DNA of 64,000 nucleotides from Alviniconcha marisindica (taxonomy: Eukaryota; Mollusca; Gastropoda; Provannidae), in NCBI GenBank assembly GCA_018857735.1, contig JABMCL010002055.1, positions 1,704,501-1,768,500 of the forward strand, given 5' to 3'. A model generated the notes under the pieces. It saw only the letters and a list, made by a program, of their open reading frames with translations. It ran no database searches and was not told the origin of the DNA. Of this stretch, positions 1 to 64,000 are shown piece after piece. Numbering within the stretch: the first letter of the stretch is position 1; every line of letters begins with the position of its first letter. The position numbers and the translations under genes were made by a program.

Positions 1-3
1 TCA

Positions 4-293
4 TTATTTAGAATGGAAATTTTCAAAGCACTGATATCGACACAATGCTACTTTACAATGGTTACAAAAAAAGGTGGTTTCCACAGCTCGGTTTGACAGT
101 GTCTTCCTGCCTGTTCTGATGCAGTTGCGACACCGCCTCTTTCTCCCATTGATGCGCAGCAGCTTGTGATGTCCAATACTATCCACAGGGGTTGTGTACT
201 TGGAAGGGAGTCCAGTGGCTGGCTGTTCATTATATTCTATCCCTTCCTCAGCAAGGCAGACAGTGTAGTAATTCAGCTCACTTGTTTGTTTTC
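4..293 (-). CDS. Locus B alternative last exon: piggyBac-type cysteine-rich domain
   Basis: A 290-nt exon starting after a TCTTCAG acceptor and ending at a TAA. It is read in phase 1, as locus B exon 2 requires; exons 1+2+this give 438 residues. The tail has cysteines spaced C-x2-C-x18-C-x2-C-x4-C-x3-C-x4-H, with the phrases CRNC, CNHC, ALC and CFENFH. That matches the C-terminal cross-brace zinc domain of piggyBac transposases, which binds transposon ends. No DDE catalytic core lies upstream, so only the binding module is present. Locus A has a counterpart at 49788-50083. Inferred role: DNA-binding tail of one isoform. The exon structure is inferred from splice signals and frame only. Confidence 0.75.
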
Positions 294-1377
294 CTGAAGA
301 CAGGTTGGGTTTGGGTTGTTGTTTTTTGGCTTCTTTTTAAAAAAAATCAATCTTACATCTAAAGTGCATGTCAACAAAGTCAATCGATGTCAGCACAAGT
401 GACACTTGTCTTCTCTTTACAGATTGACGCATGACATGTACATAAATCATAATGCCCACTCAGCCAAGTCATATCTGGCCTTCTCTTGGCAGACTAATAC
501 TACAAGTATGTATGCCCACTCAGTAAATGGTGGTATCACTATCAGGGTAAAAATCCCACCTCCAAATTTAATTTTGAATGTTTTTAACGTATTCGTTTCA
601 TCCAACACATAAAAGTATTCAGACAAAGGGGTGGAGTGAGCTGACATAAATTTGAATGAACAAATGTTCCAAGTTAATCAACAAATGTTCTCTTTTTTTG
701 TTTTTTTTACAACAGAGCACAGCCATCCAAACACTTACTGTATCAGCAAGAAAGGAACTGTTTTACTAGATGAATGTATTACATACACATGCAACAGTTC
801 ACATTAAGTTAGTCAATGATGATTGTTCTTTACCATATTACATCTGCACATGTACATAAACAACCCTCCACCATGCCACTAAAACTGTCACACTGTATCA
901 AACACAAGTGGGAAAATCAGCTGGGCACAAAACATAATTTTTACTGTTTGTTTCGATAGATTTTTAAGATATGACAAAAATCTTGGTACATATTCGTGCT
1001 GTACTTCTGTTTCAGATGGCTCATTGTCATCTAGCCCTTTACATTTTCTATTCAATAGCTGCAATCCAACTTTTGATGATATACTAATGCAAAATTTGGA
1101 AGCTGAAACTCTCAAACTCTGTCACCAGTCATAAGCAAAACACACTCCAAAACTCTTCTAAAAGATGAACTAACAAAATCAATCCATACAATAGTACAGA
1201 ACATTATACACAAACATCAAATACACCATTCTATCTAATTTGCTAGTAGGCCTAATGCAAGGTCATACATGCTGACTGTGTGTGTGTGAATATGTGTATG
1301 TGAATGAGAGAGGGAGTTGGCTCTAGCACTATCAGTTGGTACAGTTATTGTGTTTGTGGTTTAACCTATGCCATATG
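294..1377. other. Locus B intron, no feature recognised
   Basis: AT-rich sequence upstream (on the minus strand) of the piggyBac-type exon. Stop codons interrupt all frames and I see no repeat or RNA gene. Confidence 0.5.
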
Positions 1378-2142
1378 CAGACCTGTCAGTACTTTGAATG
1401 TTTTAGACAGTTGTATTCACAGTTAATTTTTACTCAGACCAAGATTGTAACAAATGAAGGCACAATAGCCTGAAGTTCAAGTGTAATAGCATTCTGTTTA
1501 AACTATTATTAGAAACACCAACAGATTCATGGATTGTGATGATTACAAGTCTTGATGACTAACAAGTCGCACATCATGGTTTCAGCTCTAATGATGTCCT
1601 GCTAGGCCTTCACCTCACTTTGCTTCCAGAAACTTTAAACAAGATGGCTGGGATTTCTTCAAAAGATTCATAATCTTTGTGGCGAATGGACTTCGCGTGC
1701 CTCTTGCAATCGTTTCCACCACCATGTGCGAAAGTGCAGTCGATGTTGAACGAACGAATCACCTTTTTGCAAACGCAATAAACATGACCACCTCTCATGG
1801 TACTCTGGGCGATAACATTGGAATGCCTTAATTTTCTTGGGGGTAGTCAATCCTGAATCTTCAACACATCTTCCCAAAGCACACTTCAAAGATGGCGGCA
1901 GAAGTAGAATTTTAACAATTAGCATGCGCAGTCAGTATTCCAAGGGAAGTCATTTCCTGTCATGACTTGGTTTTGGCCCTTCAACAGTTTCGATCCTGTG
2001 CCTGTGGTTTTACTCTAGCTTAAAATATGGGAAAGGGAAAATTGGACAGTGACCGTAATTTTTGACCTAACCAGCGTAACAGCGGAATTTGATGTCTGAA
2101 TCCGTAGGAATTACAGTGAAACCATAGGGGTAAACAGGTCTG
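1378..2142 (-). mobile_element. Short inverted-repeat DNA element, copy 1, with broken BED-like finger ORF
   Basis: One of two copies of the same element; the other lies at 56880-57715 in opposite orientation. The right end reads AGGGGTAAACAGGTCTG. The left end begins CAGACCTGT and then lacks part of the inverted repeat seen in copy 2. Flanking CATATG (1372-1377) and CGTATG (2143-2148) look like a 6-bp target duplication with one change. The minus strand carries an ORF with ERWSCLLR..KG.SF followed in another frame by AHGGGNDCKRH and S.RHK, resembling the BED-like fingers of hAT-type and related genes. The frame break occurs at about the same place in both copies. Superfamily not established. 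Confidence 0.6.
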
Positions 2143-2328
2143 CGTATGTTGTGGGTGAGAAATTACCTACACTTGTGGTTACTGTCTCATAACTCAAGCA
2201 GTTTATGAGGTAATGCTATGAAACTTTGTGACTTTGTCAATGAAGGATTTATATACCTGCTCACCTAAATTGGCGTGTTTCGATGAATAAACATAAGAGT
2301 AAACAAACAACAAAGCTGCATAAAACCC

Positions 2329-2576
2329 TCAGTATGTCGTGGGTGTGAGCACACCTATACTCTTACTGTAGAACTCCTGCACGCCATACGTTGTGGGTGT
2401 GGAGGAACCCATGCTTTGCAAAGGAGCAAAATCTGTCCCTTGTGTGCCATACATCACGGGTGTGGAGGCACCCACGCCTTCTGTAGGGCCAGGATAAAAT
2501 CTTTTTCCAAGCGTGCTGGCACACTCAGTGGTCATTTCACCACGGTCATTCACTAGCATCACACCCTGTTCCTGTG
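2329..2576 (-). CDS. Unrecognised ORF fragment with repeated TP.TYG motif
   Basis: A minus-strand open frame of about 80 codons. After a short hydrophilic start (VNDRGEMTTE) it holds three degenerate repeats of about 20 residues ending in STPVMYG, STPTTYG and LTPTTY. A fourth related DNA repeat (around 2145) abuts the end of the neighbouring DNA element, so the insertion may have hit this array. A phase-1 start after AAAAAG at 2577 is possible, but no pyrimidine tract supports it. It could be a weak locus B last exon, a repeat-derived frame or chance. No function assigned. Confidence 0.25.
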
Positions 2577-3380
2577 CTTTTTGGATCGGTTTTGATGGAA
2601 ATTTGCCGTTTGCAGGTTATTCAGGGGGAAGGGGGGAGGGGTTGTTTGGGCAGTAAGTATCAGTTTTGGAAAACAAGATATATGACATTAGAATAAAGTA
2701 AAAGTAAATAACTATTCAAGGAAATTATGTGTTAGGAAAAAATGGGTCTGGCAACCAAACTGTACACTTACGAAGATTCGCAGGGCAATACTTTGACATG
2801 TGCTCACTGCCATGTCTGAGCAGCTTCAAATCTGGGCTAAGAAAAGCAAAGAGAAAAGAATGACCAAAAGCAAAGAGAAATGAATGACCAATGCACCTGT
2901 ACAGGTGTAGATTGAGCTAGGGGGAGTGTGGCTGGATCAAAGGGCAACTTTCTGTCAGGTGGTGGGTGTGTGTGTGTGGTGGTGGTGGTGGGGGGGATGG
3001 TCTTCGGGCCCTTCCAGTGGGTTACCAGGTAAATACAAGTGTTTGTATGCTCCTGTGCCAAGCCACTGCCCCTCCCCATTTGGCATTAAGTGTGCACGCC
3101 CAAGTCTGTGTGCATGAATGTGTAACAGAGAGAGCAACTGCAAGAGAAAGATGGGGTGCTGAATTCCTAATGACATCTGTCTTCGGTATCCATTTTTCCT
3201 TCTTATTTTTTTCTCTCTCTCTCTTTCTACTGTAGGCCTACTTGAAAATGTTTACACAAACATCACACACACACTGACTCTGTCACACATGCTCATGATG
3301 CCAGGTTTGACCGCACCTAGCAAGGAATGCACTATTGCTTTTCATAAAAGTATGGGTAAATGCACACTGACGACGTAGGG
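2577..3380. other. Intronic DNA, no gene seen
   Basis: Contains GT-rich and CT-rich low-complexity patches (around 2965-3000 and 3215-3225). No supported coding or RNA feature. Confidence 0.4.
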
Positions 3381-4350
3381 CATTTTGGCCACATCGCCGC
3401 GTCACCATATGCAAAATGACTGAACATTGATTCAGCAAGTTACGGCTCACTGGTGGCTGCAGTGTCACTCAACACTAGATTGATTTGCAAACTCCATGTG
3501 ATCTCAGCCACGGCTCCGCACACCTCCCCACCACCACAAGTCCATTCAATGAAGGGCGGAATCTGGACGACGAAATAAACACGCAAGCTGTCATTATTTT
3601 GGTATGTATGGCAATACCCCCCACACTGATCCATGTGCATTATAGTCGGTAGCGCCCTCTGTCTGTGAATAAAATTCGCAGTTTTCTGAAGAATGACAAC
3701 GATTTATTTGCACCGAGCCTTACAAACCCATATCTGGAAGAATAATCGGTCTCCGTATCAGTTGGCCAGCGAGACAACGCGTATCCTGCTAAACGTATCA
3801 CAATATCAGTGATAATTTCAGGTCAGTCGACAGAGGACACAATCCCAAACATGGAATCTGAAACAACCCAATGTGCCTAGTCTAACTGTCTGCGTGTATC
3901 AGAATTTACTCAAATGTAGACTACGAAGTTGTAAACAAAACGTGTACTGACATCAAATACGAATGAGAGAAAATGGTGGCAGACTCGATTTCAACTTCAT
4001 CTCGTTACCAAAACCCACGGTAGACAAGAACTGGGTTTTGCCGACATCATCTGCTCATCATGCCGCGTACTATGTCGGCAGAACTGGGTTTTGCCGACAT
4101 CATCTGCTCATCATGCCGCGTACTATGTTCCGATCTATTCCGATCTATTCTCACTCTTTATGAACGGTATATTTACTCAACATTTCCACTTTTTTGTGCA
4201 CGGATAGACTTTCGTTTTACTATTTTTGTCTGCTCACTTTATAGATCGTGAACTTTGTGCACTAATTCCAAGGTGTATGCTGTAGGCTACGCATTTTTCG
4301 TATCACTGACGCAAAATACTAATGTTTCGCGTCGGTTGACGCAAATCTCT
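3381..4350 (+). repeat. Left arm of a long inverted repeat (partner 13923-14870)
   Basis: About 970 bp that recurs as its reverse complement at 13923-14870. Outer ends match around GGCCACATCGCCGCGTCACC, inner ends around GACGCAAATCTCTG. The left arm alone has a tandem duplication of about 55 bp (around 4028-4135, containing GCCGACATCATCTGC twice). No long ORF. Both arms lie in locus B introns about 9.6 kb apart. No terminal inverted repeats were seen within an arm, so it could be a dispersed element inserted twice in opposite orientation or a local inverted duplication. Confidence 0.75.
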
Positions 4351-6160
4351 GACCCTTGTTTATCTATAGCGCATAAAAAACTTCCACACAAAACCTTGTG
4401 TGTTCACAGCGCCAGATACACACAGTAAGCTCTCACAAGCTACAAACAACTAAAGGACACTCATACCAAAAAAAATACAAACAGCCCCTACCTACCCACC
4501 CCTTTGGGAAAAATGCCAGTTCTGCAGTCTGTTTACTAAAACTGCTTTGTATAATTAATGCAATTTATTTATCTATGTTCATATTTTGTTGCAACTTTGT
4601 AGTGTTCTAGGAAATTGATTCAGTTACATCCCAAATAAATGTTTTTGTGAAAGAATAAATCTAAAAAGTAGTTGTTTTAAACTATGAAATAATTGCTAGG
4701 TTACTTGGGTGGGCTATTTTATTAAAATCAATGTAATGATTTGTTTGAAAATATATTTTGTATAGTATTGTTTGTGCACATAAAAAAAATGGACTCAACA
4801 GTTCTACTTATTTTTTATCTGTGAAAAATACACATTAGTGGTAATTACAGGTGTGTTCTGCCAGAAGTAGTGTAACTGATTTTGTTGTTGTTGTTCTCTT
4901 TTGTGCTTTGTTACGATACCAAATTAAAAAATGTGCAATATCACTGCCCATTATCCCACAGACCACTAACAAAGTCATCAGTGTCGCGATCTTGCACAGT
5001 TGGCCATAACTGTCTGTTCTTCGTCTGACAAAATAGTGTCATTATTCTCTGATAAAATGTTGATGGAACCAGGGTCAATGAAACCCGAGAGACTGCAAGT
5101 GAAACTTTCACATCACTCTTGATTGTCAGTTCCAAATCCACTCTTTCACACAAAAGCTGCTAGATTATATCACCAAATGCTTCAGTGCCATCAGAAACAC
5201 CCACCACCATCTTGCATGAAAAGATTAAATATTGTAAAAAAAATTTTTTTTTATCCTACTACGCCATCAACAATAAACCTCCCGTGAAAACAACACAACT
5301 CAGGAGAATGGACCATTACAGCTTTGGCAAACAATTTAAAAAAAGCAACACAACAAAAATAACCACATGACTAAGTAGAAAAATGAAAGGTGATAGTACA
5401 CAGGAATCAAATGACAGCCACAAGATTCCAGACATGGAGCAGAATAGACATCCATGGCCTCCCATTGCAGTAAGAAAAAAGCAAACATTGTCATACATCC
5501 AGATCACACATTAAATCATCAGTATACCTGACCCAGGTGTCACTTTTAACTGTACAAATTACAATATGTTGAACCTCATTTACTACCCACAAGAATTTCA
5601 AATAATCACCTACTGTTTGAAATCAAAATATGAGATTATGATTTAACTGCAATATTACAGTAACAACAGCCTACAGAGAAAATGAATTATTATTATCAGG
5701 ACTTATTAGCAGATTCATGAACTGTTAGGTTAAAACAATTCCTGTTGCACATTTTATGCTCACAAACCTCGTTCTCAGTAGTGGTCTAATATTACAGTTC
5801 AGTTCAGGATGGCATTTATGCACTTGGAAATGCTCATATATGCTCTACCCCATCTTTTAGTTGTCCCAATATTGCCTCTGAGACAGTCCCAACCTTTCAC
5901 AGGCTTTGTCTGAGGGATGATGACCCATATCATCTTTTCAAGGAAGGTCATTCAGCATTTCATCTTTCTATGCCTCTACAAGTACAAAGAACCTTCAGTG
6001 AAATACATTGTGAGGCTACTTGTCACTGAAAATGACTGTAACGGAATGTAACGACACACAGTTTCGTTAATTTTTTTCTGAAATTGGCACAGAACAGATG
6101 ACCAGCCAAACTCACCATATTAATTTTCTAATACAAAAACCTATATCCTGAACTGGCAAA
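4351..6160. other. Locus B intron, no feature recognised
   Basis: AT-rich, stop-dense in all frames. Several AATAAA-like sites but no conserved structure I can name. Confidence 0.4.
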
Positions 6161-6672
6161 CTAGCAGTGAACTGTATGCATGTGATGCTTCAGACTTTCA
6201 GGCTGCTTAAACTGTTTTCCACAGTGCTCACACACATAAACTCGATTTTCATGAACACTCTTCACATGTCTCCACATGCTTTTTCTGTGTTTTGTGAAAA
6301 AGAAGCACAGCTCACACCGCAGCTGTACTTGGCCATCTTTAGGGGTTGTTTTGATTTGAGCTGACTTCTTTTTCCTCTGTGTACTGTTCATACCTTGTTG
6401 CAGCGTTTCCGGTTTCCATATTAGCTCAGGGTCACATTCCCAGAGTTGCTCACTTTTACCTCTATTGCAATCTCCATCTATTTCTGGCTGACTTTTACTT
6501 TCAGGCAAGCTGCCTGGTTGGCTGGTTTTCATTTTTATTCCACTTTTGTCAACAACATCAGTGCAGTGTGTAAAGAAGAACGATCCTTTTCCCTGCTTAA
6601 GACTGACGTCATCGGACGAATTATCTTCTTTTTTCAAATGCAAAAACCTGGCACCCCTTCTCATGTTTTTAC
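6161..6672 (-). CDS. Locus B alternative last exon: two C2H2 zinc fingers
   Basis: The exon follows a TTCTTATTTTCAG acceptor and ends in TAG. Its length (512 nt) keeps frame with exons 1+2, giving a 512-residue isoform. About 169 residues: a hydrophilic, acidic and lysine-rich linker of about 115 residues, then two adjacent C2H2 fingers. Each is C-x2-C-x12-H-x4-H (CELC...H..H and CEHC...H..H); the second is near-canonical with GKQF and L. The protein ends right after finger two (HTVHC). C2H2 pairs are the usual tails of the insect lola family. Expected role: sequence-specific DNA binding in the nucleus. I found no equivalent in locus A within this window. Confidence 0.8.
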
Positions 6673-9600
6673 CTGAAAATAAGAATATTTTCAATATCAC
6701 AACAGAACCAAAAAATAATATTGCTGAAGTCAAAGAAATCAAGACTAGGTTACAGTAAATATTCTTGCTGAAAGCAACATCTTCCAACTTCTTGAAGATT
6801 GTTTTGTATATTTATGGAAGAAACTGATGACGTATATACAGGGTCCTGTGTGTGGATCTCAAACCAATTGCACACTGAAAACATACACCCTTCAAGGTGA
6901 CAAACAAGCTCTTCCTTCTCCAGTTAAGAACAGACACCCATGCCAGCACTCCTTCTCCTCAGCAATCACCACAGTGGAACATGGTCCTCTGCTGTGCTGT
7001 CACTGCTCTAAATCTGCAGCCCAGGGTTGGGTGACCCCTGCCAGCCCTTTCAGCTTCTGAGATCTTTACAGGTTTGTTAACCAGCTTAAACCTTTTATTT
7101 CTGACATGCTTTTTTGTATGTTTGTTACCAGGTCCAGCCAGCACACGGGCACACTGTGGAATATTCGTTTTGTAAGGTTACCACATGGCTAGGAATAACT
7201 TCAATAAGGTTATAAAATCACTACTGACACTTTGAAGTATTTTGCTGAAAATAAATAACATCTGAAATAGGGGTACCATCAAAATATTTGTCGTTTGAAT
7301 AAAACAAGATAAATTAAAATGTACACAATTTACAGCATAATTTATGTCTATTATAATCAGTATTCATCCGTTAAAAATATTCACCAAAGACAAAAAAGTT
7401 CTCAAACAAGCACCCTTTCACAAAAACAGCAACATGACTGGGTAAACACAAGTATCACCTTCAAAAATTGTCCCTTCATACCATACAACCTAGCAGTAGC
7501 ACTTTTCAAATCAGTTTCAATCTAACACAAGTTACCAGAACTGCTTCAAAAACAAAAATGCCATGCTTTACATTGTGTCAGTAATGATGTCACAGTCTTC
7601 ATACTGGTATGTACATTGCAATACCAATCAAAATACTCTTCTTTTTTCTTTTTTTAATCAGTACTACTCGTAAGTTACCAGAATTGCTTTAAAAAAATGT
7701 GTTGCTTTCAATAACAATGATGATGCAGTTTTTATTCTCATAAGTCATATATGTATTATATTACAGTGACAAGTGACACACAGAGAGTGACAAATAACAG
7801 GCTAATGGCTATGAAGTTTTACCTGCCTTATTCATTTTTCTCCAGCAAGGAGCACATGCTTTATCTTCTCAAGAAAGTGGTGAATTCGAAACAGTTGTTA
7901 CTTTGTTCCAAAATTCTCCTACCTCATATTGAAAAAAAATCTACCATTCACTGTATCAAGCTACTAATTACTAACTCAGTTCAAAACAGTCCCATGATTT
8001 TCCCAAGCCAGTGACATGGTGTGGTGTGCATGCTGATGTTCAGACTAAGTAAAAACAAACAAAACATTTTAACATTCAAGCACAACAGCCTCAGAGATGC
8101 ATTAAAAATGAATAAAGTTTGGGTCAACCTTTTCTCAAAATTAGAAAAGCCGACATGGAGCAAACAACCGTTTTGTCAACCTTTAATGAACGAGTTCCTG
8201 GCACATTTATGCAAATAACAAAATAGCTTGGCATATCTCCCTTTAATTCATGAATATTTTTAAAAGAATCTAAAGGGCACATATCTGAAAATTCCCACTT
8301 CTAAGATGATTTTTTTTTTTAAATCATGGGGCATGCACACATATTCCTGCACAGTGGGAGCCTACAGAGGAGTAGAAACAAACACCTAAGAATGGCACTT
8401 ACCTTGTAAGTGTGGTCAGTCTGTCCAAGTTCTCTTCTGTTGTTTCATCCTTTGATGCCTACCATTTTTAACAGTCGTATCTAGTAGTAGTAGCTGTGGT
8501 TTGCCCATTATTTTTCAAGACCAGAAGAGGTCAATCTTGGTTTGGGAACATGGGTTCAACAGTTAGGTTATACAATTATCTTTTGATGAGCAGCACACAT
8601 ACTTTGTTTTCAGGGACTTTTATTTGTTTTCAAAAGCTCCAACTGTTGCTGAAACCAGGTCGACAAGTTTGAAAAGACACCTAGACCGATCTAATAATAA
8701 TATACTGTTGGACAATGTACCAAGTTTCTGAACTCCAGCAGAAGACCGAGTAATGATGTTTGTCTCCTTAATAGTATCATACTCCTATTTCCTTAATAAA
8801 TGAGGAGGTTTAGCCAATACAAACTTAGGCTGTGCTGGCTCTTGGATGTTTACATTTCTTGCACACCGGTCTGTCAATAGTCAGGCAACTTTTATTAGTG
8901 ATAGTGTTAATATGCCAAAACACAAGAATCTGATGTGGTACACTTTTGCATGGCCGGACAGAGTACACTTCTGACCCAAGCATCACCTATACGCATATGA
9001 GTTGACCCACACACACTGAAACTAAGCTGTATGTGTTGTACTACTGGTTACACAAAGAAAATCCCAGCAGCAACACAGATTGAAGATATATGCCGTGTGT
9101 GGGTGTGCATGTGTGCGAGTTTATGCAGGTGTGTAACTCCATCAGTCAGTAATGATGTCTTATACAGTAAGTAATTTCTGCGACTCTGAAACTCCACTGT
9201 GACCCTCTGGAATTTTATTTTCAGCAAAGTCTGACCTCCTAAACCTTAAACCAAAGTGACTAACATGGTGTTATTGTACAGTTTATGTTCAACAATGTGT
9301 ACATGCAGTGGTTATTTACGCTGTAAATTATGTACCTACAGCATCATCCAAAGGAATGTTGTACTTGTAGAGTGTATCTCAATTTCTCGTTTACTTTAAG
9401 TTCCAACATTTCTATTCTTTCCCCATTTCAGTTGCATTCTTTTGACAGTATATCATAACTGCTTGCTGCAGATTTGTTTCAAGAACTTCATCTGATGTGA
9501 ACAACCTTACTGTTTACAGGACAAATGTCACCATGTCAATATCAAATACAAAAACAAATGTGCCTGGGTACAACAGGCTGAAACTATGAGCCTGAATGCA

Positions 9601-12248
9601 ATCTGTGCATGCTCAAACTAATGCAAAAGCTAACATTTATTTTAAAATATGTGGCATACAGGAATAACTATAGTAATTCTAGTCACTTAATGCAATTTTT
9701 CAAAGAACTAACTCATTCAGTGGACCAGGTGGTTAAAACACAAGTCAGAAGACTCTGGTCCACATCTGAAATTGTATTTTTTGCTTAGCACAATGTGAAA
9801 CACAGATATGACACAAATATCCAAGCCTATGCAGTTTTGTTAGATTTTATTACTTTTTTTGACCAGATGTGCTGAAATCCCAGGCTCCGGAGAAAGTCCA
9901 GGCCAGTGTTACGTGAGCTTACTTAATGGTTCTTCTTCTTCTGGTTTCATATAATAATGTTGGCATTCGCCTGCTGAATATTGCATTTTCACATGGTTGA
10001 AAATCTGATGAGTGTAAGCTCCTGGGCATGAAACTTTGGACGTTCACTGATCATACCTTTGCAGCATCTTGAACATTATGGTTTATCTGTAAAAAATTAA
10101 TTATACATACTCTAGCTGACATCTGTGTTTATTACTGTTTAGAGATTACATATTATTCTGCTCAGAAATTACTTTGTTCCCCAGTCATAGTTTTAGATTA
10201 CAGGCACAACTGGTATGTTATACAGCAAAGACCAGAGATACCATTATCTTTATTAGTGTTGGTCACTGCAACAATCTTTGCACTGTTGTTATATGCATTT
10301 TGTTGTTGTTGGGAGGTGTTTTCTGTTGTTGTCTTTTTGGTTTGTTCCACTGCTCAAAAAGATGTTTTAGAAAATGAATAAATTTGTCTCACAGAGACAA
10401 AATAATGCCAATGTTATTTCTCATAACAAAGTGGTGGAGTTAGCTCCCTTCCCCCACCATTCCATGTTCAGGACAGAAAATACTACACAACTGTGATCAA
10501 GCTAAAAAATAATAATATTTAAATTCAATCGCTCTCCCCGCAAACATTGGTCAAGTGCCCACAGACAAATTGGCCCAGACACAAAAATCAGTAAAAAAAA
10601 GAAAAAGAAGAAGACTATTCATGCTATGACCGAACATGGAAATATGTCAGTCAACCGCTTAGCACCCACTGTTATTGCTTTGCTGCCATCTCCACAGAAC
10701 ATGTAGGGGGCAGGGGAAGGGGTTGCACTGGATTCACCCTTCATAAATATATATACCTCGATCAATAGATACATCTGGCAATTTAAAAAAATCCCTTTTT
10801 TCTTTTTCTTTTTCTTTGCAAGAGGTGGAAGTCCATTTTTAAACCTATGTTCATTATACGTTCTTATTTTATGCTAGTGTATTTTAAATCCAAGCAAAAC
10901 CATATTTAAATCTGCTGAAATATATGGAAAAACCAAATTAGGTCACTCATCCTCAGGCCATTCTAATTTCTGCCTTTCCACATAATGGAACACTCATTCT
11001 GAATCTTTCAAAACAAAAGAAATCAGTGTCATAAACTTTTACTCATAATTAATTTCGTTCTGTGTTATCCTGTTTCTCTGAGGAACCTCAGAATGTGCTT
11101 GTTTTATAATTTGTGACCACAGATGAAGTGCTGTGGTAATTTGTTGTTTTCGTGTTTGTTTTTCTGTTTAACCCTCATATTCATAACCTACTCAATTAGC
11201 TTGCTGTTAGATGTCTGATGGCCATTTCCATCTCCAGTTCAAGTGTGGCCATAGATTGGTGGTTCTGATATTGAAACCGACTATAGGCCTATCCTGGATA
11301 AAAACAAACTCTAACTGCTGTTCTACTGTAAGAGGCATAGGACAAAGAGTCCAGCCAAAGCAAACTAAACGAATATATTGGCAGCAGATACAAAACTCAA
11401 CTGTACAATCTGTAGAGAGAAACGGGTTGACAGTGACCACAGAAGTAACCCTGACCATGGCAATTTTTGTATAATTTACCTGGATTACAGGCCAGAAATC
11501 ACCAAACTCTGGTTCAAATACATCAACTGTTCTTCACTGATTAGAAACCCAAACATGCTTAACTTCTTGCCCACTGGTCCCAGTCAATTTGCTTCTCAAG
11601 ATCAGAGATTAAAAAAATCTGTTACTTATTTACATTTGCCAACTACTGTTATTGCACTCACTATACTAAAATTGTTAAAGGCGTAAAGGGTTAGAGTTTT
11701 AAAAGATCATTCTCTTACCTTAAATAAATATTTAACTTTTTCTACAAGGAGTCTTCCAAGTGGCAGCAATCAATGGTTGTCTTCAGTCTTTAGTGTTCCT
11801 CGGGCAGCCTGCAACACTGGTGTTCTGTAGACCCTACTGTTTGTTTCTACTCATGAACTGTTGCTATAAATCAAAAGCTGAGAAATGACATACCACACTC
11901 AAAAGAAAATGCATGTTCAGCAGAACAGCAAGGTTTTATGATCCATCTTCAAGCTTCAGTAACAGCTTCTTTTCTTTACAGAAAGCATTGTAAAATTTAA
12001 AATATAGATCAAAGTCATACAATTCAAAGCAAAATCTGCACCATGTGTGACTTTTTAATCATATCATGTATACAGTCTTGATTGTATAAGTCAGGAACAG
12101 ACTGTGAATCAAAATTATTTTCATTCTAAATTTTCCTCAGCTTTTTTTTTATAGCAAACAATCCAGGCTCCCAATGCTCAACATCCCCTGAGGCTGTGTA
12201 ACTTGCAACAACAACAAAAACACCACAAATGAAAGAATGGACACCCAC
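6673..12248. other. Locus B intron between exon 2 and the zinc-finger exon
   Basis: About 5.6 kb of AT-rich DNA. I see microsatellite scraps (GT-rich near 9090-9125) but no convincing coding exon, RNA gene or mobile element on either strand. Other alternative last exons could be hidden here if short. Confidence 0.4.
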
Positions 12249-12455
12249 CTGATGGGTCGAGGCCACTGATGTCTTGCGATGATCCAGGCATGGGGTTGGC
12301 GTACGGGTTGACAGCAGATGGAGACCCAGAGGTGTTGGGACCAGAAAAACCAGGGAAAACCGGATTGGAATAGGCAGCAGGATTTTGATGAAGCATCACT
12401 GGGTACAGGTTTGAACCAGAGTTACTGTTTGAGTCATCTCTTGCGCACGACCATC
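12249..12455 (-). CDS. Locus B constant exon 2 (Pro/Ser/Asn-rich linker)
   Basis: A 207-nt exon, phase 1 at both ends. Acceptor ACTTACAG before 12455; donor CATCAG/GTGGGT after 12249. It encodes GW-S-x3-RDD followed by SNSGSNLYPVML, NPVFPGF and NPYANPMPG, ending GLDPSG. Locus A exon 2 encodes the same landmarks in the same order (SNSGSNLYPVMM, NPIFPGF, NPYTNPMPG, GIDPAG), which confirms both exons. The composition is proline, serine and asparagine rich with no folded domain visible. It probably acts as a flexible linker between the shared N-terminus and the variable tail. Because the exon is symmetric it could be skipped without a frame change. Confidence 0.88.
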
Positions 12456-13922
12456 CTGTAAGTGTAATACAAATCGGTCACTCAAAAATGTCCAACAACA
12501 GTTTTCAGATAAAAATAACTTGTGATATCCCTATGCTTTAAAACAAACAAAAAACGTTTGTCAACTTCCAGTTCCACTTCACAAATAACTGGTTTTCAAC
12601 ATCCAGTCAACCATGATGGTAATATCAGAGCAAAACATTTGAATTTGAATGTGGTAATATCAGAGCAAAACATTTGAATTTGAATGCCTTGAATGCATGT
12701 TCTATTTGTGTAAATCTTACATAAACATAAAAATCAACACAAATTAAGCACGTTGAGAGTCTAAAGAGTGGTTTATTTCCATTGCTTAAGGGCTCCCCAT
12801 TTGCAACAACTCCAGGGGGCAGACAACCCATCTTGAAATTTAATAAGAGCACTTTCACCCTCTTCAAAAAATTCTAAAAGGGAATCAGTTTCTGTTTCGG
12901 TCAATTAAAAAACAAGCTTGAATCAGAGCATCAAGTATGGAATCAGAGATATTGTGCACAAATAAAAACAAGTCTGACTATTCAAAAGTTGTTACAGAAA
13001 TCTAAACTTTTTCCAGAGATTTCTACACATCACCTTGACACTGCTTTGCAAGTACAGCATCCTGGTGGTCAAAGCTTCTTTTTTTTTTTTTTATGTCTTA
13101 TTGGCAATGAATGCTGAAAGTTCACTAAACCAAGTATGAACTTGTCAAAAGCTTAATTGTTGGAGCATGACCAGACTGCTTCGGTGCAAACAACACATTC
13201 CACTGTTTGGCTGTCCTTGTAGCCATGCACTCTGAAAAGCCTGTGAACTATGAACCAACTAGACCCCTTTAGTTTATTTCACTGTGGCACAGCTACAACC
13301 AATCAGAGTCGACTACAAAGTTCTAACTCCTCCAAAGCAGACCTAGGAGGGGGAACGTGCTGACAACCAGCTTCATGCATACTAAGATGTGCTGGAATGA
13401 ATTAGTTTGGATGCCGACGGAGTTTAAAAAAAATCTGATTCATTCAATCTGTTTACTGAGAAAGAAGCTCTGGCACCTGGTTGGCTGTTGTTATTTTTAG
13501 ATTTTGGGGGGAATTTTTTTCTGGGTGACCTGGGTCAGTGGAGGGGCAGAGGGGGGGTGCATGTGTACAGGCGACCTGTGAGAGCAAGGGTGTGTTTCAG
13601 TGTGTGTCAGTTTCACATTGCTTTGTATGACTAAGTATGAGTAATGTATTATTATGCTATCGATTTTTGTGTGAATATTTTTGCATTCCATACTTTTTTT
13701 AATTAAATGACAAAGCACTCTGAGTTGCCAAACATGTACTGTAAATTCCATGTGTGTGGGCGCGTGCACAGAAACCTGTGAACATGTGTGTCGTGTTACA
13801 CATGCATCCTAATTTAGACATAGTCTTCATCAGTACATGCATGTGTGTGTGTGCGCAGGTGACTGTGAGAGCAAGGACTGATGTGTTTCAGTGTCAGTTT
13901 CACTTTCTTTTGCTTGACTAAC
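12456..13922. other. Locus B intron 1, distal part
   Basis: Non-coding. A tandem duplication of about 35 bp (TGGTAATATCAGAGC twice) lies near 12615-12685, and a GT-rich tract near 13540-13610. No gene seen. Confidence 0.4.
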
Positions 13923-14870
13923 AGGGATTTGCGTCAACCGACGTGAAACATTACGTATTTTGTGTCAGTGATACGAAAAATGCGTAGCCTACAACATACA
14001 CCATGGAATTAGTACACACAGTGAAATTGATGGTGTTCACAATCTATAAAGTGAGCAGATGAAAATAGTAAAATGAAAGTCTATCCGTGCATGAAAAAGT
14101 GGAAACGTTCAGTAAATATGCCGTTCATAAAGAGTTTGAATAGATCGGAACATAGTACGCGGCATGATGAGCAGACGATGTTGGCAAACCCAGTTCTTGT
14201 CTACTGTGGGATTTGGTAACGAGATCAAGTTGAAATCGAGGCTGCTGCCATTTTCTCTCTTTCATATTTAATGTCAATGCGCATTTTGTTTATGGCTTCC
14301 TAGTCGTCTACATTTGAGTAAATTCTGATACACGCGGACAGTTAGACTAGGCACACTGGGTCGTTTCAGATTCTATGTTTGGGAGCGTGTCCTCTTTCGA
14401 CTGACCTGAAATTATCACTGATAAGTTTAGCAGGATATGTGATTTCTCGATGGCCAGGCCGATACGGAGACAGATTATTCTTCCAGATATGGGTTCGTAG
14501 GGATTCGGTTCAAATAAATCATTGTCCTTCTTCGGAAAAGTATGCAAATTTTATTCAGACACAGGGCACTACCGACTATAACACGCATAGATCAGTGATG
14601 GGATGGGGGGAGTTGGGGGGGGGGGGGGGGGGGGTATCGCCATACAGACCAAATTAACAGCAGCATGCGCATTTATTTCGTCGTCCAGATTCCGCCCTTC
14701 ATTGACTGGACTTGTAGTGCCGGGGAGGAGGGAGGAGCCATGGCCGAGATCACACAGAGTTTGCAAATAGATCTAGTGTTGAGTGACACAGCAGCCACCA
14801 GTGAGCCATAACTTGCTGAATCGGTGTTCAGTCATTTTGCGTATGGTGACGCGGCAATGTGGCCAAAATG
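13923..14870 (-). repeat. Right arm of a long inverted repeat (partner 3381-4350)
   Basis: Reverse-complement copy of the left arm, diverged by substitutions and small indels. It carries a poly-G run (about 14608-14633) and a flanking segment missing from the other arm, and it lacks the 55-bp internal duplication. It lies inside locus B intron 1. Confidence 0.75.
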
Positions 14871-15762
14871 CGTATGGCACCCAAAAATGCAATACTTACG
14901 CAAAATATTCCAATGAGAGCAACCCCTGACTAAGTAAGTGTAGTAAAGTATTATTAATATTATGCAACTGATTTTTGTGTATTTATGCATTCCATGCTTT
15001 TGTTTAACCCACTTGGCTCCAGACTGCCCATCACCACCCACTCTTTTGCCTTACCGCACAACCCCACGCCACCTGATAGCGGCCAGCTAGCATCTCGGCT
15101 TATGCAAATTGAAACGGGATTCTCGTGAGATTAGTAGCCTTGTTTCCGCTATTGTTTACTACTTCCGGCAATGTCCTTTGTTCGAAGTTTGGTGGAGTTT
15201 GAGAGACACTGTGAATTTTCAAAGTTGCGATAGATGCACAAAAATAAACATAAGCCCTACTGTTAACAATGGCGTCGGAGCTTCATCCTTTGAGATTTGA
15301 ACTGCAAATTTGGTTTAGTCGCCTACCGTGGGCACCCTAACAAACTCATGTTCATGATGCTTCATCTTTGGGGGTTCAAACTGGAAAAAAAAGTGAAGAA
15401 AAAAAATGAAACCTCTTCGATATACAAGAACACTGTATTCACAAACTGGGGAAAATGCGAAGAGAGCTGAAACTTGTTTGGTGTTTATTACTGATTTTAA
15501 GTTCTGGTTGTAAAACCCTTTGTCACCCTACAAGGATGAGAAAAGCTAATGTGGGTTTTTTTTAATGAACAACTGAATATTAAATGTTTGAGAACCAATT
15601 ATATTTTCTTTCCTTTTTTAATTACTGATCTTCATGATGCTCTGGTACAATTACAGCAATGCTGTAAATGTAATGGTTGCACAATTGTCATGTCTGAGAG
15701 AACAGAAATTTCATTCTGGTGCTTTAACCTTAGCTAGCTACTCTCCACAAAAAGTAGTTTAC
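14871..15762. other. Locus B intron 1, proximal part
   Basis: Non-coding. A somewhat CpG-richer patch near 15070-15300 contains an ATGCAAAT octamer-like word and a short open stretch beginning ATGGCGTCGG, whose first bases recur at 18308. I cannot show that it is expressed. Confidence 0.3.
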
Positions 15763-16606
15763 CTGCATCACTGTCTCCTGCCCCATTATCATCAGCTGCC
15801 TCCTGTTTGATCCACACCGGCCTGTCTCCACTACTGTTTGCTGCTGCTGCTCCTGTACGCTGAGACTGAGAACGAGGCACTGATGATGCAGGCGGTGGTC
15901 CTGACCCACCTTCCCCCACTTGCGATGCTAATGACAATAGTTCATCCCTTGTTATTTGCTCCAGCTTTAAGTCCCCCATGTTAAGGTTCTCTTGCTGTGA
16001 ATCTTGACTTGTCACTGTTGCTGAAGGTCCTCCTGCCTGCTGCCTGTTCACGAGAGTTCTGGGAGGTGATGTCACCGGATTACTGCCACTGCCTTGACGA
16101 GCCGAAGATGGTCCTGCTGAACTGCGTGTCCGCTGAACCTGTCTCTGGTCAGAACTAGGGGAAGCCACACGTTTCACACCTCTCGGCAGAATGGTTCCTG
16201 AGTTTGTGCTCCCTAGCACCACTTTAGACTTATCCACAATCATAATATCATCATCTTCATCACTAGATGTGTCTTTGGAACCTCTAGCACTAGCACCTGA
16301 CTTGGAAGTAGGGACATCTTTGTTTGATGAGGTCTTCTCCTTATCTTTGTCCTTGTCAAGAGGACGAGCATGGAAACTATTGCTGACGAACGTGACAGAG
16401 TTCTCATCATTCTTGCTCACTTTTTCATGCAGGATATAGTCAACCTTTTCCCCTGTATCAATACTAAGGTAAATATGTCCCACAAGTTCAACTCCCCTTT
16501 GGAACTCCACATAACCATTGCAAAGGGACTGAAGAAACTTGGTCAGTGACCCAATAAATTTGGATGAAGAGTCAACATCCATGCTGTGAGCTAACTCTGT
16601 CCAATT
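15763..16606 (-). CDS. Locus B constant exon 1: shared N-terminal region
   Basis: The exon follows a TTTTGTGTTTCAG acceptor; coding starts at the ATG ending at 16582 (MDVDSSSKFIG) and the donor is GATGCAG/GTAAAC. It codes 273 residues plus one base, exactly as in locus A exon 1, with which it aligns throughout. Residues 1-75 (FIGSLTKFLQSLCNGYVEF, GVELVGHIYL, KVDYILHEKV) are the most conserved and look like a folded domain I cannot name; it is not a BTB domain. Downstream is an acidic patch DEDDDIMIVD that fits a SUMO-interacting motif, then KRVASPSSDQR, a QENLNMGDLKLEQ block with DELLSLASQV, and VWIKQEA, which holds the SUMO-acceptor consensus. Likely a nuclear regulator; function unproven. 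Confidence 0.88.
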
Positions 16607-18657
16607 CTGAAACACAAAATGAACAAAATAACAAGGGTCAATTCAAACATTTGCAAAACACAGCCAATTATTCAAAGTACAACTACAAAAGTACAAAACT
16701 ACAAGTGTCAAACATAAGACTAAGAGTGATGCATTTTATGGCAGATAACCGAAAACAAATATCATTCAAATTTAAACCTGAATCAGTGAATGTGTAGAAT
16801 GCCTAACCTGTAACTCTAATGTGAAAAAACAGAGCAAATATTCTACCATTAAGCTGGTGGGACATACGACTAATGGAAGAAATTGTTCATACCAAATACA
16901 GCAGAACCCTGATTATGGCCTATCTTCAAAATAAATGAAAACTTGTTACAAAAGAGAGATAATCAGCAGGTTGTCTGTCACCTCAGAACCTGATCTAATC
17001 TTGATACACTTACTTAATAAATGTTACCTTTTATGATATGTAGGTTGAAGATTAAAGTTTTCAATTAAGTTGCAATTATTAAGCAGAAATATCCAAATCC
17101 ACCCAAAAATATACTATTTTTAAGATCAGAGCTATTTTGTTTTATAAGTATTAAATACACAAAATTTATACTGCATACATATACTCAGACATTTTTTGGT
17201 GCTGTTTTAAGCTGTAATTTTGTATACTTTTTTCCCACAGCATCGTAAGAACAAACTGTATAAAGAAAGATTAGATGTCTTTATTAGCAATCAGTCAGGT
17301 TATTTGTTTGACCAGTTCTCAAAAAAAAACTAACTCACAACACACAATGTGAGTGCATAAAATTATGGCATGTATGCATGCTCTAAACATGGAAGAAAGT
17401 GTTTGTTAACAGAGCTCTAGTAGTATTGACAGCTGTGACCTGTGTTTCTAACCAGTTACAATGATTATCTGACTGGTTTCCATGAACCATGTTTTTGGAC
17501 ACCATCATTATTTGTTTCACAAGTTCATTACCATGCTGTGTGCTCTTTTCATGCACTTGATTTCAAAGTCACTAAAATGTCTGGTGACACAAACACCAGG
17601 AATCATGGACGCTGTGCAATCAGACAGCCTACACAGTGCAAATAAATTCAAACAGTAAAAAAAAAATCAAGTTAAAATACAAGTCATACGATGTCAAAAA
17701 AAAAAGAACCTGCTCACATAATAAGCATATATAGTCAAATGTCCGATCACATTATGCCTGCAAGTGCAACACCTGCTTGAGTGATCTTTATCCCCCCAAA
17801 ATGAAAGAGTTCAAAATGGTCAACAACACACATAACAAGTGTATCTGTACTTCTTCTGTAGTACTGATTTTACTAAGTGAACGAAAAAAAAATTGCCATA
17901 CTTCGCGGGGGAGTTCCAGACGTAAAACACTGATTTCCAATATGAAAACTTCAAAACAAAAAACGATATTATAAATAACTACTATATAACTGCTTTGACA
18001 CGTCTGCTACACAATGTCAGTATAGGTCTGCAGCCCTACCAACTCAAACACTGTTGGTAGTAATACTAGTATCCATCTGTCCGCGAAACGGTTACCGCTG
18101 GCGGAGACCCAGAAGTCAGTTTCACTGTGCCACTGCCAGATGGTAAAATCGCCGAGTCACGCTCAGTCAAAACATTTAAAACCAAACATAAACGTGTATT
18201 GTGTTGATCTGGAAACGCATTAAACAGTCATAACTGTGCTCAACAGAGCTGAAATTAGTTTTTAAAAATTAAATGGTAAGTGCACTACAGTAAAGAAATG
18301 CAACAAAAATGGCGTCGGATCGGAGTGAAGACAACCCTAAGTTTGACAATTAAGATAGCTCCACTCATAACCTTAGTGTTTTCCACAGTCCACTAGAGAG
18401 AAAGAAATAAAGCTAGATTTTGCCTGCATCGCCCTTTGGAATGTGTATCGAGGCCTCAACAACACGTAAGTTTGCCCCCTCCACCTCCACCACAGCCTTT
18501 TGTCCCTCCTAGACCCCACGGCGGCCATCTTGATCCCTTTCTCAATAACACTACTTTTGACCATTTTCATCTCAATGCGTGGGATTTTTGCACATAACAA
18601 CAAACCATTCCAGTTCTTATACTCACTACTAATCACAGGCAGCCAGGGATTTGTTAC
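16607..18657. other. Locus B 5' intron
   Basis: AT-rich between exon 1 and the candidate 5' UTR exon. No coding or repeat feature recognised. Confidence 0.35.
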
Positions 18658-18760
18658 CTGAACGATCAGATGCTTGAGCTTTTGCTCCAAATACACGAGA
18701 TACGGGTGCGCGCACCGGTTTGCAGCAAAAGAACGCTACGCCATCTGTATCTAAATACTG
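18658..18760 (-). promoter_or_regulatory. Candidate 5' UTR exon / promoter area of locus B
   Basis: On the minus strand a CpG-bearing stretch (GGTGCGCGCACC) leads to a good donor, GTTCAG/GTAACA, at 18658/18657. Spliced to exon 1, the frame upstream of the start ATG holds no other ATG before an in-frame TAG, so it would be untranslated. Transcription start not determinable from sequence. Confidence 0.3.
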
Positions 18761-20019
18761 AAAAGTAGCAAAAAGACACTATCATTTGTAAAAACAAAAA
18801 TATAACTGAGGAAATCTAAACCAAAACAGACTTCAGTCGAGAAGAGATAAATTTAGGTAATAAATAAATCGGTTAAGTACTGACTAACTTATTTTAATTA
18901 TTATTTCTGAATGGCGGCATCTACTGATTCGGTGGCTTGAAACAGTGCGCCGGAAAAACCATGGCCGACTGGCTATATAATTATATAGGTCCATGGCGGG
19001 AAAAACCGGCGTCAGAGTACGGTTCTGTGTCAAAGTGGAAGTGGCCGTCCTGGGCTTTCCGTCCTAATGAGCCTTACGGTTTCTGTGGACGTAAAGCAAC
19101 ACTGGACGATGCTTCGGCACTGGTCACAGTTTCAGGTCCCTCAATGTCAACTCGGACACTATCCGGCCGAGGACACTGATGAAGGCTCTACATCGTCGAG
19201 TCATCAGGTCAAAACCGGCGCCGACACACGGCCACTGAGCGGCCCGCCGCTTGGGACTATTGATGAAACTTGAACAGGCGATTACATTTCAGATATAAAT
19301 ACCTCAGTCTCTTCCCGCTTCACCACAAAGACCGAGTCATCAATAACAAATCCGCAGTGACGAAAACTCAAAATTATTTCTGTATATGACAATGCCGACT
19401 GTCACTGAGTCAGTGGAGGATGCACGCGGCAACACCGGTCTTAGCCGGAAGGCTTCGGACCGATTCAGTCGAGCTGCCGGGTGTCAGTGAACTCAGTTGA
19501 AGCCGCGCAGGGTTTCCTGACGTCTCCAGCCGTCCTGGCCAGCTCAACGGGTTAGTGCGGGTAGGTCATGTCAGTCTAGCCGCTTGATCCAAGTACACAC
19601 ACTCCTGATGAGTAACAACGTTTCTATGACAGAGGAACACACGACTGTTTGTCGAGTCATTAACCAGGCTATGACATAGAATCTGCTGGAAATTCTCGAC
19701 AGCACCTTCCCGGCCGCCAAATTGTCTGGCAGGTTTCTCTCATGGATGTGCCGGAATCGGCTGTTAGGGTACCTTTCCGGCCACTCAGTCAGTCAGTCCT
19801 TGCGGTTTGCTTCAAATTTTCAGCTCGGCCGCATGCTTGCAGCCGCTACTGCAGAATCGTCTACTCAGTTGAAATCATCAGGCACGGCCGCTTTAGCCCC
19901 TTCCCACTCCTCGTCTTTTACGGCTTCATGGGGTGGGCGGTAGTTGTGGGAATTTCATACATGGCATTGAATCCTGCTTTGACTGTTTCATTTTCTGTCT
20001 GGTTTGGAAGACAGTAGGA

Positions 20020-20166
20020 AGTGATGGACAAAGTCACAAGACAGTGTCCACAAACCACAACCTTTTTGAAGAGAAAGGAGAGCCGAAGCGGTATCGAACC
20101 GATGTCCTTCCGCTTCAGGTACAGCCTCAGTAACGCCTTACCGCTAGGCCAAACCGGTTCACTCTC
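20020..20166 (-). mobile_element. tRNA-derived SINE (minus orientation)
   Basis: Read on the minus strand: a box A-like TAGCGGTAAGGCGTT, a box B-like GGTTCGATACC and a closing GGCTCTCCTTTCTCTTC, followed by a shared body (GGTTGTGGTTTGTGGACAC and TGTGACTTTGTCC). The same head and body occur at 20205 and 36562 on the plus strand. It sits head-to-head with the 20205 copy. Confidence 0.75.
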
Positions 20167-20204
20167 GTCCCTGGCGCAGGCTGCGAAGAGACCGGAACTG
20201 CGGT

Positions 20205-20355
20205 GAGCCGGCGGTTTGGCCGTAGCGGTAAGGCGTTAGTCTCAGGCCGTACTGAAACCGCGGAGGGGCCTCCGGGTTCGAATCCGGCGCTTCGGCTCTC
20301 CTTTCTCTTCAAAAGTTGTAGTCTGTGGACACTTTTATGTGACTTTGTCCCTCGC
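20205..20355 (+). mobile_element. tRNA-derived SINE (plus orientation), type II tRNA-like head
   Basis: Positions 20205-20298 fold as a tRNA-like unit. GAGCC at the start pairs with GGCTC at the end, box A is GGCCGTAGCGGTAAGG, box B is GGTTCGAATCC, and an extra stem before box B (GGAGGGGCCTCC) resembles the long variable arm of Ser/Leu-type tRNAs. The SINE body follows (TTGTAGTCTGTGGACAC, TGTGACTTTGTCC), so I call it a SINE head rather than a functional tRNA gene. The body runs on into the foldback unit to its right. Confidence 0.7.
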
Positions 20356-21085
20356 AATTTATGAAACCTTAAAATGGCTCTGATTGCCGCCCATCTTAAT
20401 GCGGCGAGCCATTAGGCTGGTGCCGCCGTGACCGGCTGTGACAGTGTCGTAGTGATAGGTATATAATCTCCCTCTTCAGTCCCCCACCTCCATACCCCCC
20501 CCCCCCCCCCCCCCTTCTCCCCGTCCCGCCTAATAAGCCTTACGGTTTCTCGTGTGGACGTTTTAAGTACCATGTTTACCGCTAACACCGGAACCGTAAA
20601 CGTCGGAGGTGGGGTCTCCGCCAGCGCCGCCGCGGCGAAACAACTTCTGTACGGCTCCGCACTGACTGAACCGACTTGCTCTTTCGGCAACAGGCGGCTG
20701 TGAGGAACAGTCACTGAGTAGGTGTAAGTAAGTAAACACTGGTCAGTGCCGGCGCGGTCCACACTGGTAGGTAGGTAGGTAGTGTTGCTTAATGTCCTCA
20801 GATGTCAGTTGACATATTAGGGACAAGCTGTGACCAATGCCGGAGCATGGTTCAATATAGCTTTACGTCCACGGAAACCAGAAGGCTCGTTAGGACGGAC
20901 AGCTCAGGACGGCCACCTCGACTCTCACACAGCTCCTGCCGGAACTATCTCCACACCGTGAGAAACCATGAGGCTTATTAGGGACGGGAAGAAGGGGGGG
21001 GGGGGGGGGGGGGGGGGAGATTATATACCTATCGCTACACTGCCACCACCAGAATGACTTCTGCATTAACTCAGGTGGGCAGCGC
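20356..21085. repeat. Foldback (palindromic) repeat with poly-C / poly-G arms
   Basis: The left arm reads CCCATCTTAATGC, GATAGGTATATAATCTCCC, a poly-C run (20495-20514) and AATAAGCCTTACGGTTTC. The right arm reads the complement: GAGGCTTATTAGGGACGGG, a poly-G run (to 21017), GAGATTATATACCTATC and CCACCACCAGAATGACTTC. The arms can pair over roughly 150 bases. The unit matches the foldback at 36700-37120. No ORF. Confidence 0.65.
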
Positions 21086-21440
21086 GAGGCCGCCGAGACT
21101 GAGTCTCACTCACGTCGACGGGCTGCCGGGAGTGTCCGCCGGAATGACCGCCGCTCGACACTGAGACCAGCGGCTGCCGTTGGAACCTCAGTGAAGCAAA
21201 AGATAGTCCGGCAACTCACTACGACTACTATGAGAGCCCAGCTCCAACATCCAATCGAGATCGCTCCTGAGCTCTCCTCGTTGACGGGCGATGCAAATGG
21301 TGCCGACGACATATTTAACCACAAAAGCCGGAGAGCTGGCGCTGGCAGCCGTGAGCTTTAATAGCGGATATTTCGGTGGATAGATGCGCGAAGGTGCCCG
21401 ACCAGGCTAGCTCGGAGTCCGCGTACTCCGCTCACTGTAT

Positions 21441-21441
<1 letters not shown>

Positions 21442-21507
<66 letters not shown>
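21442..21507. repeat. (TA)n microsatellite
   Basis: About 33 uninterrupted AT dinucleotides. Confidence 0.97.
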
Positions 21508-21510
<3 letters not shown>

Positions 21511-22068
21511 TAAATTAACCTGTATGCACACTTTGAATAGCATAATCAATTCTGAAGATGGGTTACTAACCGTCAACTGTAATAAAACTATACGTTACTG
21601 ATTAGTACTGACAAGATTAATTACTATCGGCTGTCTCGTACCGGCATAGCCTTAGTAAACGGCTTGTCAGTCTCAGTCGCGCCGGCCCGGCGGTACGCCA
21701 TACGGCTTTTCGGACCGACCGAACTGACTTGACTTCCCGGCATGGCTAATTATTATGACACTTAGCCGTAACTTCTGTACAATTATGTTCACATAATTAC
21801 CAATTGTGTACATGTGGCAGCTGTAATTACTAATTATTTCAGTTCAGTGTCGGCTTTGCTGGACCGGCGCCTGACGCGGCAAGTCATTTTGCCGTTGGAA
21901 CTGAGCGGCGTCACTGCTCACGGCTGGCTGAACGGGAGGACTGACACTGAATCCCGGTGGCGTGATCAACTACGCAGAGATGATGACTTAGTAATCATGT
22001 CAGTTCAAATAATTGGTAATTATGTTTTTAAAAACACACTATGTTCTTGCTTCTCCACCCACCTCCAT

Positions 22069-22069
<1 letters not shown>

Positions 22070-22103
<34 letters not shown>
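22070..22103. repeat. Poly-C tract within the CACCTCCATA...TTCTCCCCGTCC module
   Basis: A run of 34 C flanked by the module that recurs in the foldback units, ending CTAATAAGCCTTACGG. Run length is likely unstable in assembly. Confidence 0.9.
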
Positions 22104-22617
22104 TTCTCCCCGTCCCTAATAAGCCTTACGGTTTCTGTGGACCATGTTTACCGTTACTCACATTTCCCAGCCCTGCGTCAGTTGGAGCCGGGAAACACTA
22201 CGGAGAGAGCTCGCACGCGTTGGCGTCACTGACTGGCCGGCTGACCGGCCACGACTGACGTTCGGCCACATACAAAGGCTGTTCCGGCGAATTTCGTGGT
22301 CCCTTACTTCTGGAGTGGTGACTATTTCCAAGTGCAAAAGAAACTATTCACTTTTTTTTTTTTTTTTACCCCAGTTAAATTAATTTCACCACACTGAAGT
22401 CATTCTCTTCAGCAAGCAATACATTTCAGTGACTATATGGACCTCATAAACTAGATAGAAGCCAGTTAAAAGGCGCTGTCTGCCTGAAAAGTATAGTGTT
22501 CTGTGCAACCAGCCCGAATAGCTCAAATTTGACCAAAGACTGAAAATTCTCATCGATTTCACTGACTTTGTTGAAAAGTAACATGGAAACACTGGCTCCA
22601 GTTAACTTATGATTCCG

Positions 22618-22618
22618 T

Positions 22619-22674
<56 letters not shown>
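22618..22674. repeat. (AC)n microsatellite
   Basis: About 28 AC dinucleotides. Confidence 0.97.
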
Positions 22675-22676
<2 letters not shown>

Positions 22677-22854
22677 CAGACTGAAACTCAACAAAAACTC
22701 AACTTTACAGGTTTAAGACTGATACTCACAGTTCAGTTGTGTTTTTTCCGTTGTTCTTTTTTCTTTCTTTCTTCTTCTTCTTCCTTTGCCGGGGGAGGGG
22801 GGCGGTGCTGACTGCCTCACTGGCATACATTTTCTCTCTGCCTCACAGGCGGCA

Positions 22855-22975
22855 CACATATCTCTCTCTCTCTCTCTCTTTCTCTCTCTTCTAAAGTTCT
22901 TGCGGAGTTCAGCGTGGAAGGGTGGGTTGTGAAGTACCTCACAAACACAAAGCAGGCACACAAACATCATACTTA
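22855..22975 (+). repeat. Direct repeat shared with the 5' flank of the plus-strand LINE
   Basis: A CT tract followed by GTGGAAGGGTGGGTTG and CACAAAGCAGGCACACA recurs at about 24010-24122, just before the endonuclease region of the LINE remnant. Likely two copies of the same 5' element segment. Confidence 0.6.
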
Positions 22976-23003
22976 AACTCCCTTCACCTCTAGTCAACCG
23001 CAC

Positions 23004-23005
<2 letters not shown>

Positions 23006-23039
<34 letters not shown>
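23006..23039. repeat. Poly-C tract
   Basis: 34 consecutive C. Confidence 0.95.
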
Positions 23040-23040
<1 letters not shown>

Positions 23041-24129
23041 CTCCCCCCCTCCCCCCATCCACACACTAAGAAGGAAACACTGAAATTCACATGTGTATAC
23101 AAAACTTGGAAGTAATATTATTCCGTCGGATACTGCAAGGCAAAACGGCTTTGGACTGATGATCCTCTCGCCATTGTACCGACTGTTATCCTGTGCCGTG
23201 TGTGTGTTGCTATCGCTGCCTAAACTGCCACCGTGCCACTGACCGAAGCACCCGTGGCTTTGATCACTTTTGGTCACGCGGATAATAAGGCAGATAGCAA
23301 GAAGGAAACAACATATATCAAGAGCTAGATGTGTCGAAGCGGGGTGGGGGACCAAGTACTGGAAAGTGAGGCTTTGTGGGACTTTACCACACCGTGTATC
23401 CGCGTCCCGTGGTTTCAGTTAGCCAGTTCAGTCCAACGACGTCCAGCCTGCTTTCCCGCGCCTTGTGATGTAAATCATTGGACATTATGTTTTTATACGC
23501 CTGACAATCCGGCAACACTTTCATGTTTGATTTCAAAAATATCTGCCCTGGTAGTTAGGCTCGTCCATCATGCAATCTTTCTTGGTGCTTTACGTCCACG
23601 GAGGCGAGATGGCCTATTAGGGACGGGGACAGTGTGGGAAGGGGACGACAGAGTGAAGGCTCGACCGCGGAAACCGCCCGAAAAAAGACAGGAGAGACCG
23701 TGGACCGCCGCCAGAACAATGGAAGTGTTAGGGCGGTGTCCCCTTGCCATTGCCCAGCGACTTGCGCACTGCGCAATTGCTGTTTCAACTGCTGTGTTTG
23801 GCCAGAGTCACAAAGAATGTCCGTTGCACTGCTGTTGACGAACAACTTGGACAACTCAAGCAAAAGAAGTCCAGCTTTCTTAGCCCAGCTCCACCTCCCT
23901 ACTCATGATCTCTTCTGGGCTAAGTTGAGGGTCCAGCTCCACCTCCCTCCTCTAAGATCTCTTGATCTTGATCTCGCCTGGAACCCTGGATCATGCAAGA
24001 GTCTGCCCACCTCAAATAGTCCAACAGCCTCTCTCTCTCTCCTTTTTCTTGCAAGGTTCGGGGTGGAAGGGTGGGTTGCGGGGTGCCTCACAAGCACAAA
24101 GCAGGCACACATACATCCAACCGTCACCA

Positions 24130-26400
24130 CTTCTGCTTGGTTTCGTCTACAGAAATCCAGCAGAACGTGTTGACTGGACGGATAACTTCATCTCTATGAT
24201 GGATGCTGTATGTCTAGAGTCCAAAGAAATAATTCGACTTGGAGACTTTAATACTGACCGACTCAAACCCAATAAATCATGGATTTAAACACTTGAAAAT
24301 TATCATCTTTATCAACGCCTTCCAGGCAACACTTACAAGGGTTACGCTACTTCCAAAACGCTTATTGACCACATTTATGTTTGTAACAAATTTAATGTTA
24401 TAGGAACATGTTTTCCTGTCTTTGGTTGCAGTGATCACTTTCCAGCATGTCTCGCATGGTTGAAAAAGGGGTGAAAATCCCCAAGTCTGGCCATAAGACA
24501 ATAACGTACCCAAGTTGTTTTCCCAAATTTGATGATGACTCCTTTCTTCTTGATCTGTTGAATTCCACCATTTCGGATATGTACAACTTCAATGAGCCAG
24601 ATGCCGTTCTAGAGCACTGGCATGAGGCCTTCGTCAAGCATGCTCCCTTTACGAGTAAGGCACACTGCTAAACCCAAATGGTTCACAAATCCAGTTCAAA
24701 ACGCCATCCACTATCGTGACCATCTCTTTAAAAATAAATTTAAAATAAATAAATAGACGACATGATGAACATAAAAAGCAAAGGAACAAAGTTACATCAC
24801 TCCTTCGTGAATAAAAATAAATTTCAAAAAGTATTTTCAAGACGTAACCAGTTCAAACCGAAATACAAAATCTGTATGGAAAGCCATAAATGAACTAACA
24901 AACAAAAATGCTGCAGCTAACTTTTCACGCACTAAAGATATTTCCGCCAACGAGCTAAACATTCGCTTTTCGACAATTGCTGAAAAGGTAATAACTGTCA
25001 ACAGAACAGAATCGAATGACTTGAGTGCGCTAAAAAGTTCTGTGACATTAAACACACACAGTCTGCCCCTCCTGTTCCACCCATGACAATAATCGAGGTT
25101 TACAACGCACTCATGCATCTAAAGCAAACTGGAACTCGTGGTCCGGATGGAAAAATACTGAAGCTTTCTGTACCTGTAATCAAGGACACTCTACGTGTGT
25201 TTACAATCTTTGTATAGAAAAATGTTACGTTCCGGTTGCTTTCAAGCAGGCCAAAGTCATTCCTCTTTTTAAGTTTGGAAAGAGGTCAAATCCGTCAAAC
25301 TACAGGCCAGTTTCTGTCTTGTCAGCTCTCTCAAAGCCATTTGACAAACATATTCTTGCACATTTTAACAAACACAACCTGCTTCACACTAAACAGTTAG
25401 AGTTCAGAGAAAATCGCTCATTCACACCGCTTTAACAAGTCTTCTTGGCCAATGGCCTTCCAGTATAAATGATAACAAATTTTGTGGTGCTCTTTTTGTG
25501 GACTTTGCTAAAGCCTTTGATGTAATAGACCATGATCTCCTCCTTCGAAAATTGGCAATGTAAATATGTATGGATTGTCTCCGGAGACACTCTATTTGCG
25601 TCATTTCTTACAGATAGGAGGCAAACTGTGCATGTGAATGCATCCACATCCGGTGTACGATCTCCAAAATATGGAGTTCCCCAGGTTCTCTTCTTGGACA
25701 ATTACTCTTTCCATTTACCTCCCTCTGTTCATCAAAACATGTTGTGAACTTCTCGCAGATGATACAACAATCCACAGAAGAAACTCTAATCTCAGAAAGC
25801 TATCGGAATCACTACAGTCACTACACTCGTCAACAGTCTATTAGAATGGGCAGAATTTAATCATGTCTCTCCATCCTGATAAAACCAAATTTATGCTTAT
25901 TGGCAACCAGGCAAAAGAGACAAAATTTTACTTTGAAATGCCCACCTATTTCCATCGGAAACCAAAGTGTCAGTGAAGTCAACAGCCACAAAGGTTTAGA
26001 TGTGACCACTGATCCAGTCATGTGACTGCTTTATGTAAAAGTACTTCCAAGAAAATTTACCAGCTATCAGAAATTTACACTTTCTGAACCTTCATACCAG
26101 AAAATTATTTTTACATGCCCATATTCAATCAGTCATCGACTACGGATCGACACTGTGGGACTCAGCAAGTGCAAATACTCTTAAACATTTGGTTAGTTTA
26201 CATAAGAGAGCGCTCACGGCAATTCTCCTAAAACCACAACTCTAGCTGTTTCAGACTATAACTTCCTATCTATTCTTCCCCCAAAGAAAGGCTTATCTAC
26301 AACAAGGGAGTTCTGCTACACAAAAAATTATGTCAGGAAGAGTCCCACCCTCTCTTACGAGTGAATTCCGAAGAACACTACCTGAATATACTAGCTAGAC
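24130..26400 (+). mobile_element. Decayed non-LTR retrotransposon (endonuclease + reverse transcriptase)
   Basis: Read across frames, conserved LINE landmarks appear in order. IIRLGDFNTD (24230) and CSDHFPACL (24430) are apurinic-type endonuclease motifs. Then come the RT entry region TRGPDG (25135), NYRPVSVLSALSKPF (25300), FVDFAKAFDVIDHDLLLRK (25495), a TDRRQTVHVN stretch (25610), GVPQ with a disrupted continuation (25675), ADDTTIH catalytic-loop region (25760), and the C-terminal IDYGSTLWDSA and YNKGVLLHKKLCQE. Many stops and frame changes make it inactive. The motif style fits the Jockey/CR1 side of LINE diversity; clade not resolved. Confidence 0.85.
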
Positions 26401-26807
26401 TTGAGAAAAAAGTGAGGGAAAAGGAAGAAAGAAAAAAAGGTCAATCCTAGGGATTGGTATATTGAGTTTTCCAGAATGTCGTGAATGATTTAATTGGATT
26501 GACCTTTTTTCAAGTTTGTGTATATTCAAGTATATTTCAAGTTTGTATATTCCGGTAGTGTTCTTCGGCCTCACTCCCCGACACTCTTAGATTACTATCC
26601 TGCACTGAAACTTTTAAATCACGTTACATGTCATACATTATGCGCTGATTGGTTGGCATTGCATGTTAAATTTGGGGATTGTAACCCGCCTGAAACGTTC
26701 TGCAATGGTGTGTCATAGCTTAGAAAATGTGTACATGTATAATTAGATCTAGAGTAGTCCCTTGTTGTGGCGAGGTCTGGGTGTAAAAAGGCATGCTTAT
26801 CGTAAAT

Positions 26808-26811
<4 letters not shown>

Positions 26812-26873
<62 letters not shown>
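26812..26873. repeat. (CT)n microsatellite after an AATAAAGAA site
   Basis: About 30 CT repeats directly after CGTAAATAAAGAACT. The same arrangement occurs at 31340 (AATAAAGTTCAG then CT repeats), suggesting microsatellite-ended retroelement 3' termini. Confidence 0.9.
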
Positions 26874-26876
<3 letters not shown>

Positions 26877-26899
26877 ATTATGCCCATACCTAGAATAAA

Positions 26900-27060
26900 T
26901 TTATTTCAGTCCAGCCGGCCTGGTTTATTCTGTGCCTGTTCTCTGGAACTCATTGCCCAGCGCACAGAGGCTTCCAGTCAGTCCTGTGTTTAAAAGGCGC
27001 ATTTTTCTTCATTTCTGTGTTATCTTTATTAGTTTTTTTGTTTTTGTTTTTGTTTTTGTT
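26900..27060 (+). mobile_element. LINE 3'-end coding fragment
   Basis: A frame reading VPVLWNSLPSAQRL then FKRRIFLHF matches the typical WNSLP...FK..L end of CR1/Jockey-type ORF2 proteins. It is detached from the element upstream by a CT tract. A TTTTTG-repeat tail follows. Confidence 0.6.
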
Positions 27061-27285
27061 TTGTTTTGCCAAGCACATCATTGTGGGGCGTTTATTCAGA
27101 AACATTCATCCATCGTTACAGTATTCCTCTCAGTCACGCATTCACACGTCTTTATATGATTTTTTTCCTAACATGTACATCCCGCACTATACCTCTTCCC
27201 CTTGGTTACAGTGTGCACAATTTTCATTTTTAAGCTTTTCACAATAATTATTAAATATTTCGGAACCTGAGCTGATTTTCAAATA

Positions 27286-29430
27286 TCATGGACAATGGAA
27301 GGAAGGCGTTAGTTTTTTGTACATACTTATACACATTCTCATTACTAATATAACATGATTTATTCGTTTAGTTTTGACCTTCCCGTAGTTATGCTGTTTT
27401 ATTCCGAACAAGACATCAACAACAGTTAAATGGGTCTGAATGTCAAAAGTAATTAGAATATATTGTTCAACGTAATTCCAAAATTTCTTAATCGTCGGAC
27501 AGTCGAAAAAGAAGTGTTCAACGTAATCTACTACATCATTACAATATGAGCACATCTGATCATCTCTCACTTTCATCTTGCACAGTAATATGTTTGTGGG
27601 ATAAATACTATGCAGAATTTTCCACTGTAGAACCCGTAGCCTTGTTTCTTTCGTTACTAATGATGGTATTGACCATATGTGTTCGTCTATTTCTAATCCA
27701 AACTTCCTGCTCCAGAAGCCTTTTGCACGCGGAACAGAGTCGTGCATAAAAATTAGCGCCTTTCTAAAGTCTTTCGCTGTGTTTATTTTTCTGTTACAGA
27801 AAAGTGGCCGGTCTGACAACTCAGGGTCTGCTGTATCACAAACATTATGACTGTGTACAAACGTGTAAACAGCCGCTCTCACGACATTATATTCAAGAAT
27901 TCGGCTGGGAGAGTTCCCTATTTTGTTACATATGTCCTGAAATGTTATGAATCCACTAGATCCCTTAATGTCTTTTACATACAATATTTTCCCAATTATC
28001 CAATCCGTAAACATGAGTACATTTCCTTGATACTTAATGTGGCTGTTGTTCCATAAATTGGCACAGGCATAGAAGGGTCAGTGGTGATAGTTCAAGTCTA
28101 GCCACGTTTTTAACACAGCGTTCCAAAAGTGAGAAGTAATCATCTGTATTCCTTTAAAAGTACGACTTTTCAGATTTGAAAAGAAACACAAGTATTTGTC
28201 TCCAAAGGGAGCAAAAATATTTTTAGGAACATGACTCCACTTATCAAGCGCCTGCGCTTGGAACAGCCGTCCAACCCACTGCAGCAAGAACGCTGCTTGC
28301 ATCTGTTTTAAATCAATCATGTTGTGTCCACCATTTTCCAAAGCACCACAAACAACAGTTCTCTTCACTTTCTCAAAGGCCTTGCGATTACAGTCTTTCT
28401 TACGCCCACAAAATCTAAATAATATTCTGTTTACCTGAGTGAGAACAGGATCTGGGACTACCAATGCTTGCATCATATATGCAAACTGTGAAATTAAAAA
28501 TGTTTTTATAATGCGGACTTTGCCAGCAATGCTCAGGTTTCTTTTTTCCCATGCATTAATTATTCTTTTAATGTTTTCCACCCTTCCCGTCCAGTTCTCT
28601 TCAACTTGAGAAGCGCATTTATCACAGGCAAAATACACAAAGAATTTTGAGTCTGCTCTTCCATACAAATCAAAAAAAGGTGTCAGTGCAGTTTTGTTTA
28701 CTACCGAGCCACATTGCCTCTGATTTCGTCCGATTTATTTCCAGGCCTGAGAATGTGGAAAACTCAGCCAAAATTTCAAGTGCCTGTTGCATATCATGCT
28801 CATCTTTTAAAAACAACGTTAAATCGTCTGCATATAGTGCAATTTTTATGATACTTTCCAAGAGGCCGTTTCTTGCTTTCCAATAATTTAATCCTTTTAT
28901 GTTCTCACACTGTCGTATTTTTATTGCAAGCAGTTCTACCGCAAGAACAAAGGCTAGTGGTGAGAAAGGGCAGCCATGACGTATTCCAGCCTCTACTGCA
29001 AAATATTCGGATAACCAACCGCAGTAGGCAACACAGCTTTTGGCGTCGCCATAAGAACACTAACCCATTTCACAAAATCAGGTCCAAATCCACATTTTTT
29101 TGAACGTATGTATCATAAAATCCTTTGATATTCTGTCAAAAGCTTGACAATAATCAATCGTAAGCAAAAGTCCTGGTTTCTGCCGTACGTTCAGTTGATC
29201 AGTAACATCATCGATCAGTCTCAGTAGCATCGACACTTTGCGCCCCTTTATATAGCCAACCTGATCACCACTGACAACATCATTTATGACGTCTCCTAAA
29301 CGGAGAGCTAAGCATTTTGCTAACAGGTTGAACCACTGTTTGTTAGCGATAAGGGTCGCCAGTTCTTTAGGTTATCTCTTGCTAAGTCTTTTCCTTTGTG
29401 TATCAGAGTATTTTGTTTCTCGAGTTATAT
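27286..29430 (-). mobile_element. Decayed L1/Tx1-like LINE (reverse transcriptase to C-terminal zinc knuckle)
   Basis: On the minus strand from 29430 down: IHKGKDLARDNLKNWRPLSL, GDQVGYIKGRK, TIDYCQAFDRISKDF, EAGIRHGCPFSPLAF and ALYADDLTLF carry the RT palm motifs, including the YADD catalytic loop. They are followed by LSIAGKVRIIKTFLISQF and an RVT-type knuckle CSYCNDVVDYVEHFFFDCP. Several frame breaks separate the open segments (28886-28670, 28668-28078, 28014-27286). The endonuclease is missing, so the copy is 5'-truncated. Motif style points to the L1/Tx1 group. Confidence 0.88.
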
Positions 29431-31340
29431 CGTTCATTTACGATGTACGAGTGAAGGGGATAGTCTCGACGTTTAACGAGACCTCTCATTCTTCCTTTGT
29501 GTGGGGTAGTTCGTGAGCGTCTGTTGCCCTGCCGTGTTGTTGTCATTGCTAAGTGGGTTGTATCGTGTACTGACACGGATTACGTGTATCCAGCCCTTGT
29601 CCCGTTGCTTGCTGACATTACTTGCCTCCTCTTTCTTTTCAGAAAGTGTTGTTGTTTTCTCTCTCTTTTCCCCTTCTTTTTCACCATGCGTTCTTTGTGT
29701 TTTATCTTTGGTTTATTGGCCACTTCGTACCCGCTTGTCGCTTGCCTGCTTAGGGCAGCCATTTTGCATTTCTCTTCTCGTCTGCATTTGTTTACATTCC
29801 GGTGCTTTGTCATCGGTAGTCCTGATTAGCGTTTTTCTTTATCAGTCTGCAGCCTTTGTTTTTCTAGATGGAAGCCGGGTTAGTGAGGGGTTAGTTTAGA
29901 GTTAGTTATTGTTAGTTTGGCTTTCCATCTGTTTGTCGTTGGCACAGTTATTTTTGCTATGTGCTCTTATGACTGTAGTCGTCCGCTCCTTGGTTACAGA
30001 CAGTAGTCTATTAGACTGTTGTGATTTGGCGGTTTTTGTTTCTTTGTTTTTTGCACCTTATGCTTGCAGGTAGGCAACCGTTTGGGGTTTTGAGGTGGTT
30101 TCAGCTGTTTTGTTTCTTTCATTTGGTGTCAGCTGTTTGCTTGCCTGATTAGGGCAGCCATTTTTAGTTTGCCATCGGCATTTGTGTACCGTCTCTTTCT
30201 TTCTTTGCCATAGGCATTTGTGTACAGTTTCTTTCTTTGCCATAGGCATTTGTGTACCGTCTCTTTCTTTCACGGCCTTTTCTGCCCGCGTAGGCATTCG
30301 TGTTAGACTTTTTGTCTTTGCCTTGTTAGCGCTTGTTTCAGGGTATCAGTGTATCTCTCAATTTTTGGTATCATGCTGTGCGCTTGCTGCTCGTCAGCTT
30401 CATTCTTGGAGATTCGAACTGGAATTTTTTCCAAGCCGGTTACCCTGTGGACAGCGCTACAAATTCCGCTTTTAAGCAAACCTCATTTGGTATTCCGCCA
30501 TAAAGTTTACGAAATCGCACTCAGCGCAGTGCTCGCTACACAAAAATTAATGGGCGTGACAGGCGCAGCATCAAAGTCAGCTCGTTTGAATTGTGCAAAT
30601 TTGACCCATATCACCTCACAGCGGGTCGATTCCGTGGAAACTCGTGCATAGTTATGCTTTGGGTGGCTTGTGAGTTGTTGTAGTTTGCTGCAACACAGTA
30701 GGCCGGCATGGTTAGAGCTTTTTGTCGACCACACGCATACACATTCAATGAACAATCTAAGATGGCAACCGCATTGACTCCCCAGACTGACGTCACTTCC
30801 GAGAAAGTCACGTGACTGATGGAGAACCCGAGACAGCAGTCTCGGCCAGCCTACAGAAAATAAAATCGATTAAAAACCAACATAAAAATAAAAAAAATAT
30901 TCCATTTTTTATTTCATTAAATCTCAAACCTGTGACTCATTTGTCAATCATTTCGATGGTCATTTTGCATACTTAAAAACCTTGGACTTTTCCTTTAAGC
31001 ACCATGTTTACTTACCCAAAGAAGGGAGGTCAACAATAACTGTCCATTAAAAAATTAACAGCTGCAAAAACTGTAACATGTCCTTCCAAAGCCCCAGAGA
31101 CTGCCTACCGCTTTGGCAATTACATAAGTAAATTTGTTGCTACAAAGTGCGCGTTTGCAGCACCACACACGTAAATTTCCAGCGGCAACCGTGCATGTTT
31201 TTGCATTGACAAATTCCTGCAGCTACAACTCCCAACTTGTGGCAAAGATTCTCTGTGTGTGTCTCTCTCTGTCATAATCTTTGACTGTGAATGTCTTGGT
31301 TATTTGTAGTACTGTGCTAATTTCTTCACCATTGAGAAAT
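29431..31340. other. Unassigned DNA with a short tandem repeat
   Basis: No gene recognised. Three tandem units of about 37 bp (GCCATAGGCATTTGTGTAC followed by a TCTTTC stretch) lie at about 30172-30280. T-rich, CT-rich sequence at 29600-29900 gives chance open frames. Confidence 0.4.
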
Positions 31341-31346
31341 AAAGTT

Positions 31347-31350
<4 letters not shown>

Positions 31351-31442
<92 letters not shown>
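31351..31442. repeat. (CT)n microsatellite
   Basis: About 46 CT repeats after an AATAAAGTTCAGT site. Confidence 0.97.
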
Positions 31443-31445
<3 letters not shown>

Positions 31446-31503
31446 GCCTGTATTTTGTTGATGTTGTTTTTAACGATATATTAACATGTTACTAAAGAGA
31501 AGC

Positions 31504-31506
<3 letters not shown>

Positions 31507-31583
<77 letters not shown>

Positions 31584-31593
31584 GTGCGGGTTC
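31507..31593. repeat. (GA)n microsatellite
   Basis: About 40 GA repeats with one interruption. With the CT tract 65 bp to the left it can form a long hairpin. Confidence 0.97.
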
Positions 31594-31759
31594 CGTGTAC
31601 GCGTGACAGCTAGGTTCTTGCGAGATGTATTTGATTCCTGTAGGGTCAACGGGGCAACCGGCTGTGTAGTGTTAGGCTGCTTCAGGATGTTATTGCCCAA
31701 ACCTTTTTTAGTGTCTGTGATCTATTTGTATGTAGTTTCCGATGACAGACATGCAGGTG

Positions 31760-32247
31760 TGTGTGTGGTGTTTGGTGTTTTCATTTGGGGTTTTTGTGTT
31801 TGTTTTTTTTTTGGGTTTTTTTGGTGTGTGTGTGTTGTGTGTGTGGGTGTGTGTGTGGTGTGGTGTGTGTGTGTGTGGTTTGGGTGTGTGGTGTGGGTTT
31901 GACATGGTGAGGAGTTTTATTGTATGGCCATGTTTTTAAATGGCCGGGGCAGGTAAAATTTCAAGGTTATATGTATTTCAAACCCGTACTTCTCTCTCTC
32001 TCTCTCTTCTCTTCATCTCTCTCTCCCTCTCTCTTCTCTTTTCCCTTCTCCTTCTCTCTCTCTCTCACACACAAAAACACCACACACACACACCACACAC
32101 ACAAAACACACACACCACACACACAACACACACACAAAACACCACACCAACACACCCACCACACCCACACCACACACACACCACCACACAACACACACAC
32201 ACCCCCCCAACCTCCTCCCCTCTCTCCTCTCTCTCTCTCTCTCTCTC

Positions 32248-32283
<36 letters not shown>

Positions 32284-32349
32284 CGCGCCACACACACACA
32301 CAACACACACCCCACACAAAACACACAGCACCACCACGCACGCACGCCA

Positions 32350-32381
<32 letters not shown>

Positions 32382-32430
32382 CGCACACACACGCACATGC
32401 ACACGCGCACGCACGCTCGCACACGCGCGG
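31760..32430. repeat. Compound GT / CT / CA / GCAC microsatellite block
   Basis: In order: GT-rich (31760-31900), CT-rich (31989-32066), CA-rich (32066-32205), CT-rich (32218-32282), CA and CGCA repeats (32288-32430). All long open frames here are low-complexity artefacts. Confidence 0.95.
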
Positions 32431-33047
32431 CGCAGCACTCGTAGTCCATGGGCCAGGTATCGAAACCCTCCCCCCCGGGGATTTTTGGAGACAATGATTT
32501 TTGGATAGCTCAGTATGTGTCTTTTCAATATCTGCTTGTCTGCAAGATGAACTACTCTGAGATGGTACATAGCAGCTTAATCGCATGTATTAAAATGGGC
32601 GTGTCCCCTACAAATCCCAAACAACAGGCAGCTATATCATTCTTTGGACACACAAAAATGCTACACATGCTGGTATCAATGGGTAGCACTGCTCCTGCAG
32701 CTGCTGTTGTCTTACCCAGATATGGTGGCCTGAATTACGCGTGTGGGATTAATGAAGATTAAAAAAGAAAATTCACGTTGCATAATTTTGTACAATGCTC
32801 GTGTAAAAATATTGAAAAAAAAGTGCTTCATTTACCACCAATGTATCATGGCGACTAAGAGAGTCACAGAGAATGTTTGATTAACACCTGCATTAATGGA
32901 TGACGTCACGGAATTGAATATACCCAAGTTCAAGAGTTAAGCAACCTTTTACAAAAATGCACATATTTTCAAACCTCAATAAACTACTTCCACAAAACCG
33001 CTGCAGGTGCTGGCTTATTCACTGGTCTACCTCCATTTAACCTGAAA

Positions 33048-34400
33048 TCAGTTTCCCAAAAGTACTCTATCCCGTGGAAGATAGGCAAGAAACATGCCCG
33101 AGTATGTAAAACTACCAGTTTTGCCTTTGTTATGTCTCAGTAAAAACAGTTTAGGTATGGAGGCCTGATGCCACCGCATCACATCTCTGGTTTGGTTTAA
33201 ATTCAGCATGCAACTGCTGGACAGTTTCATGCATCAGCTTACAGTCAGCAGACTCTTTCCTATTATGCCAAGAATACAGACGAACAGCTAGGAAATGTAA
33301 AAGATATTCACCAAAGTGAATATCGACACTGTCAGTGATTTTAGAAATCATTACTGACTTTCTGAAATTTTTTATCTGAAAGGTACCAAAGCCGTGCCAA
33401 AAGAAGGTTTTCCAAACCTGAATATCCCTTACTTTGAGTGACACTGAATGCATGTCCAAACTTAGACATATATGTCAGCCTCAAACCCGAAGCTATAAAG
33501 ATTCTCAAGCTCTGTGTATTCTTGATAGTCATCTTCCTTTTGGGGCTGCTCCACCTGGATTTCAACCAGGTCTTGGGGGCATGAAAAAACAGTCTGTCCA
33601 GTTTACCTCCCACTTTTCCATTCACAGTATGCAAGCCATGGCTATCTGCTCGAGGAATGGTTTTAGTTGCCTTAACTGCGGAATATCAAGAGTTCTTGAA
33701 AGCTGGCCCTTTCGATGTGCATTATCAATGCATCTCTGCATGGTGGCATTATGACTGTTCAACAAGGATAAGGTGTGTTGACACATTTTGTTGACATCTA
33801 TCACTTATTTACCTCTACAGAAAAGATGCATGAAATGTTCCAGTTTCATTAAAAAAAATTAACGTGGTAATCTCTTTATCTCTAAAGATTCTGCCCCTAA
33901 CATACTGAACGATGTACTGAAAGTATTTTTATATGGTCTTGTTTGGAAGTTTGCGCTTCATTGGTTTTAGTGTCTTTGATGGTTTCCTGGTGTCTGTCTC
34001 TCTCGATGTAATCTCTCGACAGGTGGGATGGTAATGTGCTTCTCGAGCAGCCAAGTCAGTATCTTGCACCTTCAAAAGGATTGCTGTCTTGTTTTTCTTG
34101 TTGCTTCTTTGAGAATCCTCAGCTTTTTTTTGCATACATTTGACTAATGTTTTGAACATGTTGTTTCCTTGTATTCAAATCTTTTCACAAAAAATACATC
34201 TGTCACTGGTAACAGCTAGCATTGTGTTGCTGACGGATTTGCTGTTCTCCCCTTTTTGGAGGATCTTACATCACTCCTTCCGGGTGGGTTCTTTTTTGTT
34301 TCAAAATAATTTGCAGTCCATTCATAAAGTACACAAAGTGTGATTCTCATGCAGATTCGATATATACTCATATATTCATCCACCATATCAGGACTGACCA
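33048..34400 (-). pseudogene. Remnant of a repeat-associated ORF with a C..C / AREAHYHPTC motif
   Basis: The minus strand reads RCIFCEK (about 34196), then ILLKVQDTDLAAREAHYHPTCRE (about 34070), the kind of N-terminal zinc-binding module I know from many uncharacterised repeat-associated animal proteins. Downstream open pieces continue in the same direction (QRCIDNAHRKGQ, 33740; LVKLHAEFKPNQ-like text near 33200) with stops and frame changes. The parent element is not identified. It looks like a degraded mobile-element gene rather than a host gene. Confidence 0.45.
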
Positions 34401-34972
34401 CTGTAAAATGTTTTAAGTTATTTAGTTCTTGGATTGTATGCTTGTCAACCGCACAAGTTTACTTCGCCAAATCACAATCACAGTTTTTTTTACGAGCAAA
34501 AACTGGCTCCTGTTTTGCACAGAACACAACCATAAGCAAACATCCCAGCCAAAACGTCAAAAATTACACACATCACTATCTACAACTGCAAAAGATACTT
34601 CCAGACAGATTCCCCGTAACGCATTCAATACAAAATTAAAGAACAATTGATCAGATCACAAGTATGTCTAAATCACTTTTTTGAGGCACAGTAACACACG
34701 TTTTGGTGCCTATTTATATGCTGCAGGCACTCAACATGAGAACCTGCTTAAATCAATTGACTACGAGCAGTGTGACCTGGCTCATGGTCTATCGCTGATA
34801 CGAGCGCACACATGCACTCGGCACAAACACACTGCCCCTTTTTTCGGTGGGCACGCGTACTCACAGTCACGCACTACAGGACAAATTTAGCCAAAACTGA
34901 AATTCATATATATACCAATATCAAGGAAAACATTCACTCAATCTTTGACGTAACTGAAGTTATCAGGAATTA

Positions 34973-35254
34973 TCATTCATCTTTTTTTAACCTTAGCTGC
35001 AATGCAAAGAACAGAAACTTTGCCATGCCAAGAATTGATTCTTGTGTTTCGTCATTCATGTTGGTAGCAAACCACTTTTTTTGATCAGATATGTTCATGT
35101 TGTAATTTACCAAATATCTTGTTCTAAGGTTTCTGTAGACTGGACAATGCAAAAGGAAATGAATTTCACTCTCAGGTGTATTTTCACAGAAAGGACAATT
35201 TACCTCAGTCTCAGTCTGGCAATTCTGAATACCGATATTCAGCCATTCACTCAC
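34973..35254 (-). mobile_element. LINE ORF2 C-terminal fragment (CPFC...HFLLHCP knuckle)
   Basis: Open minus-strand frame with CPFCENTPESEIHFLLHCP, the C-x2-C...H...C knuckle found near the end of many LINE reverse transcriptases. No RT domain precedes it in place. Confidence 0.65.
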
Positions 35255-36559
35255 TCAGTCTCAAACATTCCTCCATTTTTATCCCGCCTCGTCGAGGTCT
35301 TCGTCCGTCCAAAACAGTTGTTCTCAGTCATCGCCGTGTGTTGTGTTTATTTCATTGACTGCTCAGTTGTTGATTGTGTGTCCCACGAGTGGCCGTTGGG
35401 ATGAATGACTGAAGGTATCTTTTTGTTTCATTACGAGGAATGCTAAACTACCTACCGATCCTCAGTGTCTATTGTCAAACAAAGGTTTTACTGAGTGGGT
35501 GTGACTCGTCAGCCCGCTGCCAAGCTGATTGTGCCCACTCAGTTGTTTGTCATTAGCCGATGATGAGCTGTTTTCTCGTCAGTCTTCTCGGCCCCACCAC
35601 CCCACCAGCTTTTTAGTCGAGTTTTTGTCAAGTCCGTTTTGTCTTGGTTGGACGCGTTCCCACCCAGCCAGCAAGTCATACCGGCAAAACTCAAAACACT
35701 GTCAACAGCCTAACTCAGTGTATAAAACATCTGTAAAATTTCTTCACATTGCCATCACCTGAGTTACTGTTAGTAGAAGGTCAGAAGAACAAAGACTGCA
35801 GACTTAACATATTTGTGACTGTAATAAAATCCCTTCCCCCCCCCCCCCCCCCCCCCCCCCCCATGTGACCTTCCCCCGCCCCAACAAAATTGTCAAAGCT
35901 GTTTCACACAATATTTCTTTTGCTTTTCATCTCGAGCCCTTTCATAAACCTCTTGCGCTTTGTTCTTGATAAGTACGGTAATCGGCAGACTGCGCGTTTG
36001 ACCCATGCCAAATCAGGCCGGGCATTGTAATGACAGTGATGCCAGTTCATGCCGAGAGGCCGGCGCCTGCAATGGGCTAGCGGCCGCGTTCTTATTTCCG
36101 CCTTTTGAGATCCGACACTATCTTTCTCAAATTGTGCCTTCCACTCAGCCTTCACTTTCTTTTTCTTTTCATATGATATGATCTTTAGTTCAGACAAGAA
36201 CAGTTAGTTGGAAATGCTTACCATCCGCTATTTTTCCGGCCCTATGCTGCTGTATATCCAGCGATGGCCTTTAGTGGATGGAAAAGAATGCTGAGGCAGA
36301 CTTTTCCATCCATGGAGGCCAGTCAGTGCTGTATACGTACAGCACAACTTGATTAGGCGGGGGGAGGGGGGTGGGGGCCCAAAAACCGGATGCTAAGCAT
36401 TTTCAAAACTGTTACTGCGGTTAAAATAGATCAAAATGAGCCTCTCCCTTGTTTTAATCTATTTGAACGAAAAGCGCAGTCTTTACATGCGGCAAGTCTT
36501 TCCCCCCAAAACCGGCAGAATGGAGAGAAAAAGATTTTTTTCTTCTTCTTTACTTCATT
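35255..36559. other. Intergenic DNA with a poly-C tract
   Basis: A poly-C run lies at about 35837-35862 and a GGGGGAGGGGGGTGGGGG patch at about 36358-36378. An open minus frame at 35904-36197 has no recognisable domain. Confidence 0.4.
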
Positions 36560-36561
36560 GT

Positions 36562-36700
36562 GAGCCAGTTTGGCATAGCGGTATGGCGTTAGGCTGGTAA
36601 GCGGAAGGACCTCGGTTCGATACCGCTGCGGCTCTCCTTTCTCTTCAGAAAGGTTGTGGTTTGTGGATACTGTCTTGTGACTTTGTCCATCACTTCCTAC
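36562..36700 (+). mobile_element. tRNA-derived SINE, best-preserved copy
   Basis: Positions 36562-36634 form a 73-nt tRNA-like head: GAGCC/GGCTC ends, box A-like TGGCATAGCGGTATGG and box B-like GGTTCGATACC. The shared body follows (CTTTCTCTTCAGAAAGG, TTGTGGTTTGTGGATAC, TTGTGACTTTGTCC). Unlike the 20205 copy it lacks the long variable arm. Confidence 0.8.
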
Positions 36701-37263
36701 TGAAACATAAAATGGCTCTCATCGCTGCCCATCTTAATGCAGAAGTCATTCTGGTGGTGAGTGTAGCGATAGGTATATAATCTCCCTCTCCCCCTACCCC
36801 CCCACCTCCATACCCCCCCTTCTCCCCGTCCGGCCTAATAAGCCTTACGGTTTCTGTGGACGTTAAGCACCATGTTTACTTCTTGACTTCAGCGTGGGTT
36901 TCATTGTGGAACAGAAACCATAGGCTTACTAGCGACGGGGAAGGAGGTATGGAGATGGGGGAAGAGGGAAGAATATAGTACCTATCGCTACGCCGGCTGC
37001 CACCACCAGAACGACTCCTGCAAAGATGGGCAGTGGTGAGTCATTTTTGTGTTTCACTGTGATTAATTGTGCAGAGGGACTGACAGAGTCACAAGACAAT
37101 GTCCACAGACCACAACATGGTCACTTATAAAACAAACGTCTGATATAATTTGAGTTGTTTGTAACAAACTTACTTCTGTTTGAGCACCAACAAAAAACTG
37201 CTCGTTAGCTGACAGTTTTCTGGACCCTATGGCGTAACTAAATACCGCTAGGCCAAACCGTCA
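36640..37263. repeat. Foldback repeat whose two ends are SINE sequence
   Basis: Left arm: SINE body, CCCATCTTAATGCAG, AGCGATAGGTATATAATC, C-rich run, AATAAGCCTTACGGTTTCTG. Right arm: complement of each in reverse order (AGAAACCATAGGCTTAC, GGGGAAGGAGGTATGG, TACCTATCGCTAC, AAGATGGGCAG, GTCACAAGACAATGTCCAC), ending in a tRNA-head remnant CGCTAGGCCAAACCG near 37250. The loop is about 45 bp. A large cruciform is possible. Confidence 0.7.
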
Positions 37264-37299
37264 CCTTGTGGCATTCCTGTTACTGTAGTTGAGTGGGAC

Positions 37300-37584
37300 A
37301 GTGCTACGCACAAGGGTGTTGCTCTTTGTGTGAACCAGTCACTTTCGCGGGCAAAGTCCGTGCGCGCGTGGAGTGTCCGCGCCCAAACTTTGAATCAACT
37401 AAGCGTCGAGGCCCTCTAGCGTCGGCGGCAGTGAGACATTTTCGACCAATCAAAGTACTGCGGCCTTTTGCAAGGAACTCTGGGACGAAGTCGTGGTGAT
37501 TGTGTGGGTTCGCACGACAAAGAACGCTGTTGTTTGATAAAATCAGGTTGTATTTGGTGCAATTTGCTGCTCAGTTTTTGTCTG
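37300..37584 (+). promoter_or_regulatory. Candidate promoter / 5' UTR exon of locus A
   Basis: CpG-rich stretch (TGCGCGCGTGGAGTGTCCGCGC, reaching GCGTCGGCGG) with a CCAAT word near 37445 and a strong donor TCTG/GTGAGT at 37584/37585. Its orientation and distance suit a first non-coding exon spliced to the acceptor at 39582. No transcription start can be fixed. Confidence 0.35.
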
Positions 37585-38781
37585 GTGAGTAGGCATTAAA
37601 CTTATGAAATATGTTTTTGGGTCAGGTTCAAATGGAAGCGAAGCATCGGTTGTAATATGTAATGTGCGCTTCCTGGCTGCCCGCCATGTTGCTTTGATGG
37701 CCGGTGCTCCATTGTTACCCAGCCAATAAATGCTGTGTATGATCACTGCAGTAGCAGTGTGTAATTTTGCTATGGAAACATTTTGCGTTCTGGGTTTTAG
37801 TTTTGTCTTGTGTACGTCAACGTAGAATTGACTCAGCGGTGAATTGAATATTTGGTAACTTGTACACAGTGCTGTCGGTCTTCAGCACTTGATAATGTAA
37901 ATGAAATGCGCACATTGGTAATGACTGAATCTTTGCAGCCTAGACCGCTAGACTTGAGAATATCTGCTTCCTCGTTTGAATTGTTTTTACCGGTGTTTGT
38001 ATGTTTTAAAGTTGTAGTTAACCGTCACTTATATGCCTGCAAAGCGGTAAGCGCGATGTTGCTGGTATTATTTTGATAATTTCAGATGACGTGTAACCGT
38101 GTTACTGTTAGACGCGCGCAGTGTCCACAGGGGCCTTAACTAAAGCGGTAGGCCGGCCTAAATCTCAAGGCTATTGACAATGGCCCCAAAATGGTAACCA
38201 TGGACCGGGACTACACCAAAGTCCGGGCCGAACCTCGGGCTTAAACAGCCGATATTTAGGCTACCGATTTCGCTAGACTAAAGGTCCTACGCCGGGACTA
38301 TGGCTGCTTTTAAGCCTTGTTAATGTTATGCTTGGAAAGTTGGTTCTTCTTGTTGTTTTTGCTAGTTTTTTGCTGTTGTTGCGGCTTTACGTCTGAATCC
38401 AGCGGCTTCTCTCTCTCTCTTCAATTTTTTAAATTTAATTTAAAAAATATAATTAGATCACCAAGACTGTATGTTTTGATTGTATTTTACTACTGGAACA
38501 GTCACACGAGGCGATGTCGACATCTTTCGTTTTCTTTGTCAGAGATGTTCATCGGCCAAAGCTCTTTCATTTTGGAAGGAAGAAAGGTCGCACTGTCCGA
38601 GCGACGTAGGCATAATGACTGATTAATGTGATCGTACTATTTAATGTTTGCAAATTATTATGAGAGCAAGTTTGCTTGATGTCTTACATTCTCATGTGAT
38701 TTATTTTCTTATTTAAATTCATCTGCACAGCGTAGGCTACCTGATTTCACAGCGTCCACTCCCCTTTCTGACAAGTTCAAA

Positions 38782-38895
38782 ATGGACGATGCTACAGTTA
38801 CTCGATTCATTAAATGCCAAGAAGAATATCCCATTGAAGATGTCGATAGATTAGCATTTTTACGAATAATGACCTCGTCGAGATTGCAGAAGTAA
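38782..38895 (+). CDS. Small unrecognised ORF, 37 residues
   Basis: Begins MDDATVTRFI and ends SSRLQK. The frame stays open upstream to a plausible acceptor (CATCTGCACAG near 38730), so a longer exon is possible. Composition is protein-like: a predicted mixed helix with EEYPIEDVDRLAFLRIM. It lies in the presumed 5' intron of locus A. It may be a transposon or gene remnant, or an unrelated small exon; no homology claimed. Confidence 0.3.
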   Translation: MDDATVTRFIKCQEEYPIEDVDRLAFLRIMTSSRLQK

Positions 38896-39582
38896 AACAT
38901 GACAAATCACATCCAGAATCGGGGCCTGCCAGGCATGCCTTCACCTAATGTGCATGTTTACTGATGTTTTGCATGTGCATGCAGGGAAGTGAACGAAGCA
39001 TGTCTGTGCGCATGCCCAGATGGGGTTGCCCTGTCTAAAGTTAGCACAAGCGATGACGTGTGTGATGACGCCTTTCTTATCATCGTGAAGTCAGTGACTC
39101 TGTTGTCTTGAGCATTGTCCGTGTAAACATCTATGAACTTAGCCAAACTCAAAGTCTCGGACTCAAAAGTCAAGGACTTTGGTTTAGGCCTGGCCTACTG
39201 TAGTCCTGATTCATAGTTAAGGCCCCAGGTTCAGAATTGGGCATTCTTAAAAGTCTTCATGGGCAAAGACCAGAAAAATCAGTTTTTAAGAAGACCTTGA
39301 CCAGAAAAGTCACAAGCTATTCACACACTAAGAAAAGAAATTAGTGTAGGTAATGGAATACCAATATCGTTAATGTCAAGGTACTCAAATATTTCATGAG
39401 TTTAGGTATCAAAAGTTTCTAGCCAGTTTCTAATGGGGCATTCATGTGGACTCGGGTTTCAGGTTTTACTTCCACTTTGACAATTCCCATACTTCAGTTT
39501 AGAATGATACAGAATGTGGGAGAAAGCTTTTAACTTCACTGTTTTAATTTTGTTTTAAACTTGATCTTCTGGTTGTTTCCAG

Positions 39583-40420
39583 CAACAGGACAGATTCAGG
39601 ATGGATGAAGACTCGTCAACCAAATTCATTGGGTCGCTGACCAAGTTTCTTCAGTCACTGTGCAATGGCTATGTGGAGTTTCAGAGGGGAGTGGAACTAG
39701 TAGGACATATTTACCTCAGTATTGATACAGGTGAAAAAGTTGACTATATCCTACATGAAAAAGTGAGCAAGAATGATGAGAACTCGGTTACGTTTGTCAG
39801 CAATAGTTTCCATGCTCAGCCACTTGACAAAGGTAAGGACAAGACAGCAGCAAACAAAGATGCACCTTCCAAGTCTGGTAGTGCTAGCGCCAGAGGTTCC
39901 AGGGGCACATCTAGTGGTGGTGATGATGATGATGATATTATGATTGTGGACAATTCTGGTGGTGCACCAGGGAGCACAAATTCAGGAACCATTCCGTCCA
40001 GAGGTATGAAGCGTGTAGCTTCACCCAGTTCTGACCAAAGACAATCTCAGCGAGCAGTTCAGCATGGTGCAGGGGGATCTTCACACCGGAACCAAGGCAG
40101 CAGCAATCCAATGTCATCACCACCACGAAATCGGCAGCAGTCGGGGGGACCTTCAGCAACAGTGACAAGTCAAGATGCACAGCAAGAGAACATTAATATG
40201 GGTGATATGAAATTGGAACAGATTTCAACAGATGAACTGTTGTCATTAGCATCACAGGTGGGTGCTGGTGAAGGTGCTTCGTCTTCCAATGCATCCAGTA
40301 TGCAAGGCCAACGAGGAGGTCCTGTGCGGGTTGGTCGCAGTTCTTTGGGTGAATCGGCTGGACAGCCTGTATGGATCAAACAAGAAGCACCAGATGACAT
40401 GCATGGAGGCCCTGATACAG
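39583..40420 (+). CDS. Locus A constant exon 1: shared N-terminal region
   Basis: Acceptor GGTTGTTTCCAG; start ATG at 39601; donor ACAG/GTTGGA. Codes 273 residues plus one base. Residues 1-75 are almost identical to locus B and probably form the structured, functionally constrained domain. A Ser/Gly linker follows, then GGDDDDDIMIVD (SUMO-interacting type), MKRVASPSSDQR, QENINMGDMKLEQ with DELLSLASQV, and PVWIKQEAPDD with the psi-K-x-E SUMO site just before the splice. If unspliced, the frame runs 18 more codons and stops. No BTB, zinc finger or membrane segment is visible. Inferred role: shared protein-interaction half of a multi-isoform nuclear factor. Confidence 0.9.
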
Positions 40421-40493
40421 GTTGGACTTTTTCTTTACAGTTACAGGCTGAAAAAATGTTTTTTGATTTTGAATGAACACCAAAATTGTTGCT

Positions 40494-41196
40494 CAGAGCT
40501 GCCAACCACTACTTTCTGTTTATTTTAAGTCGCATGTGTATGGACATCAAATGCGCCAGCAGCTGGCTGTGCATGTGCCTTTTTTGTCTCTGTGGTGTGG
40601 TGCCACAGCCAATCAGCGCTCATGCTTTAAACCAACTGACCAATCATAGCGTTTGGTTCAGTTCCCTGTCTTATGTGTCTGGCAAGACAACTTCTGTTTT
40701 GAATCATTTCAAATCGCCATGCCAAAGCAAAAAGCTGAAAACTAGCTCTTGGGTGATAAATCTTGTCAAAAAAACGCACACTCAACTTTCTGGGATGAAT
40801 ATGTCTACAGAACAGTTTCTGTGCATTTTATGATCAGTGCAGAGCGCCCGGCACGTTAAGTGCAGCGCCTGCTTCTTGGGACTTTTCTGTTGCCCATGGT
40901 GGAACGTATGACGTTGAACAATGCGTCAGCTGGAAGCGTCACATGAACAAAGGAAAAGCAATAGGCAGTACACTGAAGATTTCCCATTTTATGGGTTGTG
41001 AGATGCTGTCTTCTCAGTATTTGGATGTCATTCGAGCAGTGCATATTGCTCCCAGCATCCGAACATACTACACATCTGGTGCATGTTTCTGTGAAAATTG
41101 CAAAGGACGACCATATACACCACACTCAAAATCAAATTACTACACTTAAAATCTGATTTAGCAACACTTAAGTCTAATGAAGGGTTGGCAGCTCTG
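40494..41196 (+). mobile_element. Short inverted-repeat DNA element, family 2, copy 1
   Basis: Begins CAGAGCTGCCAACC and ends GGTTGGCAGCTCTG, a 14-bp inverted repeat with CAG/CTG ends as in hAT-like elements. It is related over its length to 48714-49391. No intact transposase, and I could not find a clean target duplication. It sits in locus A intron 1, only about 75 bp after the donor. Confidence 0.65.
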
Positions 41197-41962
41197 GTTG
41201 GTCTATTTTTACTTTGCTTAACTCACATCTGCCAGGGAACAGCTTGAAAAAGGCATGCTTCAGGTGGATGTTGCCATTGTTGCAAACAAGATTGCTGTTG
41301 GAGTTGAACATTAACACTTTCTGGTAGCATGCACTGTTGGCAATTTGGGCTAGTTTGAACATGCTGTAAAATCTGGAGTAGAGATTTGACATGATGGGAG
41401 TGCCAGACAGCAAAGATAAATTGGACAATTTACACTAAGCTAGAATTTGCAAGAGTTGATCAGGCTGCTGCCAAAATGGACTATGTATCAATCAATTCTG
41501 ATGTAGCAAGAAACATCACAGTGAGCAAGTCATAATATTTTTCAACCATGGCGAGGCTAGTCATGTACATGCTAGAAACAGATTTTCAGTGGTGCTGCTT
41601 TAAAAAAGAGAAAGAAAACAAAAAACAAAAATGGGTGCAGGTGAGTTCAGTTTGACCAGACTGGACATTCGATCGAGAAGGAAAAAAACTGCTATTGATG
41701 ATGCAACCCATAAAGGTTTAACGGCTTATTTGTGCAGTTTGTGTTCATATCTTAAAGTTGTATGCTAGCATGCATCTTGGAACTCTTCCTTCCCTTCACA
41801 TGGGATTTTTGTGACAGTGGTGGTCACTTGTCTGGGGAGAAGTGGGTAAAATGCTTATGGATAAGCACATATTTCAGTAAGTGCTTGAGTATCACGAGTA
41901 TTATATTCTGATTTTTATCGGAATATTTCTTTAACAATATTATGAAAATTCAAATGTTCCAG

Positions 41963-42211
41963 GTTGGTCCCACAGTCGAGATGGCCAGAGTGACTCAAGT
42001 AATTCCGGTTCAAATCTCTATCCTGTTATGATGCATCCAAATCCTGCCTTTACCTCAAACCCAATCTTCCCTGGTTTCCCGTCCATGTCTGGTCCCACTG
42101 CTACATCAACATCTCAACATCACAGCCTTCCTCAATCCCTCCCTGGAACATCTGCTGGCAACCCCTACACCAACCCCATGCCTGGCATGTCTGGAGGCAT
42201 TGACCCTGCAG
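41963..42211 (+). CDS. Locus A constant exon 2 (Pro/Ser/Asn-rich linker)
   Basis: A 249-nt exon, phase 1 at both ends. Acceptor AATGTTCCAG; donor CCTGCAG/GTGGGT. Encodes GWSHSRDGQSD, SNSGSNLYPVMM, NPIFPGFPSMSG, a Ser/Thr/His/Gln stretch (TSTSQHHSLPQS) absent from locus B, and NPYTNPMPGMSGG, ending IDPAG. Disordered linker by composition. The next last exon in phase is 7.6 kb downstream. Readthrough of the donor would add about 43 residues before a stop. Confidence 0.88.
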
Positions 42212-45200
42212 GTGGGTGTCTGACTTTTACAAGTTTATTTTTAATTTATGTCTCGGGTGAAGGAAACTCAGGGATGTGTCAATTTGAAATTGGGATTGAT
42301 ATAAACCATAGTTGTAAAGAAATTAAAAGCAGCAATAACTGACTAAAATTAACCAGTATCCAGTAAAATTAACCTAAATCCTTATTTTGTCATAGACTCA
42401 GTGCAGCAGCTACTGCATTTATAGTAGCTTAAAAACTCTGATGTGACCTGGGGGCTTGGTCTGTGTATATGACCAGCTGTGACAATAATAAAAAGGAGGG
42501 TAGGTCTTAGAGTGTTCGGAGCCTGTAATGTTGAGCCTTGTCCTTTGGACAGCCACCAGATCTGTGATGCTGTTTGAAAACCATGTCAGCTGTACTAAAC
42601 TGCTGGTAAATGAAGGAACAGATAGTGTTACAATGGAAAACTATTGTACAGTTGTGATCAGGAGTGACAGAAAGAGCAAAAGGGAACACTGGTGTGTCAT
42701 TGCTTAAAATTTTGTAGGGTAAGTGGGATGAAAACTCTTGAAACTTCACTTACCTCCAAGGTGAATAGCTGCTAACATGCTACATGAAGGAGATTTGATT
42801 GTTCAGAGTGACGGGCCGATTTAGTCATTGTCCATCTCAAGGATAGGTAAGAATAAAACTAGCTGAGCCAGTGATGTTGAATCAGTCTTGTGCATAGATT
42901 TAAAGTATTCTGACAGTTTAAAGATGCTGCATTACAGAATGAAGTAAAGAGTTGTTTGACATCCCTGAGTTTCTTTCACTTGGTTAAATAGTGATAGGGA
43001 CACACCAGCAAGCATCCCATTTGTCATTGGCTTGGGGTTATTCTAGACGCACAAACCAGGGGTGAAAATGCCAACTGCATGCTTTGCTCTCTTCCTTTCT
43101 TCTTTCCACTTCGAGGCTTCGATGGACCAGTCAACACGGCCACCAACGAGGACTGAAGAGAGAGGGGTGGGGGTAAAAAGATGACAGAAATGGAATAAAT
43201 ACATTGCCAGATTATTTTGAAGTTTAAAAATGCAAATAAATCTGAAGTTTTGGTGTAATTAAAAAAAGTATGAGTGTTGGGATGCCTGGACATCCAGAGT
43301 AACGTGGAACAAATAAATATGAAAGTGCGCTTGGTGGTAATATTAGTTCATCCTTATACTAAAATAATTTGTGAGCCTTGACCTATTTCAAGGAATAATT
43401 GAAGGTTGTACTTCTTCGTATGTTCTCATATCAAATAAAGGCTTTATTCTTAAGAAGACCAGAATTGCACCATTACTGGTATGAATTTGTCAGTGTTATT
43501 TTGGGTGTTTGATACGTGAAATACAAAGACTTTTCCTTGGGGGGGGGGGGGGGTTATTGAGAAAGGACAAAAGAGTTTCCCAATGTATGCTGTTTGAAAA
43601 ACTGGCTGACCTTCAATGTTATCAAGTAAGCTTTCCCAGAATTTATGAGGTGATTAACTTTGTTGAACTTTACTCATTCATATTAGTTTCAGTAATTTTG
43701 ATCTGACTGCAAGGTCATGCTTTTTCAAGGTCACACCTATGTTTGAAATGTGAAACTGATAATGAATTTTTGAATTGTGATGGCAAGGATGTTATGTGAA
43801 GGAAAAAATTATCCTTTTTCTATGATGAAAAGAACATAAAATACTTTGATGCCTGCAAAAAAGAATATAGCTATATTTGGGTTTTAAAGCAGACGAAAAG
43901 GAAAACAACACAATTATGTATAAAATTTAACAGCATGGGGGGGGGGGGGGGGGGGGGTTCTCCGTAGTATTTTGAAGGCATCAAAGGAACATGAAGGTAA
44001 GTCTTCGACAAGGTAAGGGACAGCTGTATTTCTTCGCTTTGACCACCCCACCCACCTTTTTTGTTTGTTGTTGCTTGTAATTGAAGGACATTCTCTAAAC
44101 TAGAAATAAAAGTGCCAATGCAGGAATATAATGACCAAGTCGGGGAGGGGGGAGGGATGCATGATCATGTACCTCCACACTTTGTGTATTAGTACATGGA
44201 CTGAAGCTTGCCTGAACAGTGCAATTTCATATTTTTTGTTTTGGCCATCGTGTATATAACCCTGATAAACTGTAATGGTTGACTGGACGTAAAACATCAG
44301 ATTACTACTACTTTCCATGTATGAAGTATCTCCACAAGCAGAGGTGTGGTGATTTCTGGGTGAATAATACAAGCTTATTTGCATCAAGTCCTTGTAAAGG
44401 GGTGACAGCACGCAGCTGGTGCAGGCAACATTTTCAGTCATTTCTCCCACATTGAAGTGGTTGTTTTTTTAAACACCTTTTTGGGTATCTGATGTAAGCT
44501 TGAGAATATGATGTCCGTCTTGCTTGTTCGCAATTTTTGCGTGTTACCCCATTGGGGTTTGTGACTGAGACTGGTTAAGATATCAAATGGGATAATTGAG
44601 TAATCTGAGAATAAAGCTAAAAATTATTTTGGATTTGATTTTGCAGTGGTTTGTTCCTGGCACATTTTCCCTGTGGAAGATTAGTTTACAGAGTGTCCTC
44701 AGAATTCGTGTCCTTGGCATTTTCACTCCAGTTTAGTGTCCTGATGAAATGTGATGGAAGTTGCCAACAAGATTTGGAGAGTTTACAAGGAAGTCCCATA
44801 TAGTAACTTGATGGAAAGTTGATCAGTAAAATAGGGAATGGCTCATGCTGTTCCGAGTATGTGAACTGTGTCCCAAAACATTTCTTGACTTTGCTGTAGC
44901 CAGTTGTTTTTGGCCTACAGCTGGTTAAGACTCACAAGTGCCTTCCTGGAAAAAGTAGGCTGCTTATGAAGGAGGTACCGAAAATAGATTTTCACCTGTG
45001 AATTTTGAGGATTTATAGGGGTTAGAATATCTTGTGTACCTTTTACTCATTTAAGACATGCGTGTCTGTAATGTTATAGTTCTTGCTTTGTGAAATGTAT
45101 TTTCCATAAAGCATATCCCAAGCCAATGACAGACATTTCAGGAGGCAGGATGTTTGATTTGTTTATTTACAGTGAAACTTGTCCTGAAATGCTACTCCTA

Positions 45201-48200
45201 CCATCAGTTTGAATGCTATATGCTATCTGAATTGAAAATGGTAACTAGCAGTACACCCGGGAATAGTAATACAATACAGTGGTTCTGTTAAACATCAGTT
45301 TTCCATCTGTGACGGACAGAAAATGGACTGAAAAGAGCATTTTGGAAGTAAGACACCTGTGGAAGAGAATTTTTTTGGATCTGATTGTACTTCCTGCGCC
45401 ACAACCAGAGAGACTTTATTGTTGCAGTACTGCCCTCTGACCCATGGATTGTGAGAAGCTGTGTGCAGGTTTCATCAACATTGATACCACCAGTTTGCAA
45501 TAGTTTGGAGATATTCTTTATTCCAAGATAAAAACATTGACTTGATCTCTGTATGAAAAAGCAGTTGGCTATTTCAACCCACTGTCAGTCACCCACTCTG
45601 CTGTGTGGAAGAGTGGCAAAAGAAATTCAACATAGGGCAATGGATGATCTTGGCACATCACAGTGACCAGATGCAAGTACTGGCAGAATGGGGGGAGGGG
45701 GCACAGGAGAAAGGATGTATTGGAATACAAAAGGCTAATATATGTAAACAGTAATGTTTGAAGAAAGAACTCCAATACATACAGGAATTGCTGACAGATT
45801 ATAGTATGTACAGGAAGAAAGTTTGACAGTGGGAATGGCTGTGTAAATAGCATAACAGTACAAATGCAAGTAGCACTTCAGAGAGGCAAGTCAAAAGAAA
45901 AGTTGTGTTCTCGCTGTTTTTCTTAAGCATCGCAAGACATCATTGGGGGGGGGGGGGGGGGTATAGAGAAAGGACAAAAGGGTTTCCCAATGTATGCTGT
46001 TTGAAAAAGTAAAGGGTTATTTCTAGAATATGATTCTGGTTCCAGCTCATTGCGCATTTTTATTCTAGGTCTGATCATAAATTTGGAAAATATGCAAATG
46101 CCTACTGCACCATGGTCTGGATAGTGAAGTGAGACGATATGTATTGGGCCTTTCAGTAGTATGTGGGTACATATGGAGGGCTGAACTCAACATTTCCAAA
46201 CAAATCAGTCTAGTTCTGGACTGCAGAATCAGGAGGGGGGAAAAAACAAAAAAAAGCCACTCTTGTGGGTCTGTTAACTAGGTTTCAACTTTTGGTTTCA
46301 AAAGCTGGCAGAACATTTTACAGACCAGATTCAGCACCTCGCGTGTACCCATGCTTATAGCTAAGCTATAGAATATACATTGACCTAGGGTTACAGATGA
46401 GGCTGGAATTTGTATAAGTCTTTATCAACATCATAATTTTGATGTTTTTCTCCCATTCTGTAAAAATTGTAAAAGCATTTTGTTATTGCCATATATGGTC
46501 TGAAGCGAGTCTTCTGAATCTCTTTACATGGTCTGTGAGTAACTTTTATTTAAATAAGTAACCCTGTTGTATATTTGCAAAATATCCATGCATTCTGGGA
46601 GCAACTTTCATTTCCCCTTGTAAAATCGATTACTGTTGCTTATTTATGCATTGGGACTTAAACATGGGGCTCAGTCTCACTTTACAAATTTTCAGGACAA
46701 GTTTCACCCAATCAGTGTGATTTTTTGGAGATGCGCATCTTACTCTTAAGGTGCTGTCAGCACCAGCTGTGCAGGAAGTTGAATTTGGTCTTGATTTGCA
46801 GTACTCTTTAAACTGTCAAATTCTTGAGATGTGAATACATGAATACTGTAACATCTCTGTGGTGACAGCACAGAGAAGTTTCTGCTTAGCATGACTATTC
46901 AACTTCCACTGCGTTCTTGGTTGGCTGGTGACAGCATCTTGTTTCAGTTGCTTTTTCTTGGTGTCAAACTAAATTGATTTGATTTTGTATTGCTTCTGAA
47001 CCATAAATGGTTTTGTTATGCACTCAACGTGATAGTTCTTTCCTACACTCTGTCTTTCCTTCAACTTGCAATGTGCCGCGTTAGCAAGAAAATCGGTCGT
47101 CATGAGTTGTGCTGAACACTTGCGATTGATCAATGCTGCCTTGAAACCAAAGGAAATTCAAATCTGGAGATGTGGTGAAATCTCTGTTGGAAACTTAATT
47201 TTGCTCAGTAATCTACCTTATGGAGCATTAAACTTTCAACTGAATGTTCTGCTGTGTTTACTGCTTTCAACGGTGCTGTAATCAACATGTGTTCCTTCAG
47301 CCTGCCAAAACATGCATGTGAATAGTGAGCAAAGATAACCGGCGTATGAATTGGTCGTGTATCATACTTTTTTTTTTTTTTAATGAAGTTCTTGAAGTCA
47401 GGGAGACTTTTCATGAGTGATATGTTGAAAAGCTTGTAATCAGGCTGGTGGCAAGCTTGATTATTTTAGTTACAGTTACGCTGTTGCTTTGTTCCCTCAC
47501 TGTCTCTAGTGAACATAAGCTTTGTTCTGCTTAAGGTTTTACTTTTATGTATTGGATCTGTTAATTTGTGTTGTTACAGGAAAGTTGTAATTTGTGCTGT
47601 GCTATCTGAAAGGTAGCTCTGTTGTACTGCATTTGAATTTAATTCTCTGCATTGGGGTGACTTGTACACATACATTATGCACCTGGATATGCACTGTGGC
47701 ATACACCCTCTGACGATGTTCTTCAGATCACCAGAACCAAAGTTGAAGACCTCAAATTCACCTGTTTCTTTCACTGTATGTGAAATTTACTGTTTAAAAT
47801 CCGTGGACAGGAGTGAAAATACCCCATAAAAATATGTCTGGCGGGTTGTGATGACCAGCGATATTTCACCATGGCAAAACGATGTTGACAGTGCAGCGCA
47901 AAACATTGTTGAACATGTGTTAAAGCTGCTGTGGAACAAGCATTGAGGTCATGTGCAGTGTCTTTCCGAATCGGTGACTAAAATGTCTTCTCCATGTTTG
48001 TTACACTTCATGTAATCACTGTGTGTATGTATTAGCATACTTGCACATTTTCTTGATCATTTATCGCCTTGGGTTTGTTCTTTCTGGTATTAAGCTTGAT
48101 TGGCTGGAATACTGAAGACACATCTTGGATGTTTACTTCCCAGACTTAATGAAGTAGGTGCTGAAAGTCGTCATTGTTGTAAAGAAAAGGATAGATGAGG

Positions 48201-48713
48201 TTTTGTTTCCTTTTTAATAGATCACGTGGCTGAGGAGTGATAAGCGTGAAGATTGGAGTGATAATACTGAAGATACAGCTTGGATGTTTACTTCCCAGAC
48301 TTGATGAAGTGGGTGCTGAAAGTCGTCATTGTCATAAAGAAAAGGATAGATGAGGTTTTGTTTCCTTTTTAATGGATCACATGGCCTAGGAGTGACTCGG
48401 GTCATTGAGGGGATGTGGTGCTGATGTGCACTTTTGAAATAATGCAGTGATACATGCTGTTGGTACTAAAGTCTTGGCGTTATTGTGATGTTGGTGTGAC
48501 TGCTGGTTAGTGGATGTGCTGACTACAGACGTAGAAGATGTTTACCAGAAATAATACAGAAAATTATTCTGACTTGAAAATGGCATCTGTGGCCTGTATG
48601 GTGGCATATGCATTCATGAGTGTGGATGCTGAACTCCAACACATTCAAACTCCAAGATCTGATATGGATTTGCGAGTAGTGTTGGGTGGTTATACATAAC
48701 TAGAAACATATTT
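42212..48713. other. Long locus A intron with poly-G repeats and a 140-bp tandem duplication
   Basis: Poly-G runs lie at about 43539-43552, 43938-43957 and 45946-45961. The first and last share about 60 bp of right flank (GAGAAAGGACAAAAG and TTTCCCAATGTATGCTG), indicating a small repeat family. A tandem duplication of about 145 bp lies at 48108-48395 (both units contain TTGGATGTTTACTTCCCAGA). No coding exon found. Confidence 0.55.
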
Positions 48714-49391
48714 CAGTGATGTCAAAATGCTTTCCACCTATTTGAGTTCTGCATTTGTTTTAACTTTTGTGTGTGGTATTAGTTGTGCCACAGCCAACCG
48801 ACGTTCCTGTTTTAACCAGCTGACCAGTCATAGTGTTCATTTAATTCCCGCTCATATGCATCACTTCGTGGTGAGACGATTTCATTTTCAATCATTTCAA
48901 ATCACCATGCCGATGCAAAAAGCTAGAAGCGAGCTCCCCGGTGATAAATCTCATCAAAACACTGTGCACCAGACTTTCTGGGAAAGATTATATATATATT
49001 CTGTGCATTGTATGGCCAGTGCAGAGCACCCAGCATGTGAAGTGCAGTGCCTGCTTCTTGGGACTTTTCTGTAGCCCATGGCGGAATGACATGTTAACTC
49101 AAAGCATGGCATCAACAAAGAAAAGTGATAGTGATAGTATGCTGAAGATTTCCCATTTTTACCAGCGTTGTGGGACACTACGAGACGATTTTATCGGAGA
49201 CAATTTTTCGTAAATTTCTTTGTAGTGCTCAACATCGCTATCTCCACAGCCGATCATGCTGGACATCTGTGCATGTTTCCGCTAAACTGAATTGCGAAGG
49301 AGAACCATGATATATACTACACCCAAAATCTAATCTACATGTAAAATCTGATTTTGCTACACTTAAGTCTAGTGGAGGGTTGGCAGCTCTG
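48714..49391 (+). mobile_element. Short inverted-repeat DNA element, family 2, copy 2
   Basis: Aligns with 40494-41196 (shared blocks GTGCCACAGCCAA, CATTTCAAATC, CTGCTTCTTGGGACTTTTCTG, GCTGAAGATTTCCCATTTT). Right end GGTTGGCAGCTCTG is intact; the left end has decayed to CAGTGATGTCAAA. Non-autonomous. Confidence 0.6.
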
Positions 49392-49787
49392 ATGACGGGT
49401 ATGGCAAAGGCATTGCACAGTATATGTGCTTTGTTCTTTCAGAAGGCATGCAATGTACCTGAACGAGTCCATGTTCACATTGGTCCGATCCAGAGAACAG
49501 AAATTCCTGATCATAAAAGTACTTCATTTATCTGAAATTTTGTTGTGTTGATTGTATTTGCGAACCTTCACCTTGTCTAACATGATTAGATTGTTCAACA
49601 TTTGTATGTGCATAAAAAGGATTGTGTTGATGATGGTCTTCCTGTCCGATTTGTTGTGTGAAATGAGAAGAAGAATATGCCTGTAATGTTAGATCACATT
49701 AAAAAGAAGGGTTTTGTGGACATACAAGAAAGTGTTGGCAGTAAGAGAAAGGACATGGAAGCAGCACTTTTTGTTTCCTTGTTTCAG

Positions 49788-50083
49788 GTGTGGTGGAGTT
49801 TGCAGAAGTAGAGACATGTATGTCCTATTTTGATCTGGTATCCCAACAATCATTGCAAGATTTGAGGAAGAAAGATGACAAAGTGCGTTTGATTGGTGAG
49901 CATACGGTGGGACGTATTCCAGCCACTGAGAGAAAAGGAAGGCCATATCGCAAGTGTCGTGTGTGTTTGAAGAGGGGAATACGTAGAGAAACGCAGAAAC
50001 ATTGTACCTCCTGCCCCAGCAAACCTGCACTCTGCGTACCGCACTGCTTTGATGATTTTCACTCCAAACTGGTCTATTGGTGA
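49788..50083 (+). CDS. Locus A alternative last exon a: piggyBac-type cysteine-rich domain
   Basis: Acceptor TTTCCTTGTTTCAG, stop TGA; 454-residue isoform. After an acidic and amphipathic linker, KGRPYRKCRVC leads into C-x2-C-x12-C-x2-C-x6-C-x3-C-x4-H with RRETQKHC, CPSKPALC and CFDDFHSK. This is a closer match to active piggyBac transposases than the locus B exon (293-4), including the SKPALC phrase. No transposase core is present anywhere near. Candidate poly(A) signals AATAAA lie at 50673 and 50977. The domain probably binds DNA; in this gene the target is unknown. Confidence 0.82.
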
Positions 50084-51057
50084 TTAAATGGTAATGTACT
50101 AAGCATATTAATTACAATCCATAACTATTTGGGGGTGGCTTTACATTTATGTGTTCGCAAAACACATGTAGGCATTATTGTGGACTTCCTGTAATGCTGT
50201 TTGTTTTCTAAGTCCAGATCTGCTGTCCCTGACAAACTCAAAATATTGTGTAGTCCTATGAAGTTAATGCTAGTCTTCACAGGAGATCCCTGACATTTGC
50301 AGCTGAGTGTATGCCCTGAGCCTTACAGCTGCTGACTGACTTTGTTACCGGCAAGTACACATGCTTCCAAACCTCAAGGGAATTGGAGGACTGCATAGGT
50401 TGATTTAGATCACATTAAGCAGCTAACACCAGTGCTATATATACCCTATGTTATGAAAAACAGACAGTTATCAGTAAGCGCTTTGTATGGACTCATTTTA
50501 AGGCTTCTGACAAGAAATTAATGTTCAGCTGTCAAAAAGAAAAATGAGGTTCCTGATCATTGTTGTCTTTCTTTTGTTCACCGTAATAACGCCTAATTTT
50601 GGCACCGTAATAATGAAGGAAGGCAGCTTAAGTTATAATACTGACATGGAGAGCTATGAGAAAAGGCCGTAGAATAAACCTTTTACTGCCTCATACCTGA
50701 AAGTAGACAAGAACTGTGTTGCAGAAGGTATATACTATCAAGCGGTATACTTGTGCACAATAGACCCACTGTGGTTAAAGTGAAGTTTTTATGCATCCGT
50801 GAATTTCTGCCTGTTGTGACAGGGATGAACTTAAAAAGGATGCTGAAGTTAAAGTGTGCGGTAATGCGTACTTATTGTGAGGTTTGAGAACCATGTGTTA
50901 GTTTGTAAAGTTCACTGAGCTTTTCTCTTATATATAATGGTTAATTGCTGTTTGAATACTTGGGAAATCTCTGGGCAATAAACGTGCATTTTTCATTTGC
51001 TCTCTTTCCGTGTTCCTCGATGAGGATGAGTAATGACGAGCTTGTTATATGTGTCAG
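50084..51057. other. 3' UTR / intron after exon a
   Basis: Contains AATAAA at 50673-50678 and 50977-50982, the clearest poly(A) candidates in the array. No other feature. Confidence 0.45.
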
Positions 51058-51305
51058 ATGCCGCAGCTCTGGCAGTGGATGGGGATGAAGAATTGCAGCA
51101 AGTGTGCGAGGCTGTCATGCGCATCCGCTCCAGGGAACTCACATTACGCAAAGCTGCTGAGCTGTATGGTATTCCCCGTAGCACACTAGGTGATCGTGTA
51201 CGGGGACGAGTCAAACTTTTTGCTAAGCGAGTCAAGCGGCAACGTTCCAGACAGGGGCCACAGCATGAAGACCACCAGTTAATTGTAGATCAGAGTAGTG
51301 ATTGA
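51058..51305 (+). CDS. Locus A alternative last exon b: pipsqueak-type helix-turn-helix
   Basis: Acceptor TTATATGTGTCAG, stop TGA; 438-residue isoform. The sequence EELQQVCEAVMRIRS, then LTLRKAAELYGIPRSTL and GDRVRGRV is a textbook HTH_psq: a first helix, the recognition turn AELYGIPRSTL and the basic exit. A basic stretch (AKRVKRQRSR) and a short acidic end follow. HTH_psq domains occur in insect Pipsqueak/BTB factors and in pogo/Tigger transposases. This is the tail most directly comparable with insect BTB-psq proteins. Expected to bind DNA. Confidence 0.88.
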
Positions 51306-51859
51306 AAGACTAAGATAATATGTGAAAGATGTCGGTAGTAGTCTTTCAAGGTTCAACGTATAAATATTTTTGGAAGTCGTACTGCTGCTTCTCTGTGTGC
51401 CTTATTTTAATGGTCTTTTTGACTTCAGGACATGTGGGCATGTTTGTTCGAAGGCAGTCAACAGCCAAATGCTTGTGAACATTGTGGTGCAGTGGCTTTG
51501 TGGTGTAGGCCATCTACCAAAGTGGGTTACTTCAGCGGTTGCTGCATGAAAATGGGGAGTTCCTTGGAAGATGTGTAGCTAGTACAGCATGCAGTTTTGT
51601 TACAACGGTAGTTTACATACGTAAGATCAGTGCACAGAAAGTTTTTCTTTCTTTCATCGTTTGGATGTGTACCATAGTCTTGTTTGACATGGTATGGTAT
51701 CCTGTGCCTTCTAAAATACTTGAATGGCAACATGTATTTGACACTTCTTGGTTGTTCTACATGCATCGTAACGATTTTATGATGTGCATTTTTAGGTCGG
51801 CTTGGATGAATTGAATACTGCAGGTCTTTTTCTGTTTTCTTTTCTGTTCCAAATTTCAG
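51306..51859. other. 3' UTR / intron after exon b
   Basis: No canonical AATAAA before the next acceptor; nothing else recognised. Confidence 0.35.
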
Positions 51860-52095
51860 CTTCACAAGTACCCCGAAACATACCCCTGTACAAGGGGTTA
51901 CCAAGATCATGCTTCAGCTCCCATTATAGGGTGACAATGCCTTTTGCCGGTAGGTACCATAACATGCCCACCAGCTCGAATGCTGTGGTGGTGGAACTGC
52001 ACAAACTGAGACACCGAGAAGCACAGAGGCGATACAGGGCTAAGAAAAAAAGAGAAATGGAGGGTTTGCAAACTTCTCAGCCAAGCAATCAATAA
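51860..52095 (+). CDS. Locus A alternative last exon c: bZIP-basic-region-like tail
   Basis: Acceptor CTTTTCTGTTCCAAATTTCAG, stop TAA; 434-residue isoform. After about 50 unremarkable residues comes ELHKLRHREAQRRYRAKKKREME. The core EAQRRYRAKKK resembles the DNA-contacting basic region of ATF4-type bZIP factors and also the last third of the basic motif in exons i-n (ARRYRAKKK). No heptad leucines follow, and the protein ends 11 residues later. It may be a shortened relative of the repeated tail, or an independent basic region without a zipper. Confidence 0.72.
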
Positions 52096-54051
52096 AAACC
52101 AGGAAAGCTTGCAAGCAGCAGATGTCTCCAAGGAATTAACAAACCCAGAATGAAAACTGAACTGTGGCATACAACCTGATCAAGCTGGTAAACCGTATAC
52201 AGTTTTGAGATGTTCATTTCCAAAACGGGAGACTATCCAAGAAGGAAAAATAATGGTACCATGTTGTTAGGATTGGTGTATTTATAGAAAGGTTTGTGTG
52301 CGTGTGCACATGCAATATGTGTGGGTGTTTTTGACAGTTAATTGTAAAAGCCCAGTTAATTACAACTTGTGTTGCTCTTGGTAATACGCTTCTATTTTAG
52401 TAATCTGATCATAAACATCCAAAACAAGGTGAAAACTAAGCAGACTAATCCAAATCTTTTTTCATTTTTTTCTTTCTTCTCCATTGCATGTACACAGGAA
52501 ATCACGTCAATTTTGGTTTGTTTTCAGTCAGGCCTGTCTGATTGTGACAGTTCTCAAGGATTTAAAGATTGTGCATTCCAGACTGATTATATGTTTGAGC
52601 TCTATTTATGATGCCTTTTGAGTACAGTAGGCCACTGTAAAGTGGAGCTGTGAAGTGCTTTCAAGGACTGCCATCCTGAAAAAGTACAAGAAAATGGACT
52701 TGTTATAATACCAAAGAAATATAGGACAGGAACTGATTTCGGAAGCAAGGTTTTGTTTAAACTGTACGATTTGATTTCCAAAGAGGAGACCTGAGGAGAA
52801 GAATCTAATGCTATTAATGTGTCAGGGTTGTAACTTTGTATTGTTTGTGTTTTGACATATTAAATATTTTCCTCCTATGTCAGTGTTGGTATTATGAAGT
52901 TCAGTTTTCTGTCTTGCAGTATGGTACATTACAAGAACACAAATGTAAACATGGCCACAGAGACACGCACACACATGGACCCTTTAGGTTGTCCGATTGC
53001 TGCCTTCTGTTGCCTTTTCCCATTTCCTCCCTTTGTTTTTCTGCCTAGTCCTCTTGCTATGTGTGTCTTGTCATTTTTCTGCCAGTGGTCCATTATCCTG
53101 ACTTGTTCTGGAATTGTGGCTTTTTCATTTTTTTGGTATGGCTCTTATTACGCATCTAGGAATTTGTATGGCTCTTATTAAGCATCTAGGAGATGGTGGG
53201 TGGTATGTGCAGCTTGATACCATATGGCACTGGGATTATGCATTTATGTAATTTTTTTCTTACTGTGTCTGTCGGTACTTTTTATATATATAAAAAATAC
53301 CTTATTCATAAAATAGATGATACAGCATGTTCTGTTCTTCTGTGGCTTTTTAACAAGGGCAGTATTGAAGTGAATAACACTTCAGAAGTTTTTCTTGATA
53401 TGTCACATTGTATGGATTGAGCTTGTGGATTCAGCAAAACATGGAAAATCGAAAAAATAAAAATGGGACTCTTTGAATTTGAAAGTAAGAAATCGTTTTT
53501 GCCTAGACCCCTGACAGCATCTGTCATGTTTTTCCCCCCTGAACAACTGGTCAGTTAATCTTTCTCTTCTGTGAATATAATTATTTAAGAAGTAATAAGG
53601 TTGTTGTTTTTAAGAGAGGGAGAATGTGAGCTTAAATGATGCTTGCGTAGGACAACCAATAAAAAACAAACCTTTTGGCTGCAAAATTTCATTTTTTTGT
53701 GTTCTTAATGCTATTTCTAAAACATTCACCACACACATTTATGCATGTTTAATTGTGATGCTGTTGGTATTTTTGTGTGTGGTCAAGTTCTGTTTTGTAT
53801 ACCATATGTTACAGAACAGTTACATTGTCGTGGAGTGTTCTGGTTTCTGCCATGCAACATAATGCATAAAGGAATATATATTGATGGTTGTTCAACTGCT
53901 TTTATTAGTGAAATAAGTATTGGTGTAGTGCTTGAGGTGCAGTGGCTTACTGTGTGAATTGTGATACATATAAACTTTGAATATATTTATATTACAAATT
54001 TATACATAGTGTGATCAGTAAAAACAACAACCCACTACCATTTCTTTCCAG
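52096..54051. other. Intron/UTR between exon c and the tandem tail array
   Basis: AT-rich. Two short tandem units (GTATGGCTCTTATTA) lie near 53135-53180. Phase-1 acceptors at about 52498 and 52920 open only very short frames and are not called. Confidence 0.4.
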
Positions 54052-54269
54052 GGTACACCCTGTCATTGGAGAGTAGCAGATTCACAAACCCATATGGTGT
54101 TCCTGAAAGCAGTGATCTTAAAGAAAGGATGCGGCAGTACAAGCGCCGCTCTCGCCAAAGAATGAGAGAGAACCCTTTGCTTCTTCAGCGGTACAGAGAA
54201 AGGAAACGCATAGAAAATAAGAACTACTACGAAAAGTGTAAACTGCTTAGCCGTTTAAGAAGGTGGTGA
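54052..54269 (+). CDS. Locus A alternative last exon d: basic repeated tail, subtype 1
   Basis: Acceptor CATTTCTTTCCAG, stop TGA; 428-residue isoform. Linker GYTLSLESS..NPYGVPESSD, then the tail motif MRQYKRRSRQRMRENP, LLLQRYRERKR and NYYEKCKLL. The spacing is R-rich helix, E-N-P turn, then a second basic helix with Y-R-E-R. Linker and length are nearly the same as exon e, so these two are recent tandem duplicates. No metal ligands. Confidence 0.8.
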
Positions 54270-54667
54270 AGGCAAGCTGTGACATTCATGAAGTGTGTGT
54301 AGTGCTGGTATTTGTCCTATTGTTTTTGTGATCTTTCTCATCCTGAGGCAACTTCACTGTTAACAGGATGTTAAAATCCTTTTGCAAATTGTACGGTCTG
54401 ATTAGGGATGACGTGAAAGACGGTGCAAGTGGTTCTCTGCTAGTGTTACAGTCGTACACGTTAATTTCTTCCAGAATAAAAACAAGTGATGTTACTGGTA
54501 AAATGCAGAACCATTTGAGAGAAAATTAGTTCCATACATCAATTAGTTCCATACATGATTGAATTGATAAATTGAAGACCAGCCTTTTTTTCCCTTTTTT
54601 TTTTGATGCGCCCTTTTCTAATTCTAAAACCACAATGAAAAATAAGCCTGGTCCCCTTTTTTTCCAG

Positions 54668-54885
54668 GATACACGCTTGCATTGGACAGTCAAGGAATCA
54701 GAAACCTGTATGGTGTTCCAGAAAGCTGTGATAAGAGAGAAAAGACGCGCCAATATAAACGTCGTTATCGCCAACGAGTTAAAGAAAACCCAGAATGGTA
54801 TCAACTGTACAGAGAAAGACAGCGCATGCATAACAAAAGATATAATGAAAAACTGAAAGTATTGCAGCAGTTTAAAAGAAGATAA
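54668..54885 (+). CDS. Locus A alternative last exon e: basic repeated tail, subtype 1
   Basis: Acceptor CCTTTTTTTCCAG, stop TAA; 428 residues, same exon length as d (218 nt). Linker GYTLALDSQ..NLYGVPESCD; motif TRQYKRRYRQRVKENP, WYQLYRERQR, NKRYNEKLKVL. Differences from d are mostly conservative, pointing to purifying selection after duplication. Confidence 0.82.
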
Positions 54886-55074
54886 TGTGAGCTGTTCCGA
54901 ATGAGTATCGTGTTTGGGTGTTGGGGGTCTGGAAATATAAATTTTAGATCTACTTTGTGTATGCGCAGACAATTTTAGGAGAGAAACCCCCTGTGCCTTC
55001 ATCAGTAGAGTATAGAAAGAAAGAAAACACAATATGGCAAGAACTGGTATATATATAATATATATATATATATA

Positions 55075-55090
55075 TATTTATTTGAAGAAG
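55075..55090. repeat. TA-rich microsatellite area (55050-55080) before exon f
   Basis: Imperfect TATATA run in the exon e-f interval. Confidence 0.6.
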
Positions 55091-55354
55091 GGGAAGCTTG
55101 AATTTCGGGTCTTCTCAACTGATACTTTACATCTACAAGTAGAAGGCAGCATTATTTCTGTTAGTCCTGTACTGGTTTTTAAGAGCTTTTGATGTCAGCA
55201 GGAGGCCTGGCATGGGCACTTGGGTGTGTGAAAATGGGAGGGGAAAAAACTTCCCAAAAGTAAAAGTTGGTACTTGGAGAAGTACTTTTATATATGTGAG
55301 GACAAACGGTGGAAAACCTGTCAAATTAAAGTTTTGGTCCCGGTTTATTTCCAG

Positions 55355-55596
55355 CTGCCTACCAGGAGTACCTGACACTGAGCAGTCTTGGAGTGAGAGA
55401 CTCGTTCAGCTCTCGGACTTGTACCCAAGAAACCATTGCTCGGAAAGAAAGGAATCGACTATACAAACGTCAGTCTCGACAACGACTGAGAGAAAACCCG
55501 TTGCTTCTTCAGCAATACAGAGAAAGAGAACGCTTGCATTGCAGAAGATACAATGCAAAGAAACGGCTTATGCATCTTGTGTTAGGAAAGAAATAG
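55355..55596 (+). CDS. Locus A alternative last exon f: basic repeated tail, subtype 1
   Basis: Acceptor CGGTTTATTTCCAG, stop TAG; 436 residues. Linker AAYQEYLTLSSLGVRDSFSS; motif RNRLYKRQSRQRLRENP, LLLQQYRERER, RRYNAKKRLM. Shares LLLQ-x-YRER with exon d. The linker keeps an echo of d/e (YLTLSS). Only 155 bp separate its stop from exon g, with no AATAAA. Confidence 0.8.
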
Positions 55597-55751
55597 TTGA
55601 GGGAGAGTAACAGTATTGGAGAGAGAAGAAAATGTCTAGATGGACAGCTTGTCTGTCATTTGATTGTGAGAGTGGATAATTTGTTTGGGTGGTTGACTGT
55701 TTTGTCTTTTTGGATGAGAGGATTTAAAACTGCATCGTCTTTTCTTTCCAG

Positions 55752-55981
55752 TGTCCTACCGGGCAATGAGCAGTGATGGATTGAGACGCTCAAACAGCCT
55801 TGTTCAGGAGAGAAACAAGCGAAATCAGACAGAATATATGCGCCAATACATGCGACATTATCGACAGAGAATTAAGCAAAACCCTATTCGCCACCAGCAG
55901 TACAGAGAACGGCAGCGCATGCATGAGAGAAAAAGCAAAGAAAAGAAGCAGTTGTCCAAAAGTGAACTCTTGTACTTCTAG
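55752..55981 (+). CDS. Locus A alternative last exon g: basic repeated tail, subtype 1
   Basis: Acceptor CTTTTCTTTCCAG, stop TAG; 432 residues. Linker VSYRAMSSDGLRRSNS; motif YMRQYMRHYRQRIKQNP, RHQQYRERQRMHERK. Residues TEYMR before the motif recur in exon l. Its stop lies only 93 bp before exon h's first base. Confidence 0.8.
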
Positions 55982-56074
55982 AGAATGAGTGTAATAGTTA
56001 TAATCTTATACTGCTGTGCATAGTAACAGAAAAGATGACATGCTTAAGTTAGTGCCCTTTTGTTTTTATTCCAG

Positions 56075-56313
56075 TGTCCTGCCACAACACAGTGGATGAT
56101 TCTGGACAGAGGTGTGCAGCTGGCAGTCATGTTGATAAGAGAACTGAAAAAACAAGATACATGCAGAGATATATGAGAGAATATCGCCAGAGAGTGAGGG
56201 AAAACCCAGCTCGACACCAAGTGTACAGAGAGCGGCAACGCAAGTACATGAAAACCTATCACGAGAAACGAAAGCTCATGGGAAGGAATGCATTCTTTTG
56301 TAGTGATGACTGA
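56075..56313 (+). CDS. Locus A alternative last exon h: basic repeated tail, subtype 1
   Basis: Acceptor CCCTTTTGTTTTTATTCCAG, stop TGA; 435 residues. Begins VSC (compare VSY in g); motif RYMQRYMREYRQRVRENP, RHQVYRERQRKYMK, YHEKRKLM. Candidate poly(A) signals AATAAA lie downstream at 56588 and 56623, the first after the d-h cluster. Confidence 0.8.
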
Positions 56314-56879
56314 ATAGTTGGCTGTGTCAATGGTGCAGAGGTTCAGACACAAGCAACATCAGTAGTCAATGTCATTTTCCGTTCATTTTCCTACACTGGT
56401 AGTGAGACAGTCCTAAAAAAAAAAAGGAGCACTGAAAGGGTTACTGACTAAATAAGAGCTGGCTTCAGAGTCACAGAGAAAATTGGCATATACAGAACAA
56501 AACGACAACCAGTCCTTGAAAAAATGAACAACAAAACCAAACCCTCCACTCAGAAGACGAGAAATGAGAATGAAATGGACAAAGTGCAATAAAAAATGAT
56601 TTGCGAATTCTCTAGACTGCTGAATAAATGAGCTCTTGAGTTTCATGTCAAAATCGTACAAAAGATTTTTGTTACAGTTTTATTTGAACTGTATTTATTC
56701 TTTAATATATGAATTATCTGTTCAAAGATCACAGATACCAAAACAGTTCAGATTTTTGTTTTGTTGCATGTTTTACCTTCATGTGACCTTTGAGGTTCAG
56801 CATTAAAACCTGTTACTTGCTTTGCTCTTGAAGTATTGTATTTGTCAGTACCTTTGGCAAAGGTCTGTGTGAGCTGAAA
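56314..56879. other. 3' UTR / spacer after exon h
   Basis: Holds AATAAA at 56588-56593 and 56623-56628, which could serve the whole d-h cluster. Otherwise unremarkable. Confidence 0.45.
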
Positions 56880-57715
56880 CAGTCCTGTTTACCCCTACGG
56901 TTTCGCTGTAATTCCCATGGATTCAGACCTCAAATTCCGCTGTTACGCTGGTTAGGTCAAAAATTACGGTCACTGTCCAATTTTCCCTTTCACACATTTT
57001 AAGCTGGAGTAAAACCACAGGCACAGGATCGAAAGTGTCAAAGGGCCAAAACCAAGTCATGACAGGAAATTACTTCCCTTGCTCATTGTTAAAACTCTGC
57101 TTTGCCGTCATGTTTGAAGTGTGCTTTGGGAAGATGAGTAAAAGATGTGTTGAAGATTCAGGATTGACTACCCCTAAGAAAATTAAGGCGATCCAACTTT
57201 ATCACCCAGAGTACCATGAGAGGTGGTCATGTTTATTGCGTTCGCGAAAAGGCAATTCATTCGTTCAACATCGACTTCACTTGTGCACATAGTGGTGGAA
57301 ACGATTGCAAGAGGCACGTGGAGTCAATTCACCACAAAGATGAATCTTTTGAAGAAATCCCAGCCATCTTGTTTAAAGTTTCGGGAAGCAAAGTGAGGTG
57401 AAGGCCAGCAGGACATCATTAGAGCTGAAGCCATGATGTGCGACTTATTCATCAAGACTTGTAATCATCACAATCCATGGATCTGTTGATGTTTTTAATA
57501 ATAGTTAAACAAAATGCTATTGCACTTAAACTTGAGGCTATTGTGCCTTCAGTTGGTCTGAGTAAAAATTAACTGTGAATACAACTGTCTAAAACATTGT
57601 GTGAGATATGAATATAAGAGTGAAAAATGGAGTGTGTATTACTGACAGGCACCTTGGATTACTGACAACTTCTGTCCAAAGTACTGACAAGTGAAAAGAG
57701 GGGTAAACAGGTCTG
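56880..57715 (+). mobile_element. Short inverted-repeat DNA element, copy 2, with broken BED-like finger ORF
   Basis: Full-length copy (836 bp). Left end CAGTCCTGTTTACCCCT, right end AGGGGTAAACAGGTCTG, flanked by a perfect CTGAAA duplication (56874-56879 and 57716-57721). The ORF MSKRCVEDSGLTTPKK...ERWSCLLRSRKGNSF shifts frame near 57285 into SGGNDCKRHVESIHHK. It separates the d-h exon cluster from the i-n cluster. Confidence 0.75.
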
Positions 57716-58193
57716 CTGAAAGAATGAATATGTGGAATTTTTTCAATGTCTTGCATTTTATTATTATGGTCTGGCTTGCATGTGTGAAATAGTTTGATTT
57801 TTATGTTGGTTACAAGTAGGCAGTACACACATTCATTATTATATAGACTTGCTGGGTAATCTTTCTCATGAAAGACATCTCCATGTTGATAACTGAAACA
57901 TACACACATGTAAAGCTCAGGTCATGGAAACAGAAAGTGTTACACAAGTACTAAAAAAATAGAATTCGAAAACAGTTCATGTTTTGTCTGCGTAATTGTT
58001 GGACCTTGAATTATATCATCCAAAGTTGGCAGACCTATGTGAGTGATAGCTTGCCTTTCAAAATTTGAGATATGAAATTGTGCTGCATATAACATGTCTT
58101 TTCTTTCACAAAACCAAAACCATGTTCACACAAAATCGCACAAGGACAGCTTTTAAATCAGCACTTGTTTGAATAAAAATGTAAATCTTGGGG

Positions 58194-58225
<32 letters not shown>

Positions 58226-58756
58226 GTAAAACCTTCAGCCAATGCAAGACCTAGTGCTGACCTTGGGTGCAGCAGTAATGGTGCTTCTGTTGTGGATAAA
58301 TGAATATCAAGTGGTGAAGCAGAATGCTGTGAATGTGTTTCAGACACAATCTGTTGGTGTGTAATAAAGTGTGCGCAGTAAACAAACTAAACTTATGGCA
58401 GACATGGAGCGGTTACTTCTGCATTTCTTTTTTAAAACTATATTCCATTGTCTTATCTGGATGCTTGATCATTTTTATATTGCGTATTGTCATTTAATGT
58501 GAGAAATCGTGCTATTCTCTGCTTCTGAGCTGCACACCAGTGAATGCGCCCCTGGCTGTAGCCTTGCACAGTGCTTTTTGACTAGCTTTACACACTGCAG
58601 TGGTGTACTTGCAGAGCTGTTTGGTTGTTACATAGTGGCTGGTGCCACATAAAATACCCATCTTCTTAGTGCATGTTTTCTGTGTACTCCATTCATCAGA
58701 TTACAGTTTTAGTCAAAGGCACATACGGGTATGTTTTGCATGCTTTTCTTTCCCAG
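57716..58756. other. Spacer with a TA microsatellite
   Basis: (TA)n lies at about 58200-58226 and an AATAAAGTG poly(A)-like site at about 58362. No gene seen. Confidence 0.4.
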
Positions 58757-58842
58757 TAATGCGAGGAAGGAATGGATACAAAATTAGCACAGAAAGAAAA
58801 ACCTGGTGTGAATGCAAGACTGAATGCCGACTTTTTGTGTGA
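58757..58842 (+). CDS. Possible short last exon, 28 residues, cysteine-containing
   Basis: A very good acceptor (TGCTTTTCTTTCCCAG) opens a phase-1 frame VMRGRNGYKIST then TWCECKTECRLFV and TGA. It lacks the array's basic motif; three cysteines (C-x-C-x3-C) are too few for a known finger. It is either a degenerate array member or a chance acceptor. Confidence 0.25.
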
Positions 58843-59079
58843 ATTTCAAAGTTGGTGATAAACTGGGGTTGGATTGGTTTTTGCAAATGACTATTTGCAC
58901 CACTGTTTATCAGCTGGACATTTTTGACAGATGTTGTGAGTGGTGTGTTAGTAAAAATGGAAGTGTTGCACTTTTTTTTTGCAGTGTTTCTGTTTTATTG
59001 GATCTTTGTAAATCGTTGCTGAAACATGGGACTTTGGAGAGGAGCGACAGTTAAAACAGTCTTTCTGTTTTCCTTGCAG

Positions 59080-59303
59080 TATTCAAGAAGATGGTACCTT
59101 GTATGTCTTCCAGTGGACTAGGGAACACTAGATCAAGGCATCTACAGATCACGCCCAAAGAAAGACATCGCCTGTATCGTGAACGCCTAAAGCAAGACCC
59201 TGTCCGTTACAGGCAATACCTTGCTCGGCAACTAATGTACACAAAACGTTATCAAGCTCGGAAAAAAATGGAGAACTTGGCAAAATCAAGTGGGGGTAAT
59301 TGA
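59080..59303 (+). CDS. Locus A alternative last exon i: basic repeated tail, subtype 2
   Basis: Acceptor CTGTTTTCCTTGCAG, stop TGA; 430 residues. Linker VFKKMVPCMSSSGLG; motif RHRLYRERLKQDP, VRYRQYLARQ, YTKRYQARKKMENL. First member with the D-P turn and the Y-L-x-K/R-Q second helix that define subtype 2. Confidence 0.82.
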
Positions 59304-59642
59304 TTTGTGAATAGTTAATGACTAGTGATGGTGCGATTATGCTGACTGTACAAGGGGCATATTGAAAGTAGCATAGTGAAGTTACCACATAAATGATCTG
59401 AATATCAGACATGGTCAAAATTATTTCTGTTTGGTTTGTGGACTTAGTGGTGCAGTAGGGATGATCAGTGTCTTTAAGTTCTGCTTGTTTGTAAACATTC
59501 ACACAAATACAAATCAAGTGGCAAGAAGTGAAACCGAGAAGGGAAAAAAAAGACCTTGATCAAGTTTGTTTTGCTAGAGAGCACATTGGTTGACTTTTGG
59601 TGGCACCTTTGGTAAGACATCCCTTTTCTTTCTTTCTTGCAG

Positions 59643-59893
59643 ACATTCACACATCTGCAACAACAATGCTGGGACTCTCTCGCTGGGCTTGTGTTCAAAC
59701 AAAAATGTCGGTCTCGAGAGATGTAGGGGGAGTGCAAAAGGCCATCAGAGATGAAACAAAAGCAGAAGACCTTAGCGCACGAGACAGAATGCGTCGATTC
59801 CGCAAACGCCTGAAAGAAGATCCAATACTGCATAAGAGATACCTTGAAAAACAGGCTGCTTATGCAAGGCGCTATCGAGCCAAGAAAAAGTAA
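59643..59893 (+). CDS. Locus A alternative last exon j: basic repeated tail, subtype 2
   Basis: Acceptor CTTTCTTTCTTGCAG, stop TAA; 439 residues, with the longest linker of the subtype (DIHTSATTMLGLSRW...DETKAEDLSARD). Motif RMRRFRKRLKEDP, LHKRYLEKQAAYARRYRAKKK, ending right at the last lysine. The final RRYRAKKK equals the core of exon c. Confidence 0.82.
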
Positions 59894-60092
59894 ACCTGTT
59901 GGATAGGTTGGCAAATGTTTTACCTAGTCAGATGGATACTTCCTCGACAGTGCATACAGAGTGAATTATTTTCACTACCCCTTAATGTATGGGACCTTTT
60001 GAATCAGTGGAGTGTAAACTGAGCAGATTGCTGTAATCAGTTTTCAAGTGCAACTAGTTACCTGGCATTCAGTGTGATTCTGTCTCTTTCAG

Positions 60093-60298
60093 CTTGGGCA
60101 CTGGTTGGTCAAGGAGTCGTACCCTATGAGCCGTCAACTTCTCCATCTGGTATATCGAAAAACACACAACGCTCTCGGCTTTACCGCCAAAGACTGAAAC
60201 AGGACCCTGCACGTTATAGGAAGTACCTTGAGAAACAACTCTCCCACGTGAAGCGCTACAAAGCCAGGAAAAGAATCAACTTGCCAAAGCTGTTTTAG
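60093..60298 (+). CDS. Locus A alternative last exon k: basic repeated tail, subtype 2
   Basis: Acceptor TTCTGTCTCTTTCAG, stop TAG; 424 residues. Linker AWALVGQGVVPYEPSTS; motif RSRLYRQRLKQDP, ARYRKYLEKQLSHVKRYKARKR. Closest to exon i in the first helix. Confidence 0.82.
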
Positions 60299-60612
60299 CT
60301 CGCCAGTATTGTATGTGACTCTACAAATAGAACATGAGGCAAAGATTAAAATGGGGTTCACCTGCTGAAGGTGTTCATTGTTTTAGTGCTGTTAAGTGCC
60401 GTGACAGCTTTAAGAAGCCTTCTACAACACTGGGGGCAAAGCCGGAATGAAGTGGCTTGGGAATTTTGGGAAAGTGTCAAAGACTAAGACAACAGGTTGT
60501 TACACAGGTTGTTCTGATCTCATCCTGCCAACTTTGCAAGTATTTGCACATCATTTGCTAGAGCTGCTGACTGCCAGAAATGATCCAAGTGTCTTCCCTA
60601 TGTTTCTTTCAG

Positions 60613-60827
60613 CTTTCTCCGTTACCGCAGTTCGTGGCTGGAGACACAGGACTCTCTCACGTTCCAAGTCCAGTGTGACTGGTCATACGGAATACATGCG
60701 ACGCTGGCGACAACGAATTAAAGAAGATCCCACCATGTACAGACAATACCTGGAAAAACAATCAGAGAGTGGCAGGCGTCATCGGGCTAAGAAAAAAAAT
60801 GCATTAGGTGGCAGTTCCACTTTTTAG
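60613..60827 (+). CDS. Locus A alternative last exon l: basic repeated tail, subtype 2
   Basis: Acceptor CCTATGTTTCTTTCAG, stop TAG; 427 residues. Linker AFSVTAVRGWRHRTLS; motif TEYMRRWRQRIKEDP, TMYRQYLEKQSESGRRHRAKKK. Tryptophan replaces the usual tyrosine in helix 1. Confidence 0.82.
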
Positions 60828-61049
60828 TTGGGTAAATCTCGAGACAAACAATACTGACAGTGTTTCGGAAGAGAGGTTGGTGAAATCTGGCTGTTTATAA
60901 GGCCCATATGCATGATGAGCTAATAAAGGTGTGATAGCCCCTAATCCCGATTTGCTGAAGAGCCCGTAGGTCTGGCTGTCCTACGAGCACAAGTCATCAA
61001 AAGGCTCCAAAATAGCTGTTCATTTGTAGATTGGGAAAATCCCTTGTTT

Positions 61050-61245
61050 TACCAACAATGCAAAGGGTGTGTCGTCGCAAACTGATTGGGCAGTGCATGA
61101 CAACAGCCATGTCAGTCCACAGTTCACTTCAGCGTAGCGGACATCAGTCACCCCAGATGACCCCATCCCATCAGAGAAAGGGTGTGTCATCGCAAACTGA
61201 TTGGGCAGTGCATGACAACAGCCTTGTCAGTTCATAGTTCACTTG
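61050..61245 (+). repeat. Tandem duplication of about 125 bp
   Basis: Two units starting AAAGGGTGTGTC(G/A)TCGCAAA and containing TGGGCAGTGCATGACAACAG. Confidence 0.8.
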
Positions 61246-61484
61246 AGCGGAGATTTTTCTGACTCTTCGCTGGCCGTTTTGATTGTGTCTTGATGTGTAA
61301 AACCAAAATTTCTTGAATAATGTGTGGTCTCCAGTGGCATGTGGGATGGCATTGGTCCGTATACATTTTCTCTCAGGTAGTAGGCTCTACAGCAGCATCA
61401 GAGCCACCACTGAAACTGATACGCGGAAATGGTAGACTGGTGACAGTAGCAGTGTGTTGCCTATTTTTCTGACCCAGGCTACTT

Positions 61485-61665
61485 AAACCTAGAAAAATGA
61501 GTGTAACTTCAGAAGCCCAGAGAGTCCTGTTTGCACTCCCCGGCTGCTAAAACGCAGAAAAATGAGTAACTTCAGAAGCCCGGATGGTCCTGTTTGCACT
61601 CCCAGGCTGCTAAAACCTTGAAAAATGAGTGTAACTTGAAATGCCTGAATGGTCTTGTTTGCGAT
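61485..61665 (+). repeat. Three tandem units of about 65 bp
   Basis: Each unit contains AAAAATGAGT, AACTTCAGAAGCCC (or a variant) and TCCTGTTTGCACTCCC (or a variant). It lies in the spacer between exons l and m. Confidence 0.8.
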
Positions 61666-62043
61666 CCACACATGCCGCTTCACAGTCATTGCCGTTTAGA
61701 AGGTAAACGCGATTAAAAGAGTCAATCAGCTCCTTGGTATGGGTTCAATTTAGCCTTCCATAGTGTGTGCTGACTACTTAGTTACTGGTTAGATGACAAT
61801 CTCCCACACTGAATTCCTGCAGAGCAAAGGTTTGGTTAGGTTCTGTGAATATAATAGTCCTGATATCTAAAAGAGGAAAATATTTGGTTCAGTAGTTGCA
61901 TTTGTCTGATCATGTTTAAATGAGAAATCACCCATTTGCGTGCTCGAGTTCATGCGTTTGCTTTGAGATTACTGTGGCTCGCGTAAAAGCTCATAACTGT
62001 GTGAATTAAGACATTTCTGATGTCTGCATTTTGTCTCTTGCAG

Positions 62044-62273
62044 CATCCTGCATGGCTCACACAAAACACAGCGGGGCTGGATCGAGAACGAGCCTCGAAA
62101 CTGGTGTCTGCAGGAGCACTGGCAACTCCCGGCGTTATCGCCAACGCATAAAACAAGACCCCGTACAGTATCAGAGATACCGCGAAAAGCAACGCCTCTA
62201 TCAGTTGCGGCATAAAGCTAAGAGGCGAAAGCAAATTGAGCAGTTGACAAATAGATTCAATGTAGGGAATTAA
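62044..62273 (+). CDS. Locus A alternative last exon m: basic repeated tail, intermediate subtype
   Basis: Acceptor CATTTTGTCTCTTGCAG, stop TAA; 432 residues. Linker ASCMAHTKHSGAGSRTS; motif SRRYRQRIKQDP, VQYQRYREKQRLYQLRHKAKRRK. Combines the D-P turn of subtype 2 with the Y-R-E second helix of subtype 1. Confidence 0.82.
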
Positions 62274-62429
62274 TTCCAGCCCTTGGCTGCGTTTACATGG
62301 CTACGCTATGTTTGTAACTTTCCCAAGAAAATCGGCCTTTTTAAATCGGAAATAAATACTTTGAATGACTGTCACTGTCACTGCTGCTAATAACATACCT
62401 GACCAGATTTCTTTCTGTTGGTCTTGCAG

Positions 62430-62662
62430 TGCTTCGCGACGACCCCCCAATTTCCCAGGCACTGCTGACGGTTTTACAGCAGAACGTGGTGTCACCCCTC
62501 TCCAGTTCAGCCAGAAAGACTCTGGAAATGCGTCGTTATCGTGAACGTCTGAAAAGAGACCCTGTGCGGTATAGGAGATACCTGGATAAACAGAACGAAT
62601 ATGCCCGGCGTCGCCAGGAGAAGAGAATGAAGAATTTACCTCCTGCCAGTCTCAATCTTTGA
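62430..62662 (+). CDS. Locus A alternative last exon n: basic repeated tail, subtype 2
   Basis: Acceptor GTTGGTCTTGCAG, stop TGA; 433 residues. Linker VLRDDPPISQALLTVLQQ (a possible amphipathic helix); motif EMRRYRERLKRDP, VRYRRYLDKQNEYARRRQEKR. An ATTAAA lies downstream near 62769. Confidence 0.82.
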
Positions 62663-63221
62663 TGTCCTAGACTTAGTTTGGCTGTTCCCCAAATTTTTCA
62701 GCCTCGTAAACTTACGGACTGCCACATGAAACAAACATTTGCTTGTGATTCAGTTTTAGCATTCCATAATTAAAACAAAATCGCACAAAAGGCTCTAGTA
62801 CAGTACTAGCTTTCAATGGTTATTGGTCTGTCGCTTACTGTAAAATTGAATTTGGTGTAGAAAGTACCTCATATGACCTGGCCAGGCTATGGTAAAGGTT
62901 CCAGGGTCCTGTGTTTGTTACTTTAAAGCAGACGGCATAATTACAGTTGTAATTTGATTTTTTAACGTCATTGTTCTCTTATGAGCTTTTGAGATTTACT
63001 CCAAAGAATTTGGTTCATTTGCTGCAAGTATGACAGGTATTTGTTGTCGGTTTTCCAGCAGCATCTGCTGAAAAACATCGGCACGGCTGTTGAGGACCAC
63101 CACACACATGACAGGTCGCTGCTTGAGATGAGATGGGAACAGAAAGCATTGGTCATACATTAGTCATTTGTCCTTGCCTAATATTTTTTATTTTTAAAAA
63201 GCAATAACTGGCTTGTTTCAG

Positions 63222-63499
63222 CTGGCTTGTTTGGTCAGTTCAGAGTGGCTCTGTCTGCTACTAGTGAAATGCAAGCAGGCACTGATGACTTTGAATAGAG
63301 TCACACTTCTGTTTATAATGAAGGAAGAGAGAGGCGAAGAAAAAGCAGGAAAACGCATGTGAAGATGGAGCGTGAAAGAGTTCGGCGTTACAGAGATCAT
63401 GTGAAACAAAAACCTGTGGGACTACTAACATACATAGAGAGTGCAACCGACAAGCGCAAAAAAGACACGATAAATAGAAAGAAAGTAAAGCAAATATGA
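63222..63499 (+). pseudogene. Locus A exon o: broken copy of the basic tail
   Basis: Acceptor GGCTTGTTTCAG opens the correct phase (AGLFGQFRVALSA...DDFE), but an in-frame TAG at 63296-63298 stops it after about 24 residues. In the same frame beyond the stop the motif returns: ERERVRRYRDHVKQKP, then TYIESATDKRKKD and KKVKQI before TGA at 63497-63499. The second helix has lost the tyrosine/glutamine pattern. So this is a dying copy, unless the short product is used. AATAAA sites follow at 63594 and 63789. Confidence 0.65.
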
Positions 63500-64000
63500 T
63501 GAGGGCATGAGAAGAGGGAAAGTGAAATCAAGATGTATCATACAAGATGGGTGGGGGAAGTGGGGGGGGGGGGGGGGGGGTCTCAGTACGTATAATAAAT
63601 CATGAATATTTTGTTTAAACCATAGCATGCTGGGAGGCGTTGAAAGTAAAAAGACTGCACAGGTCAACAGTGTTTAGTTGAAACTTGTGCACCAGTAAAA
63701 GTGGCTCAAAACCAACCTGATTTAAGTTTGTGTGCTTGCTTATTCTGTCATAATTGAAGGAAATTAATTGTTAAATGATTCCTTTGTGAATAAATGGAAA
63801 CATATTGAGTTTAATCTGGGTGTTGTTTTCTTGGAGTTGCGAGTCTCACAGATACACATACTATCCCCCCAAATCTCTCTTGGAGACTTAATGTGTTACT
63901 GTTGGTAGTTCACTTGTGCATTGCTGTGTTTAATGTGTCTGTAAACGATGGTCGGTCTCTCTCTCTTGAATAATAGTTCATTTTTGGCCACAGTGCAATT
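63500..64000. other. Downstream DNA with poly-G run and poly(A) candidates
   Basis: Poly-G lies at about 63559-63580; AATAAA at 63594-63599 and 63789-63794. The array may continue to the right. Confidence 0.4.

Follow-up and report, generated by a model that had tools for sequence, protein, structure and literature searches.

A gastropod locus with fourteen same-phase candidate last exons and a layout like that of insect lola and mod(mdg4)

Drosophila lola is described as joining common N-terminal exons to any one of some 20 unique C-terminal exons, which mostly encode zinc fingers (PMC1947980), and its BTB domain is of the TTK type, an arthropod-specific type (PMC11426971). The mod(mdg4) locus similarly joins a shared 5′ part to about 30 variable 3′ parts (PMC4667647), the variable domains having multiplied by tandem duplication (PMC4667647, PMC11426971). 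Transposon-derived factors, HTH-Psq, FLYWCH and CENPB among them, have been reported as expanded in molluscs that include Aplysia and Biomphalaria (PMC10027918). In the passages of that paper considered here, these factors are not presented as alternative last exons of a single gene with a common N-terminus, and the terms 'alternative splicing' and 'piggybac' do not occur in its main text.

We analyzed a 64,000-nucleotide stretch of the Alviniconcha marisindica genome (GCA_018857735.1, contig JABMCL010002055.1; hereafter the window) that contains two constant exons and 14 same-phase candidate last exons. Transcripts very probably join exon 2 to one of these candidates at a time, giving proteins with alternative, predicted DNA-binding tails. 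We interpret the locus as a BTB-independent gastropod equivalent of lola and mod(mdg4). Its predicted features are as follows.

39583..40420, plus strand: constant exon 1; coding from ATG 39601; donor GT at 40421; tblastn match in 179 of 179 homologs fetched
39601..39822, plus strand: conserved N-terminal domain, 74 aa; predicted helix 3-24 and three strands; no Pfam match
40375..40386, plus strand: IKQE, linker motif of the SUMO type, with an equivalent in all 100 homologs examined
41963..42211, plus strand: constant exon 2; phase 1 end (left-over G); donor gtgggt
49788..50083, plus strand: last exon a, zf-Tnp_2 (piggyBac-type zinc finger)
51058..51305, plus strand: last exon b, HTH_psq
51860..52095, plus strand: last exon c, short basic stretch with weak similarity to bZIP_1 (under the cut-off)
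54052..54269, plus strand: last exon d, basic module
54668..54885, plus strand: last exon e, basic module
55355..55596, plus strand: last exon f, basic module
55752..55981, plus strand: last exon g, basic module
56075..56313, plus strand: last exon h, basic module
59080..59303, plus strand: last exon i, basic module
59643..59893, plus strand: last exon j, basic module
60093..60298, plus strand: last exon k, basic module; copy used for the structure model
60613..60827, plus strand: last exon l, basic module
62044..62273, plus strand: last exon m, basic module
62430..62662, plus strand: last exon n, basic module
63299..63499, plus strand: shorter 15th copy of the basic module; weak phase-1 acceptor at 63324

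As in lola, common exons are followed by many frame-compatible candidate last exons (14 of 14 in the genomic sequence); as in mod(mdg4), a common part would be combined with many variable parts and the variable domains are tandem-duplicated. An initial annotation of this DNA had likened the locus to both genes and placed at least 14 last exons after two constant exons. This layout is borne out: all 14 have AG acceptors and are open in phase 1 to their own stop, and the isoforms of relatives split at the same junction. The two constant exons that it proposed are likewise present, but the coding start lies at 39601, and the 39583 that it gave is the first base after the exon 1 acceptor. The last exons encode 68–98 aa each and lie on the same strand as the constant exons. 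Exon 2 leaves a single G over, to which each last exon adds the remaining two bases of the codon, so that any choice keeps the frame; the tail would be decided by which of the competing acceptors is spliced to exon 2. The length of each last exon is indeed 2 modulo 3, as had been pointed out, though this follows from phase 1 plus a stop and adds no independent fact.

Acceptors were assessed with generic weights written by hand: for each reading frame, all AG dinucleotides in the open sequence preceding a domain were scored. The best-scoring acceptor coincides with the originally proposed site, in phase 1, for 13 of the 14 exons, and for exon f the proposed site ranks second. The binomial chance of this phase agreement is ~6e-6 at 1/3 per phase, a figure that overstates its strength because the d–n duplicates inherited their phase and the trials are non-independent. 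Both strands were also scanned for strong phase-1 acceptors (score at least 6, open for at least 55 aa); this gave two minus-strand and 11 plus-strand candidates, seven of the latter among the 14 (K+R 19–29%) and four elsewhere (K+R 4–14%); the remaining seven last exons have acceptor scores below 6. Acceptor scoring, the two-strand scan and the junction residues of isoforms in relatives led us to reject chance as the source of the phase agreement. For the 15th module copy, the best acceptor is a weak phase-1 site (63324, score -1.0), and since the acceptor of exon 2 itself also scores low (-2.5), this copy may be a 15th last exon.

Homologous constant parts with a phase-1 junction and many tails, like those described here, are found in Babylonia LOC143299684 and LOC143299761, Aplysia LOC101845285, Physella LOC131934882, Biomphalaria LOC106079054 and Pomacea LOC112563529. 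The isoforms annotated for homologous gastropod genes have one constant part in common and diverge only past this phase-1 junction, although such 'isoform X' records are presumably automatic predictions. All 93 isoforms considered from ten of these genes begin the tail with A, D, E, G or V (background 0.247), as the shared phase-1 G requires. In addition, the transcript-like sequences of relatives P0016 (382 aa, 1303-base contig) and P0052 (399 aa, 1342-base contig), as well as P0018 from the transcriptome-style record GHVL01003487, carry constant parts 1 and 2 and a basic module unbroken. These comparisons make it very improbable that the 14 exons are the last exons of separate small genes, each with its own promoter and first exon, and that the constant exons belong to another gene. 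The exon 2–last exon joins at this locus are predicted from sequence, which leaves some room for that arrangement, but all 14 exons are in phase 1 with exon 2, relatives fuse similar modules to the same constant part and the transcript-like contigs cross the joins.

Assuming a single gene, the joins could be made in cis or in trans. In mod(mdg4), splicing occurs in trans and exons lie on both strands, whereas all 14 last exons lie on one strand here. The trans-splicing of separate constant and variable pre-mRNAs would suit the long stretch (7.6–20 kb) that separates exon 2 from the last exons and has an insect precedent (PMC4667647), yet we consider it quite improbable at this locus: with all 14 exons following the constant exons on one strand, cis-splicing is sufficient, and the scan's two minus-strand candidates have no Pfam match above cut-off. 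Opposite-strand last exons were rejected on the latter ground.

A canonical poly(A) signal is present before the next acceptor in nine of the 14 last exons. Exons b, f, g, i and j lack one of their own, so their transcripts likely end at a poly(A) site further downstream and would carry later exons in the 3′ UTR. Dscam-type exon choice uses shared intronic selector elements; no common intronic element beyond random expectation was detected upstream of the 14 acceptors, and selection of this type was rejected.

Tails a–c are of different kinds. Exon a passes the curated cut-off for zf-Tnp_2 (PF13842; 26.7 bits vs 24) and is 71% identical over 98 aa to the X5 tail of Babylonia LOC143299684, which sits on the same constant part. 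Exon b passes that for HTH_psq (PF05225; 37.7 bits vs 20.4), and exon c fails that for bZIP (PF00170; 18.9 bits vs 27.6). By sequence, tail a carries a transposase zinc finger and tail b a psq helix-turn-helix, both with a predicted DNA-binding role and both of the kind reported among mollusc transposon-derived factors (PMC10027918). A comparison with 120 homologs at E 1e-3 gave no match to exon b or c. Pfam detected neither C2H2 nor FLYWCH domains in the 14 last exons, in contrast to the C2H2 or C2HC fingers of most lola variable exons, the FLYWCH tails of most mod(mdg4) variable exons and the frequent C2H2 tails of the gastropod relatives listed.

Exons d–n are eleven copies of one basic two-helix module, which has multiplied by tandem duplication in two blocks (d–h and i–n). 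Their best matches are Babylonia and Nucella tails. A model of the copy in exon k has block means of pLDDT 90–96 in residues 21–60, with helices at 22–34 and 38–62. Across the 55 pairs of d–n cores, median pS is 0.85 (saturated) and median pN is 0.39, with pN lower than pS in 54 of 55; nonsynonymous change below saturated synonymous change points to selection on the protein. This pattern bears on a second possibility, namely that the overall plan is right and many of d–n are unused or decaying duplicates, so that few tails are made. The shorter weak-acceptor copy at 63299–63499 would fit such decay, as would the lack of an own poly(A) signal in five exons. We nevertheless regard it as unlikely, given the conserved protein and saturated synonymous change in 54 of 55 core pairs, the AG acceptors in 14 of 14 exons and the 15 distinct tails in the 15 listed isoforms of Babylonia LOC143299761.

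As for what the module does, the proposal of a basic or zinc/HTH module in nearly all tails is correct as a description, but the d–n module has no known fold or function and its DNA-binding label is a prediction. It matches no Pfam family above cut-off and no PDB sequence, and Foldseek gave no match either; DNA binding therefore rests on charge and context. The same searches would also fit a basic helical hairpin that contacts RNA, histones or other proteins, or a nuclear localization tail, with no binding to DNA. We consider this somewhat unlikely, since the module alternates at one splice position with recognized DNA-binding domains in this gene and its relatives, and the sister tail P0004 has a weak bZIP basic-region score, below cut-off. 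A bZIP reading of the module itself was left as a lead, as only c and P0004 score and both fall below the cut-offs. Separately, the Aplysia tail P0101, which has no Pfam match, contains a stretch that resembles the d–n module by eye.

Turning to the shared N-terminus, lola carries a TTK-type BTB domain and mod(mdg4) also has a BTB N-terminus, whereas no such match is found here. Residues 1–90 match no Pfam family, BTB included, at E up to 10, and the 356-aa constant part matches none at E up to 1; we rejected a BTB N-terminus on these results, which agree with the non-BTB N-terminus of the initial annotation. Its suggestion of convergence holds insofar as the common front end differs from the BTB domain of lola and mod(mdg4). 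The first 74 residues are strongly conserved among gastropods; over residues 1–90, 42 aligned homologs show 63–100% identity and 34 invariant positions. The N-terminal domain is modeled with moderate confidence (pLDDT 68) as one helix and three strands. A search by sequence for a solved relative returned one match (E 0.38), which was taken as chance, and fold matches were weak and mixed (cystatins, PAS/LOV and bacteriocins among them) and were not used as evidence. The 74-residue domain may serve as a common interaction part, doing the job that BTB does in lola and mod(mdg4). The IKQE motif occupies residues 259–262 of the constant part and takes the form I/V-K-Q/E-E across the homologs, with K and E invariant in their alignment; this linker site may be sumoylated and recruit repressive or chromatin partners.

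The 74-aa N-terminus, the linker SUMO-type motif and the phase-1 junction are all present in the window gene, which thus fits an unnamed gastropod family defined by its constant N-terminus. Annotated gastropod genes carry the same constant part on C2H2, homeodomain, FLYWCH, psq, zf-Tnp_2 and basic-module tails, and a Pfam census of 100 homologs (E up to 0.01) recorded zf-C2H2 in 35, homeodomain, FLYWCH and zf-Tnp_2 in two each and HTH_psq in one. Two homolog protein searches listed 120 of 249 and 120 of 286 matches. A third, confined to the N-terminus of a 921-aa protein to allow a full listing, does not extend to short proteins; it gave 35 of 59 candidates at E up to 10, of which one has no name and 34 are named to species, all of them species that we take to be gastropods. 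We found no paper on the family among the open-licence literature matches listed, and seven locus numbers used as search terms had no match in that literature.

On balance, we slightly favor a scenario in which gastropods evolved a transcription factor gene family independently of the arthropod BTB loci, by linking one new interaction domain to an interchangeable last-exon cassette that grows by tandem duplication and by capture of transposase DNA-binding domains, with the d–n hairpin forming a new type of DNA-binding module. Should the predicted splicing be real, there would have been at least two origins of isoform-coded transcription factors, in insects and in gastropods, on unrelated N-terminal domains, and the question of why such loci evolve could be approached by direct comparison. 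Last exons would then be landing sites for transposase DNA-binding domains, and the family would provide a set of regulators, without a name found in the open-licence literature, for gastropod neurobiology and evolution (Aplysia, Biomphalaria, Littorina).

The window also contains a head-to-head paralog on the minus strand (4–16582), which was absent from the initial annotation's finding.

15763..16582, minus strand: paralog constant exon 1, from ATG 16582 to the donor after 15763
12249..12455, minus strand: paralog constant exon 2, with the same phase-1 end
6161..6672, minus strand: phase-1 candidate last exon of the paralog, C2H2 zinc fingers; weak acceptor score with the hand-written weights
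4..293, minus strand: phase-1 candidate last exon of the paralog, zf-Tnp_2; weak acceptor score with the hand-written weights

The acceptors of the two last-exon candidates score below 2, and neither is in the candidate list of the paralog scan. By homology, the same plan recurs in relatives among the gastropods and also, within the limits of the window, in this second gene.

The plus-strand gene in the window consists of two constant exons, which together encode 356 residues plus one spare base (G), and a series of candidate last exons that each encode an alternative tail:

39601 (ATG) to 40420, plus strand: constant exon 1, with an acceptor just before 39583
41963-42211, plus strand: constant exon 2, ending with one left-over base, G
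49788-50083 (exon a) through 62430-62662 (exon n), plus strand: 14 candidate last exons, with tails of 98, 82, 78, 72, 72, 80, 76, 79, 74, 83, 68, 71, 76 and 77 aa in order
Ending at 63499, plus strand: 15th, shorter module copy, with a weak phase-1 site as its best acceptor

The initial annotation described 14 phase-1 last exons, each with its own acceptor and stop, and our analysis bears this out: AG is present at all 14 acceptors it named, and every exon is open to a stop when joined to the G of exon 2. Its further point that each last exon is 2 modulo 3 in length is correct but is a consequence of phase 1 and a terminal stop, and thus provides no separate evidence. When each reading frame was scored with generic weights that we set, the top-scoring acceptor before the domain was in phase 1 for 13 of 14 exons, though exons d-n share common ancestry and the agreement does not represent 14 independent trials. 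For exon f, the originally named acceptor ranks second.

Three protein searches gave 249, 286 and 35 matches; the best 120, 120 and 35, respectively, were examined. Among the matches listed, all rows naming a species come from 14 species, which we take to be gastropods. Littorina saxatilis and Babylonia areolata are the species-named relatives nearest in the constant part, so the window is likely from a caenogastropod. One homolog (P0001) matches 61% of the query at 99% identity. Many isoforms are annotated per gene, with numbers up to X37 in Physella LOC131934882, X31 in Babylonia LOC143293577 and X19 in Aplysia LOC101845285. Grouping the listed isoforms by name, contig and common prefix assigned 93 of 193 proteins to ten genes; single isoforms, rows without species, ungrouped genes and Pomacea P0062, P0055, P0056 and P0181 fell outside this grouping. 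No two of these tails are identical within a gene, and in each of the ten genes they all diverge from one common point, apart from an occasional residue shared by chance. In 93/93 proteins the tail opens with A, D, E, G or V (background within tails, 24.7%); because isoforms of one gene have the G in common, the independent count is ten genes. A shared phase-1 G demands just these residues, so the family follows the splice rule observed in the window. At E 1e-3, a set of 120 homologs contains counterparts of every exon except b and c (12 of 14); exon a shares 71% identity with the Babylonia LOC143299684 X5 tail over 98 aa.

Transcript-like records, all from relatives, are consistent with this arrangement. 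P0016 (382 aa; contig of 1303 bases) and P0052 (399 aa; contig of 1342 bases) join constant parts 1 and 2 and a basic module without a break, as does P0018, whose name resembles a transcriptome record. Since the corresponding pieces cover at least 10 kb in the window, spliced cDNA is the best explanation for the short P0016 and P0052 contigs. Other tails occur on the constant part in relatives, including C2H2-type tails in Arion (P0065, P0114-P0116) and homeodomain tails in Babylonia (P0023, P0037); the P0037 isoform is one among many, and the homeodomain thus serves as an alternative last part.

In Pfam, exon a matches zf-Tnp_2 (26.7 bits; cut-off 24) and exon b matches HTH_psq (37.7 bits; cut-off 20.4), while exon c has a weak, sub-cut-off likeness to bZIP_1 and none of the 11 d-n copies has a match above cut-off. 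Exons d-n encode a basic two-helix module with the common pattern R..R.R....P.....Y, in which five positions are invariant, and by identity they form two adjacent blocks (d-h and i-n). Across 55 pairs of cores, median pS is 0.85 and median pN 0.39, values that point to a protein kept while synonymous sites are saturated. An AlphaFold2 model from the 11 copies predicts helices at 22-34 and 38-62 flanking a conserved D/N-P, and pLDDT averaged by block is 90-96 over residues 21-60; neither this model (Foldseek) nor the d-n profile matched anything in the PDB. DNA binding by d-n is predicted from charge and the accompanying domains. A sister tail in P0004 (L. saxatilis isoform X9, residues 372-410) falls just short of bZIP_2 (21.2 bits; cut-off 22.3), which hints at possible kinship with, or mimicry of, the bZIP basic region in some basic tails.

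The first 74 residues of the constant part are nearly frozen (34 invariant positions across 43 aligned sequences) and the remainder is more variable. Pfam returned no family for the N-terminus even at E up to 10, and its model (pLDDT 68), in which a predicted 22-residue helix precedes three strands, has weak and mixed structural matches only. The more variable remainder bears one conspicuous motif, I/V-K-Q/E-E, of the SUMO consensus type, which is present in all 100 homologs examined of the 193 retrieved, its K and E forming invariant columns. We propose that splicing would join exon 2 to a single one of the competing acceptors, that the N-terminal domain may act as an interaction hub and that the linker lysine may be a SUMO acceptor. 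AATAAA or ATTAAA lies ahead of the next acceptor in 9/14 exons, and the other five (b, f, g, i and j) lack both signals over that stretch. The acceptor is therefore the likely point of tail choice, and some exons would share a poly(A) site. A search for an intronic element common to the acceptors found none.

This gene plan is that of lola and mod(mdg4). Passages on lola describe common BTB exons joined to about 20 unique C-terminal exons (PMC1947980), and those on mod(mdg4) about 30 variable parts, mostly FLYWCH, with trans-splicing (PMC4667647, PMC11426971). BTB, FLYWCH and C2H2 features were sought in the plus-strand gene and are absent. Judged from sequence, it would work like lola/mod(mdg4) yet is no member of either. 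The initial interpretation of a lola/mod(mdg4)-like locus on a non-BTB N-terminus is supported, and we widen it to a gastropod family of loci with this plan, two of them in the window. Among the open-licence papers listed by our searches we found no description of this family, and passages on transposon-derived factors expanded in molluscs do not describe the gene plan (PMC10027918).

The second locus is a minus-strand paralog (region 4-16582), divergent (head-to-head) from the first gene with start codons 23 kb apart, and 66% identical to it in the constant part:

16582-15763, minus strand: paralog exon 1, constant part
12455-12249, minus strand: paralog exon 2, constant part
6672-6161, minus strand: candidate last exon with C2H2 fingers, phase 1
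293-4, minus strand: candidate last exon with zf-Tnp_2, phase 1

Both last-exon candidates have acceptors that are weak by our weights and under the scan threshold. Exon a and its zf-Tnp_2 counterpart share 40% identity across 68 aa, so this tail type either predates the duplication or was captured twice. The paralog may have more last exons beyond the left edge of the window.

Several repeats accompany the two genes. Inverted copies at 1397-2142 and 56880-57598 (87% identity), near both cassettes, share an open frame (TTPKKIKA...YHERWSCLL) and are probably a mobile element. A ~1 kb inverted repeat (3380-4351 and 13922-14871; 78% identity) lies within the paralog, and another repeat (71% identity) occupies intron 1 (40597-41196) and the long intron before exon a (48782-49391). 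Between the genes, broken open frames on the minus strand (27286-29371) resemble LINE-type reverse transcriptase, of which we take their YADD motif to be a sign.
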